Source: Adhaeribacter radiodurans
GTDB taxonomy: Bacteria; Bacteroidota; Bacteroidia; Cytophagales; Hymenobacteraceae
Assembly (NCBI RefSeq): GCF_014075995.1
Contig: NZ_CP055153.1
Location: forward strand, 1,240,001-1,304,000
Length of the DNA: 64,000 nt
Direction of reading: 5' to 3'
Each line of letters starts with the position of its first letter. The stretch's first letter is position 1. Both the position numbers and the translations under genes were made by a program. Positions 1 through 64,000 of the stretch are shown here, in pieces. Under the pieces are notes generated by a model that saw only the letters and a list, made by a program, of their open reading frames with translations, was not told the DNA's origin and ran no database searches.

Positions 1-459
1 CCGTAATGGCTGAACGTTATAGGTTTTCATTGCGCTTTCAATTTGTTCTTCCTCGGTTGTTTCCGGGTATAACGCGTATTTAGGCGCTACAATTTGCTTT
101 ACACGTGTAACTTCCATTTTTATAATGGCAGCAATCGGGAATTTTTCGCCAGCTAGAGTGGCTAAAGGAATAACCAAAGTTTGAAAATCGGGGTGGAATT
201 TACTAATTATTTCAGCTTTCCCTTTCAACTGAAATCCTTTCTGAACAAAAATATCAATGAAGCTCACGCAAACATTTTCATTTTTTTGAATATTACGGAT
301 GCTTTGGGGCGAGGCAATATGAGCAATTAAAAGAGTTGATTCATCATAAAAAGTAAAAATCTCTTTAGGCGATACATTCGGAATGCCCTCTTCTGACACA
401 GTGGCTAGCCAGCATAATATGCTCTTACTTGCGTATCTTCTTATTTCATCAGTTATCAT
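1..459 (-). CDS. Pyridoxamine 5'-phosphate oxidase family protein (partial, C-terminus off window)
   Basis: The reverse strand is open from an ATG at 457-459 to the window edge, giving 153 codons without a stop. The protein begins MITDEIRRYASKSILCWLAT and continues with the pattern of small FMN-binding split-barrel proteins: a first strand ending in WLATVSEEGIPNVSP, then FTFYDESTLLIAH, then a helix and strand with SIRNIQKNENVCVSFID, and KGFQLKGKAEII. This matches the general architecture of PNPOx-like proteins, which bind flavin or related cofactors in the cytoplasm and are often of unknown substrate. No signal peptide is present. The C-terminal end lies left of the window, so length and dimer-interface residues cannot be judged. 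The family call is fairly secure, but the specific reaction is not known. Confidence 0.75.
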   Translation of the reverse strand, partial: MITDEIRRYASKSILCWLATVSEEGIPNVSPKEIFTFYDESTLLIAHIASPQSIRNIQKNENVCVSFIDIFVQKGFQLKGKAEIISKFHPDFQTLVIPLATLAGEKFPIAAIIKMEVTRVKQIVAPKYALYPETTEEEQIESAMKTYNVQPLR

Positions 460-725
460 ACAAATTTCTGATTTTGGGTTCGCTTGAAAATTAGACTGGA
501 CCGCAGCTGGAACTCTCAGAATACCAATGTTCCATAAAAGCACCAAAATTGATTAGAAGCCATTAACGTAGATTAAGAACTTCTGCCACAATCTATTTAA
601 GTCCACCACTTTTAAAAACAAACACAAAGCTACTTATTACAAAAATATATAAACAACAAAGCCTTTAGAAATAAGAGGTTTACAAGTTGTATAGGTAAAA
701 GATTAGCCTAGATGCTTTACTAAAA

Positions 726-2312
726 TTACTTGGTGCCGGATAATTCTTTACCTGTTTCTGCTACTTGCGAATTACTAACGAAAGAAATGGATTTACTATC
801 CGGCGACCAGGAGTTTACATTAATAGTGCCTTGCCCGCCGTACAAATACGCGACTACTCTTGGGGCTCCGCCGCTAGTAGATACTAAACGTAGCGTTACT
901 CGTTGGTAAGAAGGGTGGGAGTTTGGGTCGATATCCGTCGGGAAAGAAATATAAGCAATCCATTTGCCATCCGGCGAAATATGCGGGAACCAGTTATGGT
1001 TTTCGTCGAAGGTAATTTGTTCTTTGCCGCTGCCATCAGGTTTCATGCGCCAGATTTGCATGGTACCCGTTGGGTTGGCGTTATAGTAAATAAACTTTCC
1101 GTCCGGTGAATATTCCGGTCCGTCTACGTGGCCGGTAATGTTGGTAGTTAAAGGTTTTTCATTGCCCGTAGCCACGTTTACCTGGTACAAATTATAAATT
1201 TTACTATTATTCCGTTGAGCCACAATGGTTACTTCCTTGTTATTAGTCGCCCAACCGTGCCAGTACGAAGGCGATTGTTCCGTTACCATTTTGGGTGTGC
1301 CGCCGGTTAAAGGCAACACATACACGTAAGAACCACCGCCCGTAGCTCCTTCCTTGTTGCTGCTAATAGCCAGTTGTTTGCGGTCGAAGGAAATTCCATG
1401 ATCATTATTAATTTTAGAGATAGCACCGGTGTTTAATTTTTCCGGAGTTCCGCCGTTTACCGGAATGGTATACAAAGAGCCGCCTTCGTTAAACAGCAGT
1501 TTTTTGCCATCGGGCATCCAGTTGGGAGCTTCAAATTTACCGGAAGATTCGTGAATAACTTTTCTTTTTCCATCGGCTAAGGTCATGGTTTCCAAGCGGC
1601 AGCCTAAGGTGGGTTGTGATTTAGGAAGTGTTTTCTGGATTTGCGGATTAGGGTGGTAAATACTGGCCACCGGCTTATCGATTCTAACATTCCAAACACG
1701 GGCTTCTTCTACTGCTTCGGGGTTGTGCGACGAAATAAATAAACCGGCTAGTACCGCATCGGGCATATCGGGCATGTCGTGGGAACCAACTTCTTGCAAC
1801 GGTTCGCCCCAGTTAGCTACCCGCATAATCATTTTTTTACCGCTACGTTCCAATTGTACTATCTGAAAAACGGTTTTCTTCGGATAAAAAATTTCGTCCT
1901 GAGGGTCTCGCATGTAGGCGCCGCGCAAAGGCCGCCATTGTAAAACGGTAAGCCCATCGCCATGTATCACGGCATTCATGCTGGCCGCCGCTTCGTCCGC
2001 CGATTCCCGGATCATCCAGCCAATTTTGCGGTGCGGATCTCCTTCCTGGCCAACAAATTCAAAATTAGCGGTAAGAATAAAGTCGCCTTGAATTTTATTG
2101 TACAAGTAATGAAACTCGTCGCGGTTGAACCAGATATTGCTGCCACCGCCGTTAATGGTATAAGTTTGAGTTACTTCCTCGTAACGGGCACCACCTGTTT
2201 TTTTCGGGTTGCCAATATCCGCATGGTTCTGAAAAATACCTATTGCATTAGTCTGCCCAAAGGAAGCAACATTAATTAAACAGAAAAGAACAAGAGATAG
2301 CAGTTTAAACAT
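726..2312 (-). CDS. Secreted TolB-like WD40/PD40 propeller protein with N-terminal concanavalin-like domain
   Basis: This 528-residue protein starts with a signal peptide (hydrophobic LLSLVLFCLINVASFGQ). Residues of about 40-215 resemble a DUF1349-like or laminin-G-like beta-sandwich, with IWFNRDEFHYLYNKIQGDF and GWMIRESADEAAASMNAVI. From about residue 235 to the end there are TolB-type PD40 repeats such as WMPDGKKLLFNEGGSLYTIP, YSPDGKFIYYNANPTG and ISPDGKWIAYISFP. PD40 proteins form six-bladed propellers, and this class is usually annotated as a TolB-family biopolymer transport protein, although no TolB N-terminal domain is visible. A periplasmic or surface binding role is likely. It is followed on the same strand after a gap by nothing obviously co-functional. 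The ligand is unknown. Confidence 0.75.
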   Translation of the reverse strand: MFKLLSLVLFCLINVASFGQTNAIGIFQNHADIGNPKKTGGARYEEVTQTYTINGGGSNIWFNRDEFHYLYNKIQGDFILTANFEFVGQEGDPHRKIGWMIRESADEAAASMNAVIHGDGLTVLQWRPLRGAYMRDPQDEIFYPKKTVFQIVQLERSGKKMIMRVANWGEPLQEVGSHDMPDMPDAVLAGLFISSHNPEAVEEARVWNVRIDKPVASIYHPNPQIQKTLPKSQPTLGCRLETMTLADGKRKVIHESSGKFEAPNWMPDGKKLLFNEGGSLYTIPVNGGTPEKLNTGAISKINNDHGISFDRKQLAISSNKEGATGGGSYVYVLPLTGGTPKMVTEQSPSYWHGWATNNKEVTIVAQRNNSKIYNLYQVNVATGNEKPLTTNITGHVDGPEYSPDGKFIYYNANPTGTMQIWRMKPDGSGKEQITFDENHNWFPHISPDGKWIAYISFPTDIDPNSHPSYQRVTLRLVSTSGGAPRVVAYLYGGQGTINVNSWSPDSKSISFVSNSQVAETGKELSGTK

Positions 2313-2472
2313 GATTTAAAATTAAAAAAGTAAATAATTTGTGCGGAAGAAGACTTTAAAAAAGATAGATCTATCCTAGACTCAATAGAAAGAGGAATAA
2401 GTTTAAAAGAAATACCCGTAATCCAGAGTAATAATTTTGATGCAGTTAAGGAACAAGATTCTTTACAGCTCC

Positions 2473-3603
2473 TTAATAATACCGGCCAATTTTACTTACA
2501 ATCATTTTCTTCATTTCCATAGGTACAATAGAGCCTTGGGTGCGGTAAGCTACTTTTCCGCCGGGTTCAATTAAAAGGGTATAGGGTAAGGCGCCTTGCC
2601 ATTGCGGATCAATGGCTTCGATTAATTTGTATTTGTCTTCGGAGCTCCAGAGGTAGTTTTTGTTGGATGCTTGCAGCCGTTTTAAGGTGGCAAGCGCTTT
2701 ATCTTTTTTGTCGGGTTTGTCGGCGCTAATGGTAATAAACTCAAACTCGCGGTTGCGGTACATGCGGTTAATATTAACAAATTCGGGCATTTCGGCCACA
2801 CACGGACCGCACCAGGTAGCCCAAACGTTTACCAGACGTACTTTATCGGTATCGTTTTTTAACAAGGCTTTTAAATCAGCTTCTTCTATTATGGTTAAGT
2901 CTACGGGTTCTTTGGCCCACACGAGCGGTGCTTTTTTCGCCCAGTCGCTTTTTTCCTGCCATTTTATAGAACAGCCAAAGGTTTTTGTTTTAGGTACAGC
3001 AACGGGTTTTCCGGCCAGTAAAGCATCCAGAGCGTTACGGGTATCTTCGGCGTTAGCCGAGCCAGGCTTTTCCGAAGCATCCAAGCGACCCGTATACTGT
3101 AATTTCCGTTGCTGATCAAACACAAAAACGTGGGGAGTTGCCATGGGACCATAAGCCTTCGACATTATTTCGGTTTCGCCGTCGAATAAATAAGGAAAAT
3201 TATAGCCTTTATCTTTAGCCCGGATTTTCATTTCTTCGAAACTATCGCCTGAATCGGTATAGCCCATTTCATCTAAGGCAACTGCTTGCGGATAGTTGGG
3301 CGAAACGGCTACTACGGCCACGCCTTTGTTCTTATAATCGGTAACCAAAACCTTCATGCGGTCTTCGTAGGCCTGGGCAGTAGGGCAATGATTACAAGTG
3401 AAAATAATGGTCAGGATTTTAGCATTGGCAAAGCTTTTCAGCGAATACGTTTTTCCATCCACCCCCGGCAAACTAAAGTCCGGAGCCGAAGCTCCAATTT
3501 CCAGCGTTTTCGGATCATCCGCTAAACTGCGGGTAGCAGCCAGCAGCAGGATTAAAAAGAAGAAACAATTTTTAAAAATACGGATGGAAAAGAAGGTTTT
3601 CAT
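2473..3603 (-). CDS. Redoxin-TlpA fusion: exported thioredoxin-fold protein with two domains
   Basis: The 376-residue protein has a signal peptide (FFFLILLLAATRSLA) and two consecutive thioredoxin-fold domains. The first, about residues 32-200, is an AhpC/TSA-type redoxin with the motif C70-N-H-C73 followed by PTAQAYE and a cis-Pro candidate in MATPHVFVFD. The second, about residues 233-376, is TlpA/ResA-like with WATWC265-GPC268 and a cis-Pro in ALPYTLLI. TlpA-like proteins reduce disulfides in the periplasm, often for cytochrome c maturation or extracytoplasmic thiol upkeep. Having both domains on one chain suggests internal electron transfer between them, which is inference. The gene stands alone, 160 bp upstream of the TolB-like gene and with a long empty region on its other side. 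Confidence 0.82.
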   Translation of the reverse strand: MKTFFSIRIFKNCFFFLILLLAATRSLADDPKTLEIGASAPDFSLPGVDGKTYSLKSFANAKILTIIFTCNHCPTAQAYEDRMKVLVTDYKNKGVAVVAVSPNYPQAVALDEMGYTDSGDSFEEMKIRAKDKGYNFPYLFDGETEIMSKAYGPMATPHVFVFDQQRKLQYTGRLDASEKPGSANAEDTRNALDALLAGKPVAVPKTKTFGCSIKWQEKSDWAKKAPLVWAKEPVDLTIIEEADLKALLKNDTDKVRLVNVWATWCGPCVAEMPEFVNINRMYRNREFEFITISADKPDKKDKALATLKRLQASNKNYLWSSEDKYKLIEAIDPQWQGALPYTLLIEPGGKVAYRTQGSIVPMEMKKMIVSKIGRYY

Positions 3604-4459
3604 AATGCTTAATCCGACTTAGTAGGCAAAACTCTTTTTAAGAATTTACGAGAATCGGAATTTAGCATTTTCTACACAATAATTTTCTAAAACTTTTTAG
3701 ATAATTATTGGCGATTTAAAATTAAGATGAAGAAAAACTGAAAGCTGTTCCTTAAAACTTAGCTTAATTCAAGTAGTGTTATTTCATAGAAGTATAATTT
3801 GCTCAGGATTAAGTACATCAACAAGAAAAAAGTTAAAATTTAATTGTAAAAATCTTATTTATTGTCTACTTTAAGCATCTATCCCATTATGTTTTTGTAT
3901 TAGCTCTTTCCAATAATATTTTACTGCTTACTTATAATATATTTGTGCAGCTGTTCTTCTTAAAATAAGTAAACATCTTTCTTTACTAGACAGGAAGTAG
4001 GTTAGTTTAAAACCTTTTTAGGGTACTGCTCCCGCTCATAAGAGCCTTGAAGTTTTTTCTATTTGTTGCTGCCCCCACTCAATTTTTTTCATTATTAACA
4101 GGTAAGTTTTACTTGCCGCAATAATTAAGAAGATAGATAGGAAAATCTATCATTTCTTGCTCCACCCGTCTCATTCAGAGGCTTTACTCTGATTGTGACC
4201 GCTTCACGCATTTTGATTAACCATGCAAGGCGACTCTGTCCGACAGCTATGGTTATGGTATTTAAGCTTGACCGGTCAATTTTGTTGAACACCCCGGAGT
4301 TATTAATTACTATTTAGAGAAACCACTGTATTGGCATAGTAAAATATACACCCGATAACGGATTAGTGATGGTTGTATGCGGGGCTATCGTGGCCTAGGT
4401 TGCCAAAAATTTTACTCCTTTCTTATTTTTTCACCCTTTTACCCTATAATTTCTTAGTT
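3604..4459. other. Gene-free AT-rich interval of about 0.85 kb
   Basis: This interval separates the start of the leftward redoxin-TlpA gene from the rightward haloperoxidase-fold gene, so it should hold both promoters. I see no convincing open reading frame, tRNA or strong stem-loop. A Met codon at 4373 opens an in-frame N-terminal extension of the next gene, but that extension lacks lipoprotein features and I do not treat it as coding. Confidence 0.5.
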
Positions 4460-5815
4460 ATGAAAACACTTTCTATGCATACGCGCCGAAAAGCTGCTTA
4501 TTTGCTCGGGCTTTTCCTTTTTAGTTTGCTCTATGGTTGCGAGGATATAATTGATGAAATAGAGGATATCATTAAACGGCCACCTAAATACCGCCAGGAA
4601 AGTGCCGATGTGGTGTATGATTGGTACAAACTAATTGCTCGGATTCAATTTCGTTCCAATCCGCAACCGGTGGTAATATTCAACAACAGAAATTTTGGTT
4701 ACATTGGCGTGGGTCTCTATGAAGCCGTACGTCCCGGTATAGAAAACGCCGTGAGTTTGTCTGCCCACCTTTACCTAATGCCGGATATGCCCGAACCAGA
4801 GAAGTACCGGCAATATTTATGGAGCGCTAGTGCTAATGCCGCGTTAGCCAGTATGTATAAGCAATTTATAGTGGGTCTATCTGCAACTGATATAGCCCGC
4901 ATTGATTCTATGGAAAATGCTTATAATAATCGCTTTAAATTAAGCTACTCCGATGCTGTGATTTCCCGTTCACAAGCCTACGGGCGTTCTATTGCCACGG
5001 CCATTTACAACTGGTCCACCACCGATAAATTTAATCTTTCCAGTGAGGGATACACCATCCCTAAATTCCCGGGGGCTTGGGAACCTACTCCCCCAACTTT
5101 TGCCAACCCAGTAGGACCTTATTTGAAGGACTCAAGGCCTTTCCTGGCGTATAGCTTAACGGCTACAGCTCCTCCTTTACCTTTTCCTTATTCAAAAGAA
5201 CAGTCCTCAAAGTTTTATAAAGCGGCCAGAGAGGTGTATAATATTGGAAAAAATTTAACGGCGGAGCAAAAAGCTATTGCTAACTGGTGGGCCGATGTGG
5301 GAGGAGCCGGCGTCGGCGTTCCCTCTCCCTATCATCTTCTTTCGATTGTAACAGGTGCTTTGGAAAGTAAGAAGGCTAAGCTGGGGCAAGCGGCAGAAGT
5401 TTATGCCAAAGTTGGAATTGCTCAGAAGGACGGACCTATTTGTACATTTCGAGGAAAATTTCAGTACAATCTTATCCGGCCGGTTACCTTTATTCAAAGG
5501 CACATTAAACCATCCTGGCAATCCTATTTACCTACCCCTCCTTATCCAGAGTATCCATCCGGACTGGTCGGATTATACGGTCCTGTTATGCAGGTGTTAA
5601 TAAGAGAGCTCGGCGATATTCCTATAACGGACAACGCCTATTTTTGGAGAGGGGACGCCCCCCGTCACTATGCTTCTATTACAGAAATGAATGAAGAAGC
5701 AGCTATCTCCCGGGTTTATGCCGGCATTCACTACCGGTTTACTCAAAACATTACTATAGAAATGAGTAAAGAAATAGGAAATAAAATAGCGGATATCCAA
5801 TTAATAAAAGAATAA
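4460..5815 (+). CDS. PAP2/vanadium-haloperoxidase-fold lipoprotein with degenerate active site
   Basis: I start the gene at the ATG at 4460, giving 451 residues, because it creates a normal lipoprotein signal (basic MHTRRK, hydrophobic AAYLLGLFLFSLLYG, lipobox LLYGC); the ATG at 4373 would bury it. The C-terminal half fits the vanadate/phosphate-binding superfamily. Motif 1, K-x6-RP, is present as KFQYNLIRP (K333, R340). Motif 2, normally PSGH, reads PSGL here (L369, codon CTG at 5564-5566). Motif 3, SR-x5-H-x3-D, reads SRVYAGIH followed by YRFT, so R418 and H424 are kept but the Asp is Thr. Classical haloperoxidase or phosphatase chemistry needs the first His, so this member may be inactive or altered. 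It likely sits on the outer membrane or the periplasmic face. Confidence 0.8.
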   Translation: MKTLSMHTRRKAAYLLGLFLFSLLYGCEDIIDEIEDIIKRPPKYRQESADVVYDWYKLIARIQFRSNPQPVVIFNNRNFGYIGVGLYEAVRPGIENAVSLSAHLYLMPDMPEPEKYRQYLWSASANAALASMYKQFIVGLSATDIARIDSMENAYNNRFKLSYSDAVISRSQAYGRSIATAIYNWSTTDKFNLSSEGYTIPKFPGAWEPTPPTFANPVGPYLKDSRPFLAYSLTATAPPLPFPYSKEQSSKFYKAAREVYNIGKNLTAEQKAIANWWADVGGAGVGVPSPYHLLSIVTGALESKKAKLGQAAEVYAKVGIAQKDGPICTFRGKFQYNLIRPVTFIQRHIKPSWQSYLPTPPYPEYPSGLVGLYGPVMQVLIRELGDIPITDNAYFWRGDAPRHYASITEMNEEAAISRVYAGIHYRFTQNITIEMSKEIGNKIADIQLIKE

Positions 5816-5875
5816 AGAAACTTTGCCAGTAAGTTGAAACTTCAAGGGACTTATTTGAATTGTTCAGTCAAATAA

Positions 5876-5925
5876 ATAGTAGTTGCTATGGGCAGCTGGT
5901 ACAGCTTACCCATGGCAACTACTAT
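5876..5925. repeat. Long inverted repeat, 17-bp arms with one mismatch
   Basis: The left arm reads ATAGTAGTTGC, T, ATGGG and the right arm reads CCCAT, G, GCAACTACTAT, with a 16-nt loop between them. There is no following T tract, so it is not a standard terminator. It could be an RNA hairpin in the 3' UTR of the preceding gene or a protein-binding palindrome. Confidence 0.6.
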
Positions 5926-6015
5926 CCGATGAATAGCCTACTTCTGGTTATAGTTGTTTGGAACTAAAACATACTGATTCCCTGATTATAACTCTGGGTT
6001 ATGCCATTGAGTTGC

Positions 6016-6058
6016 AAAAAGGCATGGCAAGATCATTTTGGTCTTACCATGCCTTTTT
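6016..6058 (+). terminator. Rho-independent terminator after the haloperoxidase-fold gene
   Basis: The arms AAAAAGGCATGG and CCATGCCTTTTT are perfectly complementary and are extended by further partial pairing inside. The A tract on one side and T tract on the other allow action in both directions. It lies about 200 nt after the stop at 5815. Confidence 0.75.
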
Positions 6059-6344
6059 GAAGCACACTAACATTAAGGTTAATTAGGAATATTATAAATC
6101 TGATAGTCCATTCTAAATGCTTTCTAAAAAGGAATTAATAATGTTTAATATTTTAATTTAGTATTGTTAGAGGTATTAAACTGGCTTTGCACCATTAACT
6201 CTAATTTGTTTGATAATTACTAATGTTGCTAAATTGTTACCCAAAAATGCTTTTAAATAGCTTTTAGTAACTTATTCTTAATTTAAGGCTAATATTTAGA
6301 TAATAGCGTGGTTCTAATTTCGGCCCCGAAATAACCTATGAACC

Positions 6345-9300
6345 ATGAAGAAAATTTTTCTACCCTTACTATTACTATTTTTAATTTTAATCTTTTTACC
6401 CAATCTAAAATTAGTTGCCCAAACCACGCAGGCCTCCATTGTTGGAATAATAACCGATGAACAGAAAAGTCCTTTACCCGGGGCAACGGTTACCGTTAAA
6501 AACGAATCAACGGGCTTTACTACGGGCACTACCACCAGCGTTACCGGCGAATATACTTTTAAGCAATTACCTTTGGGTAGTCCGTATTCCGTTACTATTT
6601 CTTTTATTGGATATGCCAGCGAAAAAAGGACCGGTTATGCCTTAAACCAAGGCGATATTTTACGGGTAAATGTGCAACTAAAAGTAGCTACTGAATCTTT
6701 AGACGAAGTAGTAGTAAGCGCCTCAGCTTTAAAAAACCAGGTAGGTAATTTTGGCGCGGCTACTTCGGTTACTGCCCGCGATATTGCTAAATTACCGGTG
6801 AACGGTCGTAATTTTACTACTTTAATTGATTTATCGCCTTTAAGCCGGGGCGGTAATATTGCCGGCCAGTTGGCTTCGTCTACTAACTTTACCATTGATG
6901 GCATGACGGCTAAAAACCCCACTTCGGGCGGTACTACCAACCGGAACGGCGGACCTTATGCCATTTCGATGGAAGCCGTACGGGAATTTAACGTAGTAAC
7001 CAACCAGTACGATGTAACTTACGGCAGGAGTGGCGGTGGCACCGTTAGTACTGTTACTAAATCAGGAACAAATACTTTTAGCGGCAGCGCCTTTACCTAT
7101 GCCCGGGCCAATTGGTTATCGAGCCCCTACGATATCCGGGGAAACAAACGAGACGTGGATTTTTCTACTTACCAGTACGGTTTCTCGTTAGGGGGCCCCA
7201 TTGTGAAAGATAAAGCGCATTTTTTTGTAGTTTGGGACCACCAGGCCGATGCCCGACCCCTGCAAATTGCCGATATCCAGACGCCGGAAGATGAAAGACG
7301 CTTGAATGTGTCGCAGGCTACTTTAGATCAGTACCTACAAATTGCCCGGAACAAATACGGGGTAGGCAACTCACCACAATTTGGGTCCTTTAATAAAAAA
7401 AGAGGTACCGATGCCATTTTTGGCCGCATAGACTGGCAGCTAAACAATAAAAATTTACTTACTATCCGCAACAACTTTGTGTACGACCAGAACAATCTGG
7501 GCTTAGATGACAACAGCAGCATTAACTTATTTGAGGTATACGGCGATGTAAAATCGATTGACAACAGCTTTCTAGCTACTTTACGAACTTCCTTCAGTCC
7601 CCGGCTTACCAACGAGTTAAAAGTTCAGCATTTATATACTTTAGAAGAATCTACGCCCGGTTCGCAGTTGCCGGGTCAGAATATTCCGCGGGCAATTGTG
7701 GAGCGCGTGGGTTCGGTGGTAGATGATAAAAATGTGTTTACCACCATTCAGTTGGGCGGGCAACGTTACTCGCCGGAACATTTCTACAACAACGTGGTGC
7801 AATTAGTAGATAACGTGTATTATAATACCAACAAAATCAATTTTACTTTCGGTACTGATATTATGTACAGCCATTTAAATTCGTTGTATGGCAGCGAAAT
7901 GAACGGCCGTTTTTACTTTACCGGTCTCGAAAATTTTAATAATCTAAAGCCTTACCGGTACGCCCGCGAAATTTCTTTATCGCCCGATCACAGTGTAGAG
8001 CAAAATATCCTGAATACCGGTTTGTACGCGCAAATGCAAACCCGATTAGCCCGCGGTTTAGACGTGTTGCTGGGTGTCCGGGCCGATTATTCTAATTACA
8101 TGAACAAGCCCAACTTTAATCAGATTGTATTCGAAGACTTAGGCTTACGCACCGACAATGGTTTGGCTACTTTTCAGGTGCAGCCCCGCGTGCAGTTTAC
8201 CTGGGACGTGAATGAAAAACAAAGGGATTTTGTACGATTCGGGGCGGGTATTTTTGGATCGGATATTAACAACTATGCCATGATTAATAATATGTTGTTT
8301 GATGGCACCAAAGTATTGTCAGTGGATATGCAAGGGGCGAATGTTCCGGCGCCTAATTTTGTACAGTACCGTACTAATCCGGCTTCGGCACCAGGTACCG
8401 AATTGTTTAATTTGCCCGGAGTACAACGCCTGGCAACCATTAATATGAACGGCGCTAACGCCAAAGTACCTGTTATTTACAAAGCTAATTTTTCTTACAA
8501 CCGCTTATTCACGGATCGGTTTAAAATGGGCGTGAGTTTGTTTGCCAGCTTAGGCCGCAATAACTACATGTACGTAGACCGGAACATGGCCGAGCAACCA
8601 TTCTTTACACTGGCCAACGAAGGCAACCGCGGCGTTTACGTACCGGCTGGTTCTATCAATCCGGCTAATGGCGCTACCGACTGGATGCAGGGCCGGAAAA
8701 CAGACCGGGTAGGACGCGTGTTGGAGTTAGTAAGCGAAGGTAAGGTAAACCATTACGCGGCAGTAGTAGATGGTACCTACCGTTACTTTAAAGACGGAGA
8801 AATTTCTTTTAGTTATACCAAAAATCAAATTAAAGATAATACCTCCTTTAATGGAAACGTAGCCAATTCGGCCACTTTATCTTTAATGGTGAAAGACGAT
8901 CCCCGGAATTTGAACCGGATGACGTATTCGGATAATCAGTTTAGCGATAAAGTGGTATTTTACGGTACGTTACCTTCTTTTTACGGTGTGAGCGTAGGGG
9001 TGCGGTATTCAGGTATTGGCGGTACCCGTTACTCCCTGGCAGTAGCCGGCAACGTAAACGGCGACTTTGTTAACTCCAACGACTTAGCGTATGTTTTCGA
9101 CCGTAATAATCCGGCGGTAAACGAAAAGTATATTGCCGGCCTAAATTCCATTTTAAATAACCCCAATGCCGACCAAAGCATTAAAGATTATATTCAGAGC
9201 AGCTTAGGCAAAGTAGCCGAAAGAAATGGCGGTATTAATAATTTTTACGGGGTATGGGATTTACGCGTAGGTAAACGCCTTAAAACCTTTGGTACGCACA

Positions 9301-9515
9301 GCCTGGAGCTATCGGCCGATGTATTTAACGTAGCCAACTTACTAAATAAAAAATGGGGAACTACTAAAACCTTAGGTAAGCAAAATATTTACACCCTTAC
9401 CAGCTTTGACCCGGCCACACAAGCGTATAATTACAATGTTAACGCAAACGCCGGCGTTGTTACTCCCTCCGGAAACCCTTACCAGATCCAATTAGGAGTA
9501 CGCTATAGTTTCTAA
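6345..9515 (+). CDS. Oar-like TonB-dependent outer membrane receptor
   Basis: The 1056-residue protein has a signal peptide (LLLLFLILIFLPNLKLVAQ) and then a carboxypeptidase-regulatory-like beta-sandwich at about residues 30-115 (SIVGIITDEQKSPLPGATVT, GEYTFKQLP, SFIGY). This is followed by the SLDEVVVSA segment and a TonB plug at about 125-235 (LPVNGRNFTTLIDLSP, TNFTIDGMTAKNP, GRSGGGTVSTVTKSGTN). The rest is a long beta-barrel with a C-terminal aromatic, LGVRYSF. This layout is that of Oar-type receptors of Bacteroidota and myxobacteria. They are larger than classical siderophore receptors and their cargo is mostly unknown. No SusD partner follows. The next gene, a glycerophosphodiesterase, is same-strand but separated by a terminator. 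Confidence 0.9.
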   Translation: MKKIFLPLLLLFLILIFLPNLKLVAQTTQASIVGIITDEQKSPLPGATVTVKNESTGFTTGTTTSVTGEYTFKQLPLGSPYSVTISFIGYASEKRTGYALNQGDILRVNVQLKVATESLDEVVVSASALKNQVGNFGAATSVTARDIAKLPVNGRNFTTLIDLSPLSRGGNIAGQLASSTNFTIDGMTAKNPTSGGTTNRNGGPYAISMEAVREFNVVTNQYDVTYGRSGGGTVSTVTKSGTNTFSGSAFTYARANWLSSPYDIRGNKRDVDFSTYQYGFSLGGPIVKDKAHFFVVWDHQADARPLQIADIQTPEDERRLNVSQATLDQYLQIARNKYGVGNSPQFGSFNKKRGTDAIFGRIDWQLNNKNLLTIRNNFVYDQNNLGLDDNSSINLFEVYGDVKSIDNSFLATLRTSFSPRLTNELKVQHLYTLEESTPGSQLPGQNIPRAIVERVGSVVDDKNVFTTIQLGGQRYSPEHFYNNVVQLVDNVYYNTNKINFTFGTDIMYSHLNSLYGSEMNGRFYFTGLENFNNLKPYRYAREISLSPDHSVEQNILNTGLYAQMQTRLARGLDVLLGVRADYSNYMNKPNFNQIVFEDLGLRTDNGLATFQVQPRVQFTWDVNEKQRDFVRFGAGIFGSDINNYAMINNMLFDGTKVLSVDMQGANVPAPNFVQYRTNPASAPGTELFNLPGVQRLATINMNGANAKVPVIYKANFSYNRLFTDRFKMGVSLFASLGRNNYMYVDRNMAEQPFFTLANEGNRGVYVPAGSINPANGATDWMQGRKTDRVGRVLELVSEGKVNHYAAVVDGTYRYFKDGEISFSYTKNQIKDNTSFNGNVANSATLSLMVKDDPRNLNRMTYSDNQFSDKVVFYGTLPSFYGVSVGVRYSGIGGTRYSLAVAGNVNGDFVNSNDLAYVFDRNNPAVNEKYIAGLNSILNNPNADQSIKDYIQSSLGKVAERNGGINNFYGVWDLRVGKRLKTFGTHSLELSADVFNVANLLNKKWGTTKTLGKQNIYTLTSFDPATQAYNYNVNANAGVVTPSGNPYQIQLGVRYSF

Positions 9516-9533
9516 TTTTAATTAATTTTTCCG

Positions 9534-9574
9534 GATAAGCACACTTTCTTCTGGCAAGTGTGCTTATCTTTTTT
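9534..9574 (+). terminator. Rho-independent terminator after the Oar-like receptor
   Basis: The arms GATAAGCACACT and AGTGTGCTTATC are perfectly complementary across an 11-nt loop and are followed by a run of T. It lies 18 nt after the receptor stop codon and separates it from the next gene. Confidence 0.85.
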
Positions 9575-9626
9575 CACCTTTAACTTCCTTTTCTTTTAAA
9601 CTTACCATCGTATACTATTCTGATTT

Positions 9627-10676
9627 ATGAAAAAAATATTCTGCCTAGGTTTTTTCTTAATGACTTTTCTTTTTCACGACAGCTTTGGTCAAATGAATAA
9701 GTTCGCTCCAGTTTATTTAACTAATTATACTTTTTCGAAAAACCGGTTAGTAGTAGGTACTCTTAAACTGCGGGCCGGAACGGATGCAAAAATTCAAAGC
9801 GTAAGTGTAGCCGGCGAGCAGGCCGAGGTCTTTAAAATAAACAAGGATCAACTTTCCGTTCGTAAAGAAAAAGTAAATAGTAGTAAAAGTCCGCTGGAAG
9901 TAGTGCTAAAAGTAAAAACCACCGCCGGCGAGTATCAAAATACCTTCCGGATTGTGAAAGACGAGTTTATCCGGAACAAAGTAGTAGCGCATCGCGGTGC
10001 CTGGAAAAATACTGGCGTAGCCGAAAATTCAGTAGCTTCTTTAAATCATGCGGTAGCTTTGGGTTGCGAAGGCAGCGAGTTTGACGTGCGCATGTCTTCC
10101 GACTCGGTGTTGTATGTAAACCACGATCCGGAAATTCAAGGAATTTCGATTGCCAAAGCCAGCTCTAATGAGTTAAATACTATAAAATTATCGCACGGCG
10201 AATCTTTTCCTACGCTCGAAGCTTACTTAAAAGCGGGCATGGGACAAACTAAAACCAAGCTTATCCTGGAAATTAAAGCATCAGAATTAGGAAAAGAAAA
10301 CTCTCTGGCCGCTACCCACCGAATTGTTAAAATGGTAGAAGATTTACAAGCCCAAGCCTGGGTAGATTACATTAGTTTTGACTACGACGTTTGCCTGGAG
10401 GTAATGAAATTAGCGCCTTACGCCAAAGTAGCCTATTTAAACGGCGATAAAACACCAACTGAACTGGCTCAAGCTAATTTCTTCGGGTTGGATTACCATT
10501 TCAAAGTTTTACAGAAAAATTCAAACTGGGTTCAGGAGGCGAAACAAAATAAACTAACCATTAACGTCTGGACGGTGAACGAGAAAGCCATGCTGGAAGA
10601 TTTTCTGAAACAGAACGTAGATTTTATTACTACCAACGAGCCAGAATTACTTTTAAATCTAATTTCTGCTAAATAG
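9627..10676 (+). CDS. Secreted glycerophosphodiester phosphodiesterase family protein
   Basis: The 349-residue protein has a signal peptide (IFCLGFFLMTFLFHDSFGQ) and an N-terminal beta-rich domain of about 85 residues before a GDPD-type TIM barrel from about residue 115. The catalytic landmarks are visible: VVAHRGAW with H-R-G, AENS, EGSEFDVRMS with the E-x-D metal ligands, the second His in YVNHDPEI, and LILEIKAS with its Glu. The C-terminal VWTVNE and DFITTNEPELL elements are typical. GDPDs hydrolyse glycerophosphodiesters to an alcohol and glycerol-3-phosphate; a secreted form would scavenge phosphate or lipid headgroups. The N-terminal domain looks like an Ig-like or cadherin-like module of unknown role. 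It follows the TonB receptor but has its own 5' space. Confidence 0.88.
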   Translation: MKKIFCLGFFLMTFLFHDSFGQMNKFAPVYLTNYTFSKNRLVVGTLKLRAGTDAKIQSVSVAGEQAEVFKINKDQLSVRKEKVNSSKSPLEVVLKVKTTAGEYQNTFRIVKDEFIRNKVVAHRGAWKNTGVAENSVASLNHAVALGCEGSEFDVRMSSDSVLYVNHDPEIQGISIAKASSNELNTIKLSHGESFPTLEAYLKAGMGQTKTKLILEIKASELGKENSLAATHRIVKMVEDLQAQAWVDYISFDYDVCLEVMKLAPYAKVAYLNGDKTPTELAQANFFGLDYHFKVLQKNSNWVQEAKQNKLTINVWTVNEKAMLEDFLKQNVDFITTNEPELLLNLISAK

Positions 10677-10832
10677 GTAATTGACTAGAAAGAGTAAATT
10701 TAAATTCTTGATACGAAAAAACTTCAATCCCCACTAAAATGTAAATTAAAATCTCTTTTAATACGGTTAGTACAGGCTTGAAACAAGGCATAGCCGAGTA
10801 TAGAGCCTGTGCTTTGTTGGCTGAAGGATTTC

Positions 10833-11198
10833 CTATTCTTCTACAATTGTCAATGAATTGAACTCTCCATTCCAAGTTTTATTATCATTGGAAACAATTT
10901 CTAAAAACTCTAAAACTCCTTCTTCACTTAAGTTCAATTCAAAAGAAATTGGGAATTCAAGTGTGTCAATGTAGTAGTTTTTACTTACACTTAAATAAGT
11001 TTTTGCTTTTGGAATTTTATTGTTCTGCCGCTTTTGTCCCTTAGGATCAAAGTTGACATACCAACCAACGCCAGTAAATTCACGTGTTTTGACTTTTAAA
11101 TCCAGCATTTGATCCTTCAAAAATGGGTGTGTTTCTCTATGAAACCTTTCAATCTCAGATAGGATAGCGTATTGAAGAGAATTTAATTTTTCATTCAT
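10833..11198 (-). CDS. Small hypothetical cytosolic protein, low GC
   Basis: This 121-residue protein has no signal peptide and I do not recognise its family. It starts MNEKLNSLQYAILSEIERF, suggesting an N-terminal helix, then alternates strand-like segments (TGVGWYVNFD, KTYLSVSKNYYI, FPISFELNLSEEGVLEFLEI) and ends in an acidic EFNSLTIVEE. Such small acidic alpha+beta proteins are frequent among orphan immunity-like genes, but nothing here proves that role and no toxin gene is adjacent. By eye its codons are more AT-rich than those of its neighbours, which hints at recent acquisition. It points toward the GDPD gene and is flanked by short gaps. Confidence 0.6.
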   Translation of the reverse strand: MNEKLNSLQYAILSEIERFHRETHPFLKDQMLDLKVKTREFTGVGWYVNFDPKGQKRQNNKIPKAKTYLSVSKNYYIDTLEFPISFELNLSEEGVLEFLEIVSNDNKTWNGEFNSLTIVEE

Positions 11199-11362
11199 TT
11201 ATTAGGTTGCTTCTAAAATCAGTTTACTGCCAACAGCCATATTCCATCATAAAACAAGCACTATTCAGGTAAATATAACGTTTGGGTAGTAGCAATTAAA
11301 AGATTGCTTACGTATATTTATCCGGAGTACTGTTTGGGAGTTACTCTATAATTAGAAATAGA

Positions 11363-12004
11363 ATGATGCGAAAATATATTTGTTTGTGGGCTTTGTTTTT
11401 GGGAATAAGTGCCAGCACTCTGGCTCAAACTTCCGGTAACGCACCAGCCGAATTAAACAGTGTACCACCCGCTCAGGAAACTGCTGTTACCCGGGCTGAT
11501 TCAGTAAAAACTACCCAAGTATCGTCGGTTAAACCTGTTCGTAGAGTTTCGTACAGTATGTCGGCGGGGGCACAGTTTGCTCCGGGTTGGGGTTCGGCCA
11601 CTTATCTGGAGCCTAGCGTTATGGTGCCCATTACCAAGCGCTTTAGCGGCTTTGCCAGTTTAAACATGATCTCTACTTTTGGCAATAATTACAATTGGTT
11701 TGGCCGGGAAAATGCAGGTGCCAATTATACTCCTTTACAAAACAGGCATTTTATTTTACATGCTGGCGGTAATTACCTGGTGAACGACCGGTTGCGTTTA
11801 ACTGGCAGTGTGTGGCGCGATTTATCTAAAAATCCTATGCCGGCTCCGGTTAATTTATTAATGCCTGGTGGCAGCAATGGCATGCAATTCCGGGCTCATT
11901 ATAAGGTAAGCGATAATTTTTCTGTATCCGGAGGTTTGCGCTATTCCAACGGCAATGCCTACCAGAATAGTTGGTATAATCCTACCTCGCCTTATGGCTA
12001 TTAA
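11363..12004 (+). CDS. Exported hypothetical protein, probable small outer-membrane barrel
   Basis: The 213-residue protein has a signal peptide (MMRKYICLWALFLGISASTLAQ), a low-complexity linker rich in P, A, T and V to about residue 65, and then alternating-residue strands such as YSMSAGAQFAPGW, YLEPSVMVPI, GFASLNMIS, FILHAGGNYLVNDRLRLTGS and FSVSGGLRYSNG. That pattern suggests a small beta-barrel in the outer membrane or a related surface protein. It lacks the usual C-terminal aromatic residue and ends SPYGY. I do not recognise a family. A second Met directly follows the first, so the exact start is uncertain by one codon. A strong terminator follows. Confidence 0.65.
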   Translation: MMRKYICLWALFLGISASTLAQTSGNAPAELNSVPPAQETAVTRADSVKTTQVSSVKPVRRVSYSMSAGAQFAPGWGSATYLEPSVMVPITKRFSGFASLNMISTFGNNYNWFGRENAGANYTPLQNRHFILHAGGNYLVNDRLRLTGSVWRDLSKNPMPAPVNLLMPGGSNGMQFRAHYKVSDNFSVSGGLRYSNGNAYQNSWYNPTSPYGY

Positions 12005-12030
12005 GTAACATTATTAAGTAAACGGTATAA

Positions 12031-12079
12031 CAAAAAGAGCATGTTGCCATATTCAAGCAACATGCTCTTTTTGTTTTTT
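12031..12079 (+). terminator. Strong rho-independent terminator
   Basis: A 17-bp perfect stem (left arm 12031-12047, right arm 12057-12073, core AGAGCATGTTGC / GCAACATGCTCT) with a 9-nt loop is followed by TTTTT-G-TTTTTT. It lies 27 nt after the stop at 12004. Confidence 0.9.
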
Positions 12080-12401
12080 GAATTTAGTAAATTCTACGGC
12101 TTGCCAAGAGTAGAGTGCGCGTTACTCAGAGGGGTGCTTCGATGCAATACATACTTGTGTTCTGAGCAAAATAAAAATCCAAGTGCGATACATTTTTATT
12201 CGGAATTACACTAACGGCATTCCGAATGAGCAAAGGTGTACCATCTTTCCTCGTCATCTTAAAAATGCGCCAGTGGCCAATAGGTAAATCAATGACGTAA
12301 CTTAAAAGTAGATCGTGGCTTAAACCAGAATAAACTTTTAGAGCAGTAATAGTATTGTCGATAATAGAACCAATCGGTTCAACGTAAACCTTAATTTCGA
12401 T

Positions 12402-12443
12402 AAAAAGTTGGCCCAAAGAAAATGATGCTTTCTTTGAGCCAAC
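12402..12443 (-). terminator. Rho-independent terminator for the leftward 243-residue gene
   Basis: The arms at 12407-12421 and 12429-12443 form a 15-bp stem with one G-U pair when read on the minus strand, with a 7-nt loop and a CTTTTTAT tail. It lies about 45 nt downstream of the stop at 12489. The stretch from here to 12079 holds only a 96-codon reading frame whose TTG start lies inside this stem, and I do not count it as a gene. Confidence 0.8.
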
Positions 12444-12488
12444 ATGTAATTGAAGCAGGTATTCTGGTGGTAATTTTAAGTAAATTCT

Positions 12489-13220
12489 TTACTCCTTCAT
12501 ACCAAAATTTATTATTTTACCCGCCGAATTTACAGAAAAGTTCATCTGGAAAAGATTGCCTTGTTTTTTATCTTTAAAGGTGGCAGTACCGGTTGTCACG
12601 TCAATGGGGCTCTGCGTTACTCTTTCTATCCCACCGGTATTTTGGTACATTTCTTTCGCCCGCATAATTAGATTTTCACTAGTTAATGTTTTCAGCACCG
12701 ATTCGTCCATGTGTGTTTTTAAGAAACTTTGTATTTTTTCATCGGAGTTAGAATTAATAGCTTCCACAAAAGCAGTAAAAATTGTTTGGTAAGCATTTGT
12801 TAATTTTTTAATTTCGGCGGGGCTTAATTTAACTGTTGCTGCCTGAGGCTTCATTTTTATCCAGACATCTTTTTTAAAAGCTACTACCTGCGTAATGGTG
12901 CCATTTTGGTCGCGGGCAAAGTCGAGCGTAAAATCCGGATGATCGTTGGAAACAAAGCTAAGTTCAGATTTTTGCTTAAAACTTATTTCGTTATTGCTCC
13001 ACGATTCTTTCAGTGTTAACTGATCGACGTACGCACTAATCTTAATAAAAGCATTTTGATTGCCCAATAACTGGTACGATCCTTCAAATATTTTAAATTC
13101 TTTTGAATGGCGGGCATCTGTCTTAACGGGTTTTAAAAACAGCGAAAAGGTAAAAATGAAGGCCAGCAGGAGGGAAAATGATTTTACAAGTAAATTGGAA
13201 AAAGTAAGGTTAGTTTTCAT
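12489..13220 (-). CDS. Secreted hypothetical protein, two-part
   Basis: The 243-residue protein has a long signal peptide (LLVKSFSLLLAFIFTFSLFLKPVKTDA). Residues of about 42-125 look like a lipocalin-like or DUF3471-like beta domain (FEGSYQLLGNQNAFIKISAY, LTLKESWSNNEISF, FTLDFARDQNGTITQVVAF). Residues of about 130-243 are partly helical and then beta, with TAFVEAINSNSDEKIQSFLK and IDVTTGTATFKDKKQG, which recalls an NTF2-like fold. This pairing of modules is common in Bacteroidota secreted proteins next to hydrolases, but I cannot name the family. The protein is followed by its own terminator. Its start is well supported by the signal peptide. Confidence 0.65.
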   Translation of the reverse strand: MKTNLTFSNLLVKSFSLLLAFIFTFSLFLKPVKTDARHSKEFKIFEGSYQLLGNQNAFIKISAYVDQLTLKESWSNNEISFKQKSELSFVSNDHPDFTLDFARDQNGTITQVVAFKKDVWIKMKPQAATVKLSPAEIKKLTNAYQTIFTAFVEAINSNSDEKIQSFLKTHMDESVLKTLTSENLIMRAKEMYQNTGGIERVTQSPIDVTTGTATFKDKKQGNLFQMNFSVNSAGKIINFGMKE

Positions 13221-13500
13221 GTTTATTCAAGTTAAGGTTGATTTTCCAGTATAATAATTGTGATAAGTGGATTAGAAATTGGTCAAAAGGTATTGAGTAA
13301 CACTTCTTTCCTGATAAGAAAAAATGAAAAAAGTACTAGTACAAATAGTTGTTATTGGGCAATAAAACGTTATCTCATACTCGGCCGAAGTACGATGGCA
13401 TTTTTCTTAGTTATTTTAATAATTACTTTTCGCTTTGAATTACTAAAAAATGACTTCTATTACTTTTTGTAAGTAGATAATCAGGCAAAACTTTAAAAAA

Positions 13501-15603
13501 TTATCTGCCTGGCTGCTTTGTTTGCATATATAATTGCTCGCGTTTTTCCAGGTTTTGCAATACTTCGTTTTTTTCTAATAATGCAGGTCGTAGTTTTTTT
13601 TGCGAAAGTAAGAGTAATTGGTCACCGATATGTTTGCTGCCGGGTTGGGTAGCATTGCCGTAACTAAGTAGTACCTGAGCTTTTACTTTAGGCCCAAATT
13701 CAGTAATGGCTACGTAACTATCGCCGCCCATGGCAAAGCTTTTTTTGCCGTCGGTGGGAGTTTGCGAAAACTGAATAACCCGAAAAGCGCCAAACTGATC
13801 GGGGCCGCCGTTGCCAGGTAAATTAAAATTACCCATCCGAAACCGGTAAACCTCCCCCCAGGCAATATCCAGAGCACCATAATCTGTTTCTACTTCCAGG
13901 GCAGCCCGGGCAAATAAAGCAACCGCTTTTTTTGGGTCTTGCAAGCCATCCGGAGTAGTTAAAGGGTGAGCCGGGTCCCAGGGTGTTTGAAATGGATTAC
14001 GGTCTAATTTATTTAGCCAACGTACAAATAACACGGCACCTTTGCTTTGCGTATTGGTGGTTTTATCCCATTTCTGGAGAATTGGAAGAGCCCGAATGGC
14101 AACCGGGTCCGGGTATTGCCGTATGGCGACCAGTAGATCGTCCAGGATTCGGTCGGCGGCTTCCAGACCGGTGTTTAATTTGTAATCTACCAGTTCATTA
14201 AACGTAATAGACGCATCGTCTTTTAATAATTTTATGGCTCGTTGTGGCCGCAAACGCACTTCCTGCGGCGACATATAAGCCGGGAACTTATCGGGTTGCA
14301 AGGCAGCAGGGTAAGTGCTGGTCCAGGGCGGATCGTTGGCATTTTGTACAAAACCAGTTTTAGGGTTCAATACCTTAGGCAAATCTTCGTAGGAGTGGTA
14401 TTGTGTCCAGAGAAATTTCGAGGAGCTGCCATCCAGAGTCCGTTTCCAGAAAGCCCAGTCGCCTTCGCTGCGTTTAGGTACGTTGCCGTTAAACAGGTAG
14501 AAAATGGTACCTTCCCGGTCGGCGTAAATAACGTTAAACATAGGATTTTGCAGCATTTTTAAAGCGACTTCAAACTCTTTAAAGTTTTGGGCCAAGGCCA
14601 TTTTATGGTATTGAGCACTTAAAAAAGCATTTTCTAAACCCGCTATCCGAAGGGCATAAGCTTTCCCGTTTTTTTCGCCCATTACCGGTCCATGTTTAGA
14701 AGTTAGGAATTCGGCGGGTTGGGTAAGAAAACTACCATCGGCCTGCCGAATTTTTAAAGTAACTTTTCTTCGGGTAAAAGGCTGTACTACTCCGTCGAGC
14801 AGGTAACCAGTGTTTTTAAGGGTTAATTCGTACCGGTCCGAGGCATCAATAGTATTGACGGTATGGGTCCAACCCAGGTTATCGTTAAAAGCAATGTTGA
14901 GCACCGGTTGTCCTATTAAAGAGGCGCCATAGGCCTGAAACCCGGGAGCGGTAAGGTGAGCTTCAAAAAACAAATAAAAATCGCTCCAGGGTAAATGCGG
15001 ATTGGCCATCAGCATTGCATTTTTTGATGCCGATTTTGTGGGGCCAATCGCATAGGCGTTCGAACCGGGCGTAGATGGCTGTAAAGCATTATATATATCG
15101 CCGGCGGCTAAAAATTCGAGGCAAATTACCCGGGTACTATGGGCGAGTACATCAACTGGGGTAACAGGTAATACCCGTTTAAAACTTGGGTCAATGGTGT
15201 TGGGATGCGCCTGGGCATAAGCATTAATTCCTTTCACAAAAGCATCTAAGTAACTTTTGTATTCAGGTTCCTGTTGCGCATATTGCTTGCGGGCGTTTTC
15301 GGGTAAGTTAAAAAGGTGCACTTGCTTATCAGTAGCCAGGTAATCCATGCCCCAATATTCGGCGGCGCGGCCGCGGGCCTGACCGTATAATTTTAAAAGT
15401 AAATTAGCATGGTTGTGCATTTGCGCCCAGCCAAAGGCGTAATACATTTCTGGTATATTGCGGCCATACACGTGCGGTACGCCGTATTTATCCCATAATA
15501 TTTCGGTAGGAGGATTCGCTACCGTTCCAGTAGAAGCCTGGTTCTGGCCAAAGGTTACCGGTGCCAGCAAGCAAAATATGTAAAGCGTGAATAACTTTTT
15601 CAT
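13501..15603 (-). CDS. Penicillin-acylase-family N-terminal-nucleophile amidohydrolase
   Basis: This 700-residue protein has a signal peptide (LFTLYIFCLLAPVTFGQ). The alpha-chain region begins with ILWDKYGVPHVYGRNIPEMY and YAFGWAQMHNHANLLL, typical of penicillin and acyl-homoserine-lactone acylases. The junction TPG180-S181-NAYAIGP provides the nucleophile Ser181, which family precedent says becomes the new beta-chain N-terminus after autoproteolysis. PHLPW and the NDNLGWTHTVNTIDASDRYEL segment are further family hallmarks of the oxyanion and substrate region. It would cleave amide bonds of acylated amines in the periplasm: candidates are beta-lactams, N-acyl lactones or acylated amino acids, and the sequence does not decide between them. 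Length is within the family range. It is a single gene with gaps on both sides. Confidence 0.9.
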   Translation of the reverse strand: MKKLFTLYIFCLLAPVTFGQNQASTGTVANPPTEILWDKYGVPHVYGRNIPEMYYAFGWAQMHNHANLLLKLYGQARGRAAEYWGMDYLATDKQVHLFNLPENARKQYAQQEPEYKSYLDAFVKGINAYAQAHPNTIDPSFKRVLPVTPVDVLAHSTRVICLEFLAAGDIYNALQPSTPGSNAYAIGPTKSASKNAMLMANPHLPWSDFYLFFEAHLTAPGFQAYGASLIGQPVLNIAFNDNLGWTHTVNTIDASDRYELTLKNTGYLLDGVVQPFTRRKVTLKIRQADGSFLTQPAEFLTSKHGPVMGEKNGKAYALRIAGLENAFLSAQYHKMALAQNFKEFEVALKMLQNPMFNVIYADREGTIFYLFNGNVPKRSEGDWAFWKRTLDGSSSKFLWTQYHSYEDLPKVLNPKTGFVQNANDPPWTSTYPAALQPDKFPAYMSPQEVRLRPQRAIKLLKDDASITFNELVDYKLNTGLEAADRILDDLLVAIRQYPDPVAIRALPILQKWDKTTNTQSKGAVLFVRWLNKLDRNPFQTPWDPAHPLTTPDGLQDPKKAVALFARAALEVETDYGALDIAWGEVYRFRMGNFNLPGNGGPDQFGAFRVIQFSQTPTDGKKSFAMGGDSYVAITEFGPKVKAQVLLSYGNATQPGSKHIGDQLLLLSQKKLRPALLEKNEVLQNLEKREQLYMQTKQPGR

Positions 15604-16222
15604 AGGGCAGGTTTACCGGGCCATTTAATAGTACAGATGCAACCTGTTTTAATTTCCATAAATATTTTTTCTTTTTAAAGAAAAATCCGGAAGCAGATAT
15701 TTCTTGTTATTCTTAAATACTTAAAACCCGGATATTGTTACCCTCCAATCCAACAAAAGAAGGCCACACAATTAGTATTTTCGAAGAAATGACTGAAAAG
15801 GAATTGGTTTTATTGGTCAAAAAGATTCGATTTTGAAGAAAAATAAGGTGGAGGTGTCTTCCAGATTTGTTAATCCTATTTATTCAATTTTATAAGCCAA
15901 GAATAAACAACAATAACCAACACAACTGACACCAGATTGGCTATGGAGCACCTGCTAGATTTCTGGTGCGTAGCATTCCGACGTCAGGAGTAAAGGAAAG
16001 ATAGCGAGTGCGAGAGAGTTAAACGAGGCCCGCCGGCCACGAGGCAAAACTTGAAATATCAACCTAGATAGCACCCGAGCCTGGAGTCTTGAAAAGGCTC
16101 CAAAGACAAACCATTTGAAGTAAGTTTTAAAGAATCTAATCTACAAAAACCTAAGGTTTCTTAATAAAGCCAAATGTTGCTAGGTTGATTTAGGAAGCTC
16201 ATAAAAAATTTATTAAAAAGAA
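15604..16222. other. Gene-free 0.6 kb interval carrying a dispersed repeat
   Basis: The interval between two leftward genes contains one copy of the GC-rich dispersed element described separately (15896-16106). The rest is AT-rich without a credible reading frame. The acylase promoter is expected close to 15604. Confidence 0.5.
15896..16106 (-). repeat. Dispersed repeat family R1, copy 1
   Basis: The core CGAGGCCCGCCGGCCACGAG at 16024-16043 is the reverse complement of the core at about 21228 and 61189. Further matches extend on both sides: CTTGAAATATCAA next to the core, and a palindromic end CCTGGAGTCTTGAAAAGG followed by CTCCAAAG at 16080-16105. The opposite end contains CCAGATTGGCTAT, shared with copy 2. 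No reading frame inside is convincing. Confidence 0.8.
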
Positions 16223-18394
16223 CTATTTCTCCTTTAAAAGGACAGTAGCTTGTTTGGCAACTTCAACATCGTGAGCAACCTCAGGCCGAATTTTCTCCCA
16301 GTGGAAACGTAAATGGTCGTTCTGCTGCCAGGGTTTGCTATCCTGCTCGCTATAATGCACCAAAGGCATATCGTTATAAATAGGTCGGGTAATGGAGATT
16401 ACTTCGTCCCAATAACGCAGGGCATTCTCCAGGTGCTTTACGGCTTGTTGTTTGTTTTCTTCACCACCTTTTAAACGGTAAGTTTGCAGAGCCACACCTC
16501 CTCGTAGTTTTTCAGCAAAATGTAAACCCAGGTTAGCCCAGGCTTTTACATCGGCCACTTCGTACATGAGCGTGTTATTATTTTGAGTATTTATATTTTT
16601 TACTAAATCCAGGGCTTTGCGGCAATCCTGTTCCAGAATTTGGGCCAAAGCTGGCGGGGTAATTTTATTTTTGGCAAACGTACCGCCCGAAGTAGTAGTT
16701 TTTACATAATCCAGAATGGAAACATAATCCGGGTCGAGGGTAGGTTGGTTAATCTGGCGATCGACGGAGATGTAATACACTCTTTTATTTTTTGAATCTA
16801 GGGCCAGCATGCCTTCGCTGTACAACGAAAAATCCCAGGTAAAATCATAAGAAGATGCCAGGCGCAAAGCGGTGGAACTTGCCCGGGTATACGCTTCTAG
16901 TAAATTTTTTCCGGGTTCCCCGTACCTACGAGTAAATTCTGCCTGAAATATAGCATCCGGGGTGGCTGGATTGTAAAGCAACCGGCCCCAGATTTTATAA
17001 AACAACCATTGGCGTTCAAAGGCATACTTCCAGTCAACGGGGCCGCTTATTTTAGTAAAGTAATCTTTGGCTGGAATATAGGTTTCGGAACCAAGAAAAT
17101 AACCGCCCACATAAGCCGGCGAATTCTGAATAATGTGTTCCCGTACAAAACCGGGTACTCCCCAGCGCAAACAGAAAAAATCTTCGTTGCGGGCTGTCCA
17201 GGTAATTTTATAATCTTCCGGAACCGGCTTAAAATACGTACCGTATAGTTTACCTCCGTGTACTTTAATAAGCTTTGGTGTGGAGTGCGCGTGCGACCAG
17301 TTAAATTTTAAATCGGCCCAGATAGGTGGAATGATAAAATCCATGGCCGCTTCTTTTTCAATTCCTTTGCGGGTAATCTGCTCCATTTCCACGGTAGTAG
17401 CTCCCAACGAAGCTGTATTGCCCGAAAAAGGAATCCGGTGCACCAGTTTTGATTTACGACCGGCCAAGCGCATGCCTTCAATAATGGTTACTTTCATCCA
17501 GTCTTCGCGTTCCTGCGGCGTCATACCGCCCATACCTTCGCCGAGGGTTAAGCCAAATCCGGTCAGGTCGGGGTATTCCTGCAAAACCTGTGCGACGCTT
17601 TCGCGGGTGTAGCGTTTAATAATTTCGGAAGTATCGCCTTTTACAAAAAAATGATGTTCCAGGTTATCCAGGGCCACATTATGCGCTTTGGCAAATTCCG
17701 GACTCACAAAAATGTTAAATGGAACCAGGTAGGTATCAATGCCGCGTTCTTTGGCCATCCGGAATATGCTCCGAAATAAGTTTTGCCAATCCTGCATTTC
17801 TTTATCAGTGAAGGGCGTGGCTTCCGGAAAATTTTTCGCCTTTATCATGTAGGTATAAGGATGCAGGTTCCATAAGGTAAGGGCGTTAAACCGGTTTTCG
17901 ACCATCATATCTAAAAACGCCCGCCAGTAATTTACATCCCGGCAAGTTTCAATGTGTTGGTCCAGCGAATAACTGTGCCGGTAAGTGTCCCAGGGCAGGT
18001 CGAACTTTATGGCTCTAAAAGGTAATTTCGGACTTTCGCTTTGGGCTTTTACATCAGTTAGTTTGGTGCCATTTCGTAAAGCTTCGGCCACCGATAAACT
18101 GCCGTAGATTAGGCCCGTTCCGTCGGTGCCGGTAATGGTGATTTTTTCACCGGTTGGTACAACAGCATACGCTTCTTTTGCTAATTTTCCGGCTTGTACG
18201 GCTAAAGTAATCGTAAAATCGGCCGGCGCTTTTTGTAGTTTATAGCCTTGTTTCATTAAGGATTTCTCCAGCATTTGGGCGGCATAAGCTGCCTGCGGGG
18301 ATTTATTGTTATTTTGAATGGCCACACTTTGAGCCCAACTAAGGTGAATAAGCCCTACAAAACTTACCAGAAAACACCAAATACTCTTTTTCAT
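16223..18394 (-). CDS. Secreted glycosidase-like protein (GH20/GH67-type N-terminal domain plus barrel)
   Basis: I choose the ATG at 18392-18394 (723 residues), since MKKSIWCFLVSFVGLIHLSWAQ is a clean signal peptide and the longer frame adds a non-signal stretch before it. Residues of about 23-115 resemble the small alpha/beta domain that precedes GH20 and GH67 catalytic barrels (AAYAAQMLEKSL, EKITITGTDGTGLIYGSLSV). A barrel-like region follows with LPFRAIKFDLPWDTYRHS, RFNALTLWNLHPYTYMI, ERGIDTYLVPFNIF, LTGFGLTLGEGMGG with adjacent acidic residues, and YVGGYFLGSETYIP. The C-terminal third is helical. The overall form suggests an alpha-glucuronidase-like or hexosaminidase-like hydrolase of plant or algal polysaccharide, but the exact GH family and substrate are not determined. 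It is divergent from the DUF4838 gene. Confidence 0.65.
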   Translation of the reverse strand: MKKSIWCFLVSFVGLIHLSWAQSVAIQNNNKSPQAAYAAQMLEKSLMKQGYKLQKAPADFTITLAVQAGKLAKEAYAVVPTGEKITITGTDGTGLIYGSLSVAEALRNGTKLTDVKAQSESPKLPFRAIKFDLPWDTYRHSYSLDQHIETCRDVNYWRAFLDMMVENRFNALTLWNLHPYTYMIKAKNFPEATPFTDKEMQDWQNLFRSIFRMAKERGIDTYLVPFNIFVSPEFAKAHNVALDNLEHHFFVKGDTSEIIKRYTRESVAQVLQEYPDLTGFGLTLGEGMGGMTPQEREDWMKVTIIEGMRLAGRKSKLVHRIPFSGNTASLGATTVEMEQITRKGIEKEAAMDFIIPPIWADLKFNWSHAHSTPKLIKVHGGKLYGTYFKPVPEDYKITWTARNEDFFCLRWGVPGFVREHIIQNSPAYVGGYFLGSETYIPAKDYFTKISGPVDWKYAFERQWLFYKIWGRLLYNPATPDAIFQAEFTRRYGEPGKNLLEAYTRASSTALRLASSYDFTWDFSLYSEGMLALDSKNKRVYYISVDRQINQPTLDPDYVSILDYVKTTTSGGTFAKNKITPPALAQILEQDCRKALDLVKNINTQNNNTLMYEVADVKAWANLGLHFAEKLRGGVALQTYRLKGGEENKQQAVKHLENALRYWDEVISITRPIYNDMPLVHYSEQDSKPWQQNDHLRFHWEKIRPEVAHDVEVAKQATVLLKEK

Positions 18395-18720
18395 ATTAAA
18401 TAAATCAAGGTAATAACTACCCCAAATGAATGAATACAAAGTTAAATTCCCGCTGATAAAACGGAAAAAACTTTAAGATAACACAAATAATCCGAAGCAG
18501 ATAAATTAGGTAAAAGAATACTTTTTCTGCCAGTAATAATAAGTTCCGTTTTAGATTTTACTAAATCAGCACTACTCCCTTTAAAATAGATTTTTATTAT
18601 TTACTATTTTAGTATATTAAATTCCCATTTGTCAGAATTAAGAAACAAGAGCAAAAGCAGCGACTGTTTTCTTATTTTCTAATCTGATAGCATTCAAAAT
18701 AAACTGAAAATATATTGTTT
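18395..18720. other. Divergent intergenic region between two glycosidase-like genes
   Basis: This 326-bp AT-rich space must contain the promoters of the leftward and the rightward carbohydrate-active genes, which may be co-regulated. I see no clear palindrome or consensus Bacteroidota promoter that I would defend. Confidence 0.4.
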
Positions 18721-21057
18721 ATGGCAAAATCTACCACTTGCCCCGCGCGGGTACAATCAGTTTTTATTTTATTCTTTTCTATAAGTTTTTTACTGACTAG
18801 TCTACCGCTATCTGCCCAAAAAAAGAGCCGGCAAAAAACAACCAGTACTACAGCCACCAATATTGTACTTACCGATAAAGAAACCAGCCGCTACCGGATA
18901 GTGGTGCCCGCAGCGGCTACTCCGCACGAGTTAAAAGCTTCGCAGGTTTTACAAGATTATTTGCTCCAGATTTCGGGCGTAGCATTGCCCATAGTGGCCG
19001 ATAATAAAGGCCGCAGCCGGTACGAGATTGTGCTGGGGCAAAATGAGCGATTGGCCGAAGCTGGTATTGCTGTAGATTTTAATAAACTCAAGGAGGATGG
19101 ATTCTTAATTAAAACTGATAGCCTGCGTTTAATTATTGCGGGTGGCAATGAAAAAGGTACTTTGTATGGCGTGTATACCTTTCTGGAAAAATACTTGGGT
19201 TGCCGCATGTATAGCGATAAAGTAAAAGTAATACCTACCCAAAAGCGGATTGCCTTAGCCCAGATTAACGACTTGCAAGTGCCGGTAATTCTGTTCCGGG
19301 ATACACATTACCGGGGTACCTGGGATGCCGAGTATACTGATTGGCACAAGCTCGACCACGATAAGGAAGGAGGCCGCCCGGATTGGGGCATGTGGGTACA
19401 TACTTTTAACGAGTTAGTTCCACCGCAGAATTACTACAAAGAACACCCCGAATATTTTTCCATGGTGAATGGCAAACGCATTCCCACGCAACTCTGTCTT
19501 ACCAACCCGACTGTTTTAGAAATTACAATCCAGAACCTCCGCCGGAAAATAGCCCAAAACCCTACGGCCACGTACTGGTCGGTGAGCCAGAACGATAACC
19601 GGAATTTCTGCACCTGCGATAATTGTCGCGCTATTGATGAGCGAGAAGGTTCGCCTTCTGGCTCTATCATCCAATTTGTGAACCAGGTAGCACAGCAATT
19701 TCCGGATAAAGTTATATCTACTTTGGCTTATGAATACGGCCGCAAAGCACCCAAATCGTTAAAGCCGCAGCGAAACGTAAATATCATGCTCTGCAGCATT
19801 GAGGTAAACCGCGATAAACCTATTAGTGAAGACCCAACCAGCGATGATTTCCGGCGCGATGTAGAAGAATGGGGTAAAATTTCCAAAGATATTATTGTAT
19901 GGGATTATGTAATTCAGTTCAACCACTTGGTTAGTCCCTTCCCGAACTTGCATGTACTGCAGCCCAATATTGCATTTTTTGCCAAGCACGGCGTAACAGC
20001 TATGTTCGAACAAGGAAACCGCGAAGTAGGAGGGGAGTTTGCCGAACTCCGGAGCTACCTAATCTCTAAACTTTTGTGGGACCCGAACCAGAATGTTGAC
20101 GTTTTAATGGATGATTTTCTGCAAGGATATTACGGAGCCGCTGCCAAACCCATCCGGACCTACATCAACGAAATGCGCGAAGCCTTACAAAAATCTGGTG
20201 CCACTCTCAAAATATTCGGAACACCTTACGATGCTGCCACCAGTTATTTAACTCCTGCTCTTATCCGGCGGTACGAGCAATTATTCGATGAAGCCGAAGT
20301 AGCCGTGAATCAGGATGCGACGTTGCTGGAGCGAGTAAAAATTGCCCGTTTGCCATTGGAGTACGCTATAATGGAACAAGCTAAGAAAAACTTTACCGGG
20401 GAGCAGGGTGTGTTTGTAAAAACCGATGGACAATGGAAGGTGCGTTCGGCTATACGGGCTAAGATTGACCCGTTCGTGGATTTATGTAACCGCCAGGGAG
20501 TAACGCAGGTAAAGGAATGGAGTACTTCGCCGGAAGAATACCGGGCGGCCATGTACCGTTTATTTTCCCAGGGCATGAAAGAGCACCTGGCTTGTAATAA
20601 AAAAGTAAAATTTTTAAGTCCGGTTTCAGAAAGCTTACCCGCTGAAGCAAATAAAATGCTCACCGACGGGGTACGCGGTAGCCATGATTACGCTTTCAAT
20701 TGGTTTTCTTTCAGCGGCAAAGACCTGGAAGTAGTAATTGACCTGGAAGAAATAAAACCAGTAAAACGGATTGAATCGGCGTATCATCAGTTTGCCTTTT
20801 GGCTTGGAATTTTACCTAAAAAAGTAGAATACTCTGTTTCTATTGATGGGGAAAATTTTGAGCAGGTAGGATTAGTAAATAATACCTTACCTATTGACCA
20901 GTACGGTGGCATCCAAAGAGATTTTGTTTCGGAATTTACACCCCGGAACGCCCGCTACGTGAAGGTAAAGGCTTATACCATTGGCAACACACCCGAGTGG
21001 CACCCCGGCGCCGGACGCCCAGCTAACATGCGGATTGATGAGATTGTAGTGGAATAG
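18721..21057 (+). CDS. Secreted DUF4838 protein with alpha-glucuronidase-like N-terminus and F5/8-type C-terminus
   Basis: The ATG at 18721 gives 778 residues; a TTG two codons upstream is less likely. A signal peptide (VFILFFSISFLLTSLPLSAQ) is followed at about residues 45-165 by a GH67N-like domain (IVLTDKETSRYRIVVP, ASQVLQDYLLQISG, GTLYGVYTFLEKYLGCRMYS). The middle is DUF4838-like, with YFSMVNGKRIPTQLCLTNP, YWSVSQNDNRNFCTCDNCRA, IIQFVNQVAQQFPDK and the later IVWDYVIQFNHLVSPFPNL. The C-terminal 120 residues form a discoidin-like carbohydrate-binding module (DLEVVIDLEEIKPVKRIESA, VEYSVSIDGENFEQV, RYVKVKAYTIG). DUF4838 proteins are found in polysaccharide loci; the activity is not established. 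The C-x-C-x2-C cluster in the middle may bind metal. Confidence 0.8.
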   Translation: MAKSTTCPARVQSVFILFFSISFLLTSLPLSAQKKSRQKTTSTTATNIVLTDKETSRYRIVVPAAATPHELKASQVLQDYLLQISGVALPIVADNKGRSRYEIVLGQNERLAEAGIAVDFNKLKEDGFLIKTDSLRLIIAGGNEKGTLYGVYTFLEKYLGCRMYSDKVKVIPTQKRIALAQINDLQVPVILFRDTHYRGTWDAEYTDWHKLDHDKEGGRPDWGMWVHTFNELVPPQNYYKEHPEYFSMVNGKRIPTQLCLTNPTVLEITIQNLRRKIAQNPTATYWSVSQNDNRNFCTCDNCRAIDEREGSPSGSIIQFVNQVAQQFPDKVISTLAYEYGRKAPKSLKPQRNVNIMLCSIEVNRDKPISEDPTSDDFRRDVEEWGKISKDIIVWDYVIQFNHLVSPFPNLHVLQPNIAFFAKHGVTAMFEQGNREVGGEFAELRSYLISKLLWDPNQNVDVLMDDFLQGYYGAAAKPIRTYINEMREALQKSGATLKIFGTPYDAATSYLTPALIRRYEQLFDEAEVAVNQDATLLERVKIARLPLEYAIMEQAKKNFTGEQGVFVKTDGQWKVRSAIRAKIDPFVDLCNRQGVTQVKEWSTSPEEYRAAMYRLFSQGMKEHLACNKKVKFLSPVSESLPAEANKMLTDGVRGSHDYAFNWFSFSGKDLEVVIDLEEIKPVKRIESAYHQFAFWLGILPKKVEYSVSIDGENFEQVGLVNNTLPIDQYGGIQRDFVSEFTPRNARYVKVKAYTIGNTPEWHPGAGRPANMRIDEIVVE

Positions 21058-21165
21058 ACGGTATAACTTTTAAAACTTCTTTTAATTTGGTTGGTTTACG
21101 TACCTGGTTTGGATTGACATTAAATTTACTAAAATGTAGTTTAAAGTTTAATTAGCTGATTCCGT

Positions 21166-21362
21166 GAAGTCTTTTCAAGCCTTCATTTAGCGGTACTGAT
21201 GCGGGTTGAACCGTAACCAGTTAGCCCCGTGGCCGGCGGGCCTCGTTTGGCTCTCTCGGGCTGGTCTAAGCTTGTTTTGTTCGTGCCTCACCATGCCTCG
21301 TTCCTCGGCACCAGAACCTTAGAAGGCCCTCAACAGCCAAACTGGTGTTATTTATTCTTGGC
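21166..21362 (+). repeat. Dispersed repeat family R1, copy 2
   Basis: The copy begins with GAAGTCTTTTCAAGCCTTC, which matches the palindromic end of copies 1 and 3. It contains the core GTGGCCGGCGGGCCTCG, then GGCTCTCTCGGG, GCACCAGAACC, CAGCCAAACTGGTGT and ends near TTATTCTTGGC, in the same order as copy 1 when read in reverse. Confidence 0.8.
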
Positions 21363-21420
21363 TACCGTTGTTTTGGCAATAGGGATAATAGATTTAGTAA
21401 AAATTAATGGTCTGCTATAA

Positions 21421-21465
21421 CGCGAGCGTCTTCGCTCATGTTGTTCATCGTTCGGCCTCTGGCCG
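21421..21465 (+). repeat. Dispersed repeat family R2, copy 1
   Basis: The 45-nt unit starts CGCGAGCGTCTTCGCTC and ends CGGCCTCTGGCCG. Both ends are themselves palindromic (GCGAGCG...CGCTC and CGGCC...GGCCG), so the RNA could form two adjacent hairpins. It aligns to 22895-22939 in inverted orientation with about seven mismatches. Confidence 0.8.
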
Positions 21466-21783
21466 GTAGAAACAGGCGAATGGATGCACTCTAAACAGGA
21501 ATAAGGCTTTTGGACTTGCCCAGCTGGAGGCCTCCTTAATAAGCATCACGAGCGTTGAGTGCTCACGAAAGCAGGATTTTATCAGAACTTAACAGAACTG
21601 CACTTCGGAGGGGTAGGGGAGGATAAGTTTTTACGAATTTTAATTTTCTTTCTTCAAAGATTACTAAGTACTTCGACGAAAGATAAAGTTACCATCCTTT
21701 GGCCGTTTGGGAAACCTGGGCTACCGCTTTGGCCTTTTTTGCGAGACGTTTAAAAGAGTAATTTACCATTTAAAATCAAATAC

Positions 21784-22767
21784 ATGAAATACAGAAAATT
21801 TGGTAATAACGAGCAGCTTTCGGCCATTGGGTTGGGCTGTATGAGTATGAGCCACGCCTATGGAGTTCCGGACGATGACGAATCAATTGCTACCCTGCAT
21901 TATGCTTTAGACTTGGGAATTAACTTTTGTGATACCGCCGATGTATATGGCAACGGCAAAAACGAAGAATTGATTTCTAAAGTATTGGTACAAAACCGCG
22001 CTAAAATTTTTATTGCCACCAAGTTTGGTTTTACTCAGGATGCGGCTGGTAATATGGTGTTCAACGGTTCAGCGGCTTACATGCGGAAAGCCGTTGAAGC
22101 CAGCTTAAAAAGACTCAAAATAGAGACCATCGATCTTTATTATGCCCATCGCATTGACCCGAACGTACCCGTTGAAGAAATGGTAGGCGGTATGGCCGAA
22201 CTGGTGAAGGAAGGTAAAGTGCGATACCTGGGTTTATCCGAAGCCTCGGTAACTTCTATTAAAAAAGCACATGCGGTTCACCCGATTAGCGCCATTCAAA
22301 GCGAATATTCTTTATTAACCCGCGAGGTAGAGAAAAATGTGTTGCCGGCCTGCAAAGAGTTGGGTATTGCCTTCGTGCCATTTAGTCCTTTGGCCCGTGG
22401 CTTAATGACCAACACTTTAAATGTAAATGAGCTACCCGAAAACGATTTCCGCCGTAAATTACCTCGTTATCAACCCGAATATCAAGGTAATAACCAAAAA
22501 TTAGCGGCTGCTTTTGCTCAATTAGCTTCTGGATTTGGTTGTTCTCCGGCTCAATTAGCTCTGGCCTGGGTGCTAGCGCAAGGCGATAATATTATTCCGA
22601 TACCCGGCACCAAAAAACGGGAAAAATTAGCTGATAATGCGGGTAGTGTAGAGGTAAATTTAACGTCGCAACACTTACAGCAAATAGAAGATTTACTAAT
22701 TGAATACCCGAACACCGGCGACCGTTATGACGAAGCCAGTAAGAAAATGGTGGATAAGGATATTTGA
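21784..22767 (+). CDS. Aldo/keto reductase family oxidoreductase
   Basis: This 327-residue cytosolic protein is a typical AKR barrel. It opens with [20 protein letters not shown] and SMSHAYG, then [18 protein letters not shown] with the catalytic Asp and Tyr, IFIATKFGF with the catalytic Lys, and [15 protein letters not shown] with the His. The NADPH-binding region follows as [30 protein letters not shown]. The closest described type is the AKR13-like or YghZ/IolS-like group, which reduces small aldehydes or ketones; the substrate is not evident. The gene stands alone and is flanked by inverted copies of repeat R2 (21421-21465 and 22895-22939). Confidence 0.92.
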
Positions 22768-22800
22768 TAAGTTAACGGCACCCATGAAGTTTTAAAATGG

Positions 22801-22820
22801 CACGAGGCTCCAGCCTCGTG
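22801..22820. repeat. Perfect 9-bp-arm GC-rich palindrome
   Basis: The arms CACGAGGCT and AGCCTCGTG flank a two-base centre CC. The element resembles the CCTCG blocks in the core of repeat R1, so it may be a fragment of that family. No T tract follows. Confidence 0.65.
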
Positions 22821-22894
22821 TCTACCCATTGGGTAGGTCACTGGCCAGGTTTATGATTAGGCATTTCCTAAAAGCAATCAGGTTAAATTTTAAA

Positions 22895-22939
22895 CGGCCA
22901 GAGGCCGGACGATGTTACTCACGAGCGAAGACGCTCGCG
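22895..22939 (-). repeat. Dispersed repeat family R2, copy 2
   Basis: Read on the minus strand this is CGCGAGCGTCTTCGCTC, an 8-nt variable part, CATCGT and CGGCCTCTGGCCG. It is the inverted partner of the copy on the other side of the aldo/keto reductase gene. Confidence 0.8.
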
Positions 22940-23067
22940 ATATAAAAGAACATCCTGCAAAGTTGTTTTTCTACTCGATAAGCTTCAAATACTAACAGGT
23001 AGCTTGCATTATCTAGAGAGTTTACTTCAGTAAATTATAGGCTTGAATCATCTAAGTCTATCATCCG

Positions 23068-24741
23068 TTAAAAAGTAGAAGCCGGTTTGGTTAAAACTTG
23101 CTTATCTTTTAGTAATTGTTCTTTCAGTTTAGTAAAATCCACATCCTGCACGGCTTTTTTACTTTCAATAGCCTGAGCGGCGGCAGTAGCCGCACTTTGC
23201 CCCAGAATCATAAAAACGGGTTCCATGCGGATAGAGCCATAGGCAATATGCGAACTGGATAAACAAACCGGTACGAATAAATTCTGGCATTCCTGCTTTT
23301 TCGGGATAATAGCACCGTAGCCAATCTGGTAAGGTTCTTTGATATGCACGCCAATATCGCCTTCGTTTTGCACGTAGCCGTCGGGTTTTACGTAGCGTTG
23401 AATGTTGTGCGAATCTAAAGAGTAAGAGCCCATACCCACCGGATTATTTACCGGCTTTCGGCCCAAAGTTTCGTTTTCCGTCATTACGTAATTGCTTAAC
23501 ATGCGGCGGGCTTCCCGCACATACAGTTGGTGCGGCCAGTTGCCATTGTCGGTAAATTCGTCTTTGGCTAAACCCCAGGTATTAAATTCTTCCTGCACCT
23601 CTTTCGGTATCCGCTTGCTGGTCGCGATAAAGTATAACAAACCTTTTTGGTACGTTTCGTGGGCTTTTATTATTTCTTGCCGGCGTTCGAAAGTAGCTTC
23701 GGGATAATCGTAGCTCATGCCAATATAATCGGTACTTACTGGGCCGTGGTTGTTGGTGTCGGTTTTCCGGTTTGGGATGGGGTCAAATTTCCGGAACAAC
23801 TCCCGCCAGCCAGAATCAAAAACCCGCACCAGCAATTCGTATTGGGTAGAGTCGTACCCGTCGGGTTTGGGGAACGGTAACCGGTTTTCCGGGTGATTGC
23901 TGAGGCACATCCGAAAGCAATAAGCCTGTACTTTATTATCCCCTTCGCCTTTTTCTCCCGGATTTTCCGGGGAAATTAAGGGTAGCAAACCACTAGCCGA
24001 ATTACCTGGAATTTTATACGGGTCAATGTTTTTCTTGAAATAATGGTCGTGGTGCAATACTCCGGTTTGAATGCCATTATATTCTTCACCGTAAACCGAA
24101 TTAGCTTCCCGACCCACATGGTAACTAATCCCAGCGGCAGCCATTAAATCGCCTTCGTAGGTAGCATCAATAAACATTTTACCCGCGTAAGTTATACCGC
24201 TAAGAGTTTGAAAGGACGTAATTTTACCGTTTTTCTTTTGTACCCCATTTTCGCGGTTCAGCCATTCGTCGCGGAATACCGGTATTTTGTTTTCTCTTAC
24301 AAAATCTTCAAAAATAGTTTCGGCAACGTGGGGTTCAAAAATCCACATGGTACGTTCGGTACCGTCCATGGCAGGCGTACCCTGGCCTTTGTTGCCGTAT
24401 TCTTCTTTTTTCTGCCAACGCCAGGCTTCTGGCTTTTGGTAATGTTGGTAAACCCGTTGGTAAAATTCACGGGCAATGCCGCCAATTACGGCTTTATTCC
24501 CGGTATCGGTAAAACCTAATCCGCCGGAAGCCATACCTCCTAAATGTTTATCCGGCGAAACTACTACTACCGTTTTTCCCAAGCGGCTTGCCTGCACTGC
24601 CGAAGCAATAGCAGCCGAAGTGCCGCCATACACGATAATATCCGCTGTTATAATGTTAAGATGGTTTTTAACTTCGGAACTGCGGCAGGAGAATAAACTC
24701 AGGAAAACAAACCAGCTAGTAAACCGAAAAGAATTTTTCAT
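23068..24741 (-). CDS. FAD-dependent oxidoreductase, lipoprotein
   Basis: The 557-residue protein begins with a lipoprotein signal (WFVFLSLFSC, lipobox LFSC) and then a FAD_oxidored-type Rossmann motif, DIIVYGGTSAAIASAVQASR, with LGKTVVVVSPDKHLGGMASGG. Further family features are GGIAREFYQRVY, MFIDATYEGDLMAAAGISY with a substrate-site Tyr-Glu-Gly-Asp, VGREAN, and the C-terminal RMEPVFMILGQSAATAA that closes the FAD site. Such proteins occur in Bacteroidota and Planctomycetes near sugar-utilisation genes and are thought to oxidise sugar-derived substrates outside the cytoplasm, though few are characterised. It converges with the aldo/keto reductase. The start is supported by the lipoprotein signal. 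Confidence 0.85.
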   Translation of the reverse strand: MKNSFRFTSWFVFLSLFSCRSSEVKNHLNIITADIIVYGGTSAAIASAVQASRLGKTVVVVSPDKHLGGMASGGLGFTDTGNKAVIGGIAREFYQRVYQHYQKPEAWRWQKKEEYGNKGQGTPAMDGTERTMWIFEPHVAETIFEDFVRENKIPVFRDEWLNRENGVQKKNGKITSFQTLSGITYAGKMFIDATYEGDLMAAAGISYHVGREANSVYGEEYNGIQTGVLHHDHYFKKNIDPYKIPGNSASGLLPLISPENPGEKGEGDNKVQAYCFRMCLSNHPENRLPFPKPDGYDSTQYELLVRVFDSGWRELFRKFDPIPNRKTDTNNHGPVSTDYIGMSYDYPEATFERRQEIIKAHETYQKGLLYFIATSKRIPKEVQEEFNTWGLAKDEFTDNGNWPHQLYVREARRMLSNYVMTENETLGRKPVNNPVGMGSYSLDSHNIQRYVKPDGYVQNEGDIGVHIKEPYQIGYGAIIPKKQECQNLFVPVCLSSSHIAYGSIRMEPVFMILGQSAATAAAQAIESKKAVQDVDFTKLKEQLLKDKQVLTKPASTF

Positions 24742-25166
24742 AGATTGGCATTAAGGAAGTTAACCGGTAAGTTATTTAATCCCCGAAATTTTACCTAATT
24801 TTTAAATCTTAGAGCGCTTTAGATGAAATAAGAGAAAGCCCTTTGTATCATAAGTGATAATTCCTTTTTAAGCTTATAATGTTCTTGCTCTGTTCTGGTA
24901 CTTATTAAATTTTTGCTGTCGCGAGTGTCCTGCTCGTTTCTTTCTATTCAATAGACCTCTGGCCGGGCAAATCAAAATCCTACTAAAAAGTAAAATTTAC
25001 TCGTATACTACCAGTTTACAAGCCGGAATAGTAAAATTTAAAAGTGTAAAGAAGTTTCCAATTACTTGTCCTTTCTTATTTTAATTAAGCACAGTTTAAG
25101 TGCTAAGAAATGGTAAACTGAATGAAGAAACTCTACTTCCGAAAGGTCAAGATAATTTGATAATTT
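24742..25166. other. Divergent gap with one repeat R2 copy
   Basis: This 425-bp AT-rich gap separates the leftward FAD oxidoreductase from the rightward MDR dehydrogenase. Its only notable content is repeat R2 copy 3. Both promoters should be here but are not recognisable to me. Confidence 0.45.
24920..24966 (+). repeat. Dispersed repeat family R2, copy 3 (diverged)
   Basis: The unit reads CGCGAGTGTCCTGCTCG, an AT-rich spacer, then ACCTCTGGCCGG. Both ends match copies 1 and 2, but the central spacer is different and the first hairpin is weaker. Confidence 0.6.
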
Positions 25167-26195
25167 ATGATTCAACGCCAGGTGTACCGCATGCCGAAAG
25201 CAGGTTCTATTAAAAATCTGAAATTGCAAACCGAAGAAATAGCACCGCCCCAGCCCGACGAAGTATGCGTGCAGGTAAAAGCCATTGGGCTCAATTTTGC
25301 CGATATTTTTGCCATGCAGGGCCTGTACAGTGCTACTCCCAAAGGTTCGTTTATTCCTGGTTTGGAATTTTCCGGAGAGATTATAGCCGTAGGTTCTGCC
25401 GTAAAAGAATGGCAAGTGGGCGATAAAGTAATGGGAGTTACTAAGTTTGGCGGTTATGCCTCGCATATTAATAGCCATTACCGTTACGTAATTCCATTAC
25501 CCGAAGCCTGGAATTATGAAGAAGGCGCTGGATTTCTGGTGCAAGGGCTCACGGCTTATTACGCTCTTCTGGAACTGGGTAATTTGCAACCCGGCATGAC
25601 GGTGTTAATTCATAGTGCGGCTGGCGGAGTAGGTATTCTGGCGAATCGGATTTGTAAAAAATACGAAGCGTATACCATTGGAACGGTAGGGCAGGCCAAC
25701 AAAATTACTTTTTTACAGGAACAAGAAGCCTACGATGCCATTATACTTCGGGATAAGAATTTTTATGAAAATTTGAAAAGTACTTTGGGCGAACGGCCGC
25801 TCCGCCTGATTATGGAATGCATTGGCGGCAAAATCCTGATGCAAGGCTGGAAAGCCATGGCACCGATGGGGCGTATGGTGGTGTATGGCAATGCCAGTTT
25901 CTCCAGCCATAGTTCTAAACCCAATTACCTGCAACTCTACTGGAAATATCTAAAAAGACCACAAATTGACCCCTTGCGTTTGCCCACCCAGAATAAATCA
26001 TTAATGGGTTTTAACCTCATTTATCTCTACGAGCAAACCGTCTTAATGCACCAACTCCTTAACCGCTTACAAGCGCTTGAACTGAAGCCCCAACACATCG
26101 GCCACGTGTATGAGTTTTCTCAAATGCAGGAAGCTATCCATTTGTTTCAGCGCGGAAAATCGGTAGGAAAGGTAGTGGTAAGGGTTGAAGCTTGA
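25167..26195 (+). CDS. MDR-superfamily quinone-oxidoreductase-like dehydrogenase
   Basis: The 342-residue protein is a cytosolic medium-chain dehydrogenase/reductase of the zinc-free kind. The GroES-like N-terminal part has PPQPDEVCVQVKAIGLNFAD and IFAMQGLY, FIPGLEFSGEIIAVGSAV and WQVGDKVMGVTKFGGYASH. The nucleotide-binding domain carries MTVLIHSAAGGVGILANRI, the A-x2-G-G-V-G NADPH motif. The C-terminus has HIGHVYEFSQMQEAIHLFQ and GKSVGKVVVRV. The zinc-binding cysteines of alcohol dehydrogenases are absent. Sequence flavour is close to VAT-1 or quinone oxidoreductase homologues, which reduce quinones or enones with NADPH. The true substrate is unknown. Confidence 0.88.
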   Translation: MIQRQVYRMPKAGSIKNLKLQTEEIAPPQPDEVCVQVKAIGLNFADIFAMQGLYSATPKGSFIPGLEFSGEIIAVGSAVKEWQVGDKVMGVTKFGGYASHINSHYRYVIPLPEAWNYEEGAGFLVQGLTAYYALLELGNLQPGMTVLIHSAAGGVGILANRICKKYEAYTIGTVGQANKITFLQEQEAYDAIILRDKNFYENLKSTLGERPLRLIMECIGGKILMQGWKAMAPMGRMVVYGNASFSSHSSKPNYLQLYWKYLKRPQIDPLRLPTQNKSLMGFNLIYLYEQTVLMHQLLNRLQALELKPQHIGHVYEFSQMQEAIHLFQRGKSVGKVVVRVEA

Positions 26196-26430
26196 AATAA
26201 CTCCGTTTTTTCGTTTTTTAACCAGAATCAAACTATAAACTTCATTAGAAAGATTAACAAGATTCCGCAGGAAAATTTGTAAACTGCAGAATAGAAAGCA
26301 TTATTAAAACAGCTACTGAGTTGAAATTTAGTAATTAATGCTGCTTATGGAACATCCGGTTTTTCCAAAAACAAAAAAATAAAAGTCTTTTGTCTTGATA
26401 CTAGAGTCTTATACTTAAAAATGTGGTAAA

Positions 26431-27768
26431 ATGATAAACGATAACCATAATTCCCGCCGGGATTTTATTAAAAAAGCAGGTTTTGGAACAGTTGGTTTGG
26501 CAATTAGTGCCAAAAGCTACGCGAGTATAATTGGGGCAAACGACCGGGTTAGAATGGGGTTTATTGGTGTGAACGGCCGGGGTAATGGCATGACCAAGAA
26601 CTTCGCCCGACAGCCTGGTTGCGAGGTGGTGTACGTGTGCGATGTAGATGCTAATGCCATGGCCAAAACCATATCTGGCTTAGCGGATATATCCAAAAAG
26701 AAACCCAAAGGAGTAAAAGATTTCCGGACTATTTTAAATGATAAAAATTTGGATGGCGTATACATTGCCACTCCCGACCATTGGCATGCTCCCGCCGCTA
26801 TTCTGGCTTGCCAGGCCGGTAAACACGTGTACGTAGAAAAGCCTTGTAGCCACAATCCCTACGAAGGGGAATTGCTGGTAGCTGCGGCCCGTAAATACAA
26901 CCGTATCGTGCAAATGGGAAACCAGCGGCGTTCGTGGCCTCGCATTATGGAATGCATGCAGGAACTAAATTCCGGTGTAATTGGGAAAGCTTTTTTGGCG
27001 AAAGGTTGGTACACCAATAACCGCAAACCCATTGGCAAAGGCAAACAAGTGCCCGTTCCGGCTCATCTGGATTATGAATTATGGCAGGGACCCGCTCCCC
27101 GGCGACCTTACCAGGATAACCTGATTCATTATAACTGGCATTGGTTCTGGAACTGGGGCACCGGCGAGGCTCTGAATAATGGTACCCACGAAATAGACGT
27201 GATGCGCTGGGGCTTAGGAGTAGAGTATCCGACCCGGGTAACCTCAGTGGGTGGCCGTTATGCTTATCAGGATGATTGGGAAACGCCGGATACGCAAATT
27301 ATTAGCATGGATTTTCCGGGTAATATTTCTATTACCTGGGAAGGACGGAGTTGTAACAATTATCCCATCGAAGGCAGCGCCCGGGGCGCTATTTTTTACG
27401 GCGATAAAGGCACCATTGTCACTACCGGTGATAATGATTATACCGTTTACGACATGGATAATAAGGTAGTAAAGAAAGTACAGGACGCACCTAAAACCAA
27501 CACTACTGACCCAGCCGGGCCTGGTGACAAACTGGATGCCTATCATATCAACAACTTCCTGGATTCTGTTCGGACGGGTAAACGCCCGAACGGTGATATC
27601 GAAATCGGCCATAAAAGCGTGTTATTATGCCAGTTGGGCAATATTGCGCAACGAACCGGACGGGTATTAAACTGCGACCAGAAAAACGGCCATATTGTGA
27701 ACGACAAAGAAGCCATGGCCTTGTGGCGGCGGGAGTATGAACCAGGGTGGGAACCTAAATTAGTATAA
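26431..27768 (+). CDS. Tat-exported Gfo/Idh/MocA family oxidoreductase
   Basis: This 445-residue protein begins with a twin-arginine signal, NSRRDFIKKAGFGTVGLAIS, so it should be folded with its cofactor before export. The Rossmann domain starts VRMGFIGVNGRGNGMTKNFA and includes VVYVCDVDANAM, VYIATPDHWHAPAAILACQA and the hallmark GKHVYVEKPCSHN, whose Lys is catalytic in this family. The C-terminal domain has YNWHWFWNWGTGEALNNGTH and EIDVMRWGLG. Family members act on sugars and inositols or on glycosides via a redox mechanism; the Trp/His-rich sites and export fit glycan processing. It converges with the SusCD operon and shares a bidirectional terminator with it. Confidence 0.9.
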   Translation: MINDNHNSRRDFIKKAGFGTVGLAISAKSYASIIGANDRVRMGFIGVNGRGNGMTKNFARQPGCEVVYVCDVDANAMAKTISGLADISKKKPKGVKDFRTILNDKNLDGVYIATPDHWHAPAAILACQAGKHVYVEKPCSHNPYEGELLVAAARKYNRIVQMGNQRRSWPRIMECMQELNSGVIGKAFLAKGWYTNNRKPIGKGKQVPVPAHLDYELWQGPAPRRPYQDNLIHYNWHWFWNWGTGEALNNGTHEIDVMRWGLGVEYPTRVTSVGGRYAYQDDWETPDTQIISMDFPGNISITWEGRSCNNYPIEGSARGAIFYGDKGTIVTTGDNDYTVYDMDNKVVKKVQDAPKTNTTDPAGPGDKLDAYHINNFLDSVRTGKRPNGDIEIGHKSVLLCQLGNIAQRTGRVLNCDQKNGHIVNDKEAMALWRREYEPGWEPKLV

Positions 27769-27804
27769 AAAAATTTACATTGGCAAAAGTACCTGGATAA
27801 TAAT

Positions 27805-27837
27805 AAAAAAGGCTCGTTAGTAGAACGAGCCTTTTTT
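27805..27837. terminator. Bidirectional rho-independent terminator between convergent genes
   Basis: A 14-bp perfect stem, AAAAAAGGCTCGTT and AACGAGCCTTTTTT with a five-base loop, serves the Gfo/Idh gene on the plus strand and the SusD gene on the minus strand. A and T tracts are present on both sides. Confidence 0.9.
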
Positions 27838-27854
27838 ATTAAAGTAAGAATATT

Positions 27855-29582
27855 TTAGTAACCGGGATTCTGAGTTAAAGTATTTTGTCCGTTAGCCTTG
27901 CTGTTTAGTATTTCCTGCAGCGGAATGGGGAAGTACTCGTGTTTCCCCGGAATAAACTGCACCCCAGCCAGGTAAGACCGCTTCTTCGATTCAGTAGCGT
28001 AATAGTTATTCAAGGTTTCGGCGGCAATGCCCCAACGCACTAAATCAAACCGACGGTGGCCTTCCATGCCAAATTCTAAACGTTCTTCGAACTGCACGGC
28101 TTTGCGGGCTAAAGCCTGATCGGTCCAGGGAGCGGTATATTCATTAATAACGTATTTAGCCGCCGGGGTGCCATCGGCATTTTTAACAAAACCATCGGGA
28201 TTGGCCGCTCTTCTTCTAATTTGGTTTACGTAGCCGCGAGCAGCTTCCAGGTTACCTAGTTCCGTTTCCACTTCGGCTAGCCATAATAAAACATGTGAAT
28301 ACCGGATAAGGCGGTAATTGTTTGCGTTTAAGCGGGGATTACCGGCAAAAGTATTGGTACCCACATCGGAGCGATACATCACGTGTTTTTTCGGCGAGTA
28401 AGGACCACCATAAGCCTGGTCGCGCACGTACGTTTTACCCGGATGCACGCCCCAATCCAGGAACGGAATGCCCCGACGGCCAACGGTCCAGTCAAGGCGC
28501 GGATCTACGGTGCCGTCATAGGGAGTGAAGGGTTGCGTAGCTTCAATGCCTTGGTCACTGGTAACATCTTCGTTATTAAAAGTTTCCAGTAACGGTAAGC
28601 CACCGGCGTCGGTTTTAAAGGCATTTACTAAATTTTGCGAGGGCTGGAAAAAGCCGCAGCAAGTAGTTACCCCACCACCGCCGTACGGATAATTTAAAGT
28701 AGCACCCACGTTTCCGTTTTCACCCCCCGAAGCGCCATCGTTTACAGAGTGTTCCACTTCAAAAATTGATTCAGCGTTGTTGTTGGTAACGGCCCTAAAA
28801 TTATCGTGGTAACGATCCATTAACCTAAATTGATTACTGGCCACAATAGCATCGAGCAAAGTTTTGGCTTCGGTATATTTTTTCTGAAATAAGTAAGCCT
28901 TCGCCAGGGTAGCTCCCGCGGCCCATTTACTGGCCCGGCCTGGTTGGGTTTGTTTAGGCGGCAAATTATCGTAGGCAAAGGTTAGATCGGCCACAATTTT
29001 AGGCCAGATATCTTCGGTATTGGTTTTTTTGGTGCTTTCCAGGTCGTTGGGGTTGTAAATGGTTTCGTCGATGTAAGGCACCATGTTAAACATTTTCTTC
29101 AGCTCGAAGTGGTAATGTCCGCGTAAAAACCGGGCTTCGGCGGTAATTTGCAAACGTTCGGCGTCAGTAACATCGGTAACTTTCGCTAAAGTTTGCAACA
29201 CATCGTTGGTGCGGGCAATACCATCGTACATGCCCCGCCACTTGCCCCGGAAATAAATGTTATCGGAAGAGATATTTCCTTGCTCAATTAAGGAAATAGG
29301 TGGTTGATCGCCGGCAATTGTTCCCTTGTAAGCATCATCCGAAGCCACACTGCCATATACCCAATTATCCGCGGATGATTGGTACGAACGGTAAGCGCCT
29401 TCAGCAGTTGCCCAGCCATCCAACAGCGAATAAGCACCTACCAGCAAGGAGTTAACTCCTTTATTGGTGGTTAGGGCATCGATGGTGAGAGCAGCTTTGG
29501 GTTTTACGTCCAGAAAAGAATCGGAGCAGGAGCTTAATATGCTGAGTAAAATGCTGCTGCCTAATATTATACTTTTTTTCAT
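27855..29582 (-). CDS. RagB/SusD family outer-membrane nutrient-binding lipoprotein
   Basis: The 575-residue protein has a lipoprotein signal, IILGSSILLSILSSC, followed by the SusD N-terminus SDSFLDVKPKAALTIDALTT and NKGVNSLLVGAYSLLDGWA. TPR-like helices follow, including RLQITAEARFLRGHYHFELK, and the C-terminus reads HEYFPIPLQEILNSKANGQ and NTLTQNPGY, as usual in this family. SusD proteins lie on the cell surface and form the lid over a SusC channel, capturing glycans or other polymers. The gene follows SusC by 45 nt on the same strand. A cysteine pair (TTCCGFFQ) and glycine-rich stretch at about residues 300-312 may shape the ligand site. Its substrate cannot be told from sequence. Confidence 0.93.
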   Translation of the reverse strand: MKKSIILGSSILLSILSSCSDSFLDVKPKAALTIDALTTNKGVNSLLVGAYSLLDGWATAEGAYRSYQSSADNWVYGSVASDDAYKGTIAGDQPPISLIEQGNISSDNIYFRGKWRGMYDGIARTNDVLQTLAKVTDVTDAERLQITAEARFLRGHYHFELKKMFNMVPYIDETIYNPNDLESTKKTNTEDIWPKIVADLTFAYDNLPPKQTQPGRASKWAAGATLAKAYLFQKKYTEAKTLLDAIVASNQFRLMDRYHDNFRAVTNNNAESIFEVEHSVNDGASGGENGNVGATLNYPYGGGGVTTCCGFFQPSQNLVNAFKTDAGGLPLLETFNNEDVTSDQGIEATQPFTPYDGTVDPRLDWTVGRRGIPFLDWGVHPGKTYVRDQAYGGPYSPKKHVMYRSDVGTNTFAGNPRLNANNYRLIRYSHVLLWLAEVETELGNLEAARGYVNQIRRRAANPDGFVKNADGTPAAKYVINEYTAPWTDQALARKAVQFEERLEFGMEGHRRFDLVRWGIAAETLNNYYATESKKRSYLAGVQFIPGKHEYFPIPLQEILNSKANGQNTLTQNPGY

Positions 29583-29627
29583 TTGTTTAATCTTGTGTGA
29601 TTTATATAATTAGTAAATCAGATACTC

Positions 29628-32600
29628 TTAAAAACTTACATTTAAACCCACCAAATATTGCTTGGCAATAGGGTAATTTCCACCATCTACTCCAATTTGG
29701 CGGTCGTTGCCGGAAGAATAACCCCGCAGGTTAACTTCGGGGTCCATGCCGGAATATTTAGTGAAGGTAAACACGTTCTGACCTTGTACATACACGCGTA
29801 CCGAACCCAAACCAATTCTGGAAACTAAAGTAGTCGGCAAAGTATAGGTTAATTGGATATTCTTCATCCGGAAGTAAGAACCGTTTTCGAGGTAATAAGA
29901 AGAAGGAAGAATACTAACCTGGTCGCTGGAGGTTAATTGTGGCAGAACCGCATCAGTTTTGCCAGGCCGCCAGGAATCGTATAACATTCTTTTGCTACGG
30001 TTACCGCCAAAGGTGGGGAAATCAGTGAAGTACTTCACCATATTAAAAATCTGGTTTCCTTGTACGCCCTGGCCGAAAACGCTTAAACCAAAATTTTTAT
30101 AATTCACATTCAAGTTAATGCCGTAAGTAAAATCAGGGTGCGGGCTACCAATAATCGATAAATCTTTTGAGTCGATAATGCCATCGCCGTTTACATCACG
30201 GTAATGGAAACGACCCGCTTTATTCTGGTTCACGCCCAAATTGTTTTTAGGAGCAGCGGCCGCTTCATCGTCTGATTGGAAGATACCATCAATGGTATAG
30301 CCAAAGAAAGAAGAAATGGGATGACCTTGCTGGGTTACCACAAAGTTTTGAATGCGTTCGTCGTTGATACCAAAATATTGCGTGTTCGGGTCACCGGTAG
30401 TTTTTATTACCTCGTTCCGGTAGGTACTCAGGTTACCACCAATGCTATAGGTTAATTTACCATCGGCAGCCTGCCCATTATACGTTAATGCGGCATCTAC
30501 CCCGCGGTTGCGCATGGAACCAATATTCTGGAAAGGGGTAACCGCTACGCCCGAAGTAAGGGGTGCTTGCACCGGGAAAAGCATGTCGGAGGTAGTACGG
30601 GTATACCAGTCGAAGGAAGCATCAATTTTATCGTTTAATAAAGTAAGGTCTACGCCCACGTTGGTTGCCGTGGTGGTTTCCCATTTAGCATTGGCATTAC
30701 CAAATTGCGTTAATTCATAACCTGGTATCGCCGACGTACGGGTACCATTTAAATCGTAAAAAGAAGTAATGGGATTAGTGGAGTACTGGGTGATGGAGTT
30801 GTAATTACCAATTTCCTGGTTACCGGTTTGTCCCCAACCTACGCGCAGTTTAGCACGACTTAACCAGGAGCCCCAGCTTTCAGCAAAACTTTCTTCCGAA
30901 AACACCCAACCGCCACTAACAGCTGGAAAATAAGCTGTCCGGAATTGTGGCGCAAAACGAGAAGAACGGTCGCGGCGAATGGTAGCTTCGAGTAAGTATT
31001 TATCGGCAAAAGCGTAATTAGCTTTAGCAAACTCCGAAGCTAAGGCCCAGTTATAACCACCGCCATTATTGGTTTGTACCCCGGTACCGCCGCTTAAATA
31101 CCGGTTATCTAAATCATCGGAGGCAAAGTTGGTGCGCGAAGCATCAAAAAATTCATAATAATCTTTAATGGCTTCGGTACCAATTAAAAAGTTTAGCCGA
31201 TGGTTTTCGCCAAGAGTAGCGTTATAGGCCAAAGTATTAAACCAGGTCCAGGTCCATTCGTAGTTATTAGTGGTTTGTAAGTTATTGGAGCCCCGGGCTT
31301 CCGCCGATTCGTAATCCCGGAAAGTATAATTCCGGTAATTGTACAAGTTGTAATCTACCCCAAAGCTGGTTTTAGCCGTTAAATTTTTCAGAATGTCTAT
31401 TTCAGCGTAAGCATTCCCGAATAAACGGATTTCTTTTTGGTGATTGTCTTTATTGCGGTATAGCATACTTACCGGGTTGTTGGAGTTGTCCAGGTCAGTA
31501 CCACGGGTTCCGGCAAAGTTGCCCGCTACGTCGTAAACGGGTATTAGTGGTTGAATACGGTAAGCAAAAGATGTAGGGTTATTTTCGAAACCGTTAGAAC
31601 CCGGTTGTACGATGCGGTCGCCGACAGCAACCTGAAAATTCTCGCCTACCCGGATGCGTTTGTTTACGTTAAATTCGGTATTGGCCCGCAGCGAATAACG
31701 TTTAAAGCCGGTATGAATCATAATCCCTTCCTGATTAAAATAATTTACTGACATGGCATACCGCCCGCTTTCATTTCCGCCGGAAACCCCTAACTGGTGA
31801 TTTTGGATGGGAGCTGGATCAAAAATTTCGTCCATCCAATTAGTACCGGCTTTGTTGGCTTTCGTAATCAGCCATTTGGTTTTATTGAAATTAGGATCGT
31901 CGATGTTATTGCTGTAGTTTACGTATTTGCCGCTGGCATCCTGGGCAACCCGCGGATCGCCTTCCGTGGCGCCGGCCGGAAATATATAATCCGGGATAAC
32001 CGGAGTGGCCCCATTACCAAACTGCGCGTGCACCGGATTACCATTGGCGCCCACGGCTCCCGCATTTCTTCGCGATTCCCAAATTAACTGCGCATATTCC
32101 TGGGTATTTAGTAAATCCAGGAACTTGCCGGGGCGTTGGGTACCCACATAGGTATCATAAGTAAATACCGGTTTGCCCGCCTTGCCTTTTTTGGTAGTTA
32201 CAATTACTACCCCATTACCTGCCCGGGAGCCATAGATGGAAGCTGCCGAAGCATCTTTCAAAATCTGCATAGATTCTATGTCGTTCAGATTAAGCGTGTT
32301 TAGGTTACCTTTGGTAGGCACGCCATCAATTACATAGAGCGGCGAGTTATCGTTAATAGTACCAAAACCGCGAATACGCACCATTACGCCCCCACCTGGG
32401 CTGTTTTCGTTACCAACCGTTACACCCGCTACTTTGCCTTGCATAGCTTGCCCTAAATTAGTAGAAGGAGTAGCTAATAATTGTTTGGCATCGATGGTGG
32501 CTACCGCGCCGGTAATATCTTTTTTAGATTGGGCAGTGTAACCGGTTACTACTACCTCCTGCAAAGCTTTAGTATCTTCGAGTAGGGTAATATTAATGGA

Positions 32601-32963
32601 GCCTGGGCCGGTAAAGGCTTTTTCCTGGGTAGCAAAGCCAATAAAAGAAAACACTAAAGTGCCAGCCGATTCCGGAACAGTTAAGGTATAAGCCCCATCG
32701 GGGGCGGTAGTAGCTCCGGTAGAGGTGCCTTTTAACAGCACTGTTACCCCGGGTAAAGGATCACCGGTACCTGAAGAAACCCGTCCTGAAATAGTCCAGG
32801 TAACTACTTTGGTAATGCTGTTACTTTTGGGTGCGGCTAACCCCGGGGTAGGAGAGAAAGTAGCAGCAGCTTTGGCTGAATTACCAACACTACCACTTAA
32901 GGTGCAGACCAGTATTAAACTGCAAATTTGCAATTGCCAGTCAGGTGTAAAAGGTTTTTTCAT
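29628..32963 (-). CDS. SusC/RagA family TonB-linked outer membrane protein
   Basis: This 1111-residue protein has an N-terminal export signal, a carboxypeptidase-regulatory-like domain at about residues 55-135 (TISGRVSSGTGDPLPGVTV, GAYTLTVPES, FSFIGFATQ) and the SusC signature LQEVVVTGYTAQSKKDITGA. The plug follows with VRIRGFGTINDNSPLYVIDG, SMQILKDASAASIYGSRAGN and GVVIVTTKKGK, then a large barrel ending QYLVGLNVSF. SusC imports oligomers across the outer membrane with TonB energy together with SusD, encoded directly downstream. No sigma/anti-sigma pair or hybrid two-component sensor adjoins, so regulation is not apparent. The signal region is unusually long, with the hydrophobic core at about residues 13-33. 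Confidence 0.93.
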   Translation of the reverse strand: MKKPFTPDWQLQICSLILVCTLSGSVGNSAKAAATFSPTPGLAAPKSNSITKVVTWTISGRVSSGTGDPLPGVTVLLKGTSTGATTAPDGAYTLTVPESAGTLVFSFIGFATQEKAFTGPGSINITLLEDTKALQEVVVTGYTAQSKKDITGAVATIDAKQLLATPSTNLGQAMQGKVAGVTVGNENSPGGGVMVRIRGFGTINDNSPLYVIDGVPTKGNLNTLNLNDIESMQILKDASAASIYGSRAGNGVVIVTTKKGKAGKPVFTYDTYVGTQRPGKFLDLLNTQEYAQLIWESRRNAGAVGANGNPVHAQFGNGATPVIPDYIFPAGATEGDPRVAQDASGKYVNYSNNIDDPNFNKTKWLITKANKAGTNWMDEIFDPAPIQNHQLGVSGGNESGRYAMSVNYFNQEGIMIHTGFKRYSLRANTEFNVNKRIRVGENFQVAVGDRIVQPGSNGFENNPTSFAYRIQPLIPVYDVAGNFAGTRGTDLDNSNNPVSMLYRNKDNHQKEIRLFGNAYAEIDILKNLTAKTSFGVDYNLYNYRNYTFRDYESAEARGSNNLQTTNNYEWTWTWFNTLAYNATLGENHRLNFLIGTEAIKDYYEFFDASRTNFASDDLDNRYLSGGTGVQTNNGGGYNWALASEFAKANYAFADKYLLEATIRRDRSSRFAPQFRTAYFPAVSGGWVFSEESFAESWGSWLSRAKLRVGWGQTGNQEIGNYNSITQYSTNPITSFYDLNGTRTSAIPGYELTQFGNANAKWETTTATNVGVDLTLLNDKIDASFDWYTRTTSDMLFPVQAPLTSGVAVTPFQNIGSMRNRGVDAALTYNGQAADGKLTYSIGGNLSTYRNEVIKTTGDPNTQYFGINDERIQNFVVTQQGHPISSFFGYTIDGIFQSDDEAAAAPKNNLGVNQNKAGRFHYRDVNGDGIIDSKDLSIIGSPHPDFTYGINLNVNYKNFGLSVFGQGVQGNQIFNMVKYFTDFPTFGGNRSKRMLYDSWRPGKTDAVLPQLTSSDQVSILPSSYYLENGSYFRMKNIQLTYTLPTTLVSRIGLGSVRVYVQGQNVFTFTKYSGMDPEVNLRGYSSGNDRQIGVDGGNYPIAKQYLVGLNVSF

Positions 32964-33296
32964 AATGGATTGTTAAAGGTTTGTTCTGTAATAAAGCTAA
33001 GATTATTTTCTAAATGAGTTGATTTTCAAAGGTTTGTTTTTTAAAATTTAGAAAACTTTTCATGAAATTTTAGTTTGATTGGATGTTTTTCATTAATGAA
33101 AGTACTTAGTGTGAAAAAATGCATGAATGCCTCTTTTTTATTGATTTATTAGAAAAATGCGGCGTTATAAAAGAAGTTTGGAAAAGTAGCTTACAGATAA
33201 GAATACAGGCAAATTTCCGGGCAGCACGTACGAATAAGAGAAATAATAGTAGCTTCACTTTAAATAAAGTTTTAACTTAATTAATTATAAGTAAGC
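32964..33296. other. Divergent AT-rich intergenic region upstream of SusC and the carbonic-anhydrase-like gene
   Basis: The 333-bp region is very AT-rich and must carry the SusC promoter leftward and that of the hexapeptide-repeat gene rightward. I see no strong palindrome or open frame. Confidence 0.4.
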
Positions 33297-33821
33297 GTGC
33301 CACTATTTCTACCAGTTAAAGATAAATTCCCTGTTTTTGGCGAGAATTGCTTTATTGCCGAAAATGCCACTGTTGTGGGTGATGTTGTATGCGGAGCAGA
33401 TTGTACTATTTGGTTTAATGCGGTTGTAAGAGGCGATGTAAACAGCATCCGGATTGGCAATAAAACTAATATTCAGGATGGCGCTATTATCCATTGTACC
33501 TACGAACGGGCCGCAACGGTAATTGGCAACAACGTTTCGGTGGGGCATAATGCTATTGTACACGGTTGCACCATAGAAGATAACGTACTAATTGGCATGG
33601 GTGCTATTGTAATGGATAAAGCAGTCGTTCAGCAAAACTGCATTGTAGCGGCCGGAGCCACGGTGCTCGAAAATACTGTTTGCGAAGCCGGGTATATTTA
33701 TGCAGGTACTCCCGCCCGGAAAGTAAAACCCGTTAGCGAAGAGCAAATTGCCAACATGGCGCGCACGGCTAGTAACTATGTAATGTATGCTGGTTGGTTT
33801 AAGCCGCAAACTTCCGAATAA
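33297..33821 (+). CDS. Gamma-carbonic-anhydrase-like left-handed beta-helix protein
   Basis: The gene uses a GTG start at 33297: an in-frame TAA at 33288 rules out extension upstream, and the first residues PLFLPVKDKFPVFGENCFIA align with the usual start of this family. The 174-residue protein consists of hexapeptide repeats (TVVGDVVCGADCTIWFNAVV, RGDVNSIRIGNKTNIQDGAI) with the zinc-site histidines in AIIHCTYE and VSVGHNAIVHGCTIE, then IGMGAIVMDKAVV. The C-terminus has IYAGTPARKVKPVSEEQIAN, a helix typical of the group. Members form trimers; some hydrate CO2, while many YrdA/PaaY-like ones have no measured activity. It is cytosolic. It converges with the array of giant repeat genes. Confidence 0.92.
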   Translation: MPLFLPVKDKFPVFGENCFIAENATVVGDVVCGADCTIWFNAVVRGDVNSIRIGNKTNIQDGAIIHCTYERAATVIGNNVSVGHNAIVHGCTIEDNVLIGMGAIVMDKAVVQQNCIVAAGATVLENTVCEAGYIYAGTPARKVKPVSEEQIANMARTASNYVMYAGWFKPQTSE

Positions 33822-33879
33822 ATATTAAGCGAGGTAATTTCTTGCTTTAGAATACAAGACCTTACTTCGCTTAATATTT
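33820..33879. terminator. Bidirectional stem-loop terminator
   Basis: Two 18-nt arms (33820-33837 and 33862-33879) pair with a single mismatch or G-U position, starting at the stop codon of the beta-helix gene. Their ends are A/T-rich on both strands, and it sits 33 nt beyond the stop of the leftward repeat gene. Confidence 0.7.
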
Positions 33880-33911
33880 ACTTTTATGGAATGTTAAAAT
33901 ACTAAACCTGG

Positions 33912-36900
33912 TTAGCGGCTTAGCACTACTTTCTGGTGACTTTGGTGGTTATTGGTTTGCAGGCGCAGAATATAAATACCGGCTGCCGAATGCTGGGCTT
34001 GCCATTGCCGGGTATAGTTCTGATTTGCCTGGGCTACTTCCTCGAACAAAGTCGTAACTTCCTGCCCCTGACTGTCGAACACCTTTACCGTAACTTTTTG
34101 GGTTTGCGGTACCCGGAAGGTAACATTTACTTCCTGCACAAACGGATTCGGGTATGCGGTAAGAGGCAAGAGTTTAGCGGAACGAAATTCTTCGGGTTGG
34201 AAAGTAGATGATTGGGAGGCTATTAGGGGGGTAATAGTTTTTACCGGAGCTACTTTCACGAGCCAAATATCATTCTCGCCCTGGCTAGGCTGGGTTCGGT
34301 CGCCACTTACGCCGGAGTTGGAGCGTCCGCCAAGCAAATAACCACCCTCCTGCGTCGTCCATAGAGCCCGGAGTTCTTCTTGCTGGCTGCCGCCGTAGCG
34401 TTTATCCCAGAGCTTGGTGCCCGCCGAGTTGGTCTTAACGAGCCAGTAATCGCTTGCTCCTTGGCTGGTTTGAGTTTTATCCCCGCTCTTGCCGGAAAAG
34501 GAAGTGCCCCCCAGAACATAACCGCCATCTTTATCTAAAATCAGAGAACGTAACGTTTCTTCGGCGCTGCCGCCGTACGTTTTATCCCATTGTTTTTCGC
34601 CGGAACCATTCACTTGCACCAGCCAATAATCTTTGCCGCCCTTGCTGTTCTGGCTTTTTTCTCCACTTATATTAGAAGCGCTATGACCCGCTAGTAAGAA
34701 AGAATTATAACTGGTATTTAATAAGGCTAAAAGCTGATCCTGGTCGCTGCCGCCGTAGCGTTTATCCCAAAGCTTTTTACCGTCTTTATCTATTCTTAGC
34801 AGCCAGTAATCACTGGAGCCTTGCGTACCCTGGCTTTTATCGCCTGAAGCGGAAGAGAAGGAAGTGCCTCCTATGAGTAAATCCCCTTTGGCAAGGGCTA
34901 AAATATCTCCTAAGTAATCGTCGCCCGCTCCTCCGAAGCGTTTATTCCAGGCTATGTCACCGTTAAAGCTATAAATCTTTATTAACCAGTAATCTAAACC
35001 ACCCTGGGTGCCTTGGGTTTTATCGCCACTTACCGGCGAGTCGCTGTAGCCGGCTAATACATAAGAGTCGGTATACAAATAGGATAGTATTACAATTTTT
35101 TGTAAGTCGTCGGTGCCATTGCCACCGTACGTTTGATCCCATTCTTTTTCCCCGCTGCTGCTTATTTTTACGAGCCAAATATCCCGGCCCCCTTTACTGA
35201 TTGCCATTTTATTACCATTACTTCCCGATTCGGAACTTCCGCCTAATAAAAAGCCACCATCGGTAGTGGGAACCATACTTTTCAGGTAATCATCCGCAGA
35301 GCCACCATACCGTTTATCCCAGAGCTTATTGCCAGCTGCATCGGTTTTTACTACCCAATAGTCGTTTTTACCATAACTATTCTGCGATTTATCGCCCGAT
35401 TTAGGAGAGGAAGAATACCCGCCGAGCAAATACCCACCATCGTTAGTGGGCAGTACGGTGGTTAAAAAGTCGGAGCTACTGCCGCCGTAGCGCAGGTTCC
35501 AGGCCGCCAGAGAAGAGGAAGGAAAGGCACTGATTTTAGTTTCTATTAACCAGAAGTCGTAGTTACCTTTACTATTTTCGCTTTTTTCATAGCCACTGTT
35601 CGAATTGGAGTGGCCCCCAAGCAAAAAGCCGCCGCTGGGAGTAGCAATAATAGCCGCTAATTCGTCGGAATTGCGTGCGCCGAAGCTTTTATCGCTAATC
35701 TTTTGCCCGTTTTCATCTATCTCTACGAGCCAGTAGTCTTGGTTGCCTCTATTTTCTTCGGTCCGGTCGAAGCCCTGATTGGACCAAGTATACCCGGCCA
35801 GTAAGTAATGATTGTTGGAAGTAGGTAATATATCTACCGGAAAAGAATAATTTACTTCGCAGGCAAAACACGCAATAGAACTACCTAAGAAAAATTTATC
35901 CCAAATAACATTACCTTTTGAATCGGTTTTTATTGCCCAGTACCCGTACGTTTCAAAACCTGAAATACCCACCAGTAAATACCCACCTTCGGGAGTTGTA
36001 ACTAAGGCAGTAAGCCGGTCAGAATATTCCCGGTTATAGGTTTTATTCCAAATTTGTTCGCCCTTTGCGTTTATTTTAATTACCCAATAATCGGTATCGT
36101 CATCGGTGCTGGTACTGTATCCTCCTAAAAGGTAATTACCATCGGGCGTAGGTATTATAGAAGAAAGAACATCATCAGGGGCATTACCAATGGTTGTATC
36201 CCAAACTTTATTTCCCTTGTTGTCTACTTTTACTATCCAAAAGTCGGAAGGAGTACCCGTAAATTCATCTGGTTCGCCTTTATTCCCTTCGCTTTTATCC
36301 CCACTTATATCTGATTGGGAAGAACCCCCGAGCAAGTATCCACCATCGGGGGTAGCAACTATTGCCGAAAGATTATCATCTAAATTTCCACCAATGGTTT
36401 TGTCCCAAAGTTTATTGCCGGAGGCATCTACTTTCACCAACCAGTAATCGTTCTTGCCTTTATTGGCTTCACTTTTATCACCATCTTTACCCGAAGCCGA
36501 AGAGCCGCCCAACAAATAACCGCCACCCACCGCCGGAACAATAACAGCCAATTTTTCGGTACCTTTACCACCAAAAGATTTATCCCAGATTTTCTTTTTG
36601 TTCGCATCGGTTTTTACCAACCAGAAATCCGATTGACCTTTACCAGCGCTACTCTTATCCCCGGAAATACCGGAGGAAGAGGAGCCACCTAGTAAATAAC
36701 CGCCGTCGGGAGTAGTAACCAGGTCGGCCAGCATATCTTCTCCACTTCCGCCAATGGTTTTATCCTGTTGTTTGGGAAATCTTTGTACCCGAAATCGAGC
36801 AGTATATTCTACGGGGCTATACATAGCATCACCCGCCTGAAAAGCTTTTACCACTACCGTTCCATAGCCGGTAAAGCGCAATTGATTGCTTTTTTGAGTG

Positions 36901-38432
36901 GCTGGTCCGGAAATTAGCTTAAACGTAACGGGCAAACCCGAACTAGCTTTGGCTGAAAGAGTGATAGGGGAACTGGTAAGTGCCCTATCGGGTGGGTAAA
37001 AGGCAATGGTTTGCACTTTTTTATTCGGAATTTGGAGTTTCACTAACCAATAATCATCATTAGGATAGGAACCCGATATACCACCCAGCAAGATATTACC
37101 ATCGGAAGTAGGCGTAATATAGGAACCACTAGTCACGCTGGTGTCCCAAAGTTTTTTTCCTTTCGCATCTATTTTTATGATCCAGGTGTCGCCAACACCT
37201 CTTCTGGGCGTCATGTCGCCTCCACTCTCCGAATCAGAACTGCCACTTAATAGGTAACCACCATCTTTCACTGGCAAAATAGAGGTAAGTTCTTCTCTTT
37301 CATTGCCGCCGAAAGTTTTGTCCCAAACTTTGCTGCCGTCCGTAGCAATTTTTACCAGCCAATAATCGCCTAAGATATCATCATCAGTTTCGTCGCGGGT
37401 AGGCTCACTTTTATCCAGGCTTTTAGTAGATTCGGAACGTCCTCCCAGCAAGTAGCCGCCATCCGTGGCTACTACCAGCGTATTTAATACATCGTCGTGG
37501 TATCCGCCAAAGGTTTTATCCCATTGTTTAGCACCCTTTTCCGAAATTTTTACAACCCAATAATCATAACAAGGAGTACCAAAGCCGTCGGTGCAATCAC
37601 TTTTTCGCGGGTCACTTTTCGAGCCACTTTTATTAGAACTGGATCGGCCTCCCAGTAAATAGCCACCATCGGGAGTAGTAATTAAGGAATAGAGATCATC
37701 TGAGTCATCGCCCCCAAAAGTTTGGTCCCAGACTTTATTGCCACTGGCATTTAGTTTTAGCACCCAGTAGTCATAACTGCCATTATTGCTCTGGCTTTTA
37801 TCGCCTGATTTTTCAGAGTTAGATTCCCCTCCTACAATATAGCCGCCATCGGGGGTTAGTTGAAGAGAATGCAGATAATCACCATAATTGCCGCCGTAGG
37901 TTTTATCCCATACTATTTTGCCATTGGCGTTTAATTTTACTATCCAATAATCTGGGTAATAAACAAAACCTTTATTTGCTTCGGACTTATCGCCTGATTT
38001 ATCGGAGTAAGAATAACCCGCCAGAATATAGCCGCCATCACTGGTTTGCAGTACGGATGCTAAAATGTCGGAATCGTTTCCTCCCAAAGTTTTATCCCAG
38101 ACTTTATTGCCTTTGCCATCTATTTTTACTACCCAATAATCCGTGGTACAATTATCCGGGGTGCATACTCCCCGGTTTGCTTCGGATTTAGTACCACTAA
38201 TACCCGAAGAAGAAGAACCCCCGACAATATAGCCGCCATCGCTGGTTTTCTGTACAAAATGCAGTTCATCGCTGTGGTTACCACCCAGCGTTTTTTCCCA
38301 GATTTTAAATTGAGCAAGGGAGGAGAAGGAAACAAACAGCCATAACCCTAGCAAAAGTGTCAGACGACCGTTACTGGAAGGTTGAATAAAAAGATACCCA
38401 ATTTTAAACAAAAAAGATAAACGTGTTTTCAT
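33912..38432 (-). CDS. Giant T9SS-secreted 21-repeat protein 1, type A (predicted triple seven-bladed propeller)
   Basis: The 1506-residue protein has a 41-residue signal peptide ending SSLAQ. I parse 21 tandem units of about 60 residues of the form x-WDK-x2-GG-x3-D-x-L, DGGYLLGG, SGDKS, DYWLVK, D-x2-G. Units 1-7 span residues 42-471, an Ig-like domain (SGLPVTFKLISGPA) spans 472-553, units 8-14 span 554-977, units 15-21 span 978-1398, then a linker and a type A T9SS sorting domain at about 1428-1506 (AYPNPFVQEVNVTF, GIYILRLQ). Seven units per block suggest seven-bladed propellers. Unit 4 carries C280-x7-C288 and unit 13 carries C855-x2-C858, both conserved in the three paralogues downstream. 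It is the last gene of the array in transcription order. Function is unknown; surface or extracellular binding is inferred. Confidence 0.85.
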   Translation of the reverse strand: MKTRLSFLFKIGYLFIQPSSNGRLTLLLGLWLFVSFSSLAQFKIWEKTLGGNHSDELHFVQKTSDGGYIVGGSSSSGISGTKSEANRGVCTPDNCTTDYWVVKIDGKGNKVWDKTLGGNDSDILASVLQTSDGGYILAGYSYSDKSGDKSEANKGFVYYPDYWIVKLNANGKIVWDKTYGGNYGDYLHSLQLTPDGGYIVGGESNSEKSGDKSQSNNGSYDYWVLKLNASGNKVWDQTFGGDDSDDLYSLITTPDGGYLLGGRSSSNKSGSKSDPRKSDCTDGFGTPCYDYWVVKISEKGAKQWDKTFGGYHDDVLNTLVVATDGGYLLGGRSESTKSLDKSEPTRDETDDDILGDYWLVKIATDGSKVWDKTFGGNEREELTSILPVKDGGYLLSGSSDSESGGDMTPRRGVGDTWIIKIDAKGKKLWDTSVTSGSYITPTSDGNILLGGISGSYPNDDYWLVKLQIPNKKVQTIAFYPPDRALTSSPITLSAKASSGLPVTFKLISGPATQKSNQLRFTGYGTVVVKAFQAGDAMYSPVEYTARFRVQRFPKQQDKTIGGSGEDMLADLVTTPDGGYLLGGSSSSGISGDKSSAGKGQSDFWLVKTDANKKKIWDKSFGGKGTEKLAVIVPAVGGGYLLGGSSASGKDGDKSEANKGKNDYWLVKVDASGNKLWDKTIGGNLDDNLSAIVATPDGGYLLGGSSQSDISGDKSEGNKGEPDEFTGTPSDFWIVKVDNKGNKVWDTTIGNAPDDVLSSIIPTPDGNYLLGGYSTSTDDDTDYWVIKINAKGEQIWNKTYNREYSDRLTALVTTPEGGYLLVGISGFETYGYWAIKTDSKGNVIWDKFFLGSSIACFACEVNYSFPVDILPTSNNHYLLAGYTWSNQGFDRTEENRGNQDYWLVEIDENGQKISDKSFGARNSDELAAIIATPSGGFLLGGHSNSNSGYEKSENSKGNYDFWLIETKISAFPSSSLAAWNLRYGGSSSDFLTTVLPTNDGGYLLGGYSSSPKSGDKSQNSYGKNDYWVVKTDAAGNKLWDKRYGGSADDYLKSMVPTTDGGFLLGGSSESGSNGNKMAISKGGRDIWLVKISSSGEKEWDQTYGGNGTDDLQKIVILSYLYTDSYVLAGYSDSPVSGDKTQGTQGGLDYWLIKIYSFNGDIAWNKRFGGAGDDYLGDILALAKGDLLIGGTSFSSASGDKSQGTQGSSDYWLLRIDKDGKKLWDKRYGGSDQDQLLALLNTSYNSFLLAGHSASNISGEKSQNSKGGKDYWLVQVNGSGEKQWDKTYGGSAEETLRSLILDKDGGYVLGGTSFSGKSGDKTQTSQGASDYWLVKTNSAGTKLWDKRYGGSQQEELRALWTTQEGGYLLGGRSNSGVSGDRTQPSQGENDIWLVKVAPVKTITPLIASQSSTFQPEEFRSAKLLPLTAYPNPFVQEVNVTFRVPQTQKVTVKVFDSQGQEVTTLFEEVAQANQNYTRQWQAQHSAAGIYILRLQTNNHQSHQKVVLSR

Positions 38433-38747
38433 TTCAGGTAGGATAAAAGAATAACGTTAACTCCAGAACATCAAAAGAAATACCCAGCTTTTAATGAAAA
38501 AATAAAGAAACGGGTTGCGAAGAAGGATTTAAGGCTATTGCCCTAATTTTTATGATTTAAGCTAAACTTAAGCCAATAAGTGATAGTGGTAGGTGTATGG
38601 TGTTTTAGGGCTGCCTATTACAAAAGTTAATAGGTAGGACAGTTTGAATTTACTTTTTTCATTTCTGAATCATTCATAACCTTTCATATTTAAAGTTTAA
38701 AAGATTTAAGAAACAAACGGTATTTGCTTATACATTCCGCAAACAGT

Positions 38748-38759
38748 TAAATTGTTACC
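38748..38759. promoter_or_regulatory. Conserved 12-mer TAAATTGTTACC upstream of repeat gene 1
   Basis: The 12-mer lies 316 nt upstream of the start of gene 1. The same 12-mer is at 48550-48561, 321 nt upstream of gene 3, and at 6230-6241, 104 nt upstream of the Oar-like receptor. Retained homology explains the first pair; a regulatory role is only a possibility. Confidence 0.25.
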
Positions 38760-38925
38760 CAATTTAACCCAGAAGTTTAAAATATTTTCTAGGCCACATT
38801 ATATCTGGTTTATTAATAAATACAAAATGGCCTTTATTTAATTGGCTAAAATAAGTGCAACCAGTTAATGAAAGGTTAAAGAATAAATACAGTATTGTTT
38901 GATTTACAAATTAAAGAGCTATTTA

Positions 38926-38976
38926 CTGCGCCAAATCAACTTATATAACTCCTAATAAAACGTTGATTTAGCGCAG
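38926..38976 (-). terminator. Stem-loop after repeat gene 2, possible terminator
   Basis: The arms CTGCGCCAAATCAAC and GTTGATTTAGCGCAG pair at 14 of 15 positions, and the odd pair is G-U in one strand. It begins 17 nt past the stop of gene 2. No good T tract follows, so termination is uncertain. Confidence 0.45.
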
Positions 38977-38992
38977 AAATCTTATAAATATA

Positions 38993-41900
38993 CTACTCTT
39001 GAGTTTTCAATAGTTTAATAGTATGAATTTTATTTGGGGTGTGCAGTTGTACGATATAAATCCCAGCTGCTTTAGTGCCGGCTTTCCATTTACAAGTATA
39101 CGTTTGAGCTGCCTGCACTTCTCCTTTAAATAAAGTAGCTACTTCCTGCCCTTGGCTATTATACACCTTTACCGTAGCTTTTTGCGTTTGTGGCAGTTTA
39201 AAGCTAATATTTACTTCTTGTACAAATGGGTTCGGGTAAGCCGTACCAGGTTGAAGTATGCTACTTACTTCTGACTCTGAAGCAGTTATTTTTTTGCTAA
39301 CTATAGTTTGAGTAGTTACCGGAGCCACTTTCACGAGCCAGAAATCATTTTCGCCTTGGCTGGGCTGGGTTCTATCCCCGCTCACGTCGGAGTTGGAGCG
39401 CCCTCCTAACAGATAGCCGCCATCATCGGTAATCCACATGGCCCGGAGTTCTTCTTGCTGGCTGCCGCCATAACGTTTATCCCAGAGCTTTTCGCCTTTG
39501 TTATTGGTCTTCACCAGCCAATAATCACTGCTGCCTTGGCTTTCCTGACTCTTGTCGCCACTCTTACCGGAGAAAGAAGTGCCACCAAAAATATAACCAC
39601 CATCTTTATCCAGAAGGAGAGAACGTAGGGTTTCATCTTCGCTGCCGCCGTAAGTTTTATCCCATTGTTTTTCGCCTTTACCATCTACTTGTACCAGCCA
39701 AAAGTCCTTACCTCCTTGGCTAGCCTGGCTCTTGTCGCCGCTTACTCCAGAAGCACTATTACCTCCTAACAAAATTGTATTTTCTTTTAAGCTCAGCAAA
39801 GCTAAGAGTTGGTCTTGGTTTGCGCCCCCGTAGCGTTTATCCCAGAGTTTTTTACCTTCGCTATTGGTTTTCAGCAGCCAATAATCACTACCTCCCCGAT
39901 TGCTTTGGCTTTTATCACCGGTAGCAGAGGAAAAGGAAGTACCCCCCACGAGTAAGTCTCCATTATTCAGCACCAATACATCACCTGGGTAATCATTGGC
40001 ATTCCCGCCGTAGGTCTTATCCCAATACTTAAAGCCACCATTATCGTTAATCTTGATTAACCAGTAATCTAAACCTCCTTTATTGGCTTGCGTTTTATCT
40101 CCCCCTACAGGAGAGTCGCTGTAGCCGGCTAGCAGAAACGTGCCATCTGGTAAAGAAATAATTTTCTGTAAGTCTTCCAGGCCACTGCTACCGTAGCTTT
40201 GTTCCCATTCTTTCTCCCCAATACTATTTATTTTTACTATCCAAATATCACGTTTACCTTTATTTGCAGCTGTTTTATTGCCATTATTAGTTGATTCGGA
40301 ACTGCCACCTAATAAAAAGCCGCCATTATAAGTTGGTACAATGCTTTTAAGATAGTCCGCCCCTGTGCCACCGTAGCGTTTATCCCAGAGCTTCTTACCC
40401 GCAGCATCTGTCTTTATTACCCAGTAATCGCTTTTGCCATACCCATTTTGGCTCTTGTCGCCTGATTGCTTGGAATAGGAATAGCCACCTAGTAAATATC
40501 CGCCATCGTTGGTAGGGAGAACAGTAGTTAAATTATCTAGATTATTGCCGCCATAGAGCAGGTTCCAGGCTTCCAGAGTAGTGGGTGGAAACGTACTAAT
40601 TTGAGTTTCTACCAGCCAAAAATCATTATCCCCTTTACTGTTCTCGCTTTTCTCGTGGCTAGCGGGGGAATTGGAATAGCCACCGAGCAGGTAACCGCCG
40701 TTATCAGTGGGTATCATGGCCACTAAATAATCCGGATTATCTCCACCAAAGGACTTATCTCCTATTCTCAGCCCGTTTTCATCTATTTCCAGAACCCAAT
40801 AATCTTCCCTTCCCCTGTTTTTTTCACTCCGGTCTCGACCTTGCGTTGAATAAGAATAGCCAGCCAGTAAATAATGACCAGTTGGAGTAGGAAGAATTTC
40901 TATTGGTATTGACCTGTTGTTTTCACAAAAATAACAAGTAAACACAACCGCTCCGCCATATTCTTTTTCCCAGATTATGGTGCCCTTAGAGTCTAATTTA
41001 AGTACCCAATAATTAAATGGTGATTCAAAACCTGAGACACCGGCTATTAAGGCTCCTCCATCAGGAGTGGGTAGCATAGCGGTGAGCTTATCAATTACAT
41101 AGCCGTGGTCGTAAGTTTTGTCCCAGAGTTTTTTGCCTTGAGTGTTTATTTTAACTACCCAGTAATCTTCAAATCCTTTATTAGCTTCGGTTTTATCTCC
41201 ACTTTTATCTGAATCAGAACTACCACCCAATAAGTAACCATCATTATCGGTTGCTATTATACTAGCGAGGTTATCAGTATTATTCCCTCCGAAGGTTTTG
41301 TCCCACAATTTGTTACCATGCCCATCTATCTTTACTATCCAATAATCGATATTCCCTCTGCTGGGTTCGCTCTTGTCGCCACTTTTGTTTGAATTAGAAG
41401 AACCACTTAACAGGTAACCGCCGTCGGGAGTAGCAATTATGGTTTTAAGGTTATCATCCTGATTGCCGCCGAAGGATTTATCCCAGAGTTTATTTCCGCT
41501 AGCATCTACTTTTACTAGCCAATAATCCAATTTGCCTTTACTCGTACTACTTTTATCGCCCTCTCTACCCGAAGCTGAAGAACCGCCTAACAGGTAAGCT
41601 CCATCCGATGTAGGAATAATAGTAGAAATAGTTTCGGTGCCTTTGCCGCCATAAGATTTGTCCCAGACCTTCTTTTTATCCTTATCTAATTTCACCAGCC
41701 AATAATCCGATTCGCCCTTACTAGCCAAACTCTTGTCTCCAGATATTCCCGAGGAAGATGTACCCGCCAGCAAATATCCGCCATCGGGAATAGCTACCAT
41801 ATCGGCCAGCATATCTGCCTTATCGCCGCCAATGGTTTTGTCTTGTTGTTTAGGAAACCTGACTACCTGAAAGCTAGTGGTATATTCTACGGCACTATAG

Positions 41901-43447
41901 CTATCGTTACCTGCCTGAAAGGCTTTCACGACCACGGTGCCGTAAGCGGTAAAGCGCAACTGGTTATTCTTTTGAATAGCCGGTCCGGAAATAAGTTTAA
42001 AGGTAACCGGCAACCCTGAATTAGTTTTAGCCGAAAGGGTATAAGGCGAATTGGCGAGACCCTGATCAGGTGGATAAAAGGTTATTGTTTGTACTTTTTT
42101 ATTCGGAATCTGTAGCTTCACCAACCAAAAATCAGTGTTGTAGAAGGAGTTTAAGAAACCTATGAACTTAGTGCCAGCTAACAGGCAATTGCCATCTGAA
42201 GTAGGCACTAAAAATGGCCCACTTTCTACATTGGTGTCCCAAATTTTGTTGCCTTTAGCATCTATTTTCAGAACCCAATTACTTCCAATACCCCTACGAA
42301 TACCCATTTCGCCGCCACTATCTGAGCCAGAATAGCCGCTTAAAAGATAACCACCATCCTGCGTGCCTACCAAAGTGGCAAGTTCATCGGTTTTGTTACC
42401 CCCATAAGCTTTGTCCCAAACTTTGGTGCCGTTGGCTTGAATTTTAATTAACCAAAAGTCTCCTGTATTTTCATCTTCCTTATCATCGCGGGTGGGGTCA
42501 CTTCTATCCATGCCTTTATCTGATGCGGAAACTCCCCCTAATAAATAACCACCATCAGAAGTAGTAGCTATAGTGGTAATTCGGTCATTGTCGTAACCTC
42601 CAAAAGTTTTATCCCACTGTTTGGTACCTATACCATTAATTTTTACCACCCAGTAATCGTAACAAGCTTCTCCATCGGAATTAGTACATTCACTTTTCCT
42701 TGATTCGCTTTTATCGCCCCCTTTATCGGAAGTAGAAAAGCCTCCTAGTAAATAGCCACCATCAGGAGCAACTACCAGAGCAGTAAGTATGTCCCGGTCC
42801 ATTCCGCCATAAGCTTTATCCCATACTTTGCTGCCATCAGGGTTTACTTTTGCTACCCAATATTCTCCTCTTTTTGTAGCAGAATTAAATATACCCGCCA
42901 GAACATAGCCGCCATCACTCAATTGCCGGATAAAGGATATTCCACCACCAGGAATAGTTTTATCCCAGGCTTTACTACCATCGGCTTTTAATTTTACCAT
43001 CCAGGCCCCGGTAGGAGCTTCGCTTTTGTCTCCACTTTTACCAGATTGAGACTCGCCCCCCAGAATATAGCCACCATCCTTGGTTTGTTGCACCGAGTTT
43101 AAAAAGTCGCCATTTTTTCCGCCAAAAGATTTATCCCAGGCTTTGCTGCCATCTGCATTAAGTTTAATTACCCAGTAATCCCAATCACCCTTACTAGGTT
43201 GGGTTTTATCGCCGCCTAGGCCTGAAACCGACCACCCGCCTAGAAGGTAGCCGCCGTCGCTGGTTTGTATGGCAGTAGTTATTCTGTCTTCTCTATTCCC
43301 GCCATAGGTTTTATCCCAAAGTTTAATTTGCGCTTTAACAGAGAAAGAATACAAAATGATTGTATGGAAAACGAATAGTCGTAGCCAAATGCTCCGAAAT
43401 CGAAAAAAGTGTTTGCATACCTGCAATAGGAATACATGTGTTTTCAT
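38993..43447 (-). CDS. Giant T9SS-secreted 21-repeat protein 2, type B
   Basis: The 1484-residue protein has a 40-residue signal peptide ending SVKAQ and the same order of modules as gene 1: seven repeat units, the Ig-like domain (TITFYPPDQGLANSPYTLSA, SGLPVTFKLISGPA), seven units, seven units, and a T9SS sorting domain (AYPNPFVQEVNISF, GIYIVQLH). Units 2, 3, 7 and 12 are short because the SGDKS loop is reduced. Unit 4 has C-x7-C (SECTNSDGEAC) and unit 13 has C-x2-C (TCYFCENN). Its C-terminus (HTIKLLKTQE) and leader resemble gene 4 rather than its immediate neighbours. A 151-nt block (39426-39576) is almost identical to gene 4. Function is unknown. Confidence 0.85.
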   Translation of the reverse strand: MKTHVFLLQVCKHFFRFRSIWLRLFVFHTIILYSFSVKAQIKLWDKTYGGNREDRITTAIQTSDGGYLLGGWSVSGLGGDKTQPSKGDWDYWVIKLNADGSKAWDKSFGGKNGDFLNSVQQTKDGGYILGGESQSGKSGDKSEAPTGAWMVKLKADGSKAWDKTIPGGGISFIRQLSDGGYVLAGIFNSATKRGEYWVAKVNPDGSKVWDKAYGGMDRDILTALVVAPDGGYLLGGFSTSDKGGDKSESRKSECTNSDGEACYDYWVVKINGIGTKQWDKTFGGYDNDRITTIATTSDGGYLLGGVSASDKGMDRSDPTRDDKEDENTGDFWLIKIQANGTKVWDKAYGGNKTDELATLVGTQDGGYLLSGYSGSDSGGEMGIRRGIGSNWVLKIDAKGNKIWDTNVESGPFLVPTSDGNCLLAGTKFIGFLNSFYNTDFWLVKLQIPNKKVQTITFYPPDQGLANSPYTLSAKTNSGLPVTFKLISGPAIQKNNQLRFTAYGTVVVKAFQAGNDSYSAVEYTTSFQVVRFPKQQDKTIGGDKADMLADMVAIPDGGYLLAGTSSSGISGDKSLASKGESDYWLVKLDKDKKKVWDKSYGGKGTETISTIIPTSDGAYLLGGSSASGREGDKSSTSKGKLDYWLVKVDASGNKLWDKSFGGNQDDNLKTIIATPDGGYLLSGSSNSNKSGDKSEPSRGNIDYWIVKIDGHGNKLWDKTFGGNNTDNLASIIATDNDGYLLGGSSDSDKSGDKTEANKGFEDYWVVKINTQGKKLWDKTYDHGYVIDKLTAMLPTPDGGALIAGVSGFESPFNYWVLKLDSKGTIIWEKEYGGAVVFTCYFCENNRSIPIEILPTPTGHYLLAGYSYSTQGRDRSEKNRGREDYWVLEIDENGLRIGDKSFGGDNPDYLVAMIPTDNGGYLLGGYSNSPASHEKSENSKGDNDFWLVETQISTFPPTTLEAWNLLYGGNNLDNLTTVLPTNDGGYLLGGYSYSKQSGDKSQNGYGKSDYWVIKTDAAGKKLWDKRYGGTGADYLKSIVPTYNGGFLLGGSSESTNNGNKTAANKGKRDIWIVKINSIGEKEWEQSYGSSGLEDLQKIISLPDGTFLLAGYSDSPVGGDKTQANKGGLDYWLIKINDNGGFKYWDKTYGGNANDYPGDVLVLNNGDLLVGGTSFSSATGDKSQSNRGGSDYWLLKTNSEGKKLWDKRYGGANQDQLLALLSLKENTILLGGNSASGVSGDKSQASQGGKDFWLVQVDGKGEKQWDKTYGGSEDETLRSLLLDKDGGYIFGGTSFSGKSGDKSQESQGSSDYWLVKTNNKGEKLWDKRYGGSQQEELRAMWITDDGGYLLGGRSNSDVSGDRTQPSQGENDFWLVKVAPVTTQTIVSKKITASESEVSSILQPGTAYPNPFVQEVNISFKLPQTQKATVKVYNSQGQEVATLFKGEVQAAQTYTCKWKAGTKAAGIYIVQLHTPNKIHTIKLLKTQE

Positions 43448-43527
43448 AGGTTCGGTTGAGGTTAAAGTAATTCTTTAATATGAAAAGGAAGAGAAAAAGC
43501 AGTACTTAAATTTTTATAAAACAAGTT

Positions 43528-43537
43528 CTGCACCGGG
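43528..43537 (-). promoter_or_regulatory. GC-rich block in the leader of repeat gene 2, shared with gene 4
   Basis: CCCGGTGCAG on the minus strand lies about 80 nt upstream of the gene 2 start and is followed by TTGTTTTA in an otherwise AT-rich leader. Gene 4 has the same block at about 84 nt upstream (53649-53658). It may be part of a promoter or a binding site, or simply retained homology. Confidence 0.3.
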
Positions 43538-43732
43538 AGGAATGTATTTAATTATTAGAATTCAATATTGGTATCATTCACCTTACCAGTAAAAGGGATT
43601 AGGAAGTTAGTTGAATTTAATTCCAGGCCAGTCGAGTAAAAGTAAAATCAGAGCTAAGGGTGGGAGGCGTACTCTTTTAAAAAGTGAGAGACTACCTAGG
43701 TCATTTCAATTTTACGTTTGCAACAACAGCTA

Positions 43733-46700
43733 TTATTGCGTTAAGAAAACTTTCTGGTAGCTTTGGTGTGTATTGGATTGCAGGCGCAGAGTGTAAATTC
43801 CGGGTGAGGAATGACTCGCCTTCCACCTACGGGTATAGGTTTGATTTCCCTGGGCTACCTCCTCAAACAAAGTAACTATTTCCTGGCCCTGACTATCGTA
43901 CACTTTTAATGTAATTTTTTGCGTTTGTGGTACCCGGAAGCTAATATTTACCTCCTGCACAAACGGATTTGGGTAAGCGGTAAGTGGCAAAAGTTCGGCG
44001 GAGGTAAGTTCTTTTGGGGTAAAAGTATCAGAATGAGCAGCTGCCAATGAGATAGTTGATGTTACCGGAGCTACCTTCACCAGCCAGAAATCATTTTCCC
44101 CTTGGCTAGGCTGGGTTCTATCCCCGCTCACGTCGGATTTGGAGCGACCGCCTAACAGATAACCGCCATCTTCGGTAGTCCACACGACTCTAAGTTCTTC
44201 TTCGTTGCTGCCGCCGTAACGTTTATCCCAGAGTTTTTTACCTTTATTATTTGTCTTTACCAGCCAATAATCACTGCTGCCTTGGCTCTCCTCGCTCTTA
44301 TCTCCACGATTACCGGAGAAGGAAGTTCCACCTAATACGTAGCCGCCATCTTTATCCAGAATAAGAGAACGTAGATTCTCGTCACTGCTGCCACCATAGG
44401 TTTTGTCCCATTTTTTTTCTCCTTTATTATTCACTTGCACCAGCCAGAAGTCCTTATCTCCTTTATTAGCCTGGGTTTTTTGACCGCTTATTCCAGAATC
44501 ACTATGGCCGGCCAACAAGAAAGTACTTGTATTTGGACTTAACATAGCCAAAAGTTGGTCTTGGTTTTTGCCGCCATAGCAGTTGTCCCAGAGTTTTTTA
44601 CCTACCTTATCCGTTCTCAGCAACCAGTAATCACTGGAGCCTTGATTACCCTGACTTTTATCTCCCGAAACAGAAGAGAAGGAAGTGCCTCCGACCAGTA
44701 AGTCTCCATTATTCAATACTAATACATCAGCTACGTAATCGTTGGCGGTTCCACCATAGGTTTTATCCCAAATTTTATGGCCGTAGTGCATGTTAATTTT
44801 AACTAACCAGTAATCTAGATTGCCTTGGTTCACTTGGGTTTTATCTCCCCCAACAGGAGAGTTGCTGTAACCAGCAAGCAAATATGTGCCATCGGGTAGT
44901 GCAATAATTTTTTGTAGGTCTTCTGTTTCTTGGCCGCCGTAGCTTTGTTCCCACTCTTTTTCTCCGCTTCTACTTATTTTTACTACCCATATATCTCTGC
45001 CTCCTTTATTAATTGCCTTTTTATTTCCGCTTATACCCGATTCAGAACCTCCGCCCAGCAAAAATCCGCCATCGGCAGTAGGCGCAATACTTTTAAGATA
45101 ATCTTCTTTGGTGCCACCATACCGTTTATCCCAGAGTTTATTCCCAGCGGCATCTGTCCTTACTACCCAATAGTCACTTTTACCGTAGCTGTCCTGACTT
45201 TTATCACCAGATTTATTTGAATAGGAATACCCCCCAAGCAAATACCCACCATCGTTGGTTTTTATAACTGTAGTTAAATAGTCGGAATTGCTGCCACCAT
45301 AGCGCAGGTTCCAGGCTTGCAGAGAAGAAGGAGGAAAGGCACTGATTTGCGTTTCTATTAACCAAAAATCTAAATCACCTTTACTATTTTCACTTTTTTC
45401 GTGATCAGTATTTGAACTGGAATAACCCCCGAGCAAATAACCGCCGTTGGAAGTAGCTATAATAGCCGTTAATTGGTCAGTGTCGTGGCCACCGAAAGAT
45501 TTATCAGCAATCTTCTGCCCATTGGCATCAATCTCCACGAGCCAGTAATCCTGGCGACCTCTATTTGCTTCGCTCCGGTCACCACCTTGATTGGAATGGG
45601 TATAACCAGCCAGTAAATAATGATCTGTTGAAGTCGCTTGTATATCTACGATAGTAGATCGATTAATTTCGCAGGTGTAGCAAGTAAAAATAGGTCTGCC
45701 GCCGTAGAGTTTATCCCATATTTTGTTTCCATCCGAATCTAATTTTGCTATCCAATAATAATAGCTTTCAAAACCAGCTATACCAGCTAATAAATAGCCG
45801 CCATCCGGTAAAGTAATCATAGCAGATATGTTATGAATGTAACCGTTATTATCGCTACTGTAATCAAAAGTTTTCTCCCAAATTTGCTGACCTTGAGTAT
45901 CTATTTTTATTAATAGGTAATTGAAACTATATACAATATTACCGCCAATCAGGTAATTGCCATCCGGCATAGCTATTAAGGAGGTTAGTACATCATCAAG
46001 CTGGGAGCCGTAAGTTTTATCCCATACCTTATTACCGTTTCCATCAATCTTAACTAACCAAATGTCGGGCGGAATATACCCGTTTTCGTACGGTGTACCC
46101 TTATTCTCTTCGCTTTTATCGCCACTTTTACCCGATTGGGAGGAACCGCCTAGTAAAAACCCGCCATCAGGAGTAGCGACTATTACTGCTAAATTATCAT
46201 CCTTATTTCCACCTATAGTTTTATCCCAGAGTTTTGTGCCGTTAGCATCAATTTTCACTATCCAAAAATCATTCTTGCCCTTATTGCCTTCACTTTTATC
46301 TCCTTCTTTATCCGAGGTAGAGTAGCCGCCCAGTAGGTATCCTCCATCCGGAATGGAAATAATAGTTGCTAATTTTTCGATACCTTTGCCGCCGAAGGAT
46401 TTATCCCAGATTTTGTTTTTATCTTTATCTGTTTTTACCAGCCAGTAATCCGAGTCACCCTTACTAACCATACTTTTATCGCCGGATATATCCGAGGAAG
46501 AAGAGCCAGCTAGCAAATACCCGCCATCGGCAGTAGCCACCATATCGGCCAAAATATCTGAACCATTGCCACCAATTGTTTTATCATTTTGAGGAGTCAG
46601 ACGCTGTACCCGAAAACTTGTGGTATATTCTACCGGGCTATAAGTAGCATCACCCGCTTGAAAAGCTCTTACTACTACGGTACCGTAGCCAGTAAAGCTT

Positions 46701-48229
46701 AATTGATTACCATTTTGAATAGCTGGTCCGGAAATAAGCGTGTAAGTAACTGGTAATCCTGAGCTAGCTGAAGCTGTCAGAATAATTGGAGAATTAGTTA
46801 AGGCTTTGTCTGGTGGAAAAAAGGTAAGCGTTTGGGCGTTCTTATTTGGAATTTGAAGCTTTACTAACCAATAGTCGCTATTAGGATATCCGCTAAAATT
46901 ACCAGTCAGCAGAATACTACCATTAGAAGTTGGTAATAATTGGGAGCCGCTCTCTAAGCTTGTATCCCAAAGTTTAGTACCGGCTGTATCTATTTTTACG
47001 ACCCAAGTATTACCTATTCCTCTTCTAATTCCCATGTCTCCACCACGATCTGAATTAGAAAAGCCGCTCAACAAGTAACCGCCATCCGGCGTAGTTAACA
47101 GGGAGGTAAGGTTAACATATTTATTGCCGCCAAAGGTTTTATCCCATATTTTGCTGCCATCTTTTCCAATTTTAATTACCCAGTAATCGCCGAAAACATC
47201 ATCTTCCGTATCGTCTCGGGCAGGCTCACTTTTATCTATACTCTTACCAGATTCGGATAGACCGCCCAGTAGGTAACCACCATCCGGTGCCAAAGCCAGG
47301 GCATTCAGTACATCATCCTCGTATCCGCCAAAAGTTTTATCCCATTCCTTAGTGCCTTCACTTGTAATTTTTACGACCCAATAATCCAAACAAGGTGAGC
47401 CACCATCATCCGTGCAGTCACTTTTCTTTGATTCGCTCTTATCTCCGCTTTTATCAGAAGCAGAATAGCCTCCTAGTAAAAAACCATCATCGGGAGTAAC
47501 AATTAGGGAAGTAAGAGCATCCGACTCATTACCTCCAAAAGTTTTATCCCATTCTTTGCTGCCATCCTCCTTTAGCTTCACTACCCAGTAGTCCCAACTG
47601 CCATTTACACCCTGCGATTTATCACCGCTTATACCAGAACCGGAATATCCTCCCAAAATAAAGCCCCGGTCACTCGTTTGTTGTACCGTTACTATAAAGT
47701 CAGACTCAGTTCCTCCTAAGGTTTTGTCCCATTCCTGTTGTCCACTGGTATTTAATTTTACTATCCAATAATCGGTGCTAAAATCACCTTTATTGTTCTC
47801 AGTTTTATCACCTGATTTCCCGGAATAAGAATATCCACCGAGAATATAGCCCCCGTCACTGGATTGTTGTACCGATGCTAAATAGTCAGACTTATTACCC
47901 CCAAAAGTTTTATCCCAGGCTTTGCTGCCATCCAGATTTAACTTAACAATCCAATAATCTTCTTCTCCTCGGCTAGCTTCAGTTTTATCGCCGCTAATTC
48001 CGGAAGAGGAAGTACCCCCCAGGATATGGCCCCCATCGCTCGTTTGCTGTGCTCTGGCTAGTCCATCACTTTGGTTACCTCCGTAGGTTTTTTCCCATAG
48101 TTTAGTTTGGGCAAGAGAGGAAAAATATACCGGTAACCATAATAAGATAATAAGTACTGGCCGGCTGTTATTGGAACGCAAAGTAAAAGTATACCCTCCT
48201 TTTAAAAGAAGAGATAAATGTGTTTTCAT
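43733..48229 (-). CDS. Giant T9SS-secreted 21-repeat protein 3, type A
   Basis: The 1498-residue protein has a 41-residue signal peptide ending SSLAQ, whose first residues (MKTHLSLLLKGGY) match gene 1 (MKTRLSFLFKIGY). Modules are seven repeat units, an Ig-like domain (TLTFFPPDKALTNSPIILTA, SGLPVTYTLISGPA), seven plus seven units, and a T9SS sorting domain (AYPNPFVQEVNISF, PGIYTLRLQ, ending SYQKVFLTQ as in gene 1). Unit 4 has SDCTDDGGSPC and unit 13 has TCYTCEIN. Unit 5 carries the acidic insert DDTEDDVFGDYW that is also acidic in the three paralogues and could bind calcium. Unit 19 has an unpaired Cys (WDNCYGG). Function is unknown. Confidence 0.85.
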   Translation of the reverse strand: MKTHLSLLLKGGYTFTLRSNNSRPVLIILLWLPVYFSSLAQTKLWEKTYGGNQSDGLARAQQTSDGGHILGGTSSSGISGDKTEASRGEEDYWIVKLNLDGSKAWDKTFGGNKSDYLASVQQSSDGGYILGGYSYSGKSGDKTENNKGDFSTDYWIVKLNTSGQQEWDKTLGGTESDFIVTVQQTSDRGFILGGYSGSGISGDKSQGVNGSWDYWVVKLKEDGSKEWDKTFGGNESDALTSLIVTPDDGFLLGGYSASDKSGDKSESKKSDCTDDGGSPCLDYWVVKITSEGTKEWDKTFGGYEDDVLNALALAPDGGYLLGGLSESGKSIDKSEPARDDTEDDVFGDYWVIKIGKDGSKIWDKTFGGNKYVNLTSLLTTPDGGYLLSGFSNSDRGGDMGIRRGIGNTWVVKIDTAGTKLWDTSLESGSQLLPTSNGSILLTGNFSGYPNSDYWLVKLQIPNKNAQTLTFFPPDKALTNSPIILTASASSGLPVTYTLISGPAIQNGNQLSFTGYGTVVVRAFQAGDATYSPVEYTTSFRVQRLTPQNDKTIGGNGSDILADMVATADGGYLLAGSSSSDISGDKSMVSKGDSDYWLVKTDKDKNKIWDKSFGGKGIEKLATIISIPDGGYLLGGYSTSDKEGDKSEGNKGKNDFWIVKIDANGTKLWDKTIGGNKDDNLAVIVATPDGGFLLGGSSQSGKSGDKSEENKGTPYENGYIPPDIWLVKIDGNGNKVWDKTYGSQLDDVLTSLIAMPDGNYLIGGNIVYSFNYLLIKIDTQGQQIWEKTFDYSSDNNGYIHNISAMITLPDGGYLLAGIAGFESYYYWIAKLDSDGNKIWDKLYGGRPIFTCYTCEINRSTIVDIQATSTDHYLLAGYTHSNQGGDRSEANRGRQDYWLVEIDANGQKIADKSFGGHDTDQLTAIIATSNGGYLLGGYSSSNTDHEKSENSKGDLDFWLIETQISAFPPSSLQAWNLRYGGSNSDYLTTVIKTNDGGYLLGGYSYSNKSGDKSQDSYGKSDYWVVRTDAAGNKLWDKRYGGTKEDYLKSIAPTADGGFLLGGGSESGISGNKKAINKGGRDIWVVKISRSGEKEWEQSYGGQETEDLQKIIALPDGTYLLAGYSNSPVGGDKTQVNQGNLDYWLVKINMHYGHKIWDKTYGGTANDYVADVLVLNNGDLLVGGTSFSSVSGDKSQGNQGSSDYWLLRTDKVGKKLWDNCYGGKNQDQLLAMLSPNTSTFLLAGHSDSGISGQKTQANKGDKDFWLVQVNNKGEKKWDKTYGGSSDENLRSLILDKDGGYVLGGTSFSGNRGDKSEESQGSSDYWLVKTNNKGKKLWDKRYGGSNEEELRVVWTTEDGGYLLGGRSKSDVSGDRTQPSQGENDFWLVKVAPVTSTISLAAAHSDTFTPKELTSAELLPLTAYPNPFVQEVNISFRVPQTQKITLKVYDSQGQEIVTLFEEVAQGNQTYTRRWKASHSSPGIYTLRLQSNTHQSYQKVFLTQ

Positions 48230-48984
48230 TTAGGGTAGGTTAAAAGGAAAAACGCTAATAATAAAATATCAGAAGGAAAACCTGGCTTACAAAGAAATAA
48301 TAAGCCAAGTCGTAGGGGTAGTATAACTTTAGGAAGTAAAACTTTCTGTTATTTGATGAACTAGGGTAGTAAGCAAAAATATGTTGGAGTATGGTTCTCT
48401 AGCGCTCCCTGCTATTAAATACTTTCGGGAAAAAAAGGCTTTGAGTATTACTACTTTTAAAATAGTTTTTTAATTCTTTGGCAACTTGATTAGTAAAAAA
48501 AATGGGCTATATGGATACGTAATATTCTCTTATACATCCAGTAAATTAGTAAATTGTTACCTAGTACGGCACAAAAGTTTAATTTTTACCTAAGTGCTAG
48601 ATAGTTCTTGATTGAGTATCACTAGAAAGTACATGGTAGCTAATAGGTAAAAATCTCTTAAGTAATATGAACTAAACACTTTTACTAAATACTTTTCATT
48701 ACGCTTACCAGATAAGTTGGCCTGTTAGTAGCCGCTTACCTTTTCTCCATTATAGAGATATGCCAATAGTTCTACCAAAAAGTATTTTTACCGCCCGGCC
48801 TTAATTCAACGGAAACCCTCAGATGTTAAATTTAATTAGATATAATTTAGATAATTAATTGCATAAAAACAATGTGGTTCATAATGTTTATATACCGAAA
48901 AGGTATTCGTGATTTTTGACAAAAACCCACTCTGATTCTGGTTAGGTGCGGAGTAGATTTTCGTCAAAAATTTTTTGGTGAGCC
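48230..48984. other. Spacer upstream of repeat gene 3, homologous to 38433-38992
   Basis: This 755-bp AT-rich spacer separates gene 4 from gene 3. Its leader resembles that of gene 1 (TTTTTCCTTTTAACCTACCC before the start), and the block at 48530-48600 matches 38730-38790. The extra length lies near the gene 4 side. Near 48912-48971 there is a weak stem (ATTTTTGACAAAA / TTTTCGTCAAAAAT). Confidence 0.6.
48550..48561. promoter_or_regulatory. Conserved 12-mer TAAATTGTTACC upstream of repeat gene 3
   Basis: This is the counterpart of 38748-38759, at nearly the same distance (321 nt) from the gene start. See the entry there; its function is unproven. Confidence 0.25.
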
Positions 48985-51900
48985 TTATTGCGTAAGCAGA
49001 AGTTTAATCGTGTGGTTCTTATACTGGCTGTATAGGCGCAGCAAATACATACCAGTTCTTTGATTATTGGGCTGCCATTTTATTTGATAGGTTTGTTTAG
49101 CTTGGGCTTTACCCCGGAACAAGGTGGCTGTTTCTCTACCCTGATAGTCAAAGAGTTTTATTATAACTTGCTGAGTTTTGGGTGAAGTAAAACGGATGGT
49201 AGTATTAGAAGACAAGGGATTAGGATAAGCTTGTAAGCTAAATCCGTTGCTGGAAATCTCTGTATTTTCTGTAATTGCCGGTTCCCTGCTAGCTATTAGA
49301 GTTGTAGTTACCGGAGCTACTTTAACGAGCCAAAAATCATTTTCGCCTTGGCTGGGCTGGGTTCTGTCGCCGCTTGCGTCGGAGTTGGATCGCCCTCCTA
49401 GTAAGTACCCGCCATCTTCGGTAATCCACATGGCCCGGAGTTCTTCTTGCTGGCTGCCGCCATAACGTTTATCCAAGAGCTTTTCGCCTTTGTTATTGGT
49501 CTTCACCAACCAATAATCACTGCTGCCTTGGCTTTCCTGACTCTTGTCGCCACTCTTACCGGAGAAAGAGGAGCCACCTAAAATATAACCACCATTTTTA
49601 TCCTGAATCAACGAACGTAGGGTTTCATCTTCGGTGCCGCCGAAGGTTTTATCCCAGAGCTTTTCGCCTTTACCATCTACTTGTACCAGCCAAAAGTCCT
49701 TACCGCCTTGACTAACCTGGCTCTTGTCCCCGCTCTTACCCGAAGCGCTCTGGCCGGCTAATAAGATGGTGTCTTTATTAATACTGAGCATAGAATAGAG
49801 TTGGTCTTGGTCGTTGCCACCATAGCGTTTATCCCAGATTTTATTTCCTTGGTTATCGGTGCGAATAATCCAAAAATCGGAACCACCTTGGTTAGACTGA
49901 CTTTTATTTCCACTAATAGAAGAAAAAGAGGTTCCTCCTAATAATAAATTATCATTTTCTAACAGTGATACATCTTCCAGGAAATCGTTAGCTGCCCCGC
50001 CGAAACATTTTTCCCACATTTTATAGATGTTAAAATCATCAATGGTAACTTTAATTATCCAGTAATCTTGTCCGCCCCGATTCGCTTGATTTTTATTGCC
50101 ACTTACCGGAGAATTGCTAAAACCAGCTAATAAATACTCATTGGCGGTAACCCACTTTATTTTTCGTAAATCTTCGTTCCCTGTGCCGCCGTAACTGCGG
50201 TCCCATTCTTTTTCACCGGTACTATTTATCTTTACTATCCAAAAATCTTTACCTCCGTAACCGGCTACACTTTTATTTCCACCTTTACCAGACTCCGAAC
50301 TGCCACCTAATAAAAAACCACCATCTGGGGTAGCAACAATGCTGTTCAGAAAATCATGGCCTGTGCCTCCGTAGCGTTTATCCCACAACTTGTTACCAGA
50401 TGCATCGGTTTTTACCACCCAGTAGTCACTTTCGCCTTGGCTAATCTGAGTTTTATCGCCGGATGGGTTAGAATACGAATAACCCCCAAGTAAATAACCA
50501 CCGTCGGTAGTTCGGATAACGGTAGTAAAATTATCCAGACCAGTACCACCGTAACGTAAATTCCAGGCTTCCAGGGTTGAAGGTGGAAAAGTGCTTAATT
50601 GGGTTTGTACCAGCCAAAAATCCTGATTGCCTTTACTGTTTTCACTTTTCTCATTGCCTGCATTAGAGTAGGAATTGCCGCCCAAGAGATAGCCCCCATT
50701 CGGCAAGGCTAGAAGAGTGGTTAGAAAATCTGAACTACCGCCTCCGAAAATTTTGTCAGCGACCTTCTTTCCATTTTCATCTATCTCTAATAACCAATAG
50801 TCTTGCCCACCACGGTTACCTTCGGTTCGGTCGTCACCTTTATCGGAATAGGAGTAGCCAGCCACTAAATAATTTCCGTTGGCAATAGGTAAAACGTCTA
50901 TTGGGAAAGATTCATTTGTATCACAAAAAGTACAGGAATGAACACCTTCTCCCCGGTAAAACTTATCCCATAATTGGTTACCTTCTGCATCTGTTTTTAT
51001 TATCCAGTAAGAAAACCTTTCTTGACCCGAACTACCCACTAAAAGGTATCCGCCATCCGGAGTAGTAATAAGGGAGGTTAATTTATTGTACACATCGTAT
51101 ATGTACGATTTATTCCAGAGCTGCTCTCCTTGGGGGGTTATTTTGACTATCCAGTATTTAGAGAATTGGTCCGAATCTATTACGCTTTCTCCACCAATCA
51201 GGTAATTGCCATTTGGGGTAACGATTATAGAGTATAATCTATCTTCATACCCGCCGCCAAAGGTCTTATCCCATACTTTATTGCCCTCACCATCTATCTT
51301 TACTACCCAAAAATCGGCGGTATATTTGCCATTTTCGCCCACTTTCCCTTTGTTGTTTTCACTTTTATCGCCACCCTTACCCGATTGGGAATTGCCTCCC
51401 AGTAAATAGCCTCCCTCTGGGGTAGGCAAAATAACGGTAAGATTATCATCCAAGTCGCCGCCAATGGTTTTGTCCCAGAGTTTAGTGCCATTAGCGTCTA
51501 CTTTTACCAGCCAATAATCAGCGTTGCCTTTACTAACTGTACTTTTGTCGCCTTCTTTACCCGATGAAGAGGAACCACCTAGTAAATAACCCCCATCCGG
51601 CGTGGAAATAATGGTGGCCATTGTTTCCCGGCCTGCACCGCCGTAAGATTTATCCCACAGCTTTTTCCTGTCTTTATCCATTTTCACGAGCCAGAAATCA
51701 GAAAGACCCTTACTCGCCATACTTTTATCGCCCGTACTACCCGAAGAAGAGGTGCCCGCTAGTAAATATCCACCATCGGGAGTGGATACCATGTCGGCTA
51801 GTAAATCTGCTTGATTTCCGCCAAAGGTTTTATCCTGAAGTTTGGGAAATCTTTGCACCTGAAAACTGGCGGTATATTCAACTGGACTATAGGTGGCATT

Positions 51901-53565
51901 ACCGGCTTGCATGGCTTTTACTACAATAGTACCATAACCTTTAAAGCTTAGTTGATTGCCCTGGAGGGTAGCCGAGCCGGATAGTACCTGATAGGTAACC
52001 GGCAAACCGGAACTTGCCCTAGCCGAAAGAGTATAGGGAGAATTTCCTAAACCCTGATCTGTTGGGGAAAAGGAGATGGTTTGTATTTTTTTATCGGGAA
52101 TACCTAGCTTTATTACCCAAAAATCTTCAGCTCCTTTGCCTGCCTGGCTTTTTTCCCATTCTGCTATCCCAGTGTAGGCTTGTCCGGCTATTAAGCAATC
52201 ACCATCAGAAGTTAAGGCCATATCCAGGGTAAGGTTATTTACCAATTGTTTAACATTACTAAAAGCTTTATCCCAGATTTTTTCTCCTTTATCGTTAATT
52301 TTTAGTACCCAAATGCTTTCCACATCTCTTCTAACTTCGGTTATGTCGGTGCTCTGGTTAGAATTAGTATAACCTCCCAGCAGATAGCCGCCATCTGCAG
52401 TAACTAACACGTCCGCGAGGCCATCCCTTTTATTACCACCGTAGGTTTTGTCCCATTCTTTCGTGCCATCGGCTTTAATCTTTACTATCCAATAATCCCC
52501 ATTCGCTTCATCTTCCGTCGCATCCAGGCTGGGTTCACTTTTGTCGAAGCTTTTATTAGATTCGGAAGTACCGCCTAGTAAAAAACCACTATCGTTGGTA
52601 GCCACCATAGTAGAAAATATATCATCGGAGTAACCTCCTAAAGTTTTATCCCACAGTTTTTTACCATTTGAGTCAATTTTTACTATCCAATAATCGTAAC
52701 ATATTTCCCCATCGGTATTAATACAATCACTTTTACTTGGTTCGCTTTTATCGGCAAATTTGCCGGAATTAGAACTGCCCCCGAGTAGGTACCCTCCGTC
52801 ACTGGTCTGTTGCAAGGCGGTTAACTGATCATTATTCTCCCCACCAAAGGTTTTATCCCAAACTTTATTCCCAGTGCTATCTACTTTTACCACCCAATAA
52901 TCCGCTTGGTTATACCCATTTTCATTTACCGGGCGCCGGTTGTTCGCACTTTTATCGCCACTTTTGTTCGAATTTGAATATCCTCCCAGAATATAACCAC
53001 CGTCACTGGTTTGCTGCACTTCGGTTAACCTATCGTCATTATTACCACCTAAAGTCTTATCCCATATTTTATTACCATCCGCATCTAATTTTACAAGCCA
53101 ATAATCTCCACTCCCTTTTCCAGCCTCGCTTTTATCCCCGCTAATGCCGGAATTGGAATAACCGCCTAAAATATAGCCACCATCACTGGTTTGCTGCAAA
53201 GACGATAAAAAATCCCCATCATTCCCGCCAAAGGTTTTATCCCAGAGTTTAGTGCCATTGGCTCTTAATTTTATTATCCAATAATCGCCGTTTGACGTTC
53301 CTTTATTTGGCTCTGATTTATCGCCGCTTTTTCCGGAGTAAGAAGTACCTCCCAAAATAAAATTGCCATCATTAGTCTCCTTAGCTGATTTTAATACGTC
53401 ATTATCTTTTCCGCCAATAATTTTGTCCCAGAGTTTAACTTGCGCTTTTCCCTGCGGAGGATTTAGGAAAAAAATAAGAAGAATAATTCCTAGAATTCGC
53501 CATCCCTTAATTTGGGAAGGTAAAAATTTACTAAATACTTTAAATTGAGCTACACGTATTTTCAT
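48985..53565 (-). CDS. Giant T9SS-secreted 21-repeat protein 4, type B
   Basis: The 1526-residue protein is the first gene of the array in transcription order. It has a 42-residue signal peptide ending GKAQ with a long basic n-region, seven repeat units, an Ig-like domain (TISFSPTDQGLGNSPYTLSA), seven plus seven units, and a T9SS sorting domain (AYPNPLSSNTTIRFTSPKTQ, HTIKLLLTQ). Unit 7 is longer than in the paralogues and keeps a SQAGKGAEDFW segment. Unit 4 has SDCINTDGEIC and unit 13 has SCTFCDTN. In unit 21 the usual KLWDK is KLLDK. Units at each position resemble the same position in the paralogues more than adjacent units, so the 21-unit form predates the duplications. Function is unknown. 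Confidence 0.85.
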   Translation of the reverse strand: MKIRVAQFKVFSKFLPSQIKGWRILGIILLIFFLNPPQGKAQVKLWDKIIGGKDNDVLKSAKETNDGNFILGGTSYSGKSGDKSEPNKGTSNGDYWIIKLRANGTKLWDKTFGGNDGDFLSSLQQTSDGGYILGGYSNSGISGDKSEAGKGSGDYWLVKLDADGNKIWDKTLGGNNDDRLTEVQQTSDGGYILGGYSNSNKSGDKSANNRRPVNENGYNQADYWVVKVDSTGNKVWDKTFGGENNDQLTALQQTSDGGYLLGGSSNSGKFADKSEPSKSDCINTDGEICYDYWIVKIDSNGKKLWDKTLGGYSDDIFSTMVATNDSGFLLGGTSESNKSFDKSEPSLDATEDEANGDYWIVKIKADGTKEWDKTYGGNKRDGLADVLVTADGGYLLGGYTNSNQSTDITEVRRDVESIWVLKINDKGEKIWDKAFSNVKQLVNNLTLDMALTSDGDCLIAGQAYTGIAEWEKSQAGKGAEDFWVIKLGIPDKKIQTISFSPTDQGLGNSPYTLSARASSGLPVTYQVLSGSATLQGNQLSFKGYGTIVVKAMQAGNATYSPVEYTASFQVQRFPKLQDKTFGGNQADLLADMVSTPDGGYLLAGTSSSGSTGDKSMASKGLSDFWLVKMDKDRKKLWDKSYGGAGRETMATIISTPDGGYLLGGSSSSGKEGDKSTVSKGNADYWLVKVDANGTKLWDKTIGGDLDDNLTVILPTPEGGYLLGGNSQSGKGGDKSENNKGKVGENGKYTADFWVVKIDGEGNKVWDKTFGGGYEDRLYSIIVTPNGNYLIGGESVIDSDQFSKYWIVKITPQGEQLWNKSYIYDVYNKLTSLITTPDGGYLLVGSSGQERFSYWIIKTDAEGNQLWDKFYRGEGVHSCTFCDTNESFPIDVLPIANGNYLVAGYSYSDKGDDRTEGNRGGQDYWLLEIDENGKKVADKIFGGGSSDFLTTLLALPNGGYLLGGNSYSNAGNEKSENSKGNQDFWLVQTQLSTFPPSTLEAWNLRYGGTGLDNFTTVIRTTDGGYLLGGYSYSNPSGDKTQISQGESDYWVVKTDASGNKLWDKRYGGTGHDFLNSIVATPDGGFLLGGSSESGKGGNKSVAGYGGKDFWIVKINSTGEKEWDRSYGGTGNEDLRKIKWVTANEYLLAGFSNSPVSGNKNQANRGGQDYWIIKVTIDDFNIYKMWEKCFGGAANDFLEDVSLLENDNLLLGGTSFSSISGNKSQSNQGGSDFWIIRTDNQGNKIWDKRYGGNDQDQLYSMLSINKDTILLAGQSASGKSGDKSQVSQGGKDFWLVQVDGKGEKLWDKTFGGTEDETLRSLIQDKNGGYILGGSSFSGKSGDKSQESQGSSDYWLVKTNNKGEKLLDKRYGGSQQEELRAMWITEDGGYLLGGRSNSDASGDRTQPSQGENDFWLVKVAPVTTTLIASREPAITENTEISSNGFSLQAYPNPLSSNTTIRFTSPKTQQVIIKLFDYQGRETATLFRGKAQAKQTYQIKWQPNNQRTGMYLLRLYSQYKNHTIKLLLTQ

Positions 53566-53648
53566 ACTTATTATGGTTACATTCAGAATTTAAGTGTTCA
53601 AAAAAAGAAATGGAAAAGCAGGTTTTAATCTAAAATAGTAAAACAAAC

Positions 53649-53658
53649 CTGCACCGGG
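53649..53658 (-). promoter_or_regulatory. GC-rich block in the leader of repeat gene 4
   Basis: CCCGGTGCAG on the minus strand, followed by a TTTGTTTTA stretch, matches the block upstream of gene 2 at nearly the same distance from the start codon. A promoter or operator role is possible but not shown. Confidence 0.3.
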
Positions 53659-53905
53659 GCACAAAAAAGTGGAAGTAAAGTAACCATTCCTAATTGGTTG
53701 GTTTTTACTTTAAAGGCAAACTAATGTAATAGGTTTTCCAAATAATTACTATTTTTTCATAAAATTATTATGGTATTAGTAATCAGCATGGTTGAAAAAG
53801 GGAAAGGAATTTATTATGTTCTACAAAAAAAATTGTAGAATATTAAATTTTAAAATAAAACTTAAAAGAATATCCTGTACAGGTTAGTTGAAATTAGCTA
53901 CCTAA

Positions 53906-53952
53906 CTATAAAAAGAAAGCCAGCTTTTTTGAAGCTGGCTTTCTTTTTATAG
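53906..53952. terminator. Very strong stem-loop terminator with 21-bp perfect arms
   Basis: The arms at 53906-53926 and 53932-53952 are exact complements, with core AGAAAGCCAGCTT, a five-base loop and A/T tracts on both sides. It lies 13 nt after the stop of the leftward 645-residue gene and just outside the leader of the repeat array, so it insulates the two. Confidence 0.9.
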
Positions 53953-53964
53953 TTTTTTAATGGG

Positions 53965-55902
53965 TTAGCTTCCCTCACAAGGGCACAAACTTTTTTCGGC
54001 GCTGCAGATGGTATTGTAACCTTCATCAAGATCTTTTAAAAATTGACTAAGTTGAGCGTTGTAATCCTGAACGGCCTCTAGTTTACTTTCGTCAGGCTTT
54101 TGTTTAATGAGTTGGGTTAGCTGCTCTAGTTGTTTGGCAAGTTCATTAGTACGTTCCACAAGCTTGGTAATATGTGGTGGCGGAGCTTCTTCGGTGGTAA
54201 ACTTACTCCTAATATTGGTTTCGATGCAGTACTTTTTCTTTAAATATTCAAGCGATTTTTTGTCGGCATTTGCTTGCAGAGTGCCTTTTTTATCCAGAGC
54301 CAGTTTTAATAAGTAGTTGGCGTAGCGTTGGTCGTAGTTTAATACTGCGGTTTTTACTTTATCGCGGCAAGTTAAGCATTTAGTTGCGCTGGCCTTTTCG
54401 GTTAAATTGTTCCGTAAGTTTAAGGTTTCTTCATTAGCTTCTATCTCGGCGAGGCGGTTAGTTTCTTTTTCGAAAACTTCCCGGTACTGCTGAATTTCTA
54501 ATTCAGCAATAATGCGGGTAATGGCCTCACCTTCAATGGTAGCCGATAAAAAATCTTTGCCTGGTAAATCTACTGAATGCAATTTAGTAAGATAAGTTTC
54601 CCTTTTGGCCGCATTAGCCACACTTTTACCTTCGTTTTCCAGTTCTAATAAAGTTAACACCAGCTCCTTGCTGTTTTTTAAATTATGATCTGCATCTAAG
54701 TACAATTCGGCATTATTCACAATGGTGGCATACTCTGGCCGGAAAATATTCTGGTAAGTGGTGTTTTTCGCAAATTCCCGCTCGCGTACCCGCTGCAAGG
54801 TTTTAAGCGCCCGGTAATTCTGGATTACTGAAAACAAACTTTTGGAGTTTACTTCCGAAATATTGTTTTTGTAATTTAACTTATAATCGTTTAAGCTTTG
54901 TTTTAATTCGGCGAAGGTGCGCAGGAACTCAATAAAATACATTTCCTGCTTATAGGTTTCGTCGTTTACTAAACCGGCGTCGTGGGCATTATTTATCTTT
55001 TGCTTGCGTCTTTCAATGAGCTCCGTGTTGATTTCGTTGCCGCTTAAAACATCGGTTTTGTACAACGACTTATAATTAGCTACAACTAAGTAAGGATATT
55101 CTTTGTAATCGAAAACAGTTTCCAACTTTCTTCGGTCAAGTCCATTCGAACTGTTGGCCAACAGTTCGTTCGCTTTCGCTGATTTTAAAGTTACGTTTTT
55201 TACATCGGGTGGTACCAGCGCGTACACCCTTACCGAGTGTAAACGCGTGTCGAAATTATGGCCTTCGTAGAGCCGGATGGTAGAACTGAATTTGTATTCC
55301 GTTTTGCGGGAACTGGAACCTAATAATTTACCAAATTCGCCTACCAACGACATTAGCGCTCCCGTAGGCGAAGCAGTTAGGTTCGCAATATTCTGTAACT
55401 GTAAGGCTACTAAACCAAAAACCTGTTCGTTGGCATTATCGGCGATAGCTTTGGCTTCAATGGTAGCATCAATGCTTTTATCCGTGCTGGAAAGAGGCAT
55501 TTTATCAATCACCCGTATTACATCAATGTTATCGCTTACCCGCGCCGTTAATTCTTTATTATCGTTTTTTACATAAAAATTGTACAGCGGATAAACAATG
55601 CCTTCGTTGCCAAATAATTTTAAATTTTTAAGCTGAGCCGTAATAAGCAGATACTCCAGTTCCTGCGCGTAATTTTTTTTGTTTTTGCCCGCTCCCGTCT
55701 TAAGTTCATTAATTACCCGGGTAAACTTATTACCGTTAAACAGGTAAATGTCCGTAGAAAGATATTGCCATTCGTCGGTAAAATTAAATTTATCGTTATA
55801 AGAATAACCTAACCGGGTTTCAATCCCATTTTGGGCTTTTACCGGAAAATAGCAACTTACAAAACAACCAATAAAAAATAGTGCGGGTTTTAATATCTTC
55901 AT
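53965..55902 (-). CDS. Secreted protein of unknown family, partly coiled-coil, cysteine-bearing C-terminus
   Basis: I do not recognise this 645-residue protein. It has a signal peptide (ALFFIGCFVSCYFPVKAQ). Residues of about 25-260 are mixed alpha/beta with GTGAGKNKKN-like basic loops (LKTGAGKNKKNYAQELEYLL) and a segment LYEGHNFDTRLHSVRVYALV. The remainder is mostly helical with long charged stretches (VFEKETNRLAEIEANEETLN, LVERTNELAKQLEQLTQLIK). There are CLTC near residue 520, a Cys in KKKYCIETN, and ICSAEKSLCPC at the end. This could be an extracellular scaffold or a structural protein. It sits between DsbD and the repeat array, on the same strand, but a strong terminator separates it from the array. 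Confidence 0.7.
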   Translation of the reverse strand: MKILKPALFFIGCFVSCYFPVKAQNGIETRLGYSYNDKFNFTDEWQYLSTDIYLFNGNKFTRVINELKTGAGKNKKNYAQELEYLLITAQLKNLKLFGNEGIVYPLYNFYVKNDNKELTARVSDNIDVIRVIDKMPLSSTDKSIDATIEAKAIADNANEQVFGLVALQLQNIANLTASPTGALMSLVGEFGKLLGSSSRKTEYKFSSTIRLYEGHNFDTRLHSVRVYALVPPDVKNVTLKSAKANELLANSSNGLDRRKLETVFDYKEYPYLVVANYKSLYKTDVLSGNEINTELIERRKQKINNAHDAGLVNDETYKQEMYFIEFLRTFAELKQSLNDYKLNYKNNISEVNSKSLFSVIQNYRALKTLQRVREREFAKNTTYQNIFRPEYATIVNNAELYLDADHNLKNSKELVLTLLELENEGKSVANAAKRETYLTKLHSVDLPGKDFLSATIEGEAITRIIAELEIQQYREVFEKETNRLAEIEANEETLNLRNNLTEKASATKCLTCRDKVKTAVLNYDQRYANYLLKLALDKKGTLQANADKKSLEYLKKKYCIETNIRSKFTTEEAPPPHITKLVERTNELAKQLEQLTQLIKQKPDESKLEAVQDYNAQLSQFLKDLDEGYNTICSAEKSLCPCEGS

Positions 55903-56229
55903 AAAGAAACAGCAAGAGTGTAAAAACAGCTTTAAGACAATTTTTTGCTCTACTATGTTCTCAAAGAAAGGGCCATTTTTAAGGTTCTGATTTTATAACT
56001 ATTTTTTGTTTGTTAGTTACTAAATTAATCGAGGTTTTAAAAGGAAAAGTAAATTTAAGACTACAATTGACAAAAAAATACCTGGCAATTTCCTTTTTAA
56101 ACTGCCAGGTATTCGGAAGGGGAAATTTAAATCTTGTAATTGGCTGAAATCTGTAAGAAAGCCAGATTAGTAAATTAAACTTAGTTCATTTGTTTTAGTT
56201 AAATCTAGTTTTGAAATAATATTTGCTAA
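55903..56229. other. Gap with DsbD terminator and promoter region of the 645-residue gene
   Basis: This 327-bp region contains a terminator at 56071-56112 and otherwise AT-rich DNA. The presence of a terminator means the 645-residue gene has its own promoter here. Confidence 0.5.
56071..56112 (-). terminator. Rho-independent terminator after dsbD
   Basis: Read on the minus strand, the arms AATACCTGGCA and TGCCAGGTATT pair perfectly and are followed by a run of seven T. It lies about 120 nt past the dsbD stop. Confidence 0.85.
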
Positions 56230-58431
56230 TTACTGGATAGAGTTTTTGTAAGCAGCAATGCCGGCATCCAGAAAATTTACAAAATCAGAAACATTTAAGT
56301 TATAGGCAGTAGGTTTAACCAAAGGTTTACCGTCTTTGCCTAAAAGTACATAATATGGTTGGGCATTGTTCTGGAAGGCCGTAATCTGGAAATCGGCGTA
56401 TTTTTTACCTATGGTAGTTTTTTGCTTCTGGTCGTAGGTAGAGGTATACCATTCCGATTTTGGTAGTTCGGTTTTATCATCTACGTACAAGGCCACTACT
56501 ACAAAATCATTTTTCAGGCGGCGCAGCACTTCCGGATCTGACCAAACATTGGCTTCCATCTCGCGGCAGTTTACACAACCATGGCCAGTAAAATCGATAA
56601 AAATAGGCTTGTTTTGTTCCAAGGCACAGCGCTTAGCTTGTTCCAGGTCAAAATACCCTTGAATCCCATGAGGCAAATGTAAAAAATCACCGTATTTAGG
56701 TTTTTCGCATAAAGTATTGGCCGCCGTACTATTATTATTTACGGAACCCGAAGTAAATAACCGCGATAAATCAAAGTCGTGGGTACTTTGTGGGGGTAAA
56801 TAACCAGCCAAGGCTTTTAAAGGCGCACCAAACATGCCGGGAATTAAATAAATTACAAAACTAAACGTAACTACTGCTACTAACAGGCGAGGCACACTAA
56901 TGTAAGGAAGATCACTATCGTGCGCAAACTTGAGCTTGCCCAATAAGTAAAATCCCAGTAAAGTGAAGAGTATAATCCAGATGGCCAGGTAAATTTCGCG
57001 GTCCAGAATGCCCCAGTGGTAAGCCTGGTCGGCTACACTTAAAAATTTAAGCGCTAAAGCTAGTTCAATAAAACCTAAACATACTTTTACCGAATTAAGC
57101 CAGCCTCCGGATTTTGGTAAATTGCGGAGCCACGAAGGAAAAGCCGCAAACAAAGTAAAAGGTAAGGCAAAAGCCAACGAATAGGCAAACATACCGGCAA
57201 TGGGTTTTAACGTTTCGCCGCCCGCTGATGCTACCAAAATGCTGCCTACAATAGGACCCGTGCAGGAAAAGGAGACCAAAACCAGGGTAAAAGCCATGAA
57301 AAAGATACCGTACCAGCCGCCTTTGTCGCTTTGGCTATCGGCTTTATTTACTAAACTGCTGGGTAAAGTAATTTCAAATAAACCCAAAAAGGATAAACCA
57401 AAAAGCAAAAATATCAAAAAGAAAATGCTATTCGGCAGCCAATGGGTACTGATAAAGTTAGCGGCATCGGGCCCGGCTAGTTTAGAAAAAATTACTCCGA
57501 TAAAAGAATAAATAACAATAATGGAAATACCATAACCTAAAGCTTTTAAGATAGATTCGCCCCGGCCATTGCTGTTGCCCGTAAAGAAAGATACCGTCAT
57601 GGGTACCATCGGAAATACGCAGGGAGTTAATAAAGCAATTAAACCAGAGCCAAAAGCTAATAAAATAAATTTCCAGAGATTAGGTAAACTCGCCGGTGAA
57701 GAGCTATCCGGGTCAGCCGAATTATAAACCGGAGGGGAAACAACCTTTTCTTCTGTTTTAGCTAAGGTAGTCGCTTTTCGAGTTGAATCGGCGCGCGCAG
57801 AATCTACCCGGGTAATCACATTCTGAAAATCGGGGTTATCGGCAAGTAAAGTTTCCGGCTCTTCGGTAGGTGCGCTAGGTTTACTAGTTGGCGTTGTGGC
57901 TTGGCCAACAACAGGCTTCTGCGCAGGACTAATAGCTCCCACATTCTCGCCGCTAACCGCAATGGGTTCTAATGTAAACGAATCGTCGAACGGAATACAC
58001 CGCCCATCAACCTCGGTACATACTTGATACTCCACTGAACCCGCCACACGCAAATCTTTTTGCATAACTTTAATTGGCTGCCGGAACTGGGCTGTTTTAG
58101 TAAAATATGTAACATCGCCGCCAAAAATTTTATCAAATTTCTTCTTCGGATTAACGGGCTTTATTTTGCCTATTAGTTGGTAAGAGGAATGTGGCGTAAA
58201 GGTAAAGGTGGTAACGGTAGGACCTACATTAGGGTCAAAATCACTGGAGTATAAATACCAATCCGGGTCTATTTTTACATCAAAAACAATTTCTAGTTCG
58301 TCGCCGGTTTTAGCTTCTTTTTTAGAAAATGAGTAGGTCCATTTAGCAGGTTTTAATACCTGGGCTAACAAGCTGTTTGTCGCAACAAGTAGAAAAGTTA
58401 ACAGGAATATATAGCGTTTTAGAAGTATCAT
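56230..58431 (-). CDS. dsbD: Protein-disulfide reductase DsbD-type (alpha domain, CcdA-like membrane domain, thioredoxin domain)
   Basis: The 733-residue protein has a signal peptide (IFLLTFLLVATNSLLAQ), a DsbD-alpha-like domain to about residue 160 with the Cys pair in YQVCTEVDGRC, a linker rich in P, T and S, about eight membrane segments from residue 245 to 545 with the catalytic cysteines in ALLTPCVFPMVPMTVSFF and VSFSCTGPIVGSILV, and a C-terminal thioredoxin domain with GHGC619-VNC622. All three redox pairs are present, so electrons can pass from cytoplasmic thioredoxin to exported clients. Clients could include the TlpA-like fusion at 2.5 kb and, speculatively, the cysteine-bearing repeat proteins next door. 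The start is supported by the signal peptide. Confidence 0.92.
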   Translation of the reverse strand: MILLKRYIFLLTFLLVATNSLLAQVLKPAKWTYSFSKKEAKTGDELEIVFDVKIDPDWYLYSSDFDPNVGPTVTTFTFTPHSSYQLIGKIKPVNPKKKFDKIFGGDVTYFTKTAQFRQPIKVMQKDLRVAGSVEYQVCTEVDGRCIPFDDSFTLEPIAVSGENVGAISPAQKPVVGQATTPTSKPSAPTEEPETLLADNPDFQNVITRVDSARADSTRKATTLAKTEEKVVSPPVYNSADPDSSSPASLPNLWKFILLAFGSGLIALLTPCVFPMVPMTVSFFTGNSNGRGESILKALGYGISIIVIYSFIGVIFSKLAGPDAANFISTHWLPNSIFFLIFLLFGLSFLGLFEITLPSSLVNKADSQSDKGGWYGIFFMAFTLVLVSFSCTGPIVGSILVASAGGETLKPIAGMFAYSLAFALPFTLFAAFPSWLRNLPKSGGWLNSVKVCLGFIELALALKFLSVADQAYHWGILDREIYLAIWIILFTLLGFYLLGKLKFAHDSDLPYISVPRLLVAVVTFSFVIYLIPGMFGAPLKALAGYLPPQSTHDFDLSRLFTSGSVNNNSTAANTLCEKPKYGDFLHLPHGIQGYFDLEQAKRCALEQNKPIFIDFTGHGCVNCREMEANVWSDPEVLRRLKNDFVVVALYVDDKTELPKSEWYTSTYDQKQKTTIGKKYADFQITAFQNNAQPYYVLLGKDGKPLVKPTAYNLNVSDFVNFLDAGIAAYKNSIQ

Positions 58432-58678
58432 TAACGTTCGTTCAAAATAAATAGGTAATACAAAATAACGTAATTACCAGCACATAATATAAGTTACCTT
58501 GCATTAACCTAATGCAGCTAATTAATAACAAATTAAATTTTGCCGATATTAGTCGCAGTAAATAACATTTAAGGTAGCGATGCGGTTTCAGAAGTGAGTA
58601 AAATAGAACCAATCATATCATTTAAGGTGCTTAAAACCAGTGTTATTACTAATAAGGCTAGGAATAAATAATTCTGAA

Positions 58679-60010
58679 TTATTTTAAATCGTTGGCTCGG
58701 ATTTGTTGCTGCCAGATTGGTTCAGAATCATAACTATAAACGGTAATAATTAAAACACGGTCTGTATCCGGACCTGACACGGCTAAAACAGCAAAGTTCC
58801 GTTGGTTATAGAATGTACCCGGTAATTGATTTTTATTAGCATTGCCATCGCCTTTGCCGGGTCCGGCAGTAAGAGGAGATATGGTTAAATCGTAGAGCGG
58901 ATAAGTGCCTTTTCGGTTCAGTCTGCTGAGTTCGGTATGGTGCCGGTCGCCGTCCAGAAAAATTACCCCCGGAATTCTGGCGGCGGTAATTCTATTTAGT
59001 AATTGTTGTTTTTCGATTGGGAAAGTGCTGTAGTTTTCAAAAGCGTTTACGGAATTTAATACTTGCCCCCCGATACAGATAAATTTAAAACTTGCTTTAC
59101 TGGAAGTTAAAGCATCGATTAACCAGTTTAGCTGCGTTTTTCCTAATAAAACCTTGTCTCTTTTGCTATTATTAGGACTACGAAAATAACGATCGTCCAG
59201 GAGAAAAAATTGGGCATCGTTCCAGTTAAAAGTGCCGGTTATACCACCCTCACCGGTAAGGTTGTAATTCGGATTGGCCCAAAAAAGCTTTAAAGCTTCG
59301 GTAGTAATATCCTTGTTCCAGAAACTACGATCCGCATCGTTAGGTCCGTAATCGTGATCGTCCCATATAGCGTATTGGGGTACGGCGCCAAGCAAAGGTT
59401 GCATTTCGGGTACAGAACGCGTGTGGGTATACCGGTGAAGAATGCCGGTTCGGGTATTCCAGTCGGGTTCCCGCAAGTAGGTGTTATCGCCGAGCCAGAG
59501 CATAAAATCTGGTTTTTGCGCCAGAATAGAAGAAAATATTTGGTAATCGCCGCCGGAAGGATTGCCAGGTCTATCTGCTTCAGGTTCGTTAATGTAATTA
59601 CAGGAACCAATTACAAATCTAAAATTGGGAGCATCTTTGCGAAACTGCCACAACTCCTGGGTCTGAAATTGGAGAGGGTAGGGGCGGCTAACTTTTTTAT
59701 TATTAATGTATAATTCATAACCATATTTACGCCCGGGTTGAACTTGGTCGGCCAGCAAATGAGCCGCAAAGGCCTGGCTTTTACTTGTTTTAACCGGGGC
59801 TGTGCTGTATTTCGTTTTGGGAATCGTTTTATCCCAGTACATTATTTTTACCTCCGCTTCGGTGCGGGTCTGTACCCACAGCATTACTTCTTTTAAATCG
59901 GCGTAACCTACCATTGGGCCGGCCTGTAAAATAGTAGTTTGAGCGTTTAAGTTGCGTATCCCGAAAATACAAAACAGTAATACCAGGTTGTATAATACTC
60001 TAAAACTCAT
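58679..60010 (-). CDS. PhoD-like phosphatase/phosphodiesterase
   Basis: The 443-residue exported protein (signal VLYNLVLLFCIFGIRNLNAQ) has a fibronectin-like N-terminal domain at about residues 28-115 (TEAEVKIMYWD, LLADQVQPGRKYGYELYIN) and a PhoD-type metallophosphatase core. Landmarks are FVIGSCNY, FMLWLGDNTYLREPDW, YAIWDDHDYGPNDAD and IFLDGDRHHTELSRL, which supply the metal-binding Asp, Asn and His residues. PhoD enzymes hydrolyse phosphate mono- and diesters outside the cytoplasm using Fe and Ca. It ends SEPIWQQQIRANDLK. A role in phosphate scavenging is inferred, similar to the GDPD protein at 10 kb. Confidence 0.88.
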   Translation of the reverse strand: MSFRVLYNLVLLFCIFGIRNLNAQTTILQAGPMVGYADLKEVMLWVQTRTEAEVKIMYWDKTIPKTKYSTAPVKTSKSQAFAAHLLADQVQPGRKYGYELYINNKKVSRPYPLQFQTQELWQFRKDAPNFRFVIGSCNYINEPEADRPGNPSGGDYQIFSSILAQKPDFMLWLGDNTYLREPDWNTRTGILHRYTHTRSVPEMQPLLGAVPQYAIWDDHDYGPNDADRSFWNKDITTEALKLFWANPNYNLTGEGGITGTFNWNDAQFFLLDDRYFRSPNNSKRDKVLLGKTQLNWLIDALTSSKASFKFICIGGQVLNSVNAFENYSTFPIEKQQLLNRITAARIPGVIFLDGDRHHTELSRLNRKGTYPLYDLTISPLTAGPGKGDGNANKNQLPGTFYNQRNFAVLAVSGPDTDRVLIITVYSYDSEPIWQQQIRANDLK

Positions 60011-60188
60011 AGAAAAAAGGTAGAAGCCGGAACGTAAGAGAGAGATAAATTGGAGGCTAAAATAAGAATTTTTTAAATTTTACCTACTGCCATGTACGCT
60101 AGACTACCAGGTCCTTGCAGGATTGTTATAAAAGTTTGAAACATCCGGCCAACGATACTAGTTAAAAAACAAAAAATTTGCTGTTAGT

Positions 60189-60827
60189 ATGTCGCTCGTT
60201 AAAGCCCGTAATTCACATAAAATACTTCTTTTTCGAAATCCGGTATTAACCGGGAGTATTCTGGTATTTATTGTATTTTGGTTATATAGTGGCTTTGCTA
60301 CTACCGATTTCCTTAATTGGATACTCGAAAACATGCTCACGCTTCCGGGAATAATTGCTTTTGGATTTTTCTATTCCCGCTATTCTTTGTCAGACAAAAG
60401 TATAATCTTCGTTTTCTTATTTTTGTTGCTGCATCTGTATGGCAGCCAGTATACGTATCAGGAGAACCCCGTAGGGCGGTGGCTGCAAGAAGCCTTTTCT
60501 TTACAGCGTAACCATTACGACCGTTTTGTACATTTTAGTTTTGGGTTATTAATGGCTTTACCCATTTACGAAATCTGCCGGTACCATTTAAAATCGGCCA
60601 AGTGGCTACCTTACCTGATACCTCTGGAACTTACCTTATCGATGAGTGTTTTTTTTGAATTAATTGAATGGGTTTTTGCTACTTTATTTGTGCAGGAAAA
60701 AGCATCGGTTTACCTGGGCATGCAAGGTGATATTTGGGATGCCCAAAAAGATGTAGCGGTCGCTTTTTTGGGAGCAGTACTCGCAGTTTTAGGTATTTGG
60801 TTAAGTACTCAAAAAGGCGATCAGTAA
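60189..60827 (+). CDS. DUF2238/YjdF family integral membrane protein
   Basis: This 212-residue protein has about six hydrophobic segments (GSILVFIVFWLYSGFA, LPGIIAFGFFYS, IIFVFLFLLLHLYG, FSFGLLMALPIYEIC, LPYLIPLELTLSMSVFF, VAVAFLGAVLAVLGIWL). The family signature is visible in NHYDRFVHFSFGLL, FFELIEWVFATLF and YLGMQGDIWDAQKDVAVAFL, whose conserved His, Glu and Asp face the membrane. DUF2238 proteins have no established function; they are single-gene inner-membrane proteins in many bacteria. It is divergent from the phosphatase gene. A weak stem-loop follows at 60873-60900. Confidence 0.88.
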   Translation: MSLVKARNSHKILLFRNPVLTGSILVFIVFWLYSGFATTDFLNWILENMLTLPGIIAFGFFYSRYSLSDKSIIFVFLFLLLHLYGSQYTYQENPVGRWLQEAFSLQRNHYDRFVHFSFGLLMALPIYEICRYHLKSAKWLPYLIPLELTLSMSVFFELIEWVFATLFVQEKASVYLGMQGDIWDAQKDVAVAFLGAVLAVLGIWLSTQKGDQ

Positions 60828-61520
60828 ATTAAAGTAATTCTAACTATAAGTATCTTTAGCTATAGATATAAAAAAACGACTGCCCAAAGAGCAGCCGTTT
60901 AAATTGTGAGTAGGAACAGGACTTGTTATAGGCAACTCTCTTGCCAAGTTTTACTGCCAGTCATTATTTATTAACTTTTTCCTATATATTTTAACTTTTA
61001 ATTACATTCTGTTATTCATAAAGAGGAAGGTTGTATTTAATCGTCCTGAATTCATTAATAATTAATAGTATATTCAAACACTCTACTAAGTTGAAATAAG
61101 GAATTTGCTTAAACCAATGAATTTTTTTGGAGCCTTTTCCAATCTCCAGCTGCTGATGTTAACTTGTTTGATATTTCAAGTTTTGCCTCGTGGCCGGCGG
61201 GCCTCGTAAACCCCTCCCCCTGCGGGAAGCTAAAAACAGGGGAGGAGATGTAGCTATCCCTATTTTCTCCTTTTCTCGACTGGGTCTGAGGAATGTGGCT
61301 TTACGCCACACCAGAACCCTCAATAGCCAAACGATGCCTGCTGGCCAGGAGGCAAACTGGTTACTTCTCAAATCGCATTAGCACCGCCGCCTGGAGGCTT
61401 GAAAAGACTCCAAAGAAAACTCTTACTAGCAAGCAAAAATTAAGATAGCTTTCTAATACGTTTTGGTAAAAGTCAGATAGATGTAAAACTGGTCTGCCCA
61501 ATTGGTACAAATATATTTTC
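60828..61520. other. Gene-free 0.7 kb interval with the most complete repeat R1
   Basis: The interval between convergent genes contains a weak stem-loop at 60873-60900 (AAACGACTGC / GCAGCCGTTT, one mismatch) and repeat R1 copy 3 (61126-61417). Short reading frames across the repeat on both strands look accidental. Confidence 0.5.
61126..61417 (+). repeat. Dispersed repeat family R1, copy 3, with inverted ends
   Basis: The left end reads TTTGGAGCCTTTTCCAATC, and the right end (CTTGAAAAGACTCCAAAG) is its imperfect reverse complement, so the 292-bp copy has inverted termini. Inside are TGATATTTCAAGTTTTG, the core GTGGCCGGCGGGCCTCG, ACCAGAACCCTCAATAGCC and a hairpin-prone GC-rich stretch (CCCCTCCCCCTGCGGG). 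It lacks a coding frame of transposase type. Confidence 0.8.
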
Positions 61521-64000
61521 TTACTTAGCAATAATTACTTTATATCGGAGCAGTTTAGTAGGCGTTTGTACTTGCAATAAATATAAGCCGGAAGCTTGAT
61601 TTTCGGCTTTCCATTCCAACTCCTGCGTTTGGTTGGCTTGTGCTTCGCCTTGGAAAAGAGTTGTTATTTCCTGGCCCTGGCTATCGTATATTTTAATTGT
61701 AACAGTTTGGGTTTCAGGTAAGGTAAAACGCACTGTTGCTTTTTGAGCGAAAGGATTGGGAGCTACGCTTAAGTTTATTGAGTCGGTTAAAGTAGTGCTT
61801 TCTGTGGGCAGGATAGATTCTCTTGTTGCTATTATGGGCTCTTCTGCGGCATTTGGTGCTACTTTTAGTAACCAGAAATCTGTACCTCCCTGGCTGGGCT
61901 GGGTTCTGTCGCCACTTACGCCGGAAGCGGATTTTCCTCCCAGAATATAGCCACCTTCGGGCGCTTCAATAATTGCTCGTAATTCTTCGGCTTCTTCTCC
62001 ACCGTAGCGTTTGTCCCATTGGTAATCACCATTTTTATCTGTTTTTACCAGCCAGTAATCACTTCCGCCCTGACTATCTTGGGATTTATTACCGCTTTTA
62101 TCTGAAAAGGAGTATCCGGCCAGCAAGTACCCGCCATCACTGGTCTGGATGCTGCCGCGGAGTTCGTCGTTTTTGCTACCCCCAAAGCGTTGGTCCCAAA
62201 TTTTAGTACCGTTATTGGCTATTTTCAGAAACCAATAATCTTTACCTCCCTGGCTACCCTGACTTTTGTCGCCGTTGGCGGGAGAATTACTTTGGCCGGA
62301 AAGATAAATATAGCTGTTGGTACGGCCCAAGGAATAAAGCTCATCCTGACCGCTACCGCCAAAACGCTTGTCCCATAGTTTAGTACCGTCCTTATCCACG
62401 CGAACCAGCCAGAAATCAGTACCTCCCCGGCTCAACTCCGTTTTATCTCCGCTTCGGCCCGAAGCAGTTGTGCCCGCCAACAGAAAACCACCTTCCGGAG
62501 TAGAAATAATGCCGTTTAGATCATCGTTTAAGTTGCCTCCGTAACGCTGGTCCCAAACCTTAGCGCCGGTACTGGATATTTTTACCAGCCAGAAATCCGT
62601 ACCACCCTGACTTTCCTGAGTTTTATCGCCGCTGGCGGGTGAGTTGCTGGAGCCAGCCAGTAAATAATCACCGTTCGGAAGAAGCAGTACTTTCTTTAGT
62701 TCGTCGTAGCCACTGCCGCCGTAGCGTTTATCCCATTGTTTGTTGCCTTGGGCATTTACTTTTACTACCCAATAATCCCGGTCGCCCCGGTTATCCTGGG
62801 TTTTATCTCCGCTTATGCCCGAAAGAGAAGAGCCACCTAAAAGATAGCCGCCGTCCAGAGTTTGTAAAATCCGGTTCAGGTATTCATGGTCGGAGCCGCC
62901 GAAACGCTTATCCCAGATTTTTTTACCTTTATCATCGGCTTTTACAATCCAATAATCATTTTTACCCCGGGCAGTTTGGGTTTTGTCGCCGCTAATTCCC
63001 GAAGGCGAGTATCCGCCGGTTAAATAGCCGCCATCGGTTGTTCGGATAAGGGTTAGAAGCCCTTCGTTACCGGAACCGCCGTAGCGCATATTCCATTGGG
63101 TAGTAGTTTCGGCTTTGGCAATGGTAATGGTATAATCTTCTGTTTCGCCGTATTCTGTATCCGCGCATGATTCCTCTTCGGTAAAGACACTATCATACTT
63201 TGTCCGGACCCGCAAACGGCGGTTACCTAAAGTACTACTAGCCGGAATAGTAATAGTTCCGGAGAAGGTGCCGTTGCCGGGTTCTGCTAAGGTATAAACC
63301 AGTTCCCCGTTATCCGAGAAATCACCGTCATTATTAAAATCAATCCAAATTCCGAAACCTTGCGGGTGGTCGGGACCAGACTGTAATTGAATAGGGTAAC
63401 TTTGGCCGGCGTGAACAGTGGTTGTCAGGTTGACAACCGGGTCGAAATTAACGTAGCCGTTTTCTTTTCCTTCGCAACCAGTAGTTCGGTTGTTTAAGGT
63501 ATGAAAAGTAAAATTAGCGATATAAAGGTCTACATCCTGGCAAGTGTAGGTAACAGTTGGCTGGCAGTAAGGTTTTTCGGGATTTTCGGTGTCTTTCATT
63601 TTTACTACCCAATAATCATAACCGCCGCGGGAAGCTTCGGTTTTATTTCCCGTTTTTCCGGATAAAGACCAACCGCCCATAATGTAACCGCCCTCTTGAG
63701 TAACTTGAATTGAATTTAAAAGATCATCTTCCTTGCCCCCCCAAGTTTTATCCCAAACTTTACTGCCATCACTCTTAATTTTTAATAACCAAAAATCTAA
63801 ATTCCCGACTCCTGCAACGGTTTTATCGCCACCTTTGCCATAAGTAGCAGACCCGCCCAGGATACAGCCGCCATCGTTTGATTGCTGAAGGGCAGCCAAG
63901 TAGTCGTCTCCTTCTCCGCCGTAGCTTTTATCCCAGATTTTAGAACCATCCGGTTTTAATTTTAACACCCAGTAATCAGAGCCGCCCCTAGATGCTTGGG
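61521..64000 (-). CDS. T9SS-secreted repeat protein with GEVED-type domain (partial, N-terminus off window)
   Basis: The reading frame is open to the window edge, where it still reads as repeat sequence (ASRGGSDYWVLKLKPDG), so the gene starts further right. Two full repeat units are followed by a GEVED-like domain (CQPTVTYTCQDVDLYIANF, GFGIWIDFNNDGDFSDNGEL, GNRRLRVRTKYD, EDYTITIAKAE), then exactly seven units beginning WNMRYGG, and a T9SS sorting domain (SVAPNPFAQKATVRFTLPET, SGLYLLQVQ). The last block corresponds to the third seven-unit block of the four giant proteins. It belongs to the same repeat family but swaps the Ig-like module for GEVED, a domain found with surface proteins of Bacteroidota. 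Function is unknown. Confidence 0.85.
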   Translation of the reverse strand, partial: QASRGGSDYWVLKLKPDGSKIWDKSYGGEGDDYLAALQQSNDGGCILGGSATYGKGGDKTVAGVGNLDFWLLKIKSDGSKVWDKTWGGKEDDLLNSIQVTQEGGYIMGGWSLSGKTGNKTEASRGGYDYWVVKMKDTENPEKPYCQPTVTYTCQDVDLYIANFTFHTLNNRTTGCEGKENGYVNFDPVVNLTTTVHAGQSYPIQLQSGPDHPQGFGIWIDFNNDGDFSDNGELVYTLAEPGNGTFSGTITIPASSTLGNRRLRVRTKYDSVFTEEESCADTEYGETEDYTITIAKAETTTQWNMRYGGSGNEGLLTLIRTTDGGYLTGGYSPSGISGDKTQTARGKNDYWIVKADDKGKKIWDKRFGGSDHEYLNRILQTLDGGYLLGGSSLSGISGDKTQDNRGDRDYWVVKVNAQGNKQWDKRYGGSGYDELKKVLLLPNGDYLLAGSSNSPASGDKTQESQGGTDFWLVKISSTGAKVWDQRYGGNLNDDLNGIISTPEGGFLLAGTTASGRSGDKTELSRGGTDFWLVRVDKDGTKLWDKRFGGSGQDELYSLGRTNSYIYLSGQSNSPANGDKSQGSQGGKDYWFLKIANNGTKIWDQRFGGSKNDELRGSIQTSDGGYLLAGYSFSDKSGNKSQDSQGGSDYWLVKTDKNGDYQWDKRYGGEEAEELRAIIEAPEGGYILGGKSASGVSGDRTQPSQGGTDFWLLKVAPNAAEEPIIATRESILPTESTTLTDSINLSVAPNPFAQKATVRFTLPETQTVTIKIYDSQGQEITTLFQGEAQANQTQELEWKAENQASGLYLLQVQTPTKLLRYKVIIAK

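Follow-up and report, generated by a model that had tools for sequence, protein, structure and literature searches.

The four consecutive giant genes lying in a 64,000-nucleotide stretch of the Adhaeribacter radiodurans genome (the window) probably encode a set of surface binders, and we hold, with somewhat better than even confidence, that these proteins are exported through the T9SS and present diversified heads (propellers 1 and 2) on a common C-terminal adaptor (propeller 3). In this proposal, for which we infer surface location, binding, partner and purpose, the signal peptide would bring each chain into the periplasm and the C-terminal T9SS domain would take it across the outer membrane. 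Outside, three seven-bladed beta-propellers would form, the first strand of each completing its last blade and so closing the ring, and an Ig-like spacer would follow propeller 1. The upper-face loops of the heads, which differ between paralogues, would probably set the binding target, and the more conserved upper face of propeller 3, situated by the sorting domain, would probably meet one partner in all members, either the surface of the cell itself or the machinery of secretion and attachment. As a whole, the set would likely serve as a repertoire of binders for polymers, glycans or other cells.

A sequence-only reading of the window had described four genes, each with a signal peptide, 21 repeat units and a T9SS domain, an Ig-like domain after unit 7 and an AWNLRYGG-type linker before unit 15, and this layout was borne out by Pfam and by a unit profile, the signal peptides being judged by eye. 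The four minus-strand frames of the ORF list have uninterrupted translations (Table 1). Each holds 21 units of about 60 residues, as parsed with a profile made from the same four window proteins, and in all four the order is seven units, Ig-like domain, seven units, short linker, seven units and T9SS tail. The Ig-like gap after unit 7 measures about 84-89 residues, the linker ends in AWNL(R/L)YGG, and the signal peptides end, by eye, in ...AQ, which fits the Bacteroidetes Q-rule as given in the available text of PMC5837995. The domain limits proposed earlier for the first protein agree with ours to about a dozen residues. The T9SS tail was the only Pfam match above cut-offs in the four genes; the Ig-like domains received no Pfam name up to E 10 and are so labelled by eye. 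The Por_Secre_tail scores of genes 1-4 were 47.2, 38, 44.6 and 35.5 bits (cut-off 27), and SprA, the T9SS part that was searched for, is encoded by one gene in the genome (2408.9 bits, cut-off 200). Given both the C-terminal tail and a translocon gene, predicted T9SS export of the four is well supported. The description as an array of four understates the family, since the genome has dozens of related giants and the window itself holds a fifth member, with 14 units and a 165-residue insert between its two propellers. By eye, this insert looks like GEVED domains.

Table 1. Coordinates of the propeller genes, their domains and related loci (window positions, except for the last row)
Feature	Position	Strand	Basis or remark
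Conserved neighbours: SusD (27855-29582, -), SusC (29628-32963, -), hexapeptide-repeat protein (33297-33821, +)	27855-33821		next to propeller gene in four species
Gene 1 (P0001, 1506 aa): signal peptide, 21 units, T9SS tail	33912-38432	-	translation, unit profile
Gene 1 propeller 1, units 1-7 (aa 45-472)	37017-38300	-	unit profile
Gene 1 Ig-like domain (aa 473-556)	36765-37016	-	unit-profile gap, without Pfam match
Gene 1 propeller 2, units 8-14 (aa 557-966)	35535-36764	-	unit profile
Gene 1 propeller 3, units 15-21 (aa 978-1395)	34248-35501	-	unit profile
Gene 1 C-terminal region, T9SS sorting domain	33915-34247	-	Por_Secre_tail, E 2.8e-12
Gene 2 (P0002, 1484 aa), layout as gene 1	38993-43447	-	translation, Pfam, unit profile
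Gene 2 propeller 1 (aa 44-451)	42095-43318	-	unit profile
Gene 2 Ig-like domain	41843-42094	-	unit-profile gap, without Pfam match
Gene 2 propeller 2 (aa 536-949)	40601-41842	-	unit profile
Gene 2 propeller 3 (aa 961-1375)	39323-40567	-	unit profile
Gene 2 C-terminal region, T9SS sorting domain	38996-39322	-	Pfam
Gene 3 (P0003, 1498 aa), layout as gene 1; protein modelled	43733-48229	-	translation, Pfam, unit profile
Gene 3 propeller 1 (aa 45-459)	46853-48097	-	unit profile, model
Gene 3 Ig-like domain (aa 460-548)	46586-46852	-	unit-profile gap, without Pfam match
Gene 3 propeller 2 (aa 549-961)	45347-46585	-	unit profile, model
Gene 3 propeller 3 (aa 973-1387)	44069-45313	-	unit profile, model, Foldseek
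Gene 3 C-terminal region, T9SS sorting domain	43736-44068	-	Pfam, model
Gene 4 (P0004, 1526 aa), layout as gene 1	48985-53565	-	translation, Pfam, unit profile
Gene 4 propeller 1 (aa 46-493)	52087-53430	-	unit profile
Gene 4 Ig-like domain	51835-52086	-	unit-profile gap, without Pfam match
Gene 4 propeller 2 (aa 578-989)	50599-51834	-	unit profile
Gene 4 propeller 3 (aa 1001-1417)	49315-50565	-	unit profile
Gene 4 C-terminal region, T9SS sorting domain	48988-49314	-	Pfam
Fifth family member, cut at window end	61521-64000	-	whole ORF G000:C2:1301521-1304967
Six disrupted family genes (G000 C2)	1749929-1758582, 3041283-3050968, 4107163-4111907, 6256879-6261239		

Each of the four proteins very probably folds into three seven-bladed propellers in series, as had been supposed from the repeat counts; confidence in the predicted fold is good for propeller 3 and moderate for propellers 1 and 2. 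For propeller 3 plus tail of gene 3, modelled with 17 aligned window and relative sequences, the mean pLDDT was 87.6 and the pTM 0.76, and counting the DSSP lines gave 28 propeller strands followed by seven tail strands. The propeller strands come as one lone strand, six sets of four and a last set of three, as expected when the N-terminal strand closes the ring. The model spanning propeller 1, the Ig-like domain and propeller 2, based on four sequences, was of lower confidence (mean pLDDT 66.7, pTM 0.48), with 28 DSSP strands in propeller 1, 27 and a bridge of two residues in propeller 2, and a poor Ig-like part. Foldseek ranked CylK, itself seven-bladed and the nearest solved structure, first for both models (propeller 3 model: E 2.1e-22, rmsd 2.8 over 423 columns), and phmmer also placed it first by sequence (E 1.9e-23). 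Among the next fold matches were the PLL/PHL lectins of Photorhabdus, single small propellers with 8-14% identity. The unit count, moreover, is 21 in every one of the four paralogues.

The rule of seven extends well beyond the window. From stretches of the window's genome and six others we parsed 120 unit-bearing ORFs, and 93 of the 96 that have a T9SS-like tail, space for a signal peptide and no cut by the stretch end contain 7, 14, 21 or 28 units; the 24 ORFs excluded were pieces of disrupted genes, ORFs cut by the stretch end and two single-unit ORFs. The three exceptions have 19, 20 and 20 units, and both 20-unit ORFs contain a gap of 44 or 56 residues, about one blade long. The counted ORFs include 47 from the window's genome, one of which (4108818-4111907) probably represents the 3' portion of a gene broken by a frameshift. 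Among distant relatives, all 15 proteins from three related loci and 11 of 12 phylum-search loci (the twelfth being the window itself) have seven units, a count obtained with a profile iterated on the same relatives and including one partial unit of 11.5 bits in locus L080. In the phylum sample 37 of 148 genomes gave matches, the window's own included, and the 11 parsed loci carry one propeller each. One search of the window's genome returned 281 matches; the family counts are lower bounds because not every one of these was listed, and the family ORFs found occupy at least 212,238 bases, or 3.06% of that genome. Seven other genomes of the genus were searched: clusters and numerous strong matches turned up in G003, G005 and G006, and the matches in G001, G002, G004 and G007 were fewer or weaker, with at most 19 candidates scored per genome and with G001, G002 and G007 being assemblies of 100, 50 and 680 contigs, whose fragmentation may hide repeats. 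Eight single-propeller proteins of the window's genome carry GEVED, subtilase, TIG, CBM35, InlB-like or K319L-PKD domains above the Pfam cut-off, and in these eight metallopeptidase matches stayed under the cut-off. As separate observations, a 2012-residue ORF in G006 (C1, 4230564-4236602) has 28 units arranged as 7, gap, 7, gap and 14, i.e., four propellers, and an Ignavibacteria locus (L013, 5911-9132) holds a tandem pair of single-propeller genes whose tails look T9SS-like by eye.

The division into heads and adaptor came from comparing the propellers among family members. Mean identity is 0.596 for propeller 3, 0.504 for propeller 1 and 0.473 for propeller 2 (54 proteins). In 57 proteins, with the faces named after the CylK description (available text of PMC8916777), the D-A loops of propellers 1-2 (14 blades) show a variability of 2.01 bits vs. 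1.10 for those of propeller 3 (seven blades), the B-C loops 1.96 vs. 1.28 bits, and the top of strand A is also far more variable in propellers 1-2, all three with p printed as 0.0000. The two bottom turns (1.12 vs. 1.43 bits, p 0.49; 1.86 vs. 1.70 bits, p 0.58) and strands B (p 0.056) and C (p 0.44) gave no clear difference. These loop classes follow the secondary structure of one predicted structure, and the blades are not independent samples in the face test; the seven columns first called hypervariable were chosen post hoc, and the test was repeated with the model-derived classes. In the subset from the window's genome, the upper-face classes and the A-B turn agree with the result from all 57 proteins.

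Additionally, the propeller next to the tail tends to be of one class. When the propellers of 7-, 14- and 28-unit proteins were assigned to the best-scoring propeller profile, 23 of 31 tail-adjacent ones were P3-like vs. 1 of 26 others; in two-propeller proteins the P3 profile was best for the last propeller in 15/20 and for the first in 1/20, and three single propellers preceding other domains rather than the tail were all P2-like. The eight tail-adjacent propellers that are not P3-like include one behind a subtilase domain, and none of seven ORFs scored from outside was of the P3-like class (one of the seven being a chance match of 5 bits). From these counts, the P3 class is tied to the T9SS tail only in this bacterial group, and not always. 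A link of the class to proteases or carbohydrate-binding modules was rejected, the propellers of the subtilase, CBM35 and K319L-PKD proteins scoring best as P2. The P3-like single propellers of the window's genome stand behind GEVED domains with a metallopeptidase at most under the cut-off, or behind a weak Disaggr_repeat match.

Face variation and the tail-adjacent class together suggest ligand binding by propellers 1 and 2, as heads, and a shared adaptor role for propeller 3; since orthologue rates show no difference between the propellers, the pattern among paralogues is the only evidence for this split. More tentatively, the genus may possess dozens of surface receptors built on one plan for mix-and-match recognition, in which two heads diversified on their upper faces would be combined with a third propeller that uses a common upper face to dock all of them at the same cell site, and the tail-adjacent propellers would be kept alike, perhaps partly by gene conversion. 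Binding in general, though not particular ligands, would also be in line with a distant link to the LipL53 SBBP repeat lipoproteins (NCBIfam NF047494), with which the repeat regions match at E 6e-27 to 2.9e-34 and 94-119 bits, far below the cut-off of 400. LipL53 is a Leptospira lipoprotein, not a T9SS substrate, and is tabulated in the available text of PMC4388678 as binding the matrix proteins laminin, collagen IV and fibronectin. The fold matches to the PLL/PHL lectins offer a second, likewise distant precedent for binding. The Delta-60 repeat (TIGR02608) gave 19.9-38.6 bits, below its cut-off of 76.5.

We consider it unlikely that the proteins are instead a structural coat or spacer, in which the propellers would act as stiff discs, assembling into long fibres, a matrix or a surface layer and binding no specific ligand. 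The large copy number, the repeat architecture and the share of the genome in the family ORFs found (3.06%) would all suit such a role, and T9SS mutants of Tannerella are described as lacking the S-layer (available text of PMC4175972); a pure spacer, however, would not be expected to differ between paralogues most on the upper face of propellers 1-2, nor does a mean paralogue identity of only about 50% in these propellers speak for it.

The history of the array bears on a further alternative. A FastTree analysis of 57 full-length proteins placed the four in a nine-row clade on a long branch with support 100, together with two more genes of the same genome (C2, 3036493-3040995 and 6280353-6284993) and one gene from each of three congeners (L040, L041, L042). 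By position, gene 1 is orthologous to the single gene that each of these three congeners carries. There, the SusD, SusC and hexapeptide genes are 83-95% identical to those of the window, and the propeller protein has 59-74% identity with the window protein that it matches best. Conserved gene order stops beyond SusD. Towards G005, gene 1 has a dS of 1.09, inside the range of six neighbours (0.80-1.17), and a dN of 0.157, above all six (0.027-0.093). A young array was rejected, because paralogue dS (1.43-2.33) exceeds the orthologue distance and the congeners have one gene at the syntenic locus.

Orthologues are under purifying selection. In the four closest pairs (>72% identity), omega was 0.27-0.31 for upper-face columns, 0.24-0.26 for bottom turns and 0.09 for the rest, rough values in view of a global dS of about 1, and the three propellers behaved alike. 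These values therefore do not support positive or diversifying selection at the upper face, and, the upper face being not clearly faster than the bottom turns, nothing points to an arms race. A tract of about 300 bases around blades 20-21 is 91-92% identical between genes 2 and 4, with an identical run of 60 bases, against 66% overall, which suggests recent exchange. Trees by FastTree without bootstrap gave 22 genome-label changes for propeller 3 (1 of 200 shuffles as low), 27 for propeller 1 (110/200), 26 for propeller 2 (73/200) and 24 for propellers 1 and 2 jointly (10/200). That propeller 3 clusters by genome was accordingly taken as suggestive of gene conversion and not as proof, the better resolved joint head tree clustering by genome too; recent duplication alone could give the same clustering. 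By our reading, the six disrupted family loci of the window's genome comprise three with an in-frame stop and three with a frameshift.

To that alternative, namely that the proteins are diversified markers of kin or prey recognition or phage decoys whose repertoire changes through gene conversion and broken copies, we assign a low probability. It would account for the raised dN of gene 1 at a dS similar to that of its neighbours, for the gene 2/4 tract standing out from its background and for the six disrupted loci. Nevertheless, omega of 0.09-0.31 in the four orthologue pairs means purifying selection, and copies whose mutual dS lies above that to the closest orthologue are not fresh.

The comparison with CylK touches both a candidate metal site and possible catalysis. 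CylK has a seven-bladed propeller with a calcium site at every blade junction (available text of PMC8916777). Unit column 11, in or beside the blade-connecting loop, is D/E in 72 of 84 window units, with a gap in seven more, and CylK has an acidic residue at this place in all four units readable in the alignment; with this acidic column in common, calcium binding by the propellers is plausible. The CylK propeller domain (PDB 7RON, 7FH6; PMC8916777) has the repeat type, fold and seven blades in common with the window proteins, whereas CylK is one of the alkylating enzymes and joins a single propeller to a calcium-binding domain at its N-terminus, and the window proteins combine three propellers with an Ig-like spacer and a T9SS tail. 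Catalysis by CylK needs Tyr473 and also Arg105 in the N-terminal domain. Tyr473 corresponds to unit column 46, which ranks fifth in variability among the 60 columns in propellers 1-2. Column 29 corresponds to residue 391, which is mutated in PDB entry 7FH8; both columns are among the ten most variable of these propellers. That the proteins are enzymes, their propellers acting like CylK or upon extracellular polymers, would agree with the closest solved relative being an enzyme and with its catalytic tyrosine falling on a variable upper-face column, but it is a quite improbable reading: the Arg105-bearing domain is absent from the four, there being no space for it before unit 1, which starts at residues 44-46 directly after the signal peptide, and no enzyme family of Pfam or NCBIfam was found above cut-off. 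Hardly credible to us is a role as accessory parts of the secretion or attachment machinery, modelled on PorZ of Porphyromonas, which has two seven-fold propellers and a T9SS C-terminal domain, for there are dozens of paralogues and not one, and no Pfam propeller family matches the four.

Compared by layout, PorZ of Porphyromonas gingivalis does resemble the binders proposed here, with seven-fold propellers in series, a T9SS C-terminal domain and a position at the cell surface; it differs in being a single T9SS component with two propellers and a retained C-terminal domain, as opposed to three propellers in many paralogues. Triple propellers of the DDB1 type have three seven-bladed propellers per chain, as predicted for the window proteins, and are eukaryotic and intracellular. 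Several propellers per chain can also arise from amplified blades, and a 15-blade WD40 protein has been predicted as one 7-bladed plus one 8-bladed ring; according to the available text of PMC9218822, such amplified propellers have near-identical blades in varying counts, unlike the diverged blades in multiples of seven seen here. Our literature search, which mostly covered sources outside subscription journals, gave no T9SS three-propeller protein and no mention of this family among the matches listed. The family thus offers bacterial proteins assembled from whole propellers as units, with 7, 14, 21 or 28 blades, and a proposed split of tasks, open to testing, in which variable heads would work on a common adaptor. 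As it takes up about 3% of the genome and Pfam names only the export tail in the window four, a major surface component has remained functionally blank. If the heads do bind distinct ligands, the set would be a natural library of binding propellers.

Several smaller features of the region and the clade were also recorded. Two Cys pairs are conserved in all nine clade members, one in blade 4 of propeller 1 and the other at blade 6 of propeller 2, the latter being CxxC in the window four, and a DsbD-like gene is present in the window at 56230-58431. Between the array and this gene, the minus strand (53965-55902) encodes a protein of 645 residues that, by eye, has a signal peptide and that gave no Pfam match; in G005, no ORF of at least 150 residues was found at the corresponding place.

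Finally, the repeat units are not equally conserved. Units 7, 11, 12 and 13 had been thought to be diverged alike in all four proteins, each position being fixed by function or structure. By unit-profile score this holds for units 7, 12 and 13, which are low in all four genes, but unit 11 is weak only in genes 1, 3 and 4 (62, 45 and 57 bits); in gene 2 it reaches 92 bits, and unit 3 is weak in its place. The notion of fixed positions is therefore supported in part, unit 11 differing within the four and the family at large lacking the pattern: averaged over 54 members, the weakest units are 7, 12, 13, 14 and 19. The three single orthologues in congeners have weak units 7, 11, 12 and 13, and the pattern belongs to the clade of the four, not to the whole family.
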